A stretch of DNA of 64,000 nucleotides from Omphalotus guepiniiformis (lineage: Eukaryota; Basidiomycota; Agaricomycetes; Agaricales; Omphalotaceae): contig JAQOOI010000080.1 in the NCBI GenBank assembly GCA_028554645.1, positions 62,001 to 126,000 on the forward strand, written 5' to 3'. How positions within the stretch are numbered: the stretch's first letter is position 1; every line of letters starts with the position of its first letter. Below, piece after piece: positions 1-64,000 of the stretch. Position numbers and translations under genes: made by a program. The notes below the pieces were generated by a model, which ran no database searches, had not been told where the DNA came from, and was given only the letters and a program-made list of their open reading frames with translations.

Positions 1-2
1 CA

Positions 3-823
<821 letters not shown>

Positions 824-884
824 AATGAGCTGGTTTCACACTAACTAGATTATCGAATAGATCGGATAGAATCAAATAAAGAGA

Positions 885-1200
885 TTTGACTCATGGCCCG
901 GCCCACCTCACGACCGCCTTATTCTCATCCACCTAGTACCTCCCTGTCGCGGTCGTACATTCAGCGGAACCTCCGTTATAGGTCAAGACTTCGCAGAAGC
1001 TCTTGCAGATAACTCCCCAAAGTTTTTCTCATCGTTCTTCAAAACCGCGCCGCAGCAGAACGGATGATCGATACATTCCCCTATATCAACCAACAGACCC
1101 TCGAGCAAAACACGAGTTTTTCGAATGAGATGCGACATTTGATATCGGATGTCCAGCGTGCGTCCGATGGGGGAGGTTCTGAGGAAAGTACGTGATAGAA
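885..1200 (+). pseudogene. Unidentified coding-like fragment with a frame change
   Basis: The plus strand reads as a plausible peptide (FSGTSVIGQDFAEALADN, then FFSSFFKTAP) up to about 1,064, where it runs into TGA. The adjacent frame continues as RMIDTFPYINQQTLEQN and ends at TGA near 1,197. The two halves look like one protein split by a frame change. I do not recognise the family and see no start codon or promoter. It sits between the Old Yellow Enzyme 3' end and the left end of the large transposon. Confidence 0.3.
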
Positions 1201-1318
1201 AGGTCATTTTTCTTGTTTATGATTCATGGGAGGGAGTCGGAGGGATTAGACGAATGAGAGAGTTGTAACTTTGAGTATATGATATATGTTATGCTGAGAA
1301 CGGCCAAGACACCCGGTG

Positions 1319-1326
1319 CTGCGTGG
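1319..1326. repeat. Left target-site duplication CTGCGTGG of the 19-kb element
   Basis: The 8 bp CTGCGTGG lie immediately outside the left inverted terminus and recur in the same orientation at 20,355-20,362, immediately outside the right terminus. An 8-bp duplication is what I recall for the related Zisupton superfamily. The exact cut could shift by up to 3 bp, because the right-hand CTG could also be counted as part of the terminal repeat. Confidence 0.82.
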
Positions 1327-1369
1327 CCGTAAAATAACTAGTTAAAATCAGAACTTGGCAGTGATGACC
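1327..1369 (+). repeat. Left terminal inverted repeat
   Basis: It starts CCGTAAAATAACTAGTT and continues CAGAACTTGGCAGTGATGACC. Compared with the reverse complement of the right end, the blocks GTAAA, TAAC, AGTT, GAACT and GGC are conserved in the same order and spacing, with about 31 of 42 positions matching by eye. Confidence 0.75.
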
Positions 1370-1488
1370 GAATATCAACCTGGGTGAAGTTCAATGACAA
1401 ATCATTATATTCATTGTAAATACATTACAACGGAATGTACAGTACAGTAGTAAATAACAATAATATTAATATGCACCCGTTTGAACTC

Positions 1489-1905
1489 CCGTCGTGTAGA
1501 AATGAACTTGGTTTGAACTCGGTCGTGATTCAATGAACTCGCCGTTGGGATTTGAACTTGAGGAATGTATTGAACTTGCGTTGAGTGGATTTGAACTTGA
1601 GCATTTTGGCCTGGAAATGAACTTGCACTCGAAACATTTGAACTCGACGACTTTTGAATTGAACTTGAAGGTTTTGAACTCGAAACATTTGAACTCGACG
1701 ACTTTTGAATTGAACTTGAAGGTTTTGAACTCAACGACTTTTGAATTGAACTTGAAGGTTTTGAACTCAACGACTTTTGAATTGAACTTGAAGGTTTTGA
1801 ATTGAACTCGCCGGTTTTTGTTGAATTGAACTCGCCGGTTTTTGAATGGAACTCGAGGTTTTTGAATTGAACTTGAGGCTTTTGAACTCGACGAACTCGG
1901 CTTTA
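1489..1905 (+). repeat. Left subterminal array of TGAACT(T/C)G motifs with a 36-bp minisatellite
   Basis: More than twenty copies of a TTGAACTCG/ATGAACTTG-like 9-mer occur in one orientation. At about 1,637-1,800 they are locked into a 36-bp unit (TTTTGAACTCGACGAC followed by TTTTGAATTGAACTTGAAGG) repeated four times, once with a 15-bp insert. Reading frames through the repeat exist on both strands but follow the repeat period and carry no recognisable domain, so I treat it as non-coding and probably a transposase-binding region. The same core recurs in reverse orientation at the right end. Confidence 0.8.
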
Positions 1906-2029
1906 TACTGACAAAAGAAAAAACAAAATAAACATATCGTACGCGGGTATTGTACAAGTACAATCAACGATTCTTTCAGACGCAGGTCAGATTAGATGAA
2001 CACAAAATAAAATAAAACTTACCTTCCAA

Positions 2030-2473
2030 TCACAGCAAAGAAATGAGTACAAAGACCGGAGCAACGATCTTCGAAATTACTACGTCCGGAGTTCCCTGAA
2101 ACTCGAAAAGCTCGCAATGTCGTCGATGGCCTATGAACCTGTTACGAGGAATCACACAAAAACACGAACGAAATACGCACAATGAATACAAGTATCTCGC
2201 GGGCGTTGTACGCATAACGTTTCCAGCATGGCGTGGCAGAGTTTTTCTGAACAGCAAAGAAGGAATGAGTGACAACCAGCAAAAAAAAACGAACTTACCG
2301 GCTCGAACATATTCTCGTACAGGTACCGCGAGGCACCAGTGCTGTTGTTGCCCTCTACACTGTGCAGCCCACTCTCGTTTACGTCGTCGGAGGTTGGTCG
2401 TGCGACCTATTTTGTAGTGATCGGTGCCGACGATATGGAACACGTAGAGGTATCCCGGTCTGTCCGCTATCAT
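2030..2473 (-). CDS. T5orf172 (GIY-YIG-like) domain protein, transposon cargo
   Basis: This is a small three-exon gene: 2473-2298, 2246-2177 and 2138-2030. The spliced product begins GYLYVFHIVGTDHYKIGRTT with RRRKREWAAQC, the YxY...KIGRTxN...W...C core of the T5orf172/DUF1766 domain. This domain is related to GIY-YIG nucleases and found in fungal Mug113-like proteins. Exon 2 supplies the helix AEKLCHAMLE and the CIHC motif, and exon 3 supplies HRRHCELFEFQ, completing the C...C...H...E/F pattern. The product is about 117 residues, little more than the domain itself, with nothing clearly N-terminal to it. The nuclease-like role is inferred from the family. It lies just inside the left subterminal array of the transposon. 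Confidence 0.72.
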   Translation of the reverse strand: MIADRPGYLYVFHIVGTDHYKIGRTTNLRRRKREWAAQCRGQQQHWCLAVPVREYVRAGKFVFFCWLSLIPSLLFRKTLPRHAGNVMRTTPARYLYSLCVFRSCFCVIPRNRFIGHRRHCELFEFQGTPDVVISKIVAPVFVLISLL

Positions 2474-2707
2474 CTCCGTAAAGTGTGAAGGGTGCGCGAG
2501 AAGAGAGTTGTTTGCGACGAGAGAGTGAATTGCGAAAGTGAGAGCAAGAGATCGAAGTTGTTTGTTGCCACAAAAGTCGTCGTGGTTGAATGAATTGTCT
2601 CAAGCTATTAGTGATGAGATGTTAACTACGAGATTCACGGTGAATACAACGTCACCTGATTTTGAAGAATATATGAAAGACCAACCTTAGCTGTTTTAGA
2701 GGAAGTC

Positions 2708-3145
2708 TTACGAGCTCACCGAAACGGTTTGTTGCTGGCGGCCGTGGGAATTTGATATGGAGAGTGCCTCGGTACGTATCTTGCTCGCTCTGCAGTGATG
2801 AGGACACTGTAGAAGGACAATGTCTGTAGGTTCTGAAATAAAGAAAGATTCTGAGAGATAGAACACGTCCAGAATCAGTACAAACTCGGGATCAGGCCAC
2901 CGTTGAAACCGAATTGAGCATGTGCGCACGAGCGGGGCAATGTGTGGGGAAGCAAAGAACTGGAGGCGTTCAAAGGCTTGGGCAAGCCCCTTGCGCTGGA
3001 AAGTCTGAAAAGAGTATTTGACGGTCTCCCAGGAGTACTCACAGACAATAGTGAGATTGCGATACAAGTAGGAATGAGTAAGCCAACGAAACGAGCGACA
3101 AGTCAAAGCAGTGCTACGCAAGCCAGGAAGATCCAGCTTGTGCAA
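2708..3145 (-). pseudogene. F-box-like protein fragment
   Basis: An open stretch without an ATG reads LDLPGLRSTALTCRSFRWL, like the second half of an F-box, followed by HIAPLVRTCSIRF, like the start of a leucine-rich segment in mushroom F-box proteins. No first half of the F-box and no downstream repeats are visible, so it is a fragment at best. It lies between the T5orf172 gene and the PRPF31 fragment, inside the transposon. The family assignment rests on weak sequence resemblance. Confidence 0.35.
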
Positions 3146-3259
3146 AGCCCCAGGGTAAAGCTGCAGTGCTAGCGCTATTGCGGCGCACTTTTCATGTGAG
3201 ATCGTGGTTGTACCGTTTATGAGCTGAATACTCGCTAATCATATTCTTTTTACTAACAG

Positions 3260-3800
3260 CTTCTGGGCGCTCAGAAAAAGATAGCAGCCGGATTTTCCTC
3301 TGTGACCCAGAGACGGCAGCCCGGTTTCGTTTTCCAGTCTGAACTGGTCACACAGACACCGCCAGAATACCAGATAAAGATTCAACGAACAATAGGAGCC
3401 AAGGCTGTTCTTGCAGCACGAATGGATTTGGAACGCCAACAAAGGGATGGTAGGCTTGTTCCTCTGTGCTCTACCTACTCTCGTTCCTTTGACGATGCGC
3501 CATCATATAGGTAGCTATGGAGAATTACTACGAGATAAGGTCGAAAAGCAAATAGATCGTCTTGCTGCTCCCCCTCCATCAAAGGTAGTACGGTTTACTC
3601 ATCGCGCATGACTTTAGTGCACGGAAAGCAAAGGAAGCTTACACACAAACGGAGCTGCGCAAGTTACAGAATCGTATGGCGTTTTGGCGAAGCAGAGGAG
3701 GAAGTGGGCGCGTTTGACGAAACGAAGGGTTTGGGTATGATTGATCTCGGGACCGGTAAAGTCAGAGAAGGAATGGGAGAGGCAAAGAGTAGAGGTTTGC
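3260..3800 (+). pseudogene. Captured fragment of splicing factor PRPF31 (Nop domain to C-terminus)
   Basis: PRPF31 is a U4/U6 snRNP protein. The first piece (3,260-3,449) reads [14 protein letters not shown] and [24 protein letters not shown] donor and TAG acceptor still bound an intron up to 3,510. The second piece (3,511-3,584) reads [14 protein letters not shown], and the third reads [18 protein letters not shown]. An extra T at about 3,684 then shifts the frame before [18 protein letters not shown] and TGKVR. The N-terminal half of the protein is absent and the linker after PPPSK is shortened. Retained introns show capture at the DNA level, not by reverse transcription. The fragment lies within the 19-kb transposon. 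Confidence 0.82.
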
Positions 3801-4036
3801 TGGATTTTATTCTTTCTGTTGCCCCTTTCATTGATTCATATCGCTTTTGTTAGCTAAAATGTCAAAGGAAGGCTTGTTATTCGTGTATGCTTTATCATCC
3901 GTCCACAGAGGAAGCGACAGTGGGGAAAGCAGGGGGACATTCATCTTGGCTGGGTACAGACAGAAGGTAGAGAAACTGAAGTAACAGGTTTTACAATCGT
4001 GATATTACATTCGCACTCCATCCCTATTACCGTTGG

Positions 4037-7000
4037 TTATATGGACAGCGTAGGATCAACAAATGGTGGACGTGCACTGGCAAATCCAATGAGTGTCGCG
4101 CTTCGTAAGAGGGAACATTGAAACAAACCTCTTGACGATAGGGAACGTGCGCCGCTGCTCGGCCCGCCACTTGCGCACCTGGTCGGCTAGCGTCGAGCCA
4201 GGGGGTACTTCCCGAAGTATGTCTATCCCGCACTTCTTGAAGAGGTCTTGACACTCCTTCTCCAGATTTTTGTACAAGATTGCTTGCTGTTTTGCATAAG
4301 CCACGTGTCCGGGGGTGGATTGTTTTGATGCCAGGCTTGACCACACCTCATACATTTTGGCAAATGCTCGAATACATCACATGAATTCGGCATGCTTGAT
4401 TTCTACTTGTTCTTCCCATCGCTCGAAGTTCGCTTCATCTCGGAAGAACTTCACTCTCTCCTCTATAGATACTTTGCTGTCAGTATGTTGTTCAGCCACT
4501 TTTGTACGTCACTCACGCTCCTCTGCCCATTCATCCACCTTGGCAGAATCTAAACCTCGCCGCCAAATCCATCCGTCCTCGCTACTGGTGTGCTCATCTT
4601 TGGCCTTCTTCGCTGGCGGGGCTACAATCGACTAGCATGAGGTGGTTCTTGAAAAAACCATAATCGTAATACCTACCTTTTGTGGGCGATGCCTGTCGCT
4701 TCGGTGCTATAGAAAAATGAATTAGATATAATGACCTTGACCAAACATGTTGCTAACTTGCCTTTTCGTCTTGTCATTTCCGTTGCTCCTCGTGACTCTT
4801 GCGTGGATGATGAATCTTTTTCGGTCCTCTCCCACTTCATCCCATTCCTGGCCTGATCAGTTTCGATAGATATACTAGCAGCAGCACCTGCTCTCCATAA
4901 AGCTCCATCCATGTGCCGCGATGCCCCAGGACCCCGTTTGACTGTAGTCTGTTGCCGCCATGTATCCTCCTCTCGAAGCTCTTGCCACTCTTCTGAATCC
5001 TGTTGGATGGCGCCCAGGTTCACGAGAGCTCGACGATGACGATTGTAGTGATATAACTGTTCCTTTCGCCTTGCAATATAATTGTTGATGACAGTTGTGC
5101 TGCGAGTGTTCTGGTCCTGACCACGATGGTGGACAGCCTTGTAGTCTCCGGCTGCAGTCAGCATGCGAACGGTCGCCTGTAACTCGAGGATCAAATCCCA
5201 TGCTAATGCCTTTCGCAGGTCAATCTCCTTTTGAGCCAGTTCGCCCAGCCCTAGCTCGAGGTATTGATCGACCGGCACGTCTGAAGGGATCCATAGAACC
5301 TCGTCCTCCACATCACAAGGCTTCGCTGTACACACCAAGTCCTCTATGCTCGGCATTACTATAGGCTGTTGAATGCGTAATTTCTCAATCCTTCGCGAGA
5401 GCTTCACTCTTCGTTCTTCTATTTCTTGCTGAGCTTTATCGTCTGATCTCCTCCCTGTTGCCCGAACATCCTTCCCCTTGTGTTTGATGATCGCTCTAGC
5501 TGAGATATGAGTAAAGTACGGGATAAAAAGTGTGATTCAGATTGAACGCACTGAGCTTCCTGAATTGAAAGTGCTTCTTTCAGGAACCGACCGATCAATG
5601 TCTCCTGTACCACAGCGTCGACGCCGCATGATATGACTGCAGTGGACTTGAGCATTTTCTGCATCAACTGCGTGAACGATAGCGCTGGAGAGACAGCATG
5701 TCAATAAAATCCATCAGATTACATTACATTGACCTTGACCGTATTCTCACCTTTACTTGAAGCCTGAGCATAGACCGAATGAACCAGCCATTTTTTTTTC
5801 TTGTCGATGGTCGGAGAACGATCTTGCTGGTTCCAAGCCTCGAGCTTGTTCTGGTGAATGACGCATAAAGCACGAAAATTGTCTCGAGCTTGAATGTGCC
5901 GATTCACTGCATATGTGAGCTCCTTATACAGCTGCTGACCTGCATCTTTTTGTTGGTGAGCTGGCCCCTGTTTTCGATATTATGTGCACTTACCCATGTT
6001 CAAGACTTTCCGAGAAGACCAAGCCATAATCATTTCAATGATCACATCTTGCCGATGGCCGTTGCTCATTTGTCTCACCGCAGGACCAAGAGCATTTGTT
6101 TCCCCCCAAATTCCCTCCGCACTCTCTCCGTAGAAGTGGCCTGTGCATTCTTTGTAGGCTGAGGCAAACAGATACATGCACATGTCGAGATGATTGCGAA
6201 CATGCATGGCAGGAATGGTGAAGCGCATGTCGCGAATGACGTAGGCCAAATCTGGAAACCATGCGGAGAATCGTTGCAACAGATGTACAGAATAATTACA
6301 CTGGCTATCGTAGCTCAGCACTTGATCTGGAACACGACCCTCTGTGAATTTGGTCCGACGCAGTGCATGCGCCAACGCCAAATCCGTATTCGCAAAACGT
6401 TCGCCAACCTGCAGGTCCACGATTCCTTGTGGTATCCCATGGTCACACATCACATTGACCACCCCAGTAATGTCCATTCCCCTGAACTTTTTCTTGTTTT
6501 GCCTGGAGATAGCGTTCAAATAGGTGCAATTGGCCTTCTCCTCCTTCGATTGCTGCAATTCACCATTTTCCGTCGTGATGCCCTGCTTATTATGTGCTGC
6601 GTCCTTCTGAAGCTGTGGTACCTCGTCAATATACTTCTTTTCTTCTTCATGATGCGGAAATATTGAGCGTCCTTCGTATAATGAGACGTCTGTCCCATCG
6701 TGATTTTTGCTGAAGTGATTGAGCTGAAAATTCCCATCAAGTGTTCGACGACAGGAATGGAGATGCCTGAGATCATTTGGTACACTCTCCCAACCATCCT
6801 CCATATTCACGTTCTCTTCTGGACAGCTCGGGCAAAAGACGGCGAGGTTTCCACAGGGGCGATGGGTCAGCACGCTGTCAATGCCGTGGCCTTGCCCTGA
6901 CCATTTGTTCGCTCGCATGAATGCCCATAAGCGCGTAATGGCGAGGAAATTGGCGTAGAACTCTGGCGCGGTGTGCGAAAAGTTGTAGTCGGTAAGCTGA

Positions 7001-7786
7001 GCAAGCGCTCGACAGTAATCATACGCGTGCTTTTTGGACGATTCCGAATGTAGCTGAAATTCTCTGAGCACTTTGAAAGTGTACGCAGTTTTCGGCTCTA
7101 CCACTGACCCAGGGAACAGGTTCGCAGCGAACAGTTGGTCCCATTTCTCAGGTCTACCCATGCAGTGACAGTACGAAACTCGAGTTGCATGTGCACCATT
7201 ACTGTCTATGACATTCAACAACAGAGCATCCTCGCCGTAAGGGCAAGGGTCTCCTTCGTGTCCCAGATGGATAGACCATTGCGGACTCAGCGCAGACAGG
7301 TCGTGACGCCTAAAGTAACTATCTTCAGGTCCCCAAAACTCCGCCCAATGAAAAGGTAAATGTGTGTGGCATGCCAGGAAACACTGATTGCACAGTGGCG
7401 CTAACTGGAAGCAATCCCTGCATCGCGTAGTCCGAATGCGTTCCGCACAAGAACAAGGCTGTCCTATACGTGGATCTGCGTCCTTTGAGATGTAAGAACG
7501 AAGTAACGCTTCGGATCTCATCCCATACTGCTCCAAAAGATTGGCACGCTGCACTGAATATCCTTAGCCTGTCGCACCTACACATCGTACCAAGCAAGCA
7601 ACGTACTCGTGTCTTCACTTCCGCCTCGTTGACGTTCAAATTCGAAGCCTCTCCCTGTGACATGTCATTCGCACCATCTCCCTGTAGACTAGGACGAATA
7701 GTGTTCTGCAGTTTCTTTGCCGGACGGTCCACTAAGATTTGAGCGAGAATATCCGGTTTGGTGGGACGTCTCCGGTTTGGTGCCAT
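4037..7786 (-). pseudogene. KDZ-family transposase with CxC2 cysteine cluster, inactivated
   Basis: This is the cut-and-paste transposase of the element. The ATG is at 7,786; exon 1 ends at 7,591 and the main exon runs 7,553-5,994. The CxC2 cluster (PCSCAERIRTTRCRDC, LCNQCFLACH, PFHWAEFW) is followed by the RNase H-fold core with SYDSQCNYSVHL, HVRNHLDMC and GESAEGIWGETNALG. Downstream exons carry the usual tail: KWLVHSVYAQ, VQETLIGRFLKEAL, EERRVKLSRRIEKLR, GWIWRRGLDSAKVDEW, ERVKFFRDEANFERWEEQ. The last exon ends at 4,037. One intron near 4,760 uses a GC donor (GCAAGT). Two lesions are seen: a frame change at about 5,485-5,495 with no room for an intron, and a TGA at 4,377-4,379 in EFM*CIRAFAKM where the family has Arg. 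Without them it would be a typical KDZ protein of about 1,000 residues. Confidence 0.88.
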
Positions 7787-7915
7787 CTGCAGCCTGCGGT
7801 TAACTGTTGACTCGTGAAGGTAGTGAGTCCTAACTGACCTTGAACTTTGTTGCTTTCTTTCCCTTCCTTGGTGAGCCCGTGGACAGGCAGGGAACACAAG
7901 GACCGACCGAAAATC

Positions 7916-8030
7916 GGTAGGGAGACGACTTGCAGTCGCCTACCCAGTAACCACCAGATGTGGCTCTAATATCTGGAAATATATAGAACCAACAAGATAG
8001 TCGGTGGGCGCACGACGTGAAAGTCGCGCG
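7916..8030. repeat. Paired hairpins with GCGAC/GTCGC and ACGAC/GTCGT stems, upstream of the transposase
   Basis: The first hairpin (7,916-7,944) has arms GGTAGGG and CCTACCC around GACGACttgcaGTCGCC. The second (8,010-8,030) is CACGACgtgaaAGTCGCG. The same paired 5-bp stems recur at 14,185-14,236, 14,349-14,393 and 17,098-17,140, always in gaps between element genes. A role as promoter element, terminator or transposase site is inference. Confidence 0.6.
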
Positions 8031-8489
8031 AGGGTTGTCCCACGAGAAGTGGAAAAGGCCTTTTTTTGAGGGGAGTAATCCCGAGCGGGCGACAAGAGAG
8101 GAAAAGACCGGAACAAGGTAGCAATCAACGGACGGTTTTCAGAGTCACGAGATTTTGTCGATAAATAAACACCTAACCCTAGTTCGTGCCCTTACTCACC
8201 CCCTATATAACCTCTTCGAATTCTGGTCTGGACTAGCTCGTGTATCTGTACTTACTATATCGTTTATGCAATATGATTTCAATGCTTTCGCTGTCCATAA
8301 GGGTCGATACGGATAATATTGTAAAATATGAAAAGTATTACAAACACGCTGTTATACATTGCACCGGACTGATATCATTTCCTGCGAGCCGCGTCGTTTT
8401 GAAGTCCTGATGTTGTAGCTACATTGACATTGTTGAACCACGACGAGCTGTCGATGTACGTGTCCACACCCTATATATCTCAGTGAGGC

Positions 8490-9250
8490 ACTGTCATTCA
8501 ACACTCAGTTACCTCAAACATACCATGTTCAAGCTGTTTTTCTCTTCCCGCTCTTCCGTTTTTTGCTCCGTGGCGCTCTCAGGCCTTTGCCTGGAAAGGG
8601 GTTGTCAGTTTCTAACACTGAAGCGAAGCCGGCACGAAACTCACCTCGGCTCTTCTTCAGCTGTATGCTCCCTAACAAGATGCTTCAATCCACGCAATGC
8701 AACTTCGTTCCAACTCAACGTGTTCAACGATGTTGCGGCCTCTGCGCCACTCTTTCCTTCTTTGGCAGTCACTTGCTGCTTCGTTCCTCTAGATGCGACT
8801 GCGTTCCGAATTGACGCGTCGTTCAACGTTGATCTCGGGGTTTCTCGTCAGCTCCTGAGACTAGTAAGAATGCGTAACCGAAACCTCACTTTGTCTCATC
8901 TTCAGCTGTAACCGGGGTGATGAGGTGCTTCAAGCCACGCAACGCGACTTCGTTCCAGGTCAACGCGTTCGACGAGGTTTCGGGCTCGGTCCTTCGACTG
9001 GTGTGGGGTGGTTGGCTGTCTGCGCGTCTAACAACGTCCTGAGACGTACCTCGTTTCTGCTCTCACTTGCTGTTCGTCTGATGCGACAGTGTTGCAGTTT
9101 ACTTCCTTTATCAACATGGTGGAAACGGGGAGGAGGTGGTCAATCAGAGAATGTAGTACTTACTTATATGACTGCCAATTGTGAAACTTGTGAAGGTGGT
9201 GAAGGTGGTGAAGGTGGAAGATGGATCAGTATGTTATGTCTGTATTGAAC
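8490..9250 (-). other. Possible small gene built from LNxxxWNEVALRG repeats
   Basis: Read on the minus strand, two exon-like blocks encode NTLSWNEVALRGLKHL (8,661-8,738) and NALTWNEVALRGLKHL (8,910-8,985). Each continues to TAE-E and ends at a GTGAG donor. A weaker third unit, LNDASIRNAVASRGTK, precedes the first. Differences between the two main copies fall mostly at third codon positions on this strand, which suggests selection on the protein. After 8,651 an intron ending CAG leads into QRPESATEQKTEE. I could not join all blocks in one frame, so the gene model is incomplete and may be broken. No family is recognised. Confidence 0.35.
9188..9218. repeat. GAAGGTGGT microsatellite
   Basis: Three to four copies of the 9-mer GAAGGTGGT (variant GAAGGTGGA at the end) lie just upstream of the LNxxxWNEVALRG blocks. 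Confidence 0.7.
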
Positions 9251-9489
9251 GACATATCTTTCATCTATATTGCCTCATTTGCATTTGCCTGCCTGCCACG
9301 TGCTGATCCCGGTACGCGCACGACCTTTCCCAAAAAAACAGCTCGCGTTTTCACCTTAGTGTCCCCTTCCCCACATGTTGGTCACAACAATTCAATATTG
9401 AGCTTGGCAACAAAAAACACAGTGATGATGATGTTGGAGATTAGTGCTACATGTTGAACTACATTTTAAAAAAAACAGAAAAGCAATAG

Positions 9490-11648
9490 TCAAGCAGGCA
9501 GGCGACGAGGTAGAACAGGCGGGCGTTTGAGTACGACGAAGGCTGACTGAACGTAAAATTTAACAATGTTATGCTCCCATTCTTTCCCGCGTGACGGTAA
9601 CAGGTTCAGGTCTGCATCAATCCCGCGTCGCCAGATAACAGGCTTCGAACCCGACCAAGTGTCCAGTAACCGCCAAAAATGCCTCAGAGCGTGATATCGT
9701 TCCACCCAATCCTCTGCAATAAGGCCTACATTCGCGTCAGGGAATGGCTGAAAGGTGGTCCCTGTTTGAAATATTTTGTCGACCAAGGCTTCTCGGGCTC
9801 GACGGTGCTGAGCTTCCGCAACTGCAAGTTGGGCTGCGCTCTCATTGACTGACGGTCGTGGTTTCGAAGAGTTCAATTGACGATCAACTGCAAGCAATTC
9901 GTGTCTGAAGTTGATCATTGCCAGCTCCCATATAAGTACTTGACCCCGCCTGCGGTCGAACGGACCTGTTCGCGAAGTCACAGGCGACGCCTTCCCACCG
10001 AATCGGTCCATAGTGTCTCGCACCAAATGAAACGCATGACTCTTTATTGCCTGCTTTTTTGTCTCAATCGCCCGACCAGGATCAGTATTCAGTGTTGGCA
10101 TGTTCAGAACCTTTCTCCACGTCTCGGTGCTTTGTGGCTCCACAGGCGTCTGCAAATCTCGGCATCTCGCCAACCACGCTGGACGGAAATGCTCCCATTG
10201 ATGGAGAAGGTTGTCCTGTCGCCCATCGGTTCAGACGCCAAAGAACAAACCGGGATCTGGCACAACGAAAAACTTCTTTTGCTGAGTGATGCCCTGAGTT
10301 TGTATGGTGAGATTGACTCGCTCCCATGATGGAATCGTCGCTGGTGCCATTGCATCCGTTGAATCATAGTCGTCGAAAGGATTGCGTTCCTCGGGTGGTG
10401 CTACATTGAAAGGTAGAATATCAGTAAGAGTGCCTCAGTGTGAGTAGATATTGAAAACTGACGCCCCACGCCCTTTCCAAACCGAGGTTTGGCGGAAGTG
10501 CCCCTCTTGGACTGGCTGTATGGGCTCACAGCAGCGGCGTGATTGATGCGGTCATTCCTAATAACTCCGGTCGACGTTTCGGCAGGTTGGGCAGCGGCAG
10601 AGTGCGAGTACACAGGGGAAATGATACGATCGACCCCAACCCGATGGGACGACTGGTAGTCCCCCGGATGGTGGCTGTTTTGGAAAGGGCTAACATCTAA
10701 GAAACAATTGATGCCGGAAATACGAATGGCTGCGAACTTCGTCTCAGACCCAGCCTGTGTAGTGGCGATAGGAAGGTATGGGGGCTTGGCCTGGGCTACG
10801 CAGATCTTTGGTGGGGCAGGTTGTATTAACTGCACCTCCTTCTGAATGACCTGGCAGCGGAAGCTTGAGTAGGGTCGCACAAAGTACACAGGGAGTCCGG
10901 CGCGAAATAGCAACGAAGCCTGGGCATCGTCCCACACAAACGCACCAAGACGTGTGGCGCACGTTACTGTGGCTGCCTGTCCTTCACCCCTCATCAGCGC
11001 AGAGAATGTGTCGACATAGTCAAACATGGCCTGCAAAGTCAGCCACGCCCTTTGTAATTCCACCAACCCTCGTTGAAGATCACGGATAGGGGAGGCAATG
11101 GTAGTGATGTGGATGAAACAGATCTCCATTGTTTGACGCAGTTCCCCTACCAAAGCTCTGTCACGGCCATCAGACGAGGTCAAGAAGAACTTTTGTGTTC
11201 GATCCTCCATCTCTTTCACGGCTCGTTGGAGGTCCTCCTTGAAATCATTGGCGTAACCAGTGGTACCGCCTACAATTGCCTGTCGTGTCGGACTGTCCGG
11301 GAAAAAATGGAGGTAACAGTCTTTAATATCGCTCCACATGACTCGATAATCCCAAAAAGGCCAAAGTTCATCTTCAGGTCGCACTGGTATGCATGCAAGA
11401 TAAGGATACGTTGGATGGAAAGGTTGCGGCCAGCGACAAGGGTCATCCGGACCATAGCGAGCGTCGGACCGACGATATATATCTCGAGTGGATCCATAGG
11501 GAGGTTCTGGAATGCTAATCATGTTGGGGGAGGTGATGAACGCCTGGATTTTCGGCAGGAGTGCTCCTGTTACGCCGTCAGAGTACGTGATTTCGACACC
11601 TTCTTCGACCTTGTTGCGGGTAAGATTGATTGAGTGCGTTGCTGACAT
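9490..11648 (-). pseudogene. Large unrecognised element gene with an in-frame stop
   Basis: The first exon starts MSATHSINLTRNKVEEG at 11,648 (an in-frame ATG exists 12 bp upstream) and encodes a soluble protein of about 390 residues with CATRLGAFVWDDAQASLLF and AGLPVYFVRP. A GTCAGT donor and TGTAG acceptor near 10,470-10,410 lead into PPPEERNPFDDYDSTD and FFVVPDPGLFFGV. There a TGA at 10,231-10,233 interrupts a frame that continues unbroken as TDGRQDNLLHQWEHFRPAW for over 240 more residues to a stop at 9,490. CGA-to-TGA is the simplest explanation. I recall the GAFVWDD/GLPVYFVRP pattern from hypothetical Agaricomycete proteins without known function. It is transcribed towards the transposase gene. 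Confidence 0.65.
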
Positions 11649-11660
11649 TATGCTACACAT

Positions 11661-12135
11661 GGAATGAGAAGTATTGAGAATTATTACAAGCCATGAAGGA
11701 AACTGGAAACGCACGGCTCAGTCCTTTATGCAATGCAACCAGTAAAACACCAAATGGAACCGATGGAACAGTGACAGACGCCAAAATGGCGCCGCGATCT
11801 AGACTAGCACGAGATGTGCTAGTGTTTTGCAGAAGCACAATGAAGTGCCTGTGTTCAAGAGATAGCGTTCAAAGCTGTGTGAGGAAGTAGAGGAAGGAGG
11901 AAGAATATTAAGTTAAGCGCCGCGGCGCCACATCAACTGGCTCGTTAAGCGCTCAGCGCTCAGGCCACAGCGCTGCGCCACACGCAGCCCCATCTATCAG
12001 GGCACCACTTATTTAACCACTTATCAATATATCAGGCACTACTTACTTGACATCAAAACTCTCATAAAATGTGACGTTGTGTGGTTATAAGCCAAATATA
12101 TATTTATCGTTAATGTAACTAACACTATTCACGAC
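11661..12135. other. Gap inside the transposon
   Basis: No coding signal is seen. At 11,913-11,985 there is a run of GC-rich palindromes (GCGCCGCGGCGCC, TTAAGCGCTCAGCGCT). The rest is AT-rich. Confidence 0.5.
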
Positions 12136-13000
12136 TCATTGAAACATCGGATGAAGTGCAGCTTCCACTCCCTCAGCACATAGTTCCTTGTAAAACCCGA
12201 CGGCGTCGTCTCTGTTTCGCCAAGCGTTACAACGTCTTTAGCGACAGTAAAGGGGGGAACACTTACAGATCCTCAAAGACTCGACACTGTTCCTTCCATT
12301 GTACCACATGCCGCAGACTCTGACCATCCACTACTTTTCCCTTCGCTTGCTGCCGTTTCTTCTTGGGGCTCGCAGGCGAGAACGTGCACGGAGGATCAGT
12401 TCCCATGTACTGAAAAGGATCGGCAGGGTCCGGAATACGAGGTCGAGTAGGTGTAGCAGGGCCTGAAGGGGAGGATAAGAGACGAAAGCGCTGTGTGAGC
12501 TCCACCACTGATGCACCCTGAGCGACTGATGCAGGCTGAGGATTGACGCGATGAGTGGAGGGGTTTGCAGCGGTAGGCGATGACGGCAAAGGTTCAGAGG
12601 CTGGAACTGAAGGCGAAAAGGGAGACCCCACGAAAGGTTGCAGTGTGCCTGTCCAAGGATTCACGAATGAATCGTCCTCGCCATCGCGGTGATCGTGACT
12701 TTCAAGGCATGCAAACCTCCACCATTTCAAGGCCGAGTCCTGCGAGCTGAATTTCCGGGTTATGGCCTGCACCTTTTTCGCTTGAAGGCTGGCACGATTC
12801 CTGCAGAGCATTAGAATATCTGTTTCGAAGAAAAGGTCACGGACTCACCAGTCCTCATAAATACCAGCTTTCGCTCCGTCGAATAGCACATAATAAGACG
12901 GGGTGACACTGTTATAGACAGGGCTTTTCAGGCAGTACAATGGGGGCTTGCAACCTCGGCGAGGGTCGCCACTAAAATCATTATCACTGGGGTTGCTCAT
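12136..13000 (-). CDS. RNase H1 N-terminal (RNA:DNA-hybrid-binding-like) domain protein, no catalytic domain
   Basis: There are three exons: 13000-12849, 12800-12267 and 12235-12136. Residues about 33-85 match the RNase H1 N-terminal/caulimovirus-P6 fold: SYYVLFDGAKAGIYEDW, then KKVQAITRKFSSQDSALKWW. In RNase H1 this fold binds RNA:DNA hybrids. A low-complexity Pro/Ser linker follows (PSSPTAANPSTHR, PATPTRPRIPDP), with the basic patch SPKKKRQQAKGK. The C-terminal exon reads RCNAWRNRDDAVGFYKEL and ends HPMFQ. That last segment resembles a second, degenerate copy of the W...A..FYKEL half of the fold. No RNase H catalytic domain is present. Reading frame and splice sites are intact. It may bind nucleic acid for the element; that role is inference. 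Confidence 0.78.
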
Positions 13001-13301
13001 GGATGAAGGATAAGAGGACAGTCACACTGGTGTGACCATCTAAACCAGCAGGATCCGCGAGGCATCCATCACGGCCACATAATTTTCTTTTGCAGGTCAA
13101 ATGATTTTTCAACGACCGACAAGAAAGGATTCTGATCGCAGGGGTGATGATCTCTATGCAACCAATAGCAATCTATTCAGAACTCGTAAACTACGATACA
13201 TCACGGACTAGAACCAAGGAAGGTCAAATCAATAACTTCGCGCTCGGGGGAGGAGAATCCCATTGCTGTATCTCCATCAGCTGAAGAGGGGAAAGACGAT
13301 G

Positions 13302-14043
13302 TTAGCTATCAATGACAGGGAAGTATGGGTGGCACAACTGACAGTCTGGAGTGGCTGCGCGGGGTGCAGGAACCTCAACGATGTTATGCGGAGTGTACCA
13401 ATGGGGGTTATAGTGAAGACGGTGCCTAAATACTTCAGGCCTCCCAACAGTGCGAACGAATTCACTGAACGCAACCCGAACGTATCCTCGAATAGAGGTG
13501 CTGAAAGCTAAGGGTTTCCTCGGGTCGCAAAGAGGGCCGCAAGGAACTGCTCGTCTCATCGCGTCTGTCGGGCCATGGGTCCTAGACCACACTGTCCGAT
13601 CGGCACGCTCGTAAAGGACAACCATTGTGCCGAGGACACAGCGCTGGAGAAAGCTGGTCCTCATATGTTGGGGCTGCTCGTTGGCGCACTCCCTATGTTC
13701 ATGCCCTTCGGCCACACACTATAGATGTAAAATGGTAAATTCTGTTAGCGAGGCGCGTGGTAAGGACATATTGACTGACCTCTTGTAGAGTTTGCCCCAT
13801 TCGTGAGAAGTCATTACGACCGTAATCAATCCAGCGGGCCAGTTCACACGAAGGGAACCTGGGGTTGTTCACTACGGGCTGCACGATGCCGTAGATGACA
13901 TGCTTGAGCATGTATTCGAGCGCACGAGCAGGTGAGACAATAGGTGGGACAGACGAAAGAACACCCAGCAGGTTCTGGACGTCCGTGTTGAGGGGGTCAT
14001 TGTGAGGTTCAACGCTTTGAATGTCCACGTCCATGTTGAGCAA
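13302..14043 (-). CDS. Unrecognised transposon-borne gene, two exons
   Basis: It starts MLNMDVDIQSVEPHNDP at 14,043. Exon 1 ends at a GTCAGT donor after RMGQTLQE, and an acceptor near 13,720 leads into AEGHEHRECANEQPQ and a Cys-containing C-terminus (CQLCHPYFPVIDS) ending at 13,302. The product is about 220 residues and soluble. I recognise no domain. The intron begins GTCAGTCAATATGTC, nearly the same as the intron start (GTGAGCCAATATGTC) in the gene at 15,820-16,930, which may point to common origin of the two genes. Confidence 0.55.
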
Positions 14044-14167
14044 TGCATCAAGTTGGAACTGTTATATACGCTTCAGCACCCAATCACAGGTAGGCAGTGG
14101 TTGACGCGTATACCTGTTGGGGTGACCCGAAACTACGGACATGCAGCACTCTGATAGGAGAAGGTGT

Positions 14168-14460
14168 TACGGCAGGAGCCGCCCGGCGCGCGACTCCAGG
14201 TCGCTCGCCACACAGAACGACGCAAGGGTCGTCAAAGCAAAAAGCAAAATAAAATAAAAAAAGGAAAAAAAAAAAGGAAAAAAGACCCAGTGCTGAGTTG
14301 TACTGGAAGAGAGTTGATACGCGCTTGTTGTTACGGCAGAAGCCGCCCGGCGAGCGACCTGGAGTCGCGCGCCGCACAGAACGACGCAAGGGTCGTCAAA
14401 ACGAAAAAAAAACCCAATGCAGAGTTGTACTGGAAGAGAGTTGATATGCATTTGTCGTTG
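14168..14460. repeat. Tandem 165-bp repeat whose central hairpin is inverted between copies
   Basis: Two direct copies (about 14,168-14,330 and 14,332-14,460) share TTACGGCAG-AGCCGCCC at the left and ACAGAACGACGCAAGGGTCG plus GTTGTACTGGAAGAGAG at the right. The 25-bp hairpin between them, 14,185-14,209 (GGCGCGCGACTCC...), appears in copy 2 at 14,349-14,373 as its exact reverse complement (GGCGAGCGACCTGG...). Each copy is followed by the second stem ACGACgcaaggGTCGT. Confidence 0.8.
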
Positions 14461-14559
14461 TGGAGCTAAGTCACGTGAATCGGATGAATAATTCCACGAT
14501 CACGCGCAAGCAAAGGACCACGAGGCTCACATGAGCCCAAGTAATCGTCACTCTTTTCT

Positions 14560-15120
14560 TAACCTTCACCTCGTCCGGCGTTGGCCACTTCATTGTGGTC
14601 CATCAAGCATGGCGACCGGTGTGTCGTTAGTGCAGTCTGACCATAGGTCACTACCATTTTTTCGAATATATCTTTGTTGACCCGCGGGATAAGACCCGGT
14701 ACCTTCAACTAGTTGTTACCTGAAGACCTACCTACTATCGTACTTAAGTTATCCTTCACCTCGTCCGGCGTTGGCCACTTCATTGTGGTCCATCAAGCAT
14801 GGCGACCGGTGTGTGTCGTCAGTGCAATCTGACCATAGGTCATAACCACTTACGAATATATATTTGTTGAACCTAAATTGATACCGGAAGACCCTACTGT
14901 CGTACAAAATTTATCGTTCGCCTCGTCCAGCGGTGGCCACTTTCCTTGTGGTCCAGCAAGCATGGCGACCAGTGTGTCGTTTAGTGCAATTTGACCATAG
15001 GTCATTGCCTTTTTTCAAATATATCTTTTTGGTCCAGCGGATAAGACCTCCACTTGTGGTTGAGAGAGCATACCGACCGTCGCGTCGTTAGAGAAATTGA
15101 CCATAGGTCACTGACACAAT
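14560..15120. repeat. Tandem array of 155-190-bp units
   Basis: Units start near 14,563, 14,753 and 14,911, with a partial unit at about 15,030. Each carries CCTCGTCC(G/A)GCG, GGCCACTT, TGTGGTCCA-CAAGCATGGCG, ACC(G/A)GTGTG and TTGACCATAGGTCA in the same order. The TGACCATAGGTCA core is itself a palindrome. No coding signal is seen in it. Confidence 0.8.
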
Positions 15121-15229
15121 GAAGATGAGTATTGCCGGACTGCCCAGGCATGCGGTTCATCTGAAACGCATTTAGTTTTGTTTTTGTTGGCCAGGGCTCG
15201 CCGGCGCACTCAGAGCTCAGTCAGTCTCC

Positions 15230-15600
15230 TTATAGCTAGAGCGAGAGGGTTGTGGGGAGCGGGTGCACTTTCGTGCACCTGGTTCGATCTTACAAGATTG
15301 GCGGGAAGTGTTGGTCAGAAAGGAAGGAAAAACCAATGATCGAATTTCAGAGCTTTGCTCCGAAGGTAGGCGTCATCATTGAAATCCTTTTGAGTTGTGC
15401 TGAATCTCAGTATGGCTAGACCGAGAAGTGCAGGCTCAACTTCGGGCGCCAGTCGTGCAGGTGGTGCTATCAAGATTGACCGGAAGGGTTGGTTGGGAAG
15501 GGAGAACGTTGAATCCAATCGGCAGTTGCGCGTCAGATGGATTAACTAGAAGTGTTAGCATTGCCCCGAAGGTAGGTCACATAACTGAAAATCGATTTGA
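15230..15600. repeat. Degenerate direct repeat of about 200 bp, no gene
   Basis: Two diverged units share CAAGATTG-CGG-AAG-GTTGGT, AAGGGA/AAGGAA, and CCGAAGGTAGG. The first also contains the hairpin GGTGCACtttcGTGCACC at 15,264-15,280. Confidence 0.5.
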
Positions 15601-15819
15601 GTAACAACCCTGATAGATCCCGATTGTTCTGTGACACAAAGTTTCTAATATTATTTCTTGAGTTTCTTAGCGAAGAATGCAGCAACTTTCAAGAATTTTA
15701 TTTTTGCGGTAAGTCAATTGCATGAATTTTTCACAGACCCACTAATCTAAACACATCGCTACAGAATACTACTACTTTTTTCTCAGTTTTTGGTTTTTCA
15801 AATGTACTTCGAGCGGTAA

Positions 15820-16930
15820 TCAAAATTGTTTCACTAAAAGATCCCACCCTGGAGTGTTGGTGATTCCCACCTTGCGAAAGAGCAACAAATCACCAGGCTG
15901 GACTCGGAGATCAGTGTCCCAATTAATTGGGGCCCATCGAACCGCTCGTTTTTTGGAAATCTCGAAGCGGTCGCCGGTCTCGATGCCAGATTGGCCCAGT
16001 CGAATCTTGTTGGAATCGAGTGAGAGACGAAAATCGCCGTGGAGTAAAATGACTACCCTGCGAGCGGGGAGTCCATCCTGGAATGAAAATTAGCTCTATT
16101 TGCGCGCATGTGAGAGCAGGAAAAATGTACCTGAAGCCAGAAGCGCAAAGTTACCTTTCCAGTGGGGCAAGGGGAGTCTACAGCGGGTGTAGCGGGAGAG
16201 AGGCTACGAGGCCTGTTTGAAGCGTTTGAGCGGTACTGACGTTGGGGCGTCCTCGGGGTCGAAGCGGAGCTTGCAGATAACGTGCTAACAGGAGACGACA
16301 GATTCGCTCGGAACGGGGTATACGGCTCAGTCGCGCGAGTGGCCCTCGTGGCACGTAATGCACCAGTGGTAGCCCGAGAGGGGCGACGCAAATCTTCGCG
16401 ATAGCGTAGCCTATCGGCGATGAAACCCTCTTCGAAGACTTCGGGATGTGACTCTCGCAAGTTGATATGGGTAACGTAGTGGCGGTCACGAAAGAAATAG
16501 GAAGCGCGTGCTTCCACGAATTGCTGTGATGCAAATGGTCAGGCTGGGTCATCACTGAGACATATTGGCTCACCTCCTCGTACCAGCGACCGATGTTAGA
16601 GAGGTGGCGGTCACCTGTGTCGAGGTGAAGACCACGAGCACCACGAGGTGGAGGGATCAACCGGCGCAAGTGCTTGACAAGATCACGCTCGATCGCACGC
16701 ATCATAGTCTGCTTGTCGCCTTGATAGACGAGAGCGACCTCACCGTATCGTTCGACGTACCCTTCTGGACGCATGAAAGGAAGGACAAGAAGGGGAGGGG
16801 AAGCAAGTATCAGCTTTTATGACCTGAGCCCTACGAGGAGGTCAGTACAGTCAGATATGTTCACGTACACATAGGGACTGTTCGGCAGTGCCGGGTCAAT
16901 TTTTCGTAGACTTGCTGGTTGTCTGGTTTC
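15820..16930 (-). CDS. Unrecognised transposon-borne gene, basic Ser/Arg-rich middle
   Basis: An upstream exon ending near 16,870 reads NQQVYEKLTRHCRTVP; the start lies further upstream and was not fixed. The next exon reads EGYVERYGEVALVYQGDKQ, then RDLVKHLRRLIPPPRGARG and a GTGAGC donor. The third exon holds RDRHYVTHINLRESHPEVFE and a Ser/Thr/Arg-rich stretch (SASSASTPRTPQRQYRS). The last exon reads RRVVILLHGDFRLSLDSNK, GDRFEISKKRAVRW and QPGDLLLFRKVG and stops at 15,820. The C-terminal part predicts beta strands. Frames join cleanly, so the gene may be functional. No family is recognised. Confidence 0.6.
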
Positions 16931-17097
16931 AAGTTAACGAGTGTTCAGATCTGGAGATCTGAAGTCTGGAATTCTCAGGCCGTAAAATCATTTTCTCTAG
17001 GTATCCAAATAAACAAGTAGAAGGCAAGAAAAACAACAAACAAAGTTTACTGTGCCAACCGAGGGGGAAATTTGATCGTCTCTCCATACCCAACCTT

Positions 17098-17140
17098 GCG
17101 CGACTTTCAGGTCGCCAGAGCACACGACGTCAAGTCGTGT
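17098..17140. repeat. Paired hairpins GCGACtttcagGTCGC and ACACGACgtcaAGTCGTGT
   Basis: This is the same two-stem module as at 7.9-8.0 and 14.2-14.4 kb, here about 120 bp before the plus-strand gene at 17,263. Its position in front of or between element genes in each case suggests a shared regulatory or transposition function; this is inference. Confidence 0.6.
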
Positions 17141-17262
17141 TTGCGAGCTGACATCTGGTCAGCCCACACTGAGTTCTCCCCCCGCCTCTGACCCGTCGTA
17201 GTTCGAAAACTTCCGGATGGACACATCGGAAATCTCGGACCTGCTGACCGCGCCTGTGGACT

Positions 17263-19632
17263 ATGGAGGTACGCTACCCAGAGGTTTCCGTAGATGCAAC
17301 TGAGGCACTGACGCGTCATTTAGCGCGTTCTAATAAACGAAGAAAAGGTCCTACAGGAGTTCTGACCGCGGAGCAGAAAGCAAGAGTGGATATGCTGATG
17401 CCGTCATGGACTGCCGTCTTGGAGGCGAATCGTGTGGCAAAGAAGCCGTATCGGTCCAAAAACCCGCCTGAGGTGTTGGCGTGGCTGCAGGCGGTAGCAG
17501 TGAGGCTGCTGGACGAATCGCCCGAGTTTGCGGCAGTTAGAGAGCAGAGAGCGTTGATTAAGGTGGGCCTTGAGAGTTGAAAGATGTTTGGTTTGGTTCT
17601 GACAACTTTCCGCCTGTAGAACATTGTTTCTGCCTTCAAGAACTACCACTTTCGTCAATATAGCGAGGAGTCAAACACGGTACAGTCACCCGTTCCCCCC
17701 GACGCAGGCAAAAGCCATGATCGCGTGGTCTTCAGTAACCCTTCGAAAGCTTCGGCGGTCTTTTTCTCGTTCCAGTCGAGGGTTTCCGGCAAGGACATCT
17801 TCAAGGAGGAGAGACTAGAGGAAATCAGAAAAAAAGCAAAGGAGCTACAGCTGTCGAATGATGCTGAAGGACGACAAAACAACAATGCGGGTTTGTTTGC
17901 GCGCGCGCTCGCAATCTGTTATCGCGAGTGTGAGGAGAAGGAGCGATACGAGCAGAGGGCAAGTGAACTAAACGTCAACGAAAAGGAGTAAGTTAAACCC
18001 CCCTCCTCATTGAAATTATACAGCTGAGCCTCGGAATAGGAATCGCGCAAAGTTCTTAGGAGCGGCTCACAGCACACTCTCTGCCATACGAGATACTGGA
18101 CGCTTAGGACAAGTCGGCATGCAGTTGATGCTGGCGTACATGAGTGAGAGTGGTCCACGTGCGACTATGTGAGTTGTTCCTTTGATGCTGTCAACTAATC
18201 AACTTACATTTTTGCGGTTCAAGGTTACCAATTGACCCTGTATGGAAGCCTGAGGGCGAGGAATGGGAGGACGATACCGAGTACGTTGACCGATACGCGT
18301 CTTGGGCCGGACAATTTCTTTCAGCTGGTACGTTGAGTAACTGGTGCCGCCTCGAGTTGATATTGATTGACATTCGAAACATGCGCAGTGCACACACAGG
18401 ATAACGGACAGCGCCAACACGAGATACCCTCGAATAAGGAGGGTGTTCCGGTCTTTCCCGAGGTCGATCTGTGGAAGATGACAGGTGAGGAACAGAGTGC
18501 GTTGTATAACGCTTATTTCAGTAGAGTTTGGGGTACGTTCGTTTATTCTACACCTTGCGCAGGGCAATGAATCTGACCTGATCATTCAGAACACAGCTGG
18601 CCTTTTGACACCACTATGCCAGCAATCCCATGGGCTGATATTGCGGAGACTCCAAATCTATTCTACGATACACAAACGCATACGATGCCCAGACCACTTG
18701 TAGCAGCAGACTTACTTGAGCTGAGCGACATCATGAGCGTGAATAGTTCAATGAGAAAACACTCGGGAGTCGAGGCGGCGTGCCCATTCGTGTTCTACCC
18801 GAAAGCTGTTATCCAGCAAAACCTGCATTCACATAAAACGTCGGTTCAGGAATCATGGTGTGAGGGTGAAGAGGTCGATGGCAAATCGTCGTCACCGATG
18901 GTCATGGGTGACATTCCCTTGGGTGAGGAATCTGCTGGAGAGGATGACGAAGCGGTGTGGCAGGGCATTGAGGACGATGTCAAGTCATCGTCACCGATGG
19001 TGATGGGTGACATTCCTTTGGGTGAGGAAGGTGCTGGGGAGGATGACGAAGCGGTGTGGCAGGGCATTACACAGTCGGACAAGACGCCAGGGGACGAGGA
19101 AGAAGACAAAGAAGAATGGCAGGGTATTGCCCAGGAAGAAGAGGGAGATGAATGGCAAGGCATTGCCAAGGGCTCAGTGGAGTCACCAGGCGAGGAGAAA
19201 GCGATCGACGTCGGGCGTTCGGAGATCATGCATCACGAAATCGGTTCCAGTGAAATGGGTACAACAAGACCAACACGGAAGAAGAGGGCGGCTGTGAGTT
19301 CTCCACGGGCTCGGTCGGCAGCTCGAGCGTCAGTGCGATTGGGAGCAAGAGGTCTCAGTGCACCTGCTCCTTTGGACGCCACTCCCAGCCTTTTCATGAA
19401 TGGTGTCCCACGACCTGAACAGCCAAAGGAGTGGACTGAGAAGCAGCTTTGGGGAGCGGGGGCACCATCGGGATGGAGGGGTTATGCGATGTTGACGGAT
19501 GATGGACAACCAATGTCTTGGGTCCCTGGCCTTGGATTTGTAGAGGTTGATGAGCACACTCAAAAAGTGATTCATCGCGACGAATTTGACAATGTTCGCT
19601 ACTATGACCGACCGACACGGACTACCAAGTAA
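17263..19632 (+). CDS. Large acidic unrecognised transposon-borne gene with internal duplications
   Basis: At least six exons run from an ATG at 17,263 (an alternative ATG at 17,218 reads MDTSEISDLL but is out of frame) to TAA at 19,632. Early exons give HLARSNKRRKGPTGVLTAEQ and a coiled, Lys/Glu-rich segment (EERLEEIRKKAKELQLS). The middle reads AKFLGAAHSTLSAIRDTGRL, WEDDTEYVDRYASWAGQF and MTGEEQSALYNAYFSRVW. The last exon begins AIPWADIAETPNLFYD. It contains two copies of SSSPMVMGDIPLGEE, each followed by AGEDDEAVWQGI, then two shorter EEWQGIAQ/DEWQGIAK units, a basic patch (TRKKRAAVSS) and a C-terminus with WRGYAMLTDDGQ. It is about 700 residues. The acidic repeats plus basic patch suggest a nuclear protein; function unknown. 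Confidence 0.65.
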
Positions 19633-19664
19633 AACTCGTCTTTGTGTGCGTGCCCGAAGTTTTT

Positions 19665-20340
19665 ACTAACGTGGTCAAGTTCACTACTAATGGTGCGACT
19701 TCATCAGTGCAATGTCAAGTTCATTGGTGGGGGTGGAGTTCATTGGTGCTGAGTTCAAGTTCATTAGCAAAGGTGGAGTTCATTAGTCTGGTATGAAGTT
19801 CATTACTGACAAAGCTCAAGTTCATTGGTAGGGGTGGAGTTCATTTTGTAGTCTCAAGTTCATTATTGACGAAGTCCGATCATTACGGACCTGGCGCAAA
19901 TTCATTAGCAAAGGTGGAGTTCATTTTTTAGTCTCAAGTTCGTTACTGACGAAGTCCGAGTTCATTAGTGGTGACAGAGTTCATTACGGACCTGGCGCAA
20001 ATTCATTAGCAAAGGCGGAGTTCATTTTTTAGTTTGGAGTTCATTATTGACAAAGTCCCGAGTTCATTACTGACGATGGAATGATGGTCATACCTGGCTC
20101 TGGTTGAACAAGAAGGTGAAGTTCATTACTCCAAGGCTGAAGTTCATTAGTGGCATGGGATTCATTACAGACCCAGCTCAAGTTCAATACGCAGGTGAAG
20201 TTCATAAGTAGCCAAGTTATATTTCATTAGGTTACCAGTACATTCACGCAGGCTTTTGTTGTAGTCTACCATTATGTAATCAAGCAAGTTCATTTGAAGC
20301 CAGATCAAGTTAGGTGATGACCGCCGAGTTCAGAATAGAA
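19665..20340 (-). repeat. Right subterminal array of AATGAACTT(G) motifs, inverted relative to the left array
   Basis: More than twenty copies of (A)AGTTCATT(A) occur at irregular spacing of about 18-40 bp. On the minus strand they read AATGAACTTGAG or AATGAACTCC, matching the left array motif (ATTGAACTTGAGG and AATGAACTTG). No reading frame of note crosses it. With the left array it forms a pair of inverted subterminal arrays. Confidence 0.8.
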
Positions 20341-20354
20341 CTGGTTAAAATTTA
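20313..20354 (-). repeat. Right terminal inverted repeat
   Basis: On the minus strand it starts TAAATTTTAACCAGTTC and continues CTGAACTCGGCGGTCATCACC, collinear with the left end from GTAAA onward. Confidence 0.75.
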
Positions 20355-20362
20355 CTGCGTGG
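20355..20362. repeat. Right target-site duplication CTGCGTGG
   Basis: Perfect direct copy of the 8 bp at 1,319-1,326. The empty site would read ...CGGTG, CTGCGTGG, AAGGTACTG... Confidence 0.82.
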
Positions 20363-20999
20363 AAGGTACTGCCAAATGGGAAGGGCTTTGCTGGGGAGAG
20401 GTACTACAAAGATGGGATGGAAGAGGAGAGAAAGAGTTCACGGGAACGTTCAACTGAGGTAACGAAGGTGAATGTGGAAGCGCAACCCCGGCGCATGTTG
20501 GTGTTCTGCGAGATCTACTTAATTGAGATTTCTGTAAGTATCTAGTACGAAGCTTCCACTTAAATATAGCTCGGGACGAATGCAGCGTGAACATGCCTCA
20601 TATGCCAGTTGTGTGGCTGTTTTTCATATCTGATCGATACATATTCTATCACACTGCATGCTGCACGTATTGCACGAAGTGCACTCATAACACACGGATA
20701 CAGCACTGTACAAGCATGTCTCTCACTGTTCATTAGATTGTATGTAACATACACTTTCCATTGGAATCTTGCTCCTGTCTTCCTCATTACTTAGTTCTAT
20801 AGATAACTCTGTAGTCACAGTATATAAGTAGAAAACTCTTACGAATCTCTTTCAAGTGATATAACCTAGTCACTGCTAACTTCAGTGTTGCGGCCCACCG
20901 AATCCATTCATTTTTCGCCCTACTCTACGGTTTACTCGCCCCCAGTCATTAGGTCTCCAGTACAACTCATATCAGACACCCAGAATTTTCAACTCAGTG
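20363..20999. other. Gap between the transposon and the IFI6-like gene
   Basis: No gene is seen. The last 100 bp before 21,000 (pyrimidine-rich runs, CACCGAATCCATTC) fit a promoter and 5' leader of the next gene. Confidence 0.4.
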
Positions 21000-22035
21000 A
21001 TGAATTTCAATTGGGGAGGAATCCTCCAGGGTGCCCAATACATCACTGGTGAGATGCAATACGATATCACCTTCTCTTAAAGTACGAGCTAACAAAAGGT
21101 TTAATGATTCCTAGCCCAAGCATTGGTTCAAATTCCAATAGGTTTGTTCTTATTCATTCAAGCACTTCAAATTGTCCGTTGCTAAACGTTAACATCGTCA
21201 AAGCCGCTAAAGTTGTTGAAGAATCCGCGATCAAACTCGGCACCAATATGCAACCTGCAATTGGGCATACAACCAACGCTATGGGCGATTTCTGGAAATA
21301 TAGTGTAGTCCCCACAGCAGAGAATACCGCGCATGGTTTTGGGTTATTCATCGCGAACTCTCCGATACTGTGATCAAGGACGCTGCAAAGTTCGCCATTG
21401 ACAATGAAGAGCTCATCTCCGAGCTCCAGAAGACTATCGTCGACAGGTTACACCTCGTCGCGAATATTGGTCCCAAGTTCCTTGAAGACACCCAGAAAGT
21501 CGTTGACAATCTGCATGATAGCGTTAAACTTTTCCTAGAGAAACATCCGCTTTTAACAGCTGCGACTGGTGGGGCGCTAGCTATCGCTGGAGCTAGTGTG
21601 ATTTTACCTGCCGTGGCGGTAACATTGTTGAATATTGCTGGTTGGAGTGCCACAGGACCTGTAGCTGGTACGTACACAGTACCCTTCATATCTCCACTCG
21701 AAAGCTCATACATCCCATATCCTTTTGTCATCCTAGGTTCCCTCGCAGCATTCATCCAATCCACCGTATACGGCGCCTGGACAACGGGTATATTCTCCAT
21801 CCTCCAATCATTCACCATGACCTACATCTCCCCATCCGTAATCGGAATAATCCTAGCATCGTCATCAATGGCTGCTGGTGGCTACCTTATCTCCTCCCTC
21901 GACCGGAAGACCATACAAGCACTGGCAGATATTCTGCTTCGGTCCTCTGAAGCTCTCCTATCGAGCGACCCGAAGACCTTACAAGCATTGGCAGAGAGTG
22001 TTGTTCCATCGTCTGGAGCTCGTACGATGAAATAG
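21000..22035 (+). CDS. IFI6/IFI27-like (Ifi-6-16 family) membrane protein
   Basis: The family consists of small hydrophobic proteins of mitochondrial or other inner membranes, named from interferon-induced animal members and common in mushrooms. The start MNFNWGGILQGAQYIT is followed by a GTGAGA intron, a short exon (QALVQIPI) and a second intron ending near 21,201. The body gives KVVEESAIKLGTN, then NLHDSVKLFLEKHPLLTAAT. Two Gly/Ala-rich membrane hairpins follow (GGALAIAGASVILPAVAVTL; PFVILGSLAAFIQSTVYGAW), then SMAAGGYLISSL. The family's SLAAxIQSxxYGA motif is clear. Near 21,325-21,365 the frame changes between NTAHGF and WVIHRELSDTVIKDAAKF without an obvious intron, so this copy is either disrupted or has an unusual splice there. 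It ends at TAG 22,035. Confidence 0.75.
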
Positions 22036-25000
22036 AGTTCTGGTACAGACTCGGGCGCGCGTCACGGCGACGTCGGATGAACTTGTTACAATCATGCAAG
22101 CGTTGGGTCCGTCTTTGAGGTTCACGGGGAGCGAAACTTGATGGAGGGACTTGGGGATGTCGAAGAGGGGCGTGCCGGGAGTGGAAGGTCGAGAATGGGC
22201 CGTAATATTGTTTCAGCCATGATTCTACTTCTTGACATCGTGTATAGTGTTTTCTTTGTACGTTTTCCGTCTGCTTTGTAGTGATTCGTGTGTCTTCTAT
22301 GAGATCCAGTTCCAGCGGTGTTTGTTTGTTGTTGTCAAACGTTCAAACGTTCCTGACCGTTGGTCACGTTCGCTGAAGCACGAGAGTGACCACTGACACT
22401 GACAGTGATTCTAGATCTGGGAAAAAACCGTCAAGATAATAACCTAGCCACGTTTAATGCCGATTAGGCCGACAAGCGATTCCTGAAAACATGAAGGACC
22501 TGTGAGGGACGCAGTGGAGGCGTTGGCTCGTACCGATCCGAGTCTCGCCTTCCCCGACTTGAATTTGTTGACTGCGAGTGGTAGTGTCAGTCTTGAAGCT
22601 TGAAGCACTGCAATGCGCCGACGGTGCCATTCAATTCCTGACTCATCACTGAGTTGTGCGGATGGTGAACGAGAGAGATCTTTAATAGTGCACTGTGTGA
22701 ACCCTGCACCATATGCGCGTCGAATCCGAGGTCTAAGAAGAGTCCAGACTCGAGAGTAAGAAAGAGCCAGAACCTCTAAATGAGCATAATTAGCAGCGGT
22801 ACAGGTTAACTTCGACTCTAGAGCTATTGCGCCACCCACGATCAACGCAAGTGTTATATATCATATGGCCCAGGGCCCACGTCAGGGGAATATTGTGAGG
22901 CTATCTTGGCACTTGCCCTGCTTTCAACGGTTCTATTCTTGCAGACACAATTAAGAAACCACGCATCCGAGTCGAGTCCACGGTATCTGCTTGTGAAAAG
23001 TCGATCAATTGACTGAGATATTTGGAAATAGGCGTTTTACTCACCGTAGATCTAACAGTACGGTGGGTCAACGTACTATATGCGCGTACGTGAGATATAG
23101 ATGCGCAAAGCTTGGAGAGACCTGAATTCGAATTTTGAAGTAACACATGAATGACCTTGGGGTTGGAAATTAGGAGATTGAGCCGCACCGCAATCCAAGG
23201 ATGGAAGGAAGGATGGAAGTATATTTCAAGAGCATCGAGTGCCTGAAATCAGAGCAGTCGATTTTAGAAGCTCGACTAAGCAGTCAGATATATATATAAA
23301 TGTTGTCGGTCTTGCTGAGAAACAATGTCCAGATCGAGGCCGTCTTCGCTGATGTATCATGATTCATTACAGCCCAAAGCGTGTAGCCATACTGCGCAGT
23401 CTACGCATCGTCTTTGACATCCCTCCTGAAGAACGCAGGGCGAGCTTGACGTTTGAATGAAGGCTGGCATGCGCCGCAAAGCGACCTAACTGGAATTATC
23501 TGACTTCTGCGTTGCTTCTGAGGCCACCTCGACAGATCTAGCACCCTTCAGAGCTCAGGTATAGAACAAATCAGCAGAGAGAATACTCACAAGAGAGAGT
23601 TTGTTCACCTTCGTTGTTACTGCGAAAGGCTCATCCGCATATATCGACGGTGACAATGCAGAGTTCTTTGAAGTTTGCGGTCAGAAAGGGTCATAAATAT
23701 AAATTTGAATGACATGACCAATCAACGATAGCACGTGATACAGGTACGCTTTACATAAATTAAAAGAATCTGTCAGGATAAGTACCCACCCGCGCACCGT
23801 TGAAGTGCCGCAGTTTTCTCCCAAGCTCAGGCTGACGCGCTTTCTGCACATACCCTATCAGAACTGCATTTTCACTCCACAGCAAAGGTATAAATATCAC
23901 CGCTGTATTACCGCAGAACCCTCAACACTCTCCCCCCAACACTGGTTACCTGCGATACATTTAACGAGCCTTTAACGAATCAACTTACGACCTCTGTACC
24001 AACTCACGTCTGCCCATGTCTTCATTATCTCTAACCGCCATCTCTGATGCTTTAAAGGTCTCTTAATTAACCCCATCACCGTTTTCGTGAACTTGAACTC
24101 ACAGTCAGTGCGCTTCTGTTCTACTAGTTACGCCGAAAGACACTAGTTGCAAAGCATAAAGGTCTTTTTACTGGGAATTCTGCCAAGGTGCTTTTTTCAT
24201 ATTTTATACTTCATTTTTCATTTTCATTGCTGCTCTTGTCGATTATCTCACACACTGTACCCCACAGACAGCTTCCGAGACGACATTACAAGCTCCTTCG
24301 CACGATCCGAAGTCGTTGAGTCCCAAGGGTGACGTCGTGAGTCTTTTTGACCGGTTTCACAGGTATTCCATCACTGCTGATGTATTTTGCGAATTTTACT
24401 TAGGCGGAAATGCTGGAAGATGAAAATATGGCATGGGGAAAACCTTCAAGTTCAAGGAGGCGATGACTAGACTCTTTCCACTTCCTTTCCTTCCTTCCTT
24501 CCTTCCTTCCGTCCTTCTCCACTGCTTGCGCTTGAGATACTCAGAATTTCATTGCTGAGAAAGAGGACGAATTTCTTGTAATTGTGGACTTATACCAGTA
24601 CATATCCTCGCACCCCTGCTATGAACCTACTAACTTGTGTTTTTATATAATATCTACCTCAGATATCTTGCAATTGTTCTTCTTCATCCGTCTTTTCTTG
24701 GGGCTTCTGGGGCTTTTGTGATGCATGACTGCGCTGGGTATCAAAATGGTAATATGATGTGGACCCACTTGGATTTAGATCTGTGCACGCAGTTCTGCAT
24801 CAGGAATCAGGATAGACCGGAGCCATTCTGACGGCGGCGCTCTTGCTGCCAGGTCCATTGCCCCACAATTTCCGAGTCAGGATTCTTTCAGACGACCCCT
24901 AATTATCCAGTATACGTGCCGCCGCATAATGAAGACATTCATTCACTAAACCATCCTGAACACGCTCTGACGAAAATAGACCGCGTGATCATGAGTACAT

Positions 25001-25458
25001 ATCCAACTTTTTACGGATATCTCGGGTTCTTCTCTTGAATCTCTTCTCCTTTATACATTTTTATTCTCGGACTACGTATCACCGATTGTAACTTGTCAAT
25101 TATCATCACCCCGTCATCGATCCACCGTGGATACTCTATGTAGGGTACTCTCCCTCCAACTGTGCTTCTCGGCTCGGAGGAAACAGGACAGGCTGGGAAG
25201 ATGGTGGTCTCCTGACTATCGAAGTCTTTGACAGGGAATCACTATTTCGGCGTCGGAGCTCCAGGTGAGGCTATCTTTGGTTTGCGTGCTACATAGGGCA
25301 CTATAAGATTCTATGGACCAAGAATAGGTGCAATGGCTCTTCTATGATTAAATTTTCAAGGAAGCATATCAAGGTACTGATCTGCATATGCAATGTCATT
25401 CTGAACGATGGCCTACCATCTAGTATTGCAATATTGATACCTAAACCGAGGACATCAA
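22036..25458. other. Long region without a confident gene
   Basis: Open stretches on the minus strand at 22,444-22,845 and 22,901-23,188 carry no recognisable domain. At 24,637-24,831 a short plus-strand stretch (FVMHDCAGYQNGNMMW) has two to three Cys but no convincing gene around it. The (CCTT)n run at 24,486-24,517 is the only clear repeat. Confidence 0.4.
24486..24517. repeat. (CCTT)n microsatellite
   Basis: About seven CCTT tetramers in a row with one interruption (CCGT). Confidence 0.85.
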
Positions 25459-27781
25459 CTACAGCAACACATCCGGCGAATCCTTTTTGACGAGTTGACT
25501 CCTCTCCCTCCTCTCCCTCCTCCTCCTCTCACTAACCCTAATCTCCACAGTCCTAAAAACAAAAAACAACCCCCCCGAAGAGAAAAACCCAGTAATAAGA
25601 CCAATATCTCCCGTACCAGCATCCGCAATGGGTCCCGTATACCACGGTTGATCCATAGAAGGCACAATCACACCAAACGAGCACAAGAACGCCAATACGG
25701 CTGCTATACCCAAGGGAAGACGACTCGGAGTGTTCCAATCATCAACGTTGTATTGCGAGAAATCATTACGTCGGAATACGAAGTGTTCGCATAGGACTAT
25801 GGCGGAGTAGGAGGCTGCCCAGTAGCCTATAAGGTCTGTAATTGATTGAGGGGACGATGAATCAGATAAGGGTTGTATGTATGGGGTGAGTGAAGATGGG
25901 GTTTGAACGTACTAAGAACGTCTTCGAAGGCTGTAAAAAAGTGAGTCGCGCCGACAATGGCGACAGGTATCACTCTATATACTATCCCTTTAATCAGTCA
26001 TTCAATGAATCAAAACAAGAACCATCCTCACTATCGCCGTACAAACCAAAGAATATATATACCGAGGAACCCTAGCGAGAACCGGTGAAATGCTCATAAG
26101 ACTGAACCCTAGCGAGATCCCAGTCGAATAAGCCCAAAGATCCAACACAACACATGAACCAGAACCCAGAACTCGCACGCACCAAACGAATACATAGTAA
26201 TCGCACACGGAGACGTAACCGTCAACGCGCCAATCACTACCAAAAACTTCCCAAACCCTCCAACAGGCTCAAGAACAGCAACGAGGAATCTACCGAAATT
26301 GTCCCCGTCCCCGAGTCCTGCTTCCCATGTAGGTATGGCAGGAGCCGCAGCTGCAAATGCTGCGCCGAGGATATGACCTAAAAACTGTGAACCAAACCAG
26401 GCTCAGTTGAAAGAGTGGGGGGTTCCCGTAGGGGCAAGCGATACGTACCGCGGAGGTGAAGATGCCTGAATAGGCATATAGGAATACTTTCCAACTGCCA
26501 AAATGGTGTTGATGTCAACGTCAACGACATCGGTCTGATATCAGCGAGCGACACGTACGTGGATACCTTCGGAGAGTGATAGATACCATAATCCGCAGCG
26601 AAAGAACACCACGTCAAGTCTGACGCTCCAGCAGAGGTCCCATAAGTAATAATTGCGGAGGCCAAAGGCGTAGGATAGGATGGTCTAGCCGAAAGGTGTT
26701 TACCACCAACACCAAGCATAGCTATGAAGAGGACCACACTAGGTATCCAGAGGTAGGTTTCATACCAATGTAATGCTTTGTAACCGCAGAACGACAACTA
26801 GGGAAAAAATAGCCATACAATGAGTAGACGACGAAGGCGAGGTGATAGTCCCAGACCTACCACAAGCGAGATCACAACGATTATAACGATACCCGCGGTA
26901 TCATCAAGACTCTGATTCGAGGAAACTGCCGCTAAAACCTGCCCACCCACGATTGAATTAATGATTAACCACCCTATCTGCGAGAACACGTTCAAAAACG
27001 CGGGAAGCATTGCGCCGTAGTAACTGGAAAGCGGAGGATAGATAACACCGTCGTTCATGTTTAGTAGCGATTATGCCCGAGATGTGTGACTGACCCGAAT
27101 GAGAATCGACTTTGAACCATCGTGCGTGTGCCTAGTTTTGGGCCGAAAACGACGCTGTGAGGAAACGGAAAGATAGTGAGTTCAGATATCAGTTGGGTGA
27201 CTGGGAGGTTACTAACAAGAACGCCGGAACGAGGCTGCATCTATCGATAAGATGAAAGTAGTGTTAAGCCCCATGATAGACTCGGAGAGGAATGACACGA
27301 ACATGATATCAGCTATAATGAGTACAATCGCCGAATCACGAAGACCCAGAGAGAAAAATATAGGTCCGAGTGCGCCCGTACTCATCCTGCGCACAAATGC
27401 AATGCGCATTCATTAGCAAATTGACCATAAAAAACAGAAGCAGGATAGACGAACCCAGTAAGATTAAAGATCGCAGAAAACCACACCGTAAACATCTGCC
27501 ACATCCGTTCGTCTGTCCTCTCTTCAGCTCTAGTAGGGTCGATTCTGAATATTTCGTTGATCAGAGGATTCGGTATTAAAGTCAGACAACTGTGTGCAAG
27601 TGTGGAAGGAAGGTTAAGAGATGTGCTCTCACCCATGAGTTTCGATACCCCATCGTAAAAATTTCGTGACTCGATTCCAGGATCCGTCGGTCTGGGAGGC
27701 GGCATCAGCAGAACCTCGCGATTCAGCGGCCTTGAACGACCCCGTATGGTCGTCGATTTCCAATTTCTTTTCGTCCATCAT
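25459..27781 (-). CDS. Purine-cytosine permease (NCS1 family, FCY2-like)
   Basis: This is a proton symporter of the plasma membrane for nucleobases such as cytosine, adenine and hypoxanthine. The start MMDEKKLEIDDHTG lies at 27,781. Exon 1 ends WGIETHG and exon 2 gives IDPTRAEERTDERMWQMFTV, the family's EERTD...MW motif. Later exons supply STGALGPIFFSLGLRDSA, FGPKLGTRTMVQSRFSFG, YYGAMLPAFLNVFSQIGW, IVGGQVLAAVS, GVGGKHL, DLTWCSFAADYGIYHS, FLGHILGAAFAAAAPAIPTW, GGFGKFLVVIGAL, PVAIVGATHFFTAFEDVL and IGYWAASYSAIVLCEHFVFR. The C-terminus is IRVSERRRRERRERSQ. About ten introns were joined by eye; all are GT-AG, though one near 27,296 uses a weak GTCTAT donor. The frame looks intact over about 12 membrane segments. 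Confidence 0.9.
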
Positions 27782-29109
27782 TACTTGGAATTTTCGGGGA
27801 CAGAGGTCAAACTTGACCAACACGAATCGTCCTTGCTCTTCAGTATATGTAGATAGTCGCTGGCCAACTCCAACAGACTCCGACACCGCTCGGCTCAGCA
27901 GTGACACTGTGGCGAGAGATTCGCCGGTGGCTTCGATGAAGAAAGAGGCTGTTGAAACTTGAATCGCTTTTCTCTTGAATTCATGTGTTCCGATATATAT
28001 ACTCTGGACAGAAATACACCTCGTGACACGCCGCTATCTGTTGAAGTACTGAATAACCCACCCAGTCACAGTGGCAAGATTCATTGAATTTTCCTCGCTT
28101 CTCCATCCCCGGTTGAAATACGCGAAAGATAAGATCATCATCTAGAACGGGTAAAATGTTGCCCATGTGCGGCTGGCTATAATGTGATCTGGATCCTGGA
28201 TTGAAAGGGAAACAGTGTTACTGTTGTGGTATTGGAGATGGCATGAAGGAGTTCACATATGCAGCTGCCAACTGAAGTAGGAGACTGGAGGGAAGGAAGG
28301 AAGAAAGGAAGAAAGGACGGAAAGTATGGCAACCGATTGTGAAGGTATCACGTGAGGGCTTCCTTTTCTATTGTACATATAAGCTCAAGGGTTGGCGAGG
28401 ATGTTTCCCCTTCTTTGGCGCAGCGGTTTAGCACTCCCTCTCTGGTAAAGGTCCGGACCTGACTAGGCCGTAAGTCCTGGAGACGTGGGTTCGATTTTGG
28501 GCGGGAACGCGGATAGTTCGTCTTTTTCGGTTTACCAGCTTGTACTGTAGGTAGCTCCTTCCTAAGCTATTCTCTCTTGAATTGTCAGTACACAAGTATT
28601 TATATGTTTCTTTGTTTTCGTTCTGTTCAAGATTTTGATACTACTTATTGGTTAATTCATGAGGAAGAATTCTGGACACTGATGTGGATTTCCGAGTGCA
28701 GATCGAGAGCTACTGTATGCATGTACTTTGGACGTCACAAGAAACTGTATACTGGATCGCTGATATCGCTGATTGTAGTATGTATATTATATATGTCTAG
28801 ATGATGCTCCGACGTTGCCAATATCCAGATTATACCTCACGTAACTTTCCATGGCCAGTTGGATGTATAGGGCTCGCAGAACTGAATATGTACTTATGTT
28901 TCATTATGTGTTTGATAGTCTACATATGATAGATGTTTGATGGCTTCCCGAACGAAAAGCGAGCGCTATCAGCTATCATAGAACGTGGCCCCAGTTGTCA
29001 TCTCCGATGTACTAGGAAACGGGGCCGGCGGAAATGGACAGGAGGTTCAGGAACAACACTCTCAATGTGAAGCTATACAAGTAGCCAATGGATATACTTC
29101 TCAAACTCT
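27782..29109. other. Intergenic region with a SINE-like element
   Basis: No gene is seen between the permease start and the 3' end of the Old Yellow Enzyme gene. It holds the tRNA-like stretch described separately and a (GGAA/GAAA)n run at about 28,287-28,325. Confidence 0.5.
28419..28505 (+). other. tRNA-like sequence with pol III A and B boxes (possible SINE head)
   Basis: TTTGGCGCAGCGGTTTAGC matches an A box and GTGGGTTCGATTTT matches a B box, about 75 bp apart. The acceptor and T stems do not pair (GTGGG faces TTGGG), so it is not a working tRNA. A tRNA-derived SINE or decayed tRNA is the best reading. No poly-T end or flanking repeat was found. Confidence 0.35.
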
Positions 29110-29155
29110 TTGTTCAATTCTATCGATAATCTAATTAGTGTGAAACCAGCTCATT

Positions 29156-30737
<1,582 letters not shown>

Positions 30738-32089
30738 TTAGGTATAGGATGAGAGACGCGGACGAGGATTTGAGTACTCTTCCCATCAAAACCTGTCTTT
30801 ATAAGTAATTCAATGTGAAATTCTGCTGAGAAAGAAACCTTACAAACCCGCAAGATCTATATGTCGCAAGAATGACTCGGCTGAATGCTTACTGACCAGG
30901 GTTACCGTTGACGTTGATTTCTTTAGCTTCATATTGTACTTTTCCTAATCGCTTCGTGGTCTCCCAGCCTCGCCGTTTAGACCTAGAAAGCATTTTGAAG
31001 ACTTTTTTGTATTGAGTTTTCTTCCCGGTGCGAAAAATCGATTATGCCCGTAGATTCGCGTAGAACGTCGATGAGAAATTTTGAGAATCCTGGAGAATTG
31101 TGGTTGATTGGTAAGGAAGACAGAAGAGTTGGTAAGCAAATTGCTTATCAAGAAAGTGGTCCGGGCGTTCTGGGCATCCCTCCAGGAGATCTGGCCCAAA
31201 AGAACTCGCGGGCAATATTGTCGTGAGGGAAGGCCCTGAGCCGCGTGTGAGCGTACCTCACTTACTTCTAACACTATTGAAAGACTTTTGATAAAGCAAG
31301 TAAGTGTCAAGCTGGTGTCAAGCCACTGTCATTTCAGTAAAGGAACGCGACTTTGCAGTGTGCACCATGAGCCAGAGTCCCTACTCTGCTCCCGGCGGCA
31401 TCGAGGCGGCACTGCAAATTTCATAAATACCAGCCAGAATTGAGCTATAAATCACTCAAGGGGAGAAAACATCCGCGAAACCGACGCCACAGCCAATCTG
31501 GGCGAAAAGCAACGAATCATCGCCATAGAATAAGAATTTGGATGATAATTGCAAAGGAAACTCCGAGGGTTGTTTATGTAATACCATAAACCAGGGTTTA
31601 TTAAGGTCCAGTTGAGCAACCGCCGGCGATGATACGATGATACTCCCGCTCATGCAGCGCCCTTGTTCCACTCCCACCAATCATTGATGCTTTGTATGTT
31701 TTTCGATGTGTTTTGGGTTTCCACGAGCGGTCTATCTTCTATGGGCGGTCTTTTTGATGATCTGAAAACATACGTTGTCTTGGCTTCGAAGTTGACTAGA
31801 TGAAAAAAAGGGTTGAAAGAGGTTAGCTATTGCCAATCTTTTGGTGCTGTGGGGGTTCGTGACTGACCTGAATAACGAGTTTTAGGACTATGCAGTACCT
31901 GTACATTTCCCCCCCCCAAAAAAAATCAGGAACATTGAACCCATGCACATGAAAACTCCATCACTTCACGAATCGGACTTTCCCCAAACTAATGCTCTGT
32001 ATGCGCACAGCAATTCGTATTCCGACTTCACCTTCATCCCCATCATATTATATGCCCAAACGAAATCCTGCGTGTCTACGTAGTTCGAT
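30738..32089. other. Intergenic region between divergent genes
   Basis: Presumed to hold the promoter of the Old Yellow Enzyme gene (left) and of the TLC-like gene (right). Short open stretches at 30,945-31,310 and 31,456-31,680 on the minus strand show no known motif. A C/A homopolymer junction (nine C then eight A) sits at about 31,911-31,926. Confidence 0.4.
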
Positions 32090-32102
32090 GGATATAAAAC
32101 GA
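32090..32102 (+). promoter_or_regulatory. TATA-box core promoter of TLC-like gene copy 1
   Basis: GGATATAAAACGA lies 48 bp before the ATG. The same 13 bp, within TTCGATGGATATAAAACGA, occurs at the matching place in front of copy 2 (49,135-49,147), so it is conserved between the duplicates. Confidence 0.55.
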
Positions 32103-32137
32103 CATTGGTTTCATGAGGGAACTCCTACCAACGACTC

Positions 32138-34448
32138 ATGCACGGCTTTGTTCCTGCTTTCGCGCTCGCTCTGTGTATGTGCACCCCGGTGGTGGTGGTT
32201 GCATACAAACAGCCCTACGAGTACTTTCAGGCGCTTCAGGTTCTGGCAACTGAGTATGTGTTATTTCCACATCACGCCGCTCATTTTTTGATTGAGTATA
32301 AATGGTGATTAGCTTTACGAATCCTGCATTCATACTGGACGAAGGCGTTCCATCTCCATTGTCAGATGATGTCGTTGGTCGCATTGATGTCACAACAACG
32401 TTTGTTGGGAAGGAACTCAACATCGAGTACCTTTTCGGTCTTTTCCTCGAAGGGTCACTTCAAAACAGCACACAACTCATCGGAACTCCTACGACTTACA
32501 GGATTCAATCTGCCGTTGTTGAGCCTCCTGTCGTTGCAGTCAGCTTCATCATCGATATTTCCTACCCTTCCGTGGATCTCGCGGTTCCGCTACAAATTGA
32601 TATGTTCATCAGCTACGACGACAATATGAAGATCCAATCGTACGACGCAATTCTGAGGAGGTGGGGTGATTATTTGAATTATGTCATTCCGAGGTTGGCA
32701 CCGAAGATTGCGGAGGAGCTGCAGCTTAGTACGGATAATGAGACGGAGATTGTGGTGATGAAGACGGCGACGGATGTGTGTGGTGTTGCGATGGAATATT
32801 GCACGGGGGAGAATCAACAGTATCAATCGTATGATGATTGTTTCTCGTTTATGACGACGGAGATACCGTTTGGGCAACCTTGGGAGGGAGGAGGAAATAC
32901 AGGTTTATGTCGGTATATCCATAAGAGTGCGTCGAGATTCTTGTTTTTTGTCTGACCGTTTCTCTGATAATATTTTTGTTTTTTGATAGACATGGTGAAG
33001 TATAGGCCTGAGGTTCACTGTCCTCATATCGGTCCTTCCGGGGGGGATATGTGCATCGCCCGAGATTACGTGCAAGTAACGAACAACGAACCTTTCAACC
33101 ACACGTTGTTAGCGTACAACGCAAGCTTCAACCCCGCCGATGTGAAGGGTATCCCCGCTGCTAATTTGGCTGAGCTCGTCAAGGTTAACACGCAGATAGT
33201 CGGAATGACAACCGTCGCTTTCGTGCGTAGTAGTTTCGCTTTGCCCTTGCTATTCCTCCCATTCAGTGGCTCTAATTCCAATTCTTACTAGTATTCCGTC
33301 TCATGCGTCTTATACATGCTCATCCTCTACATCTCCGCTAAACTCGTCGAATTCTTCCTCTTCCGCTTCTCCAAGTCTTACCCGGATCTCACATTCGAGA
33401 ACCAACGTAACACCGTCACATACGTCCTAGACATCTTCTACACCACCTCCGCTCTAGCACTCCAACTCTACGCCTCTCCCACCCTAGCAAAACGCTACAC
33501 ATTCGACAACGTATCCGTACTCAAAGCGGCTGCTTTGATAATATCGGGATTGTATATCTTTGAATTGACGTATAGAAGATCTATGCGTTTACCGCTGTTG
33601 ATACATCATTTCTGTACGGTCTTTGCGATTGTTTTGCTGCTTAGTGTGTTGGATCGTACGTTACACCCCGCGTTGATTGGGGCAGGGAATATTTGGTTGT
33701 TCCAGGCTACAACGGAGCAGTCGGTTTTTGCGGGGTTGTTCATGTGTATGTGTCTCTTTGCAGCCTGCTTTTCAGTATGGTTTTGTGTTGATGAGGATAT
33801 GTTTGGTTTTTAGATCGTTTACAGTTTTCGCTTAGAGCTACTCGCAACGTTCTCAGATTCTCCGCTGTTCAATCTTTGTAAGTCGTGTCCTTTTCCATGT
33901 CACGATCTCATCAAGCTTATTTTATTTCTTTGCGAAAAGCATTTTCAAAATTGGCTTCGCAATCTACCTCCTCGTATTCTGGGCTCAAAATCTCGCCCGA
34001 AACCATCATTCAGCAGACGATATCGCGCTTTCGGTGCTCCTCGTTACGATTATAGCGTTATTACTGTGTACACAGATATACGTCTATCTTTTCCACCTAT
34101 CCCCCCTATCAATTATTTTTACTAACTGCCCTTTTCCTTTTCCTTCAATGTAGATACGGAGCCTGGGCCGTTTGGTCTCTTGCAGAGAAAGTGAATAAGA
34201 GTATGCGCAAGACCATTCAGATTGAAGGAACAGGAACGGGAAAGGTTGCAGTGGGCGAATTCCAGAGAAATAAAGAAAGCGCGGATGCACCTACTACACA
34301 AGGAACCCTGACTCCCCCGTTAATATCGGAGGATGTGTTGAGGTTACATAGGTTGAGTTTCCCGCCGGGGCTGTTCACGCATCCTTCAGCTGTTCAGTCA
34401 GCGACGACTGTTGTGGATCTGGAACGGGAGGCTGAGGAGTTTGTTTAA
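32138..34448 (+). CDS. Secretory membrane protein with Cys-rich ectodomain and TLC-like membrane domain, copy 1
   Basis: MHGFVPAFALALCMCTPVVV is a signal peptide. Exon 2 (32,313-32,926) encodes an extracellular or lumenal domain: FTNPAFILDEGVPSPLSDDV, VTTTFVGKELNIEYLFGLF, then MEYCTGENQQYQSYDDCFSF and GGNTGLCRYIH. Exon 3 continues YRPEVHCPHIGPSGGDMC with an N-glycosylation site (NHT). Exons 4-6 give about six membrane helices with RNTVTYVLDIFYTT, LYIFELTYRRSMRLPLLIHH and FCTVFAIVLLL, a pattern resembling TLC (TRAM-LAG1-CLN8) proteins. The cytosolic tail ends EREAEEFV. The last intron's donor reads ATACGT where copy 2 has GTACGT; if unspliced, the protein stops early at TAG after FTNCPFPFPSM. 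The family is unnamed to me; function unknown. Confidence 0.75.
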
Positions 34449-35109
34449 GGAGAGTTAGGAAGTGGAGGTTTGTTTTTTGTGACCCTGGTATCTTTGCATT
34501 GCATTTCGTGGTATTCGTATGATTTGAAGCACGATTTTAAGTTCTTTTACGATAAGTTATACAGTAGGTTCTTTGTGGTTCGTTGATCGTTCACTGCTTT
34601 GCTTGGTCTATTCACCCGATGAAGTCATGTATTTATACGATAGAAATAGTTAGCTAGTAGTAGTACAATATGCAAAATCATAATTTTCGGGGTGGTTGTA
34701 TTCAACCTACTGTGTGGAGGTTGTACCTTGTCCTTGTAAGTATGTATATGATCATTTGATCTGTCATGCTATCTCTGGCCAGCATCATGATGAGACGTAC
34801 TTCAAAAACAATCAAGGTAGCATGACAGACTTCTTGGAAGTCCACATATTACTTCGTAATGTGCTCACGGCCCGCAACTGGCTGCTCCAGCTTCCCATAT
34901 ACCTTTACATAGTCATTCTATAGGTGGCGCCGCTAGTTCAGTCCACAGGAAGATTCATCAACCTCAATTATAGCCTGAGAAAACGCCAACTGACATCCCG
35001 GACGGTGGCAAGCAACCAGATGACCACCAGCCTGCCGGCGTATAAGTATAAATACTGGCTTCTTACTTCCCCAGGACTTCCTTATCATCTCTCACCATCA
35101 CATAACACA
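34449..35109. other. Intergenic region before the hydrolase
   Basis: No gene is seen. The hydrolase promoter is expected here; TATAAGTATAAATACTGG at about 35,040-35,057 resembles a TATA region 60-70 bp before the ATG. Confidence 0.4.
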
Positions 35110-36391
35110 ATGGAGACGGTGACATATTACAGTGTACCAAAATATGCCAGTATCTCCTGGCCAAGTTACCTGAAAATGCAGTTCGATCTGTTGTTGATGC
35201 GTAAATCCATCAAAAACTACATCATTCCTTTCGTACGACTCACACTTTGTCTTTTAGCATTATACCTCACGTTCGAAGTGCTAATTTCACCCTTCGTCCG
35301 ACGTAGCAGACAAAGACCTTTGAAACGTATCCTAGGCGATACTGCATTCCGCTACGTCTCCGATTACTTGACCATACCCAGGTTGCAATACTTCTTCGCT
35401 TCGTCTTTAGCCTATAAAGCATGGACCAAGCGGCGAAAGTTGGATACATTGGTAGAGGAACTCCCTTTGGGCAATAAAATCATCTGGATCGGTCCGAAGC
35501 GTACAGACAAGGTGATACTGAACATACATGGTGTGTATGTTGCCTTTGCATGGTTAGTCACCAGTATGTGATCTGTAAAATAGGTGGAGCGTTCCTGTTT
35601 GCGATGCAAGACCTCATGATCTCTTTCTGGAGATGGGTTCAGTTGGAACTGGAGAAGAAAGACGTACCAGTTGGACTAGCCTTCATGACATACTGTAAGT
35701 TACACTCCTATCGTATGTCCCTGACACCCAAGTTAATTCCGCATATATAGCGCTCGTACCTGGTGGCGTATTCCCCACCCAGCTACAGCAAGCCAAAGAA
35801 GTCATCGAATACCTCCTCGAACAAGGTGTACAGCCTCAGAATCTGCAAATCGTAGGTGATTCAGCAGGAGCGAACTTGATCTCTCAAGTTCTCTCACACA
35901 TGCTGCATCCTATTCCAAGCATCGCTCCTCTCGTACTTCCACCAAACACGCGTATCCGGGGCATATATATGATGTCCCCGTGGGTATCTCTCACCGATGT
36001 GTCAGAATCGGTGAAGTCCAACGATGACACGGATATCGTCGGACGTCGAACCATGCTCACATGGGGTAAAGCCGTTTTAGCGAACGTCCAAGAGTCGCAT
36101 ATGATATATTTGGAGCCTGAAAAGGCACCAGAAGGATGGTACGATGGACTTGAGAGTATTGTGGACCGCGTGCTTGTTACGACAGGTGAATGGGAGTGTT
36201 CGCGAGATTCCGACGCGCTTTTCTTCGAGAAGCATATAAAGCCAAATCATCAGAATGCTGAATTTATCATTCAGAGCAGAGGGGTCCATGATGATCCGCA
36301 TATCGAGTTTCTGCTGGCGGACAAACCGTTCTGTAGGAATACGTTGGCGCCGCAGATATTGGAATGGGTTGCTACGGGGTTTGACGCGTAA
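35110..36391 (+). CDS. Alpha/beta hydrolase of the hormone-sensitive-lipase type, membrane-anchored
   Basis: A carboxylesterase-type serine hydrolase of 390 residues from three exons (35110-35530, 35584-35694, 35751-36391). The N-terminus METVTYYSVPKYASISW is followed by one membrane helix, IIPFVRLTLCLLALYLTFEV, so the enzyme is probably tethered to a membrane. The oxyanion motif HGGAF is split by intron 1 (NIHG/GAFLF). The nucleophile elbow is IVGDSAGAN. YMMSPWVSLTDVSES follows; the acid and His are probably in TTGEWECSRDSD and GVHDDPH. This arrangement matches fungal steryl-acetyl-hydrolase-like and related esterases; the substrate is not predictable. The frame is intact. Its 3' end abuts a SAMHD1-type promoter fragment on the other strand. 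Confidence 0.9.
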
Positions 36392-36442
36392 TTTATGTGA
36401 AGATTGCAAAGTATTTCGTCTTGTTTCTTGGAGCGTTGAAGC

Positions 36443-36602
36443 TCTTGCACATTCAGAAGGCCCGAAAGAGTCAACCGTCATTGATGCAACGACATATGAA
36501 TGAAGTGAATTGGAGGTACTGATGTGGTGGAAGAAAGAGACAAAGGGCAAAGCGTGGAAACAGCAAACGCGTGTGTAAACATTTTAGTCTCGTGACGTGA
36601 AT
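36443..36602 (-). pseudogene. Displaced promoter and first 16 codons of a SAMHD1-like gene
   Basis: On the minus strand this region reads ATTCACGTCACGAGACTAA, then CACGCTTTGCCCTTTGTCTC, TTTCTTCCAC and GTCGTTGCATCAATG, followed by codons for GPSECARA. The same order occurs at 50,335-50,480 in front of the intact gene (start [18 protein letters not shown]). Similarity stops abruptly at GCAAGAGCT. It lies 50 bp beyond the stop of the hydrolase gene. Confidence 0.8.
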
Positions 36603-36833
36603 ATTTCCATCTGGAGCCGAATTTGCCCGCCGTTTTTGCGGATATCCGCCGGACAGAGACCGAATCGAAGCAGTCTGTCTGCTCGCAGAGCAGGAAAACT
36701 ATAATAGATGCATAAAACAAGCTAAAAATACAGTACATAATTTCAACCATAAGATAACAATCTAACCCAAACTTAGCGCTTAGCGCTTATCATCAGCATA
36801 TCATCATCATAACTTCCCGATTTCCTCATTACA

Positions 36834-38824
36834 TTACATAGCACCCTTCTCCGCAGCTTTATTCGCCTCCAGCATTCTCTTCAACTTGAAAACCTGATTA
36901 AGAGTAAGCCCCGCAACATCCGAGTACGCCACTGGGTGTTGGCTGGTGCAATGCTCCATTAGCACATCGAGATTGAGACAACGAGCGTCCATATCAGGTA
37001 GAGGAGAATCACAACGCCAGCGAGTTTCCGACGTTCGGGAGCTGCAGGATAGGAATTCAGCATCAGTTGAATGTGTTACTTGAACTATGGTAGATGACGT
37101 ACCAACATAGTCGACAAAACACCTTCCCTTCGTACTGCGCATATATCTTGGTGAGATCCTGGAGGTTCAAAGGCGGGAAATCCGCCTTTGACAGACTCGG
37201 AGGTTCATCCGCAACAACAGTACTTGTAGAGCTAGCTGTTAACGGGGGTTCGCCAAGTAGTCCATTATCCGAGTCGTCGATGTCACCCTCTTGCTTCACC
37301 ATCACCTCTTCCGAGAAAGGAGTATTCGACTCGGAATCAGAATCACCTTCCAGGTCCATGTCGCACTCCCCCCAATCAGAACCTTGAGACAAAGCTGCAT
37401 CATCTTCTGCTTTACAAGGGGGTTCTGGGTCTTGGACGAGCGTAACATTGGAGTGGTCTGACGACTCGGAGAAAGCAGAGACTCGACGCCTCTTCACGGG
37501 AGGATAGGCGAGCTCGTCGTCGTCTTCAGCTGGACTGCAGTGGTACGAACTCAACAGCCGGATGCTATCGTCAAAGCTGAACATGTCAGGTGAGGGCTCC
37601 TGCGCGTGGATTGACTCGAACGGATACGAGACGGTGGTTGCTGCCGAAGACGATTCCAGCTTGGAAGTTGATATGCCTGCAGGACAAGGAGATGGAACAC
37701 GAGAAGGGGGGAAGTATAAGTGTCGACCCGAGATGGGCGGAGGAGCTGGGGAAGGGGAAGTAGTGGATCTTTCGGCATAAGAGAGTTGATATGAATCAGC
37801 ATCGCGAGTGTCTGCTTGACTGCACCGCGGCGACTGCATAGCTGTAACCGGTGGAGGTGGTATCCGTACTGAATTTCCCTCCGAAGCGTCGTTCCTGTGT
37901 CTCTTTCCTCCTCCTCCTCCTTCTCTGCTTTTTCCACTCCCCTGTAAAACCTCAAGCTCTCTAGCGCGCTCCACCGCAATATCTCGTTCTCGTCTCATCT
38001 TCAGGTAATGCGCTCGTAGAATCTCCTTTTCTTTACGCTCTTTACTCAGAACGGTAAGACACGAGGATTGGAGATGCGTTAATTCAGAGTAAACGCAACG
38101 TAACGTATGATCGAAAAAGCCCTTGAGCGGAGACATGAGGGGAAATTGTGTGGGAGCTGTGTGGATAGGTCCGCTACGTGGTGCTTGAACCTGTATTGGG
38201 ACCCTTAGAGGCATGGGAGGGACCATTTCGGAAGAGGATTGAAGTTGAGTTATCGGTGAAGTAGGACTGAGAGATGATGTGGGTCCCGGAACTGTAACCT
38301 GATCAGAGGCATACAGCGACCTTTGGAGGGGACGACGATGGGGAAATGGAGGATCGCATGAAAGGAACGACGACCGTGGAGGTTGTTGAGGTACATTTGG
38401 CGGCTGAGCTAAAAGGACCCTTCGATGAGGACCAACAGCTGAACTATGCGATTGCTGGAAGAGGTGCTCAGAATGTGTACGCTGGTGAAATAATTATAGC
38501 AGGAGCATACCTTGAGCCCGTCAGTACTATTAGCACAGGGTGCTCCATTTAAAGTAGGGTGATACGTTGGCTGGAGTACGCAAATTCACGGTGAGTTCGC
38601 GAGCATATCTAAGGGAATCAAACACTCACCAATAGCAATGACTGCGAAATTGTTGACGTTGGCGTTCTAGGGAGAGCCTTTCGAGGTTTACTACGTGCAA
38701 TATAACACTTTTCCTGGTTAGCATCTCCAAAGGAATACCATATGAATGTACACACATTGGGTACGGTACTTGTTGAGGCGTATGACGATGACGATGATGA
38801 TGATGATTGATTATACGTGTTCAT
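36834..38824 (-). CDS. Probable nuclear protein with coiled coil and C-terminal zinc-binding motif (596 residues)
   Basis: Five exons join in frame: 38824-38765, 38713-38630, 38570-38511, 38481-37103 and 37041-36834. The N-terminus is MNTYNQSSSSSSSSYASTST, followed by a basic SKPRKALPRTP and a Gln/Pro/Ser-rich region. A coiled-coil-like helix, SKERKEKEILRAHYLKMRRE and DIAVERARELEVL, precedes a basic patch (GKRHRND) and long acidic, Ser/Pro-rich stretches (PPVKRRRVSAF; DMDLEGDSDSESN). The C-terminus spans the last intron: KVFCRLC, then CDSPLPDMDARC, LMEHCTSQHP, giving C-x2-C...H-C-x4-H, likely one zinc site. A transcription-related role is inferred from composition only. I do not recognise a named family. 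Confidence 0.75.
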
Positions 38825-39693
38825 TAATCGCGAGTGGCGAAGGTTTGAGATAGGACTAGGGGTGGGGGGAAACTACACAAGCAGGATCTTGAACGAAAAG
38901 AAACCAGCCAGCGGTTGGGCAAAAGTTGAAATCGGTCGTAAATCAGCTAGAATGCAGCGTTAAGTATACATCCAGGATGTTCACATGAGGCGTACCGAAA
39001 AACACAATTAGTTCGGCGGCACTAGATCTTCGTGTATCAAAAGACAATAAGACAATAAACACTTTGATTCGGCTACGTCCGAGCTCGGACAAAGAGGTCA
39101 TTGACTTCTCCAGCACATGAGCTCCGATGAGAGATAAAAGACAATAAGATCTGCTGTTGAACATCCGGCATAGTTGCTATATATGGCACACTCCGTCAAC
39201 CGGATATACGCCTTGCAATCTCTTTGCAATAAACCAGGAGGCTGGCTGGAACATTGTCAGACAAAGAACAAAAGGAACTCTTTCGAAAAGAAGTCGTAGA
39301 ACATCACGTACTCAACTTCTGCTTGCTTCAAAGAAACAGTTCGCGTATTGGGCACTTGTACGCCGAGTCAAAGCCGGGTTTATCTCAACCCTGTCTTATT
39401 GTGTTCATCGCCTGGAGTTGAAAGCTCCAATGTACGGAGTTTTTACATTTTCACCAGGTGTATGCGGGCATATGGGCGAACGGGAAGTACGAAGAGACTT
39501 GGAAGTCGTTTGGAAAATGGAAAAGAGATGAAGGTCTGTACCCGATTTACCCGGAGTAACATCGAGCGGAGTTTCAATATCGATGTGGGCGCTTGTGGGC
39601 GCTTGTAGGCGCCCGATGTTTACCGCAGTGAAAGATCGACAAGGACGCGTAACGTGTATCGTCAACGAGCTTACATAAATTCATGCTTTGAGT
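38825..39693. other. Intergenic region left of the MITE
   Basis: A plus-strand stretch at 39,157-39,531 has no known motif. A short direct repeat TGGGCGCTTG/TGGGCGCTTG/TAGGCGCCCG occurs at 39,586-39,616. No gene is supported. Confidence 0.4.
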
Positions 39694-40008
39694 TGTAAGG
39701 TAGGGGTCATGGACGATTCACTCTTCACAGCCACTGTGACTACGTGTGACCCTCACTCAAAAATGACAGATTTTGTCACGTTTTTGACTGAATTCCCACG
39801 TCTTTGCAGAGGTATATCGTTAATGGCACTCGCATCTAGTCAAATTCACAAAAATTAATTCCAAGGAGTTGGTCTCATACTCTCAGACAACAAGTCCTTG
39901 GAATTAATTTTCTCAATTTTGACGAAATGAGAGTGCCATTCAATTTTCTTGAAATTGTCACAGAATATCATGTGACGCGCGCGAATCGTCCATGAGCCCT
40001 ACCTTACA
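39694..40008. mobile_element. 315-bp foldback MITE
   Basis: The terminal inverted repeats are 26 bp (39,694-39,719 and 39,983-40,008): TGTAAGGTAGGG then TCATGGACGATTC, differing at one base. Inside, GGCACTCGCAT...TCAAATT...AAAATTAATTCCAAGGA faces TCCTTGGAATTAATTTT...GAGAGTGCC, so almost the whole element can fold on itself. No coding capacity is seen. No convincing target-site duplication could be assigned. Confidence 0.85.
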
Positions 40009-40015
40009 TTTACTA

Positions 40016-43000
40016 CTAGGATTAATTTGCATTAGGAGCTAGGGGTCCTACTGCATAATGGGTGATCGCAGTATATCAAGATAACTGAGAGATTGTAATT
40101 TATACCACTAGAATACAATAAATATATGATGATAGAAACATTTAATTATCATAAAACTGTAAGTCACTAAGGTCTACTCCATAATCATCAAGCTCAAACT
40201 CCAAGTTCTTTCTTCTCTGAACATCATCTTGTAACATCTTTCTTGTAGCAGTAACCTTATCTTTATGCAGGCGTGTTTCTGGAAATGGATCTCGAAAAGC
40301 AATGCCATTCAATGACTTCACTCTTGATATGGCCACAAAGGATAATCCTGATGCAAAGTCTTTTTCACCAAGAGAAATAGTGGCCTTATCTAGAGTAAGG
40401 CCTTGACTCTTGTGAATTGTAATAGCCCAAGACAAAGTCAAAGGTAGCTGTGTTCGGCTTAATTCAGTGTCACCTCTGGTATGCCATCTAGCTGTCATGG
40501 GAGCAATAGGAACCCAAGAAGGATCAATTCCCTCCCAACCAAGATTTGGAGGACCTATATCAAATCTGAGTATAAGTTTAGTAAGAGGATGTTCCAACCA
40601 TACCTGAGTATCCCTCACATTCCACAAATACCACTGAAGGTAAATCCCCATGCTGAACATTGGCAGAAGGATCATACCAAATCTTCCTAATAAAACCTCT
40701 TGCTCCATTCACCAGCCCTATACATTTGATTATCAGAGAGCAAGTTTTAGGATATGAAGCATTAATCTTACCTTTAGAAGTCCATAAGTTCCTGGTAATC
40801 ATTACTCTAGCCCCTTCAGCCAAGATAATCTCCTTTTCCAATCCTTCAGCATCCTCTTCTGAGGCTTTTCTGGCCTCAGAGCAGTTATGTTTTGCTTTAC
40901 AACGGACCACTGGACTACCACAATTGGCCAAACGTAAGAGATTGAGAGCTTTTACCTGCTCTCTCTGAGGTAGTAGATGGAGAGCATTGTCAAATTGAAT
41001 GTGTTCTTCAGAAGATAGTTGATCCCAGAAGCGAGTTCTGAACTTCTGATAATCACCAGCAGTGGACTCGTAATCTCGTAGACGAAGAAGCATATTCCTA
41101 AAAAGCTCTTGTTCTGGATCACCTCCAGCTTGACGGAATATCTGAGTTAGAGTAATAGACCTTGCAAATGCATGATATGCCTGAAACCCTTCTATTTTCA
41201 AAAGTGGTGGATGACTCTCTGGCCTTTGATGACTAGTAGAGTAAAGAGGTGTTTCTCCAACTGGTGGCAGCTGAGCAAAATCTCCAAAAAGCAGAGTGGG
41301 AATATCAGCCAGAACTTCATCATGACATTCAGGTCGGCCTTGACGAAGTCGTCTATCAACCTTACCAAACTGCTTCTGACCAATCATTGACTTTTCATCA
41401 ATAATAAGCAGTTTGGCAGATTTCCATCGAGTTTGCACGCGCTTCATAGAGTTAGGTCCAAGCTGTTCAAACCCACTGCTGGGATCCTTGATTGGGATAT
41501 TAAGACCATAGTTCAAAGTCCAACCCCGGATACCAAAAGCTGCAACTCCTGTAGGTGCTAGTCTAGCAACTGGATCACAACCTTCTCCAAGCTCATCAGC
41601 AAAGTGCTCTCTGAGTGCATGTGTGATGGCCCAGATTAAATAGGACTTTCCAGTGCCTGCAGTCCCATCCACATTGATTCTGAGAGTAGGTGGCTTGGCT
41701 TCAGGATTTTGTTTGATTTTTCTGAAATAAGCCATGACTTGGAGAAAGACTATTCTCTGAGATCCTTTTAGTGTCTGGTAGGGTGCCTCTGGTAGTAACT
41801 GTACATCATCATTGGGAGACTCCTTGACAGAGTCTGTAAGCCACTTTGCTGCAGTATTTGATACATTTCTTGAAGGAGAGTGCTGATGCCAGTCATACAA
41901 TAGGTCCAAGTCTCTTCTTCCCAGAGTGTCCACATTGGTTTGAAGAATAGACTGGCCAGGAGCAAAAGCAGCTTCAAGCATCCATTGAAGCTGAACAGGT
42001 TCATGATCAGGGTCCTCATCAGGCACAGATTCTGAGTCTGAGTCTGAGTCTTCCTCCACTTCAGAGACTACAGTTGGTAGACTGTCAGTATGAGAGTGTT
42101 CATTATCCAAACACAAATTAACATATGCTTCTGTATATGTGCTCCAACCCTGTAGAACCTCTTCAGGACTCTTTTCAAATGGATGGTGAAGGACCAATCT
42201 TGCATAGCAGTACTTTTCATATAGATCTGGTGATGTGATATCTGGAGAATAGAGAGGCCAGACACTAACAACAAAAGGCAGTGCTCTTGAGCGTTTATGA
42301 TAATGACCCTTCCAATCCCACTTTGTGGCAAAGTCCAAGAGAGACACAGTCTTTAGTTCAGGGATAGTGTGAATTGGGCGATTTGTATAATGTTGAATGA
42401 TGGACTTCCTCTCTATAGTGGAATTTTCAAAGTCAAGAAAGGTGGTAGTGACACCTGGGATTACACAGATGCTGCGAACTTTGCGAGATGAAACTGTAAG
42501 AGGACACTGAAGAAGTATATGACAGGTTTCTTGAGCTGATATATCACGTTCTGCCACGAAGGTTGATAGCATCTTCTGAAACGCCACTCTAGCAGGAACT
42601 GTAGTGTCAAGGCGGGAAATAGCATTGTGTAGAATGCTTCTGTAGGTAGTAGAAGTGGTCTCAGCTTTACTTGCATACTTTGCAACATATGCAATGACAG
42701 CCTCTTTGTTGATAACAGGGCGTATATCAATATTGGCCCGCCATCCCAGAATGAATGCAGGATTATAAGAGTTTAAGAGTGAATCATTTCTGCGTGTATG
42801 GAGTTCTGCAAAGTCGCGGCCAGGGTCCTTGACATACTCTGTCTTATCTCGCATTTTGTGAGGAAACCCAAACCGACAGAATGTTTCACTTGTTCCTTTT
42901 TTACGTCGCAGGCAATAGCCAGCAGTACATTGACCATGTCTTTGAAAGCGATTTAGACACTGAGCTAGCTCTTGCTTAGTGTCCTGAAGTGTGTCAAATA

Positions 43001-46000
43001 GCATAGCAGATGGATGAACAGCTGCAGGTGGACAAGTTTTGTCAGGATGCCAGGTGGAAATGTGCTCATCCCAGAAATCAATGAATGACTGCAACTGCTC
43101 GTTACTTGAAGTATCCAATGTATCAATTGAAGGTGCATCATGTAATCATAGAAACCCATGCACATGACTACTGCCACGGTGCTGCCATTCATATCTCCAC
43201 CACCAGTCCTTGACTTTAAATTTGGGCTTCAAAAAGTGCTCGAAGTATATCTGCCACCGCTTTTGAAAGTAGTATGCAGCAATTGCAGGATTATTGTTCA
43301 AGTCCCGTAGTCGCACACGATATGAGTGTGGGCCTTCAGGCTCCCCATGTGTATAGGATGGCATATGATGGTGCAAGTCTGGTCATTGGACATCTGCAGA
43401 AGAGGCCGTAATGAAGGCATGAGGTGAACCACATTCAGGAGACCGAATCTGTGCAAGAAGATCACTTCGTGCCTTTGACCAGTAAGGACGAGAACCTGGT
43501 AGTCTATTTGCAGCCTTTGAGACACGCTGAGCCAAGTCCTCAACTTCTCCTGTTTCAAACATTTCCTGGATATCAGCCACTGAGAGAGCTCCATCATCTT
43601 TATGGGTGGTAGTGTACCAGTTTGCTTCTTTACGTGCCTTATCACGCATAATTGTATTGAGAACCCAATATCTGAAGCGGGAATGACGAGCAAACCGACC
43701 TCCTTTGAGACGAAGTAGATGCGCAGCCCACTCAGTCATTTTGACTTTCTGAGAGCGATTAGCATTAAAGTCTGCCTGGCCTGTTGGAAAGAGAGTGGGA
43801 AATGCATCTATAGCTATTGGCAATCCATGATGCTCATTAAGAGGAGTTCCATGCACAACAGGCATAGTAAGCACAACAGGAGTATCATCATGAAACACAG
43901 CAGCTCTTAGCTGTTCCAGCTCGGTATTCCAGCCGGTAGTTGCTGGTACAAAGCCACGAGAATAGAGAGGAGTATCTTCTGATGCATCATGCTCATTTTC
44001 TTGAGGAGGGCCTTCCTCAGGAGGTTCCTCCATATCCTCTACTTCAATATTGTGTAGCCGTGAATAGACAGATTCATCCTCTGGTAACTGAGCCAAAGCA
44101 TTTAAGTCAACTGTTACTTGACCAGATAGGAATGTGGGATGATTCTGCTGTAGATACTGCAACCATCTCTGTAGTGGAGCACGTCGCACACGAAAGTCCT
44201 GAGTAGCTGCCAAATTATTGTTGGCTTCTGTACCCTTGCGCCTCATGATTATAACCTCACACGCTTCAGGCAATAGAGGCACCTTAGCATGGAAAGTGGT
44301 AGTGTCTTTGGGAAAGTTGCATGTATGTCCAGTGTATTTGTACTGTCCCCCTCGTACCTGCCATACCTGAACCAATGCATGCACTGGAGATATGAGCATT
44401 TCCTCCATCTGAGTTAACTCTGGCAAATCAGGTGAATCAGGTCCTGGATACATATGGTTCGATTCCTGGAATTTTGAACTTCGCCTACAGGTTGAGCAAC
44501 GACCATCCCAATCAACATCTAAGTCAAACCACTCCTCATGGCAGTGCACACAATGTTGCATATGGATGTCCATTACTTTCTGGCGAACAGTATTGAGCAA
44601 AACTTTATCTTCAGGTGAAACTGCAGATTGATCAAGAGTTGGCAGAGTGGGTTGGTGTGGAAGTGGATTTTCATTAGGTGCAGGTGTAGGCTGGCCATTA
44701 GGTGCAGGTATAGACTGACCATTAGGAGCAGGCACAGGCTGAGAAGGTGGAAGTTGATTATTTGGATCAGGAGAACTCTGCTCCTGGACTGCAGCTCTCT
44801 GTCGCTCTCGCTGTTGTGCTCTTCGCCGTCGTGTGTTTTCATTGCAGCGAGCACATCGTTGTTTATCACCATAAATATTTTCAGGGACCCAATGTCTTCC
44901 TCCACAACAATATAGCATGTTAGGATGATCAGAGTCTGTATAACGTGCACTGTGATGCCTAATGTTGTGATCATGTGCATGACACGCATTGCATATGTCT
45001 AGTTCACCAAAGTGATGTAAGAGAACCCAGTGATGTCTCCTTGCACACCACATTGAATTTGCATGCTGACTGTCAGTGTATCGTGCAGGGTGTTGAGGTA
45101 CACGAACAACAGGATGTGCATTGGATAAACGAGCTCCTGCAACTCTACGGGCAGGTGAATGTGACTGGGAAACTGATAGCTGAATGGGAGAGATATTGTC
45201 TGATGAGGGTAAAGGAGATGAGGACTGAGGTGGTGGAGAAGAATGTGACAAAGATTCATCAAAGATACCAGAATGCTGTGTTTGCTGTTGAGATATTTCC
45301 ATTTGGAACAGACGGACACATGGAGAAGGGTTTGGACTATCCTCAAGTTGAAGATCATCCAGATCGTCTATTAACATTTGCGCTGGTAGGCCAGTATTTT
45401 TAGTTGGAGATTCAGGCATGTTACGCTGACGCAAGCGTCTAGGTGTATTTGGCTTCACAACTGGTTCTAATAATTCATTAGTCAACTCTCAGATCTCTTG
45501 TAACTGATTAACAGAACATACCATGATAATCAACATCAAAGATAGAGCCTACGGGCAGCTTCTGAATATGGCGAGAGGGTGGAGTAGCATGAACAGTAAT
45601 CCGTGGTCGTTTACAAAGAGTTTCTTGTGTGGCAGGTGTATGAGGAGTGCGATCCAATCGACGTGATCCATGATTTTGGAATGGTGTTGAAGGTAGTGGA
45701 GGTATTTCTGGAGTTGCATTGTGTAAAGGAGGAAAGTGGGGCGCTGGTATTGGTATTGAATCAGATATATAATAGTGATACATATTCATCACACTTACGT
45801 CCACCATGAGTAGTTGACGGAAAGGGAACTTGGCCAATAATTTGTGAGAAAGTCCGAGCATAAGGTGGTGGTGTAAGCTGGATCCGCGAAGGACCAGCAA
45901 CAGTGCTCCAATCAAAATCCATCAACAGGCGCAAAGGTGCTCTCTTGCTCTGTGAAGCACCTCACGTGTAAAACAGTAACCTGGAAATCCAGGGCACAGT

Positions 46001-46200
46001 ATTCTGAGACACACGTATAGTGTGTATCCACAGAAACCAAGTGGTGAATTCAGCGCAAGACAGTGTTCAGTTATGGAGCTACAACTCAGAACACAGAAGT
46101 GTCTGAGAGGGGGAGGCAACTATATCCAGTAGAGATAGTTCTACTGAATACCCAATAGGTTCCGCCAGCCCAATCTCCCTGAATACCGCACCGTGTGAGA
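40016..46200 (-). mobile_element. Helitron (rolling-circle transposon); 3' end placed at 40,016, 5' end not fixed
   Basis: The coding part (40,142-45,922) is a Rep-helicase gene read on the minus strand. Past its 3' end, on the same strand, lies TAGGAccccTAGCTCCTA, a small hairpin, then 12-16 bp and CTAG followed by T, as expected for a Helitron 3' terminus. No 5' TC terminus could be chosen between 45,930 and 46,840, so the end coordinate is a guess. Similarity of the right flank to the TLC-like gene copy resumes by about 46,840. Confidence 0.65.
40142..45922 (-). pseudogene. Helitron Rep-helicase with N-terminal zinc-binding repeats, two nonsense codons
   Basis: It starts MDFDWSTVAGPSRIQLTPPP at 45,922, with introns near 45,800, 45,500 and 40,590. 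Three Cys/His clusters follow: WCARRHHW...CNACHAHD, YCCGGRHW...CARCNE, and HCVHCHEEW...CSTCRR. The Rep/HUH domain has HVHGFL and the tyrosine motif YVAKYASKAET. The PIF1-type helicase has Walker A GTAGTGKS, LLIIDEKSMI, FGDFAQLPPVGETP, and ITIHKSQGLTLD followed by FVAISRVKSLNG. The protein would be about 1,750 residues. TGA at 43,383-43,385 replaces Trp in SADVQ*PDLHHHMP. TGA at 43,146-43,148 replaces Trp in VHGFL*LHDAP, next to the HUH motif. Codon use is more AT-rich than in the neighbouring genes. Confidence 0.92.
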
Positions 46201-46840
46201 GGTCAACCAGTCAACCACCAAACAAAGGGCAGGAGTGTGACTTCACAAGATATAGCTTATTCTACCCACTGGTGCAGAGCCAACTAAACAAAAAGTGATG
46301 CCAAAGGACAGTAGATATAAACCACTGTTTCAGCTACCACTCTCACTAATCACAATAATGTTAAGTCAATTAGCATGTAAAGAAATGATGCATAGTGACA
46401 TAGAATACACACAAAAACCCCCAAGAATCCTAACAGAGTATTGCCACCCAGATGCCAATAGATTATATGAGCTTGATCTTATTCAGAAATGTAAAAGAAG
46501 GCCGAAATGTATTGAATCGAGCTTCCGCGGAACGCGAGAGACGATGGGAAAGCAAGAGAAAATTGATTTATTTGTAGCTATTTACTGTGGCCATCCGCAC
46601 GGGACCGGCAGTTCACCCGGACCGGTCTGACCTTACCGAGTTGCCATATATGTCGACGCACTTTTTGTGGCTGTGTACGGATTTCGCCTCAACTCTTATA
46701 TTGGGCTCGCTGCGCTCACCCAATGAAATACAAGACTACATAATACAAATCTTTTCCTGTTTTTCCTCAACCAAGCTACTCACCCTCACTTTCCACAACA
46801 ATAATAAGTCGATGACGGAACAATTGAACGACTCATATGT
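45923..46840. other. Region right of the Helitron gene
   Basis: It presumably holds the Helitron promoter and 5' terminus. A hairpin ATTGGG...CCCAAT with GCTCGCTGCGCTCA in the loop sits at 46,697-46,722. No gene is recognised. Confidence 0.4.
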
Positions 46841-46949
46841 GAACGGCTGAAAGATCCAGAGAGTCTCAGCCTATGTAACCTCAAGACATCCTCCGATATC
46901 AATGGGGAAATGTGGGGATTATTGATTGACGGGTGCGCCTGCACGGTCT

Positions 46950-49103
46950 TTATGCCTCTGGAGTTTTCTCTGAAGTTTTCTCTGAAGTTTTCTCTGAAGT
47001 TGTCTCTGGAGTTTTCTCTGGAGTTCGCTCTGGAGTTTGTTCACAATCTTTTCTATTCCTTCGATCTGAAAGGTGTTGCGCAAGAGACCAAACAGCCCAG
47101 GACCCGTATCTGCATTGAAGGGAGATCAAAGTCAGTAAAATTCAATCGTTGCGATAGGTGAATAAGATAGACGTACATCTGTGTGCTCATCAACAGCGCT
47201 ATAATCGTAACGAGTAGCACGGAAAGCGCGATATCGTCTGCTGAATGATGGTTTCGCGCAAGGTTTTCAGCCCAGAATACGAGGAGGTAGAGTGCGAAGC
47301 CAATCTTGAAGATGCTTCAAGTTCACAGCAAGCAAGATAATGAGCTTTGTGAGACCCGTGAATGAGAAAGGACACGACTTACAAGGATTGAACTGCAGAG
47401 AAGAATAGGACGTTACGAGTACCTCTCCGCGAAAACTTTAGACGATCTGATTCCCAATAATTTTCTCGTCAACAAACAACCAGAGACTAGAAAGCAGAGG
47501 AACACTTACACATAGCCAACCCCACGAAAACCGACTGCTCCGTCGTAGCCTGAAACAGCCAAATATTCCCTGCCCCAACCAGTGCCGGGTGTTGCGTACG
47601 GTCCAACAAACAGAGCAGCAAAACAATCGCAAAAAGCGTACAGAAATGATGTATCAATAGCGGCAAACGCATATATCGTCTGTACGTCAGTTCGAAGATG
47701 TACAGTCCCGATATTATCAAAGCCGCCACTTTGAGTGAAGTTACGTTGTCAAAGGTGTACCGTTGTGCGAGGGTGGGAGAGGCGTAGAGTTGGAGCGCTA
47801 GAGCAACGGTAGTATAGAATACGTCCAGAATGTACGTGACGGTGTTACGCTGATTCTCAAATGCGAGATCAAGGTAGGGCTTGGAGAAGCGGGAGAGGAG
47901 GCGTTCGACGAGTTTAGCGGAAACGTAGAGGATGAGCATGTACAAAACACATGAGACCGGATACTGCGGAATGGAATTAGCACCACTGAATGGAACGATA
48001 ACAAGGCAAAAAGAAGCTACTCACGAAACCGACAGTTGTCATTCCGATTGTCTGCGTGTTAACCTTGACAAGCTCAGCCAAGCTAGCAGCGGGGATGCCC
48101 TTCATGTCGGCAGCGTTGAAGCTTGCGTTGTAGGACAGCAACGTGTGGTTGAAAGGTTCATCGTTCGTTACTTCCACGTAATCTCGGCCGATACACATCT
48201 CCCCTCCGGAAGGACCAATGCTTGGACAGTGAACTTCGGGCCTGTGCTTCACCATGTCTATTGATCATCCAATAAATGTCAGAGATACGGTCGGAAAATA
48301 ACAGAACCTCGACCTACTCTTATGAATATACCGACATAGACCTGTATTTCCTCCTACCTCATGAGATTGACCAAGCGGAATACCCGTCGTCATGAACGAG
48401 ATACAATCATCGTAGGATTGATACTGCTGATTACCTCCCGTGCAATATTCCATCGCAGCACCGCACACATCTCTCGCCGTCTTCATCACCGCAATCTCCG
48501 TGACATTATCCGTATTGAGTTGCAGCTCCTCCGCTATCTTCGGTGCGAGCAAAGGAATGACATGATTCAAATAATCACCCCACCTCCTCAAACCCGCGTC
48601 GTATGATTGGATCTTCATATCATCGTCGTAGTTGATGAACATATCAATTTGTAGCGGAACGATGAGATCCACGGAAGGGTAGGAAATGTCGATGATGAAG
48701 CTGACTGCAACGACAGGTGGCTCAACTACGGCAGATTGAATCCTGTAGGTCGTAGGAGTTCCGATGAGCTGTGTGCTGTTTTGAAGCGACCCCTCGAGGA
48801 AAAGGCCAAAGAGGTACTCCATATTGAGCTCCTTTCCAACAAATGTTGTTGTGACATCGATGCGACCAACGACATCATCTGACAACGGAGATGGAACGCC
48901 TCCGTCCAGTATGAACGCAGGATTCGTAAAGCTAATCACCGAATACAATCAATCAAAATGCACAAGCGATATGGAAAAAACACAAACTCAGTTGCCAGAA
49001 CGTGAAGCGCCTGAAGGTACTCGTAGGGTTGTTGGTACGCAACTACCACCATGATCGAGCTGCACACACACAGTGCGAAGGCGAGAGGAACGAAACCGTG
49101 CAT
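46950..49103 (-). CDS. Secretory membrane protein with TLC-like domain, copy 2, altered tail
   Basis: Inverted paralogue of the gene at 32,138-34,448. The start MHGFVPLAFALCVCSSIMV is a signal peptide. The ectodomain keeps MEYCTGGNQQYQSYDDCISF, GGNTGLCRYIH and YRPEVHCPSIGPSGGEMC. The membrane part has RNTVTYILDVFYTT, LYIFELTYRRYMRLPLLIHH and FCTLFAIVLLL. The last exon begins YGSWAVWSLAQHLSDRRN, then runs into tetrapeptide repeats TPERTPEKTPETTSEKTSEK and stops at TAA 46,950. The conserved tail of copy 1 (LISEDVLRLHRL) is still present in the DNA at about 46,860-46,895 but out of frame. All splice sites look canonical, including the GTACGT donor that is ATACGT in copy 1. Confidence 0.75.
46956..47040. 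repeat. 12-bp coding minisatellite in TLC-like copy 2
   Basis: Seven units of TCTGAAGTTTTC (with GGAG for GAAG in four) encode T-(P/S)-E-(K/R/T) on the minus strand. Nothing similar is found at the matching position in copy 1. Confidence 0.85.
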
Positions 49104-49134
49104 CGTTGGCAGCACTTCCCTCAACAAACCATTT

Positions 49135-49147
49135 TCGTTTTATATCC
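49135..49147 (-). promoter_or_regulatory. TATA-box core promoter of TLC-like gene copy 2
   Basis: GGATATAAAACGA on the minus strand, 32 bp before the ATG, is identical to the box of copy 1. Confidence 0.55.
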
Positions 49148-50447
49148 ATCGAATAAAGCACCTAGATTTTCGTTTGGGCCTATAAAATTATGGGGGTGAA
49201 GTTGAAGTCGTGAATATGACGTACACCGCTGCCTACATCGATGAGCTGCGACTTTTGAGTCCAGCGGGGCGATCACCATTCTCAACACTTCCGACCAGGA
49301 ACGACACCGATCCCCGGTCTGGACCGTCTGGCACCGAGTGTCGAGGGATTATGTGGGTGCTTTTGGAAGCACCAATCCGAGTCCTTTTGCACCAATCTTG
49401 CAGCTTCTGCCGATGTTTCATCCGATTCTGCAAATTTGCATCTTCTGCCGAAGATTCATCCGAATCTAATTCTTGGCAGACGGTGAAAAACAGGACTACA
49501 TGGTGGCTTGATTATATTTGAGGTTGCTAGCAATAGACCTTGACGAGAAATCCACGCCAGTTATTGCGCCTGACGAACCCGCTTCCGGTGTTCAAGGCAA
49601 ATTTAGTCGAGACAAATTTCTGGAAACCAGGCGGAGGCATTTTTTCTTTCAAAAGACTGAAACAGGACTCCATATCAGGTCAAGGATTAATGCTTCATGT
49701 AGCGAATCGGGCTTGTACTTGTATGTGCCAGTGGTGCTATAATTCAGTAGTTTGCTTTCTTCTAGCAAGGTTTTTGTTTGCGTTGTCAACCGCTAATACA
49801 GAGGATTACTTGGGAAAGTCCGAACCGTGAAGTGATAGAAAACAACAAGAACGCAAAGTCGGTACCGTGAAGTAATTGAGTTTTCGCGTTACGGTGTTCA
49901 GGCTTCATGAGTAATTTATTTCTTGCCAGGTCCTGCATATATTCAGGTCAGCAACGAACCCAAGAGCACCAGAAGAGATTCAAGAAGAACGATAGCTAAC
50001 CTCTTTCAATTTTTCATCTTGGTCGCTCCAAAACCAAGAGAAGAAGGACGAAGGTTTCCAAATCATGACCACGAAAGACCGCTCAGGCTCATGCATGATG
50101 ATAGACCGCTCGCGGATACCTAAATCACACGGAAAACATACAAGCAGATATTGCTGGTTTGGAGTAGAACTAGGCCTGGCATGGCGGGAGAAGTTTTGAA
50201 GTGAAACGAGGGCGTTTGTAGTGGAACAAGGCTAGGCCTCTTGGGCGGGAGTGTCCATCTTACCCGCCGGCCATTCAACGGTTAATTTGAACGGGACTTA
50301 AGTATCATAATTATAAATGGCAGTTTGTTCACGTCACGGGACTAACTGATTCTCCACGCGTCTTTGGCACTGTTGCCACGCTTTGCCCTTTGTCTCTTTC
50401 TTCCACTATCCCAGTACCTCCAACTCACTTTATACGTCGTTGCATCA
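49148..50447. other. Divergent intergenic region, TLC-like copy 2 / SAMHD1-like gene 1
   Basis: It holds both promoters. From about 50,335 it matches the displaced fragment at 36,443-36,602. Short near-repeats (CACCAATC, CTTCTGCCGA, TTCATCCGA) occur at 49,370-49,465, and ACCGTGAAGT occurs twice at 49,827-49,876. No gene is supported. Confidence 0.45.
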
Positions 50448-52751
50448 ATGCAGACCGACTCTGACTCTGTCGGGCCTTCTGAATGCGCAAGAGCTAGGTT
50501 CATCAAGGATCCTATTCATGACCTCAGTACATCATTCATTGGACTTGCTCTCAAGGCTGTGGCTCACATCGCGTTTTAGTTCCTATTAGTCCTCTCATGA
50601 AGGAATTCATCGATACGTATGCCTTACATCGCTTCATCTCCCTTGATGAGTTACATATAAGGTGCAATTCGTTGTACGAAGCAATTCCAGAGACTACGCT
50701 ATGTGAAGCAGCTCGGCACAACGTATTATGTTTGGGCTGGGGCGTCGCACAACAGATTTGAACACTCCATCGGTGATGAACTGGCTTTTTAATCACTTAA
50801 TCGCTCATCTAATTTATCTATAATTCACCCAGGTGTCGCCCATCTCGCCGGAGTTCTGGTCAAAAACTTGCGGCAAAACCAGCCACACCTCAAGATTACC
50901 GATCGTGACATTGACTGCGTTCAGATAGCTGGTCTTTGTCACGATCTAGGACACGGTCCCTGGAGCCACGTATGGGACGGGATGTTCATACCTAGCGTCC
51001 TGTGCGATGCGCTTTCTTCTTTCATCATCTGAGTCTTACTGTATTGCTAACGGTCTTCTGTTACAGACCTGGAAGCACATGGACTCACGAGCAAGGATCT
51101 GAGGCCATGTTTGATTACCTGATTGAGGATAATGGCATTGAAATGGATGATGACGACATACGTTTCGTCAAAGCTCTTATAGCTGGTGATCGTAATAAAT
51201 GTTCGCTGTACGCCCTTTACCTCTTTGAAATCTTCGCGTCTCATTCATCTCAAATTCGCAGTACTGAGAAACCTTTTCTTTTCGACATCGTGGCGAATAA
51301 ACGCAACGGACTTGACGTTGACAAGTGAGTATGTCGGTTGCGTTTGGGCTATAATTCCTATTCACGCATTTCCTCCACGTTTTGTTTCCATCGAAAGGTA
51401 TGACTACATCCAAAGAGATTCGTATATGCTGGGTGATCCAATGAAGCTTAACATTCAACGGTCAGTATCTGCGTCATGAGAATTCCTGCTCCTGAAGATC
51501 TTCCTAAGAATCGTTGAATCTGCTCGTGTCATCGACAAACAAATCTGTTACGACTACAAGGATCTCGACAAGATCTTTGATGTATATCACAATCGGCATA
51601 AACTGCATAAAAACTACTACAATCACAAGACTGGTGCGTTACATTCATCTTTCGCTGTAAGTTCACCTCTCTGAGATCGTGATTCTTTAGCAAAGGCCAT
51701 TGAGTATATGATAATTGACGGTCTCAAACTAGCCGAGCCTTACATGCAGTTTGCTGCGCATATATACGACTCTAAACGGTTCTTATACCTGACTGATGAC
51801 ATGCTCATGCGGACGATACTGATGTCAGAGAACTCGGTGAGTTGACTGCGTTGTTCATACTTCACATAGATCTCACCGGTTCCGAACCAGGAACTGCAAC
51901 CTGCACGTGCTATCTTCGAGCGCATCGAGCGACGTGATCTTTACAAGTGTGTCGACAAGATGTGGTTGACGTTCGATGAGCGAGATCTCTACGAGAAGCA
52001 TATTACGAAATCGAAGATTGTGGAGCTCGCACACAAGGAATTCGCCAAACTTCCACCCAAAGAACAACTCGATATCGATATCAAGGCTGAACTGACTCCA
52101 GACGATGTTATCGTTGAGCTAACGGTGCTCCATTATGGCATGAAGGCGAGGAACCCGATCGAATCCGTCAAGTTTTACTCGAAAGAGAACCCCCGCGGTA
52201 CGTCTCTTCTTTGCTTGCGGAGTTTTGCACCAAAAATTCGGAATACCGTGTTGCAGCATGCTATACGGCGGGTGACCGGGACTACTCGACTTTAAGGCCT
52301 CTCGTGTTTGCTGAAACTCTTTTGCGCGTGTACACCAAGAAGCCTGAGTGCGTTGTTTTGTTGCCCATTGGCCGCTTCCAATGCCTTTTGTCTTAGGTTC
52401 TTTGGCATCGTTCAAAGTGGGTTCCGTGCAATTGAGATCCCTCCACAAGTATCATCCACATCAGGCGAAGTTGTTGCGAATGATTCTGGTGCCTTGACTC
52501 CTCCTGCCACCGAAGTTCCCTCTAGTCCGGAGGGCCCCTCTTATCAGGGAAGTTTTTCCTCCTCCAACAATGCCAAATCGCCATCTCTTCCGGCGTCGTC
52601 CATCCCAAAGATCAACCGGTTCACGACTGTGGAACCAAGATACAGTCCTGTGAAGAGAACTGGCCGTAGGAGCCCGAGGAAGCGTGGTAGGTCTGAAGAC
52701 CAGGAGAGGGATATTTCGCCTAGTCCGGGTCCTAAGAAGAAGAGAGCCTGA
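50448..52751 (+). CDS. SAMHD1-like dNTP triphosphohydrolase, tandem copy 1, with an apparent frame break
   Basis: SAMHD1 enzymes cleave dNTPs to deoxynucleosides and triphosphate. No SAM domain is present. The start is [18 protein letters not shown], then KDPIHDL. The HD-domain metal ligands are visible: His in NRFEHS, His-Asp in [11 protein letters not shown] and Asp in KRNGLDVDK. The order then follows the animal protein: [73 protein letters not shown] and VYTKKPE. The C-terminal tail is basic, Ser/Pro-rich, and ends PKKKRA, a likely nuclear signal. Between FIDT and [13 protein letters not shown] (50,662-50,680) the frame is off by one relative to copy 2. Either a small indel disrupts it, or a downstream acceptor removes QFQR. 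About ten introns. Confidence 0.85.
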
Positions 52752-52840
52752 TGCATATTTCTTTTTCTCGTAGGTCTGAGGATCTGGAGAGGGATACTCC
52801 AGGTCCTAAGAAGAAGAGAGCCTGATGCATAGTTCTTTTT
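52682..52840 (+). repeat. Tandem duplication of the SAMHD1-like gene 1 stop region
   Basis: Two units of about 75-85 bp share GGTCTGA(A/G)GA, GGAGAGGGATA, GGTCCTAAGAAGAAGAGAGC and CTGATGCATA followed by TTCTTTTTCT. The second unit lies wholly after the stop codon, preceded by TCTCGTAG, which could serve as an acceptor. Confidence 0.85.
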
Positions 52841-52841
52841 C

Positions 52842-53272
52842 TGGTTGCATTTTCTGTGTCATGATTCTATTAATCATCCGGATATCGTTCATGAACTTTT
52901 ATAATTTCCTTGGACCTTGTGTTACGTGTCTCATTCATTCATGTCTAGTTTGTATCGAATAGTGGATAGTTTACCGTCTCATACCCATACATACCCTTAC
53001 TACACTCTTAGATTCCTATGTTTTCACCCTGTGCGTCTATATCAGACTGATAGTGAAAGACTGAAAGCGCTGGCAGTGGCAAGTGGAAACAAAATGGAAA
53101 CTTTCGCAAAGATGTTACATAATCACGCCACGTGGTAGGTCGTGATCAGGTGAATTCGGCTGGAAATGCAAACTCTTTCCGCCACCGCCAACTGGACGCG
53201 TCGGGCGACAATTTTCTTTGACCTTCTGGTATCGAAACAGCTTTATCCCCTTACTGAGCTATCATAGAATTG
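52842..53272. other. Intergenic region between the two SAMHD1-like genes
   Basis: Presumed terminator of gene 1 and promoter of gene 2. No further gene is recognised. Confidence 0.4.
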
Positions 53273-55644
53273 ATGCCTGGCCCTATCACGCAATCTACGG
53301 GAGAGCGACTAGCAGTGGCTTTGCGAAAGGTCAAGGACCCGATACATGACCAGAGTAAGTGGAGGCGCGTTCAGACTTCCACTCGTTGACCATATTTCTC
53401 CATAGTCGAACTCACTCCGACGCTGAGCTCTATCATTGATACGTAAGAATGAATCTCTGTCACTAGATTTTGATTTTTCTTTTCCATAGGTGCACTTACA
53501 GCCGGCAGTTTCAACGACTGAGAGAAATCAAACAACTTGGAACGACGTACTATGTCTGGCCAGGCGCTTCTCACAATCGCTTCGAACATTGCCTGGGTGA
53601 GCTCATACTCATATCGACTACTTGCCACTCATGCTTTGTTTTGTAGGAGTGGCGCATCTAGCGAGACTGTTAGTGACTCACCTCAAAAAGTCCCAGCCTG
53701 AGTTGGAGATAACGGACCGAGACGTACAGTGTGTCGAGATCGCTGGAGCGTGCCATGACTTGGGTCATGGCCCGTGGTCTCATGTTTTCGATAACCTTTT
53801 TATTCCTAAAGCATCGTAAGTCGGGATTTCTTTGTCTCGCGAGTTGAAGCTGATCCTATTTTGAGAAGAAAGGGTACAAGCACGTGGAAACACGAGCAGG
53901 GTTCTGAAACGATGTTTGATTATCTCGTGAAAGAGAATTATATAGAAGGGCTCAGTGATAATAAGAAGGATCAAGAATTTATAAAGGCTCTCATTGCAGG
54001 GGACCACGATCGCTGCAAGTACGAATCTTTTTTCTTGTTGCGGCGATGTTCATACGAGCAAGGCTAATATGATTCTGTAGGGATGAAAAGAGATTCTTGT
54101 TTGACATAGTTGCGAATAAAACAAATGGTCTCGATGTTGACAAGTACGCTTCCATGTTTTCGAATGCAGCCTGAAGTTTAAAGAATAATACAGGTTCGAC
54201 TATATTGCTCGGGACTCTCATAACACAGGAGAATCAGTCAACATCAATATTCGAAGGTTTAAAACTTTAAATTTCTGTATTGCTTATACTCACCATCTGT
54301 CCCCCTAGAGTTCTCCAGTCAGCACGGGTCATCAAAGACCAAATATGTTACGATATCAAAGATGTCAATAATATCTATGAAATATGCGGAACGCGCTTTA
54401 GGTTGCACAAGATGGTTTACAACCATAAAACAGGTTCGAGTTTTGTATCTATCTTGCGATTTCTGAGAGGATTAACGCGTTACTTTCCAATTCTCAGCGA
54501 AAGCTATCGAGTATATGATTGTGGATGCCCTTCTCCTCGCAGACCCATATCTGAACATCGCAGCATCGGTCAACAATGCGGAAGAATATCTCTACCTTAC
54601 GGACAGCATTATGCATACAATCGAGAAGAGCAAGGACCCGGTAAGGCTGGTTTATTATCTTGTATTGTCAACACCTGAATCATAGGGAAAAAACAGAATC
54701 TTAAGCCATCGCAAGACCTTTTATATCGCATTCGTCGTAGGGAACTCTACCGGCAAGTAGATTATCGGGTAATCGAGTGGCGTGATCGGGACATTTTTCG
54801 ACGGCGAGTTACCCCCGAAAGTATTGTGGCATCTGCGAAGGAAAAGTTCAGGAATGACCCTGCGGCTCTGAAAAAGTTGGAGGGAACGGTTGATTTCGAC
54901 ATCGAGGAGCTCACTGCAGACGATGTTGTCGTGGATTTCTCCACTATGCATTATGGCATGAGAGAGGAGAATCCTCTTCATCATATCATGTTCTACTCGA
55001 AGGCGAAACCTTATGGTGTGTAGTAGCTCATCCTTATTCTATGACCTCGTTGCATCAAATGTTGACGCGATATCACAGAATGTGCCAAAGTCCAACCTGG
55101 AGACTGCTCAGGTCTTCACCCCAGCGTCTTTGCAGAGGACATGCTGCAAGTCTTCACCAAAAAACCCGAGTATGTCGTACACTTTATCATATGTGAATAT
55201 CTTGCTTATGACCTGTAATCTAGGTATATATTCGTTGTCCAGACTGGGTATCGTGCAGTCCTCGACACCATCGACCTTCTGCAAATTCCTATTCAACCAA
55301 CCTCGTCAGTTGAGACCCTTCCAACCATCTCTACACCTTCAACACCCGGACCATCTGCTCATGCGGCGCGCGTCACCTCTCTCGGTTCTGCTGGAACTCT
55401 AACCGGGACTGTTGCGCATATGAGAACATTGTCGCACAATACCTTCACGACGCTTGATCCGAGTTCCGTTCGGAGCCCTAGGATGCCTTTGAGTGCTGGT
55501 GCTTCCGTGAACACACCTGGAAGACCAGGGAAGAGGGGCAGGGACGGGGAAGACGAGGAAAAGGAAAAGATACTCCCTCAACTACATGATGAGCCTGGGT
55601 CACCTAGTCCGAGACGGCCCGGGAAGAGGCCCCGTGGCGGGTAG
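53273..55644 (+). CDS. SAMHD1-like dNTP triphosphohydrolase, tandem copy 2
   Basis: Complete paralogue of the preceding gene, same strand, 520 bp downstream. It starts [20 protein letters not shown] at 53,273. Spliced exons give [149 protein letters not shown] and VFTKKPE. The catalytic H...HD...D set is present and all frames join. The tail is Ser/Thr/Pro-rich with basic patches [10 protein letters not shown] and [10 protein letters not shown] at the end, suggesting nuclear location. It is diverged from copy 1, so the duplication is not recent. Likely role: control of dNTP pools. Confidence 0.92.
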
Positions 55645-55944
55645 GTGATGTTGAAGGGGTTGCCAACGTACCGCACGCACATTCATTCCGGTTAAAACCT
55701 TGATTACTCTAATCACTGCTTAATACTGATGCCTGGATTCTGTTTGAATACATCTGTTTTTGGAGTCATGACTTGCACGACAACTACTATGTACTTTTCG
55801 CAAGTCGTTTACATATCATTGGCCGCCGGATGCGAAAAGCTGATGCCTCGATCTTTTCGCTCGAAACGTGAACTAAATTTGAGGTTCAAACCATCATTCA
55901 ATCAACTCGAGGGTATGAATCGTACATAAATCATCAAAATCCCA
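55645..55944. other. Convergent intergenic region
   Basis: Shared 3' region of SAMHD1-like gene 2 and the GMC oxidoreductase gene. No feature is recognised. Confidence 0.4.
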
Positions 55945-58696
55945 TCATGAAAGATACTCCGCTTTCACCATATCTGAGAGCTTTTCAGCTGCTGCGATTA
56001 CCGCTGACGCCTGTAAATACATCCAACTTCTAAGCACCTGATCCGACATTGACCGTATAACGATACTTACCGTATGCCCCGATACAATTACAGGAAAAAT
56101 AGATGCATCACAAACTCTAAGATTCGAAATTCCATGAATCCTCATCTCAGAGTCAAGAACTCCCCCTTTGTCCAACGGAAGCATGCGGCAAGTGCTAGTA
56201 GGGTGATAACAAGTCTGCATTCGTGCCTTGACGAGTTGCCTTAGTTCTTCGTCTGTCTTTAGATGCATGTTATGGTCAAAGTTTGGATACTTGGGGTCTG
56301 GTTCTATTAATGACGCGAGCGGTTCGGTTTGTGTGATCTTTCCGATCAATTTCAGTGAACGGACGAAACGATCAACGTCGGCTTCGGTTTCGCCATAACT
56401 GTGTACGTAGGGATAAGCGTGAGCCTCCGAGGAGTCCTTATCGGTATAAAGAGAGACTGCTTACTGAGGATCGACAATAGGGTTTGTCCAAGGATCGTTA
56501 GAAGCCAGTCGAATAGACCCTTGACTTGTGGGCCTAGACAAGTTGTCATCGTAATGTAGATTTGCATTTCGAAAACGAAGAGTTAAACCCTTACCTTAAC
56601 AAAATCGGATGAATGGCAAACGTAGGTACCGGGAAGAAATCTCCATGAGAATGAGATCCCACAGGGTAAGTGAGAATTTCGATATCAGGACTTCCAGGAC
56701 CAGATGTAGTGTCAACTAGTGGTTGTGGATGTTCAGCAGCAGGAAACAATTGAGGGTCATCGGTTCGGATGAAAGCAGCTGATTCTCCCCACTGGAAATA
56801 GATTCCATCAGTGTCCTTAAAAACTTGACAATTGCAATCACGTAGATACATACATTGACTGTCAAAGCACCGGTTCCGAAAAGGAGATATTGGATCGTGG
56901 CGGAAAACATCTGGAAAGCTTCTGGTATGTTCTGTGGCTGGAGGTAATTAGGAGCTTTCCTCGTCCGATCTTTGTAGTACAGATCCAGAAGAGCGTGGTC
57001 AAATAGGTGTTGACCAACATCAGGAAGATCATGGACCACGTTGATGTTCTTCTCCTTTAGATGTTCACTTGGACCAACCCCTGAAAGCATCAGAAGCTAG
57101 TGTATATGAGAAAACACATCCATCAGCTGCACGTTTGCTGAACTCGATCTTTGTGCTTACATGTGGTGAATGAATAGATCCAGCTCTGACGAATGAATTG
57201 AGATCCCGTTCATCATTCAAATGAAAGTATGTAGTTATGTACTCACGATAGAATAACGTCCTTCCGACAACGTACACGATACCGTGGAACATCTGTCTTG
57301 GACTTAACATTCGCAGGTGAATATTCTACCCCGACAGCCCGCTTTTGAGAGTCCTTTTCTTCAATCAATATTTTGATTACTTGCACGTTCGTCAGTATCT
57401 TCAGATTACGGCGTTTTCGAACGGCGTCAGTGAGGTATGCGGTTTCTGTAGAGACCCTCTGCCCACGGGAATCGATGAAAGTTCCTGTAAGTATCACACA
57501 CGCGAAGTCAGAACGATTGAAAAGGGTTTTCCCATTACGGAAAAGAATACTTACGCAGCTAATATTCATCAACGTTGAAGACACGAGTGAGGATTGATGT
57601 TGTTGTAGGTGAGAAGATACGCATCGTTACTCACCCTTCCAACGCCAGATGTTCCCTGTTCACCATGAAAGTCAGAAGTCAAGGGAATCCCAAAATTCTT
57701 GCAAGCCTCAATGAATGCAACCCCAGAATTAGATTCGTAATTGTTGAAACCCATAGTCATCGGTCCATCAGACGTCTTCCCTACAGCATCATTTTCGTAA
57801 GATGGTTCCCTGGGGCAATTTAGGTAGCCTTCGAATTTGCGGAAATACCTAAACAAACGTCTCGAATTTAGTGTGAAACTCCAAAACACACACACCCGAC
57901 ATACTTTTGGAAGTTTTGCCATGCCCAAGAATCGTCGTTTGTCAAAGCTGCCCATTCGTCATAATCGGTCGGGTTCCCGTAATGAGCACTGAATATGAAT
58001 CTCGCTTTTAGTTTATGTTCAAATAATAGTAAAATAACGCGCATACACTTGGCCATTTGTCGAGGAGCCTTGAATATGTCACAGTGATGATCAGCAATGA
58101 AGCCTATGGAACTTGTTCATGGACACTCACATCCACCAAGCAACTTTCCTGTTGAAGTCAACGAAACGAAAGCCAAAGTTAACAATCTTCTTTCACTCGA
58201 CTTCAAACAAAGATCCATCCACAACACTCTGACTCTGACTCACCACGCGGCCAAAATCTCGCTGTCCCATCAGCGAAGACTTGCGGTTCAGTATGTATAG
58301 GCCATACATGTTCCGTTTTGAACAATAATGGAAACATAACAGGTGTCCTGGAAAAGAACAGTGATTTCCCACTTCCGCCAGAATTCCGAGTCAAGTTTTC
58401 GAATTTAATAAGGACCCGTCAGCTAATTCTATGACATGCGGTCGGACGTGCGCGTGGACTCGGAGTACGTACCTTCCGCCTGCTTCTAGCAAGAGTACCT
58501 TCAGAGACGCATCCTCAGATATTCTTGACGCTAAGACACAACCCGCTGTTCCTGTAATGTTCCAATTTTGAATGTGGATGTGGATGCAGTGAGTCAACCA
58601 AACCACAACAAATTGAAATACGACCTGAAGATACTGACCTCCTCCAACGATGATGATGTCGTAAACATCTTCCAGTTCCTGAGGCTTTTGATTCAT
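55945..58696 (-). CDS. GMC-family FAD oxidoreductase (choline dehydrogenase/aryl-alcohol-oxidase group)
   Basis: The family oxidises alcohols using FAD; in wood- and litter-decay fungi many members generate hydrogen peroxide. The start MNQKPQELEDVYDIIIVGGG carries the first half of the dinucleotide fold. Exon 2 gives TAGCVLASRISEDASLKVLL and EAGG. Next come FADGTARFWPRG and, across an intron, KLLGGCSSTNGQVAHYGNP with TDYDEWAAL (the GGCSS signature). Later exons carry GEQGTSGVGR, STETAYLTDAVRKRRNLKIL, LMLSGVGPSEHL (second GMC signature), PDVGQHLFDHALL and YHPTSTCRMLPLDKGGVLD, which holds the active-site His. The end is LRVCDASIFPVIVSGHT, then AAAEKLSDMVKAEYLS. No secretion signal is seen, so it is probably intracellular. 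About twelve introns; no lesion found. Confidence 0.92.
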
Positions 58697-59112
58697 AGTA
58701 CGAATATGATACTCGGGGACAGTGAAAGGGAGTGAGAGATGGGTGAGATAGGAAAATGTGCTCTTATAAGTAAAATGTTGAGCGCTGAAGCTTCTTGATC
58801 ATCAGGAAAAGTAATCACAGATGCCGGTTCATCTCGGTTCATTTATCAACATAATATAAGTTTCCGTATAGGAATCGACTCCGAGGAACAAACATATGTT
58901 GTATTGTATTCCTCATGATCATCATTGTACATGTACATGTACATATCATGATCTTGATTCAGATGCTTGCAAAAACTCATCATACAAAAGGCACACAAGG
59001 AACGAAATAAAGAAGCATAAGTAATAACGATAATATCCAAACAGCCAGCCCTCACGAGAGCGGAACGAAGTTCTAGCAGCTAAACAGATACACTATACAC
59101 AAGAAACATCTT
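58697..59112. other. Intergenic region
   Basis: Promoter side of the GMC gene and 3' side of the next gene. A palindromic TGTACATGTACATGTACA run lies at about 58,924-58,941. No gene is seen. Confidence 0.4.
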
Positions 59113-61015
59113 TTAGATTCTAACAGGAGCACTCGTTAACCCTGGATCATACACTGACATCCCTATATAAACAACACTAAGTATAATTCCGTTCTTTTTG
59201 ACTACGTGAATGGATGTATGCTCACCAGGTTGTATACCCTGTCCATGAGTATGCGAATGCGGAGGATGTACAGGAGAAGACGAATCGCCTACAAACACGT
59301 CCCCAAATCAGATTCCTAGACCATCCAAAATCGTAATTCAAAAAAACTCACTCTGCTGGCTCTCTCCACCCCCACCTCCACCCTCACCTCCACTATTACC
59401 AACACCAGCCCCACCCCTACTATCGTCTATTTCCTGTTGATTCTCCTCTGTCATTTGCTGATGCTGCGACGGCGGTGGCGGTGGCGCATGAGCGACAGCA
59501 GCAGGAGAAGGAACCATCATCCCAGGCGCAGAACCCGCCATCGCATGAAACACCAACGTTTCATGTCCCGGATGCGGAGGGTGCCCATGCGCACCCCCAT
59601 GTATACGATGAGGTAAAACCGCTGCAGTCACAGGTGGTGGAACCCCAGGTGGTATCCCAATCATCGTCGGTCCAGGTCCAGGTCCAGGTGGAGGTCCAGG
59701 TGGAGGAGGTCCCAGTCCATGCTGTTGATGTTGTTGTTGTTGCTGCTGAAGCATTGGACGATGAAACGAAGCAACCTGTAGATGTTCGGGTTGTCCCAAC
59801 ACCATCGCCGTTTTTGCAGGTGGCTTCCCCTCTATTCTCCTCACGAACTCGCCCCAGATCCCGCGCTCATCTTCCCCATACGCCTCAAATTCCTCCCTGA
59901 GCTCCCGTGGCGCACGTCTCCAGAGTCCGCGGTGTCGACAGATAGTCGATTTAACGTATCGAGCGCCAAATACGCGCTCAAAGGCGGCTTTTTGAGTCAT
60001 ATTCGGAGTAGTAGCACAAGTCGTCTCGCCAGAAGGGAGAGTAGTCGTTACATGCGAGTGCGTACTGAGAGCTTCGAGAAAGTAAAACCCTTCGGAAAGC
60101 TGAGCGACGGTGTAGTCGTTTGGCCAGCGTTTCAGAGGTGGATGTGAGTGGTAGGGAACGAACATGGGTTCTGATACGGGGTGGACTAGGTAGTGAGGAA
60201 GGGAAATAGTCGTGAGAGAGGGAGTGGTAGAGAAAATTATCGAAGGTTGATACGAAAAATTGGAAGTAAGGTCGACAGCTGTGGATGGAAGTCCTGGTGT
60301 CATGGCGAGATTCGTAGAAGGGGGTCTGGGAGATATGGAGAGACTGGTTGGGGAAGATTGGTGGCCCAGCCCAGATAGTGAGGGTGTTACAGGTCCAACT
60401 GGTGCAGAGACCGAATGGGGTCCAGCGGGATGAGCACCAGAAATGGCCAGATGACCCTCAGCGGGATAATGTGTGCTGCGTATATACTGTTTCGCAGTAG
60501 GCATTTCATCATGAGAACCAGAGGCCGAACGCTTCCGAGAGATAGGTGACGCAGCGCTGGCCTTGCTTGAAATTGATGGGGATGGTGGGTCTTGCATATT
60601 GACCTCTTCAGACAAGCTCACGCAATCCGCCTCTGCAATGGCATCAAAGATGCTTTTACGAATACGGTAGAGCAGTCTCTGGTTGGTCTGCACGACACGG
60701 ACACTACTAATAGTGTGTTGTTCCCATTTACCGGTCTGTGGGTTGTACGTGTCGAGATATGAAGATGTAGTCAGACCAAGGTCCGAGACGAGCGACGAGA
60801 ATCTCGACAGCTGGAAGAGAGGAAATGTTGGGATCATGTGCTGTAACCGAATGGGTTCTGTGTTTTCCTAACAGCATATACAGAGTAAGAAATACGAAAC
60901 TTTAAGATATGCGTCCGGAGCTCACCTTATACCAAAAGACAATCGTAACAGTCCGCTGAAGCTCCGATTCCATGTCAGGATCTGAATATCCATCCTGCTG
61001 GACATCCGCAGACAT
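59113..61015 (-). CDS. Unrecognised Pro/Gln-rich protein, possible transcriptional regulator
   Basis: It starts MSADVQQDGYSDPDMESELQ at 61,015. After the first intron the protein reads IPTFPLFQLSRFSSLVSDLG, SYLDTYNPQTGKWEQHTISS and VVQTNQRLLYRIRKSIFDA. A Ser/Pro-rich stretch with KRSASGSHDEMPTAKQY follows. A second conserved-looking block is PMFVPYHSHPPLKRWPNDYT, TQKAAFERVFGARYVKSTIC and HRGLWRRAPRELREEFEA; its spacing of Trp, Arg and Cys could be a DNA-binding fold. The C-terminal third is low complexity: QQQQQHQQHGLGPPPPGPPP and Gly/Ser runs. A GTGAGT donor at about 59,353 links to GDSSSPVHPPHSHTHGQG and the end MSVYDPGLTSAPVRI at 59,113. The regulator role is an inference from composition. 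Confidence 0.65.
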
Positions 61016-61552
61016 GATGGAGCTGTCCAATCATAAACCAATTCAGACAAACAGAAAAACAAAACATAAAACTCGTTATCTTCACCGATGATTTAAATTC
61101 TTGCCCCCCAGCGATGCTCAAACTATCCCGCTCCCAGCTACAGACAGCCAACGCTGGCAAACCAACTGATATTCGTATAATTGCGAGAGTAACATGTCGA
61201 AAACGTGAAAAAATTATGGCAGACGAAATTGTCGGGAAACTTACCGAACAAGTCTCAGAGTTTCTGAAATTTGATGTACTGGTGCACGGACGATAATGGG
61301 AGGTTTGAAAGGGCCATTGAGACCCCGATCGGCGGTCCATCACTCTTTGATCTCCGACTCAATAAGGTCCCACGCCACAGAATCCTGCCTGAGCAATGGG
61401 TGAACGAGGTCAAACATAAATTACTGTATTCCTGTCTACAAGGAAAGAGAACCGCGAAGTTTTCCATATCGTATTGGTTACAAGCTGTCTACAGAAGATC
61501 TTTTCACACCTCCCGGGTCGATATCTCATGCGTGACGAGGACACCTTTCCTC
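61016..61552. other. Intergenic region
   Basis: Promoter side of the Pro/Gln-rich protein gene. No gene is recognised in it. Confidence 0.4.
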
Positions 61553-63233
61553 TCATTGTTTTTCATCTACATGAGGCAAATACCTGATCAAAAAGACAAT
61601 AGACAGCACCCAATAGTCGACGATACATACCTCAATATAGCTGTCCTGGCCCACCTTCGCTTGTGCCCCGGGGAAGTTCACGACCTCTCCCTGCCCAACC
61701 CTATACTGTGATTTACCAGAAAAAGCAGCCATGTACACAGTATCCGCCCCAGTCGCACGACTCTTGCTTGCATTGGCATGCCCATCAACGTTTTGCGCTC
61801 CGTCGATGGTAGTCGACCGACCGAACATATCAGAGTCGGTGATGACGCCGCTGTTGAAGGTGTTCTGCAGGGAGTCTCGGGAGTTGAGCATGGCGACCAT
61901 CGTAATGACATAGACTTTGGAGTGGGAGAGGTGGAAGGGCATCCTGTGAGGGAGGAAGGAGATTGGATTTGAATACATGAGCGGAAGGAGGGAAGAGCAT
62001 AGAGATTCACCACCAAAGCTTCTCCGGTTTAGCAAGAAAAAGTATGACTGTCATCGTCTGATCAATCGACACGAACAAGCCTCGGACGACAGAGTACTGA
62101 AAGAGTTTTTGCAGGAGAGTGTCGGTGCGTTTAATGCCTGTCTTCGACTTTGCAAAAGCCCACGATAGTGCTCCGGTTACGACAATGTCGGAGAAGGCTG
62201 ATAGGGCCGAGTCTAAACCCACTTCGAGCTGTGAATAATTAATCGCACAGTCAGTTGAAAATCAAGGTCGAATAAGTGATAGTATTAGAATTCCACCTTC
62301 TGCTGCTGTTGCTGTAAGGATCCCAGTGAATTGTCCTGGCACTGGCCTACAACAGTGGCAATCCCAGCGGCTAGTTCAAACTTGATTAGTATGACCTTCA
62401 CTGGATGCAATAAGGAATATGTTTTGTTACCTACAGCACCCATCGCACTAAGCACAATTAACGCAGGAACGATCCAGTGGAACGTCCTTACTGAACAATT
62501 TATGATGCGATGAGCCAACACAATGGGGAAGAAGGGAGGAATGTACTTGTACTTACGCAAGTGTACCCGATACGCGAAGAATACCTGAACACAGAATACG
62601 ACAATGACTGTTATGAGCAGTTCGAATGTCAGCTCTCTGGAGCAAAAAGTCATTAGCCGTCAAAGAATCGACGGTGCAAGGTAAATACAATGTACCTGGA
62701 GATTGTCTGGAGCAAGAGTAAATTCCCGAAATTCGCTATCTACGCGAAAAGAATCGGTTACGAACATCAATTGTATGAGATAGAATGAGCTCACGACATA
62801 ATGATGGAGGATCTGACTGTCTAGACATGTTGTAACAAAGTCGAGGACACTGGGTTCAAAAATATAAGAATCGAAAACTAACAAAAGTTTGGTGGAAGAC
62901 TTACACAACTGTCCCGACCTGTGAATGGAGTGGAATCCGAATATTCACATCGATAATTAGAAGCGTAGGAAGTAGCAAGAGCATCAACTTACAAGGCTCC
63001 TCAATGGCCACTTATCACGATTGGTGTTGATGTAAATCCATGCTTGTACAATGGTGATACCAGAAAGTCTGCCAGTGAGAGGAACATATGAGTGAAATCA
63101 TTCTTCGCGTCTCAAGGACGTACACAGTAGAGATGACGTATCCATAAAACAACCCATCAAGAGTAGACGACAAATCCACACCCAAGGGGAGGCCTGAAAT
63201 TGGGGGCGATCTAGCGTTGGACGGTAAAGACAT
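61553..63233 (-). CDS. DUF6534 multi-pass membrane protein
   Basis: A mushroom-specific family of seven-helix membrane proteins of unknown function, often in many copies per genome. The start MSLPSNARSPPISGLPLGVD leads into a first helix (TLDGLFYGYVISTV). Exons follow with LSGITIVQAWIYINTNRDKW, ELLITVIVVFCVQVFFAYRV and IVPALIVLSAMGAVGNKTYS. The signature region is ALSAFSDIVVTGALSWAFAK, SKTGIKRTDTLLQKLFQYSV and GLFVSIDQTMTVILF, ending with SKVYVITMVAMLNSRDSLQ. These match the DUF6534 pattern (S...RT.f.rTd.li..L......TG...s; kvYv.s..a.LNsR). The hydrophilic tail contains Asn/Ser-rich sequence. The 3' end is uncertain: a GTATGT donor near 61,630 could lead to another exon. Confidence 0.85.
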
Positions 63234-64000
63234 TGGATCCTCTTCTCGTGCTTTTTCTCGTACAACTGCGAAAACAGGAAAAGGTAGGCTTTGAGACAGT
63301 AAATAGGAGTAGTGGGAGGAAGGATAATGGTCGAGGTGGCTTAAATGGACATGAACAAGAAGAGAAGTGATGCCTGCAGTGTATCAAGGAAAGTCATGCT
63401 CTGTAGATCAAATGCCAAACAAGCGCTCGAGAGAAACGTACATATGTTGTCTTCTCTTTGAGCAGTGCTCAGATCAAGATGGAATACAGCTCCAACAGAG
63501 GATTTCAATAAGAAGCTTGGTCTTCAGTCTTCTTCACTGGACCCACAAGTTCCACTGCACCAATAGCAGCATCTAGTAGAACACCGCGGCCATGCACGCT
63601 ATACAGTGCTGAATCACCACTTTGAGAAAATTTAGCAAAACAATCATCTACATCAGATTTGTACTAACCATGTTGGAAACCAAGGAAGTAGCGCGTGAGC
63701 TCTGAGGGTCCAGGAATACCGATTGCGATCATCCGTAGGTCCAAGATGGTTGGATGGCAGTGTATGTGTGGGTGGTGTAAGATGACTTATGAGTCACTCA
63801 ATTACGCAAAGAGAACAGAAGCCAGTTGTGATTTTCAGCGGCGAGCATTATGGTGCATGGAGAGGAGAAGGTGAAGGAAGAGAAGAAAAAGTCCAGCGAT
63901 TATGTTCTAGTAGATCAATGCTGACTCATCAGCATATATATGCCTGTGCACCTTACATTTGAACAGAAGTACTACTTATCGTTGCTTCATTGCTTCGTCC
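63234..64000. other. Region upstream of the DUF6534 gene to the window edge
   Basis: Promoter region of the DUF6534 gene. A short plus-strand stretch at 63,367-63,576 shows no motif. Nothing else is supported. Confidence 0.4.

Follow-up and report, generated by a model that had tools for sequence, protein, structure and literature searches.

The window, that is the whole 64-kb stretch of Omphalotus guepiniiformis DNA analysed here, contains at positions 1,327-20,355 a complete KDZ-type DNA transposon of 19,029 bp. A recently mobile cut-and-paste KDZ transposon, including a set of core genes, is in our view the best explanation of the whole, with a probability of roughly 0.85.

Element boundaries and mobility

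The element and its ends are as follows (coordinates, strand, feature, basis):
1327..20355, no strand: complete KDZ element, 19,029 bp (full-length C36 alignment and boundaries from five insertions)
1320..1326, no strand: left target-site duplication TGCGTGG, 7 bp (length fits five of five readable insertions)
20356..20362, no strand: right target-site duplication TGCGTGG (sequence)
1327..1370, plus: left terminal inverted repeat, imperfect and with an approximate inner limit (identical to the right end at 33 of 44 aligned positions)
20312..20355, minus: right terminal inverted repeat, likewise imperfect and with an approximate inner limit (alignment to the left end)
1480..1890, plus: left subterminal TGAACY array (22 forward and 1 reverse motifs in the left 900 bp)
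19678..20293, minus: right subterminal array, TGAACY inverted (22 reverse and 0 forward in the last 900 bp)

The same 42.5-Mb genome carries a second full-length copy on contig C36, which is 99.3% identical over 19,029 bp and has different flanks. This copy spans all 19 kb, its ends are those of the window element and its 7-bp duplication is another one, so that the sequence from end to end moves as a single unit, as the initial annotation had proposed. A third copy, interrupted by another element, is represented by contigs C31 and C49. The C49 part covers element positions 88-19029 with 99.4% identity, and the left end absent from it was located in C31, both parts having the duplication CTCATTT. 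Copies of similar size, which the initial annotation had suggested looking for in related genomes, are thus present as C36 and C31/C49 within the same genome. An empty site was not found in this assembly, where a search with the joined flanks returned the two window flanks, apart from each other, and two partial 72% matches elsewhere.

All five insertions that are readable at both ends have a perfect 7-bp duplication (TGCGTGG, CGGGAGC, CTCATTT, CGTTTTC and AGTAGCG). In C36, C31/C49 and the diverged elements C38 and C41 the repeat is exactly 7 bp and the adjoining base on either side differs. The duplication of the window element, initially read as 8 bp, is accordingly 7 bp long. The 8-mer CTGCGTGG occurs exactly twice in the window, at 1319 and 20355, and its reverse copy is absent. 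With 657 matches in 42.5 Mb, or about 1 per 64 kb, this 8-mer is a common one, and what counts is not its frequency but its position at both ends, together with the evidence of the other copies. While mobility, ends and duplication can be read directly from the copies, the catalytic steps are proposed by analogy with the KDZ family: the transposase would cut at the imperfect terminal inverted repeats and insert with a 7-bp stagger.

Transposase

4037..7548, minus: CxC2-KDZ transposase, multi-exon model, about 1003 aa, 5' end uncertain (Pfam and conservation between elements)

The presence of a CxC2-KDZ transposase inside the element was corroborated by a KDZ domain at residues 271-512 (PF18758, E 5.6e-44) and, N-terminal to it, a CxC2 cysteine cluster at residues 94-189 (PF18803, E 5.1e-26). 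Together with a duplication in the range of about 7-8 bp this places the element in the KDZ superfamily. The stretches LDGNFQL, YDSQCNY and HFxGExxExxW are kept in the transposases of C79 (the window element), C38 and C41, and may contain the acidic catalytic residues. In a tree of 31 sequences and 116 columns, drawn from KDZ domains of this genome only and without the C16/C42/C78:739k and C7/C19/C78:328k/C34/C53:14k groups, the domains of C38, C41, C72 and the C79 family group together in a single clade with a local support of 0.994.

Core genes, optional genes and captured host DNA

9490..11648, minus: gene F, two exons, 11648-10463 and 10400-9490 (related to unnamed hypothetical proteins of Agaricales)
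13302..14034, minus: gene H, 227 aa, without a Pfam match (also conserved in C38, C41 and C72)
15820..16774, minus: gene I, 266 aa, without a significant match in Pfam (also conserved in C38, C41 and C72 as well as in the C7/C19/C44/C78 group)
17263..19632, plus: gene J, 670 aa, modelled with 6 exons and containing repeats of 33 aa and 12 aa (conservation between elements)
2030..2473, minus: T5orf172 gene, 3-exon model, 113 aa (PF10544, 27.4 bits, cut-off 20)
12263..13000, minus: gene RH, 229 aa, protein with an RNase H1 N-terminal (Cauli_VI) domain (PF01693, 27.3 bits, cut-off 21)
2744..3868, plus: DNA captured from the host (matches parts of host locus C79:1323139-1325647 at 93-98% identity, interrupted by internal gaps)

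The terminal plan of the window element and the gene order KDZ-F-H-I-J are also seen in two diverged elements, C38 of 14.4 kb and C41 of 21.4 kb, the latter containing a nested Copia-like ORF; amino-acid identities to the window genes are 36-63%. In 17 of 17 gene comparisons, all of them coding, most differences fall at codon position 3 (0.56-0.71), a proportion to be read in the knowledge that conservation between elements guided the gene models, which favours conserved frames. The gene order has been kept across deep divergence, and the bias of changes to third positions is as expected under purifying selection. Judged from the sequences, F, H, I and J look like core element genes and not hitch-hikers, because the same order recurs in diverged elements bounded by target-site duplications. 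The genes between the ends had initially been described as cargo; they do travel in the element, but for these four the term does not appear to fit. Folding is predicted with a mean pLDDT of 53.8 for a relative of F, and none of the four proteins has a recognised domain behind the roles proposed below.

Comparison of gene content across the elements, another of the suggested checks, showed F, H, I and J to be constant in order and T5orf172 and RH to be variable. The T5orf172 gene is also found in C38 and had no match in C41 nor in the examined part of C72, while RH is also found in C41 and partly in C72 and had no match in C38. Both genes, whose domain assignments were upheld by the Pfam scores listed above, are therefore optional. 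The captured stretch consists of an F-box-like fragment (about 2744-3188) and a C-terminal gene fragment of PRPF31 (3191-3868; PF09785, 28.2 bits, cut-off 25.2). A captured PRPF31 fragment had been recognised correctly, but it belongs to this larger host stretch. This F-box/PRPF31 piece was captured from the host recently and is the sole demonstrable cargo, and its role is probably passive.

Terminal repeats and TGAACY arrays

The ends were initially described as collinear imperfect inverted repeats with inverted arrays inside, and both features held up. In the alignment of the outer 60 bp none of 5000 interior-pair draws, pairs less than 120 bp apart being skipped, reached the score of the ends; when 80-bp pieces were taken from anywhere in the window, 2 of 5000 draws did. 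Against the strand-polar counts of TGAAC[T/C] at the two ends, 300 shuffles gave means of 1.4-1.6 and maxima of 5-6. The terminal inverted repeats of C38 and C41 are identical at 48 of 52 and 52 of 56 positions, and their outer 900 bp contain 21 and 18 (C38) and 22 and 13 (C41) TGAACY motifs. In C79, C38 and C41 gene J, for which a protein database search found no relative, ends about 100 bp or less from the right subterminal array.

The reading of the arrays that we favour, tentatively, is that they are bound by an element-coded protein that pairs the ends or counters silencing of the element. F, J or the zinc cluster of the transposase would be candidates for this protein, and F and J may thus act in end recognition or anti-silencing. 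Somewhat less probable is neutral satellite growth of the arrays without protein binding, in which case F and J would serve another step, e.g. RNA-level counter-defence. In favour of such growth, copies that are otherwise almost identical differ in array length, by indels of 20-52 bp at 1687-1836 and of 21 bp at 19879; against it, motif and strand polarity are shared at both ends by families with only 62-69% identity between their transposases. A bolder form of the protein-binding reading, to which we give slightly less credence than to binding itself, is that F and J, perhaps with H and I, are required transposase partners reading the TGAACY arrays, and that these elements are a separate KDZ lineage with its own multi-protein machinery. 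If so, F and J, perhaps with H and I, would stand where other fungal KDZ elements have TET/JBP, and the machinery could explain the continued mobility of elements of 14-21 kb.

Alternative explanations

At 14 loci of gene J in the genome, F was found within 32 kb in all 14, KDZ in 13 and I in 10 (within 20 kb: 13, 9 and 10, respectively), compared with at most 3% for F and at most 8% for KDZ around a random position at 32 kb. These counts refer to a limit chosen to include C72, whose J and KDZ are 30 kb apart, and to loci merged by hand from matches with one coordinate each, many of which are copies of one family; the loci amount to about six families as judged by identical scores. The J locus without a KDZ match is C44.

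Large near-identical copies inside one assembly could also arise by segmental duplication or as an assembly artefact, yet the flanks differ, the ends are base-exact, five different perfect 7-bp duplications were found and diverged families share the terminal plan, so that we give this origin practically no chance. The non-transposase genes might instead be passengers from the host, possibly serving it, as in Starships. The captured host piece and the coming and going of T5orf172 and RH would suit this view, as would the 6 of 20 F loci without J within 32 kb, 5 of which also are without KDZ. It is nevertheless improbable, given that the order of F, H, I and J is repeated in three diverged families bounded by target-site duplications, that F accompanies J at every J locus here and that J is without a relative in the protein database. 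Even less probable is a KDZ element invaded by a mobile unit carrying F to J that was later fixed. Such an origin could account for C59, which has F with KDZ absent nearby, and for the C7/C19/C78 group, where F has the opposite orientation and KDZ lies 16-17 kb from it. However, the gene order lies inside terminal inverted repeats and 7-bp duplications in C79, C36, C31/C49, C38 and C41, and the closeness of J to the right array in three families also speaks for a single element.

Comparison with known systems

Starships carry a DUF3435 tyrosine recombinase as first gene; no DUF3435 match was found among 10 ORFs and 5 proteins of the window, which has a KDZ transposase instead. CACTA/En-Spm elements have subterminal repeats, the accessory protein TnpA and a 3-bp duplication. 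The window element would resemble them in how it works, with short-motif arrays in opposite orientation inside both ends and an accessory protein beside the transposase, but it belongs to another transposase superfamily and has a 7-bp duplication.

According to the consulted part of Kojima 2025 (PMC12730594), Kyakuja comprises KDZ families of Agaricomycotina that bear TET/JBP, of which Kyakuja-1/2_LB have 5'-CA..TG-3' termini, no terminal inverted repeats and TET/JBP genes, and duplications are 7 bp in Kyakuja and 8 bp in a Dileera family. The window element shares with Kyakuja the KDZ transposase and the 7-bp duplication. Unlike the Laccaria families of Kyakuja with such termini, it begins with CCGTAA, ends with TTTAC, has terminal inverted repeats and subterminal arrays, and carries four further conserved genes and no PF12851 (TET/JBP) match. 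PF12851 gave no match within 32 kb of any of the 14 J or 20 F loci (genome-wide 7 matches, 1 over the cut-off), in agreement with the initial view that the element is not of the TET/JBP type, although very divergent types, e.g. the PE type described in that part of PMC12730594, may escape this model. In Cryptococcus neoformans, KDZ1-3 are likewise large KDZ elements with terminal inverted repeats (about 9-11 kb, repeats of 139-241 bp), were seen to transpose and have duplications of 8 bp (KDZ1) or 4-8 bp (KDZ2, KDZ3); they differ in having CxC1 where the window element has CxC2, and the consulted part of the report describes no conserved orphan gene set (PMC12810828). Giant KDZ elements reach 30.3 kb in Ectocarpus and 31.7 kb in Chlamydomonas, and many of these families carry extra transcribed genes, mostly of unknown function, as stated in the consulted part of PMC12477816. 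They resemble the window element in their very large size and in the extra genes beside the transposase. Since large KDZ elements with accessory genes are thus already in print, the initial proposal of a distinct class of giant cargo-carrying KDZ element was overstated.

The diverged families of one genome allowed conserved transposon machinery to be told apart from captured cargo inside one element, and they link F, H, I and J, four uncharacterised protein families, with a class of transposases that has been little studied. With TGAACY as a defined candidate DNA motif, a direct test of accessory genes in large eukaryotic DNA transposons becomes possible.

Differences among copies

Most differences among the three near-identical copies are transitions at CpG: of 56 private C>T/G>A changes, polarised as two copies against one, 50 lie in CpG, as would be expected if the copies are methylated by the host. 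Gene F of the window has a premature stop near 10231 that is private to this copy, and gene I of C36 is frameshifted when read by the gene model of the window.

Structure and mobility of the element

The window carries a real, complete and recently mobile KDZ-type DNA transposon. Its movement as one unit, as claimed in the initial annotation, was confirmed by a full copy on contig C36 of the same genome (19,019 bp), which is 99.3% identical to 1327-20355 along the entire length and has its own target-site duplication (TSD), CGGGAGC. The search with both ends for copies of similar size, which had been proposed for related genomes, was run in this genome and gave six matches to the left and three to the right end, the window included in both counts. 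Besides C36 it revealed a split copy: element positions 88-19029 are present in C49 with 99.4% identity, and the left end absent there was found in C31 with the CTCATTT duplication on its outer side, the two halves being separated by another mobile element. C75 contains a partial copy. Thus, the 19-kb unit moves with a 7-bp duplication and with its whole gene set aboard.

The TSD had been described as 8 bp long. Within the window the 8-mer CTGCGTGG occurs only at 1319 and 20355. As it is common genome-wide (657 occurrences, about one per 64 kb of the 42.5-Mb genome of 80 contigs), its weight lies in its position at both ends. A 7-bp TSD fits all five insertions with both ends readable; the eighth base matches in the window copy only and in none of the other four. 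This agreement corrects the TSD to 7 bp and sets the element at 1327-20355 (19,029 bp).

TSDs (7 bp each) and left termini of the insertions
C79 (window): TSD TGCGTGG, left terminus CCGTAA
C36: TSD CGGGAGC, left terminus CCGTAA
C31/C49: TSD CTCATTT
C38: TSD CGTTTTC, left terminus CTGTAA
C41: TSD AGTAGCG, left terminus CTGTAA
C72 (single end read): left terminus GTGTAA

The ends are imperfect terminal inverted repeats (TIRs), as had been noticed: when the outer 60 bp of each end are aligned, 33 of 44 positions agree. None of 5000 random interior pairs reached this score, and with 80-bp pieces from the whole window 2 of 5000 draws did. The inverted subterminal arrays were likewise found inside the TIRs: TGAACY occurs 22 times forward and once reverse in the left 900 bp, and 0 times forward and 22 times reverse in the right 900 bp (means of 1.4-1.6 over 300 dinucleotide shuffles).

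A comparison of the three copies gave 72 single-base differences. Private C>T or G>A changes make up 56 of them, and 50 of the 56 are located in CpG, which suggests decay via cytosine methylation. Gene F of the window has a private premature stop, and gene I of C36 a 2-bp frameshift under the window's gene model. The C49 copy has an interrupted left end, but the gene models checked in it (for KDZ the first four exons) are free of stops.

A conserved gene set and captured host DNA

The genome contains 98 KDZ matches, and their loci include diverged relatives of 14,375 bp (C38) and 21,363 bp (C41). Both are collinear with the window, with KDZ, F, H and I on the same strand and J on the opposite one.

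Genes of the window element and amino-acid identity of their C38 and C41 counterparts
2030-2473, minus strand, T5orf172 gene: 54% (C38 only)
4037-7548, minus strand, CxC2-KDZ transposase (KDZ): 62-63%
9490-11648, minus strand, F, no named domain: 58-60%
12263-13000, minus strand, RNase H1 N-terminal-domain gene (RH): 54% (C41 only)
13302-14034, minus strand, H, no named domain: 36-41%
15820-16774, minus strand, I, no named domain: 49-51%
17263-19632, plus strand, J, no named domain: 39-41%

Codon position 3 was the most changed in 17 of 17 gene comparisons, counted in coding models only, which were built with conservation between elements as an aid. Part of the length of C41 comes from a nested uninterrupted 1453-aa ORF between I and J (C41:165135-169496, L052:3135-7496), which reads as a Copia-like polyprotein, a name taken from the sequence itself. 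The part of C72 that was analysed has one left end and also KDZ, F, a partial RH and H, ordered as in the window; matches to I and J lie about 10 and 26 kb further along this contig, outside that part. Named protein relatives of F occur in Lentinula, Stygiomarasmius, Collybiopsis and Marasmius.

The comparison of gene content therefore divides the proposed multi-gene cargo. F, H, I and J are kept in order in C38 and C41 and look like core genes rather than cargo, and the T5orf172 and RNase H1 N-terminal genes are optional extras. T5orf172 is a GIY-YIG nuclease-type domain, and the RNase H1 N-terminal domain binds RNA/DNA hybrids. The F-box/PRPF31 piece is indeed host DNA. Window 3191-3868 is 96-98% identical, minus 80 bp, to the host PRPF31 region (C79:1324892-1325647), and since the match extends across segments in which every frame has stops, the capture was of DNA rather than mRNA. 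The adjoining 2744-3188, which overlaps an F-box-like ORF (PF12937, E 0.023, under its cut-off), matches pieces of C79:1323139-1323754 with 93-97%, about 1.1 kb from the PRPF31 region. Both pieces are shared by the window, C36 and C49 copies and in part by C75; hence, the capture preceded their spread.

The four orphan families F, H, I and J are the most interesting content of the element. By analogy with the KDZ family, the transposase would cut at the element ends, and the layout of the paired, opposite TGAACY arrays suggests that they may be bound by a protein that the element encodes. The candidate binders are F, H, I and J, as these, along with the transposase, make up the genes present in each of the three TSD-bounded families. 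The predicted structure of an F relative is helical in its better-predicted C-terminal part, which would be compatible with DNA binding.

Association across the genome and relation to known KDZ elements

After merging by hand, we counted 14 J, 20 F, 10 I and 55 KDZ loci. Within 32 kb of the J loci F was found in 14/14, KDZ in 13/14 and I in 10/14 cases (13/14, 9/14 and 10/14 within 20 kb). For the 20 F loci, the 32-kb range takes in KDZ in 14 cases and J in 14 cases. The chance of a neighbouring F at a random position is at most 3%, and that of a neighbouring KDZ at most 8%. As the loci belong to about six families, these are not 14 independent events. The following loci count against a simple picture: the C7/C19/C78 group has F inverted and 16-17 kb between KDZ and F; the J locus on C44 has no KDZ match; the F loci on C59, C46, C24, C37 and C26 have neither J nor KDZ within 32 kb; and F on C12 has no J, and the KDZ about 21 kb away belongs to a different clade.

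The transposases of the four F/J-linked families sampled, C79 (with C36 and C49), C38, C41 and C72, form one clade with a long stem (local support 0.994) in a tree of 31 sequences, all from this genome; named Kyakuja, Dileera and Zisupton sequences and the groups C16/C42/C78:739k and C7/C19/C78:328k stand outside this tree. The element does not appear to match the TET/JBP type, as had been stated: none of the seven TET/JBP matches in the genome (one above cut-off) lies within 32 kb of any J or F locus or on a contig with an I match. Two KDZ loci have a TET/JBP match nearby. These matches, at C43:58688 and C34:105820, are weak and below the cut-off; their distances from the KDZ transposase matches are about 3 kb and 6 kb, which agrees with the association of TET and KDZ already described.

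For Kyakuja, Kojima 2025 (PMC12730594) reports 7-bp duplications as in our element, whereas Kyakuja is without TIRs and our element has them; an 8-bp duplication is given there for a Dileera family. Cryptococcus KDZ1-3 of about 9-11 kb are described with TIRs (PMC12810828). The proposal of a distinct class of giant cargo-carrying KDZ elements was not upheld, as large size and accessory genes are already known: PMC12477816 describes KDZ elements of Ectocarpus (up to 30.3 kb, extra genes in many giant families), cites an active 31.7-kb KDZ in Chlamydomonas and states that fungal KDZ often bear accessory genes. The gene set, terminal plan and core/captured split of our element did not turn up in the literature listings searched. 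KDZ ends of Marasmius oreades are described in a supplement of PMC8290104.

The mobile element interrupting the C31/C49 copy (C31:129548 onward, C49:55864 onward; L042, L043, L073) has terminal repeats in inverted orientation, at least 1500 bp long and 99.9% identical, ends CACTGGGCCCG, a 3-bp duplication and a 446-aa ORF (L073:2282-3622, minus strand). Its middle is unassembled between the contigs, and the whole element may be very large. Around the window copy, a stretch of about 1 kb at window 1-861 (C79:61838-62861), which stops about 460 bp short of the element's left end, recurs inverted at 29119-30134 with 92.8% identity. Some 6 kb to the left of the window (C79:55168-55900) there is a KDZ element that belongs to another clade.
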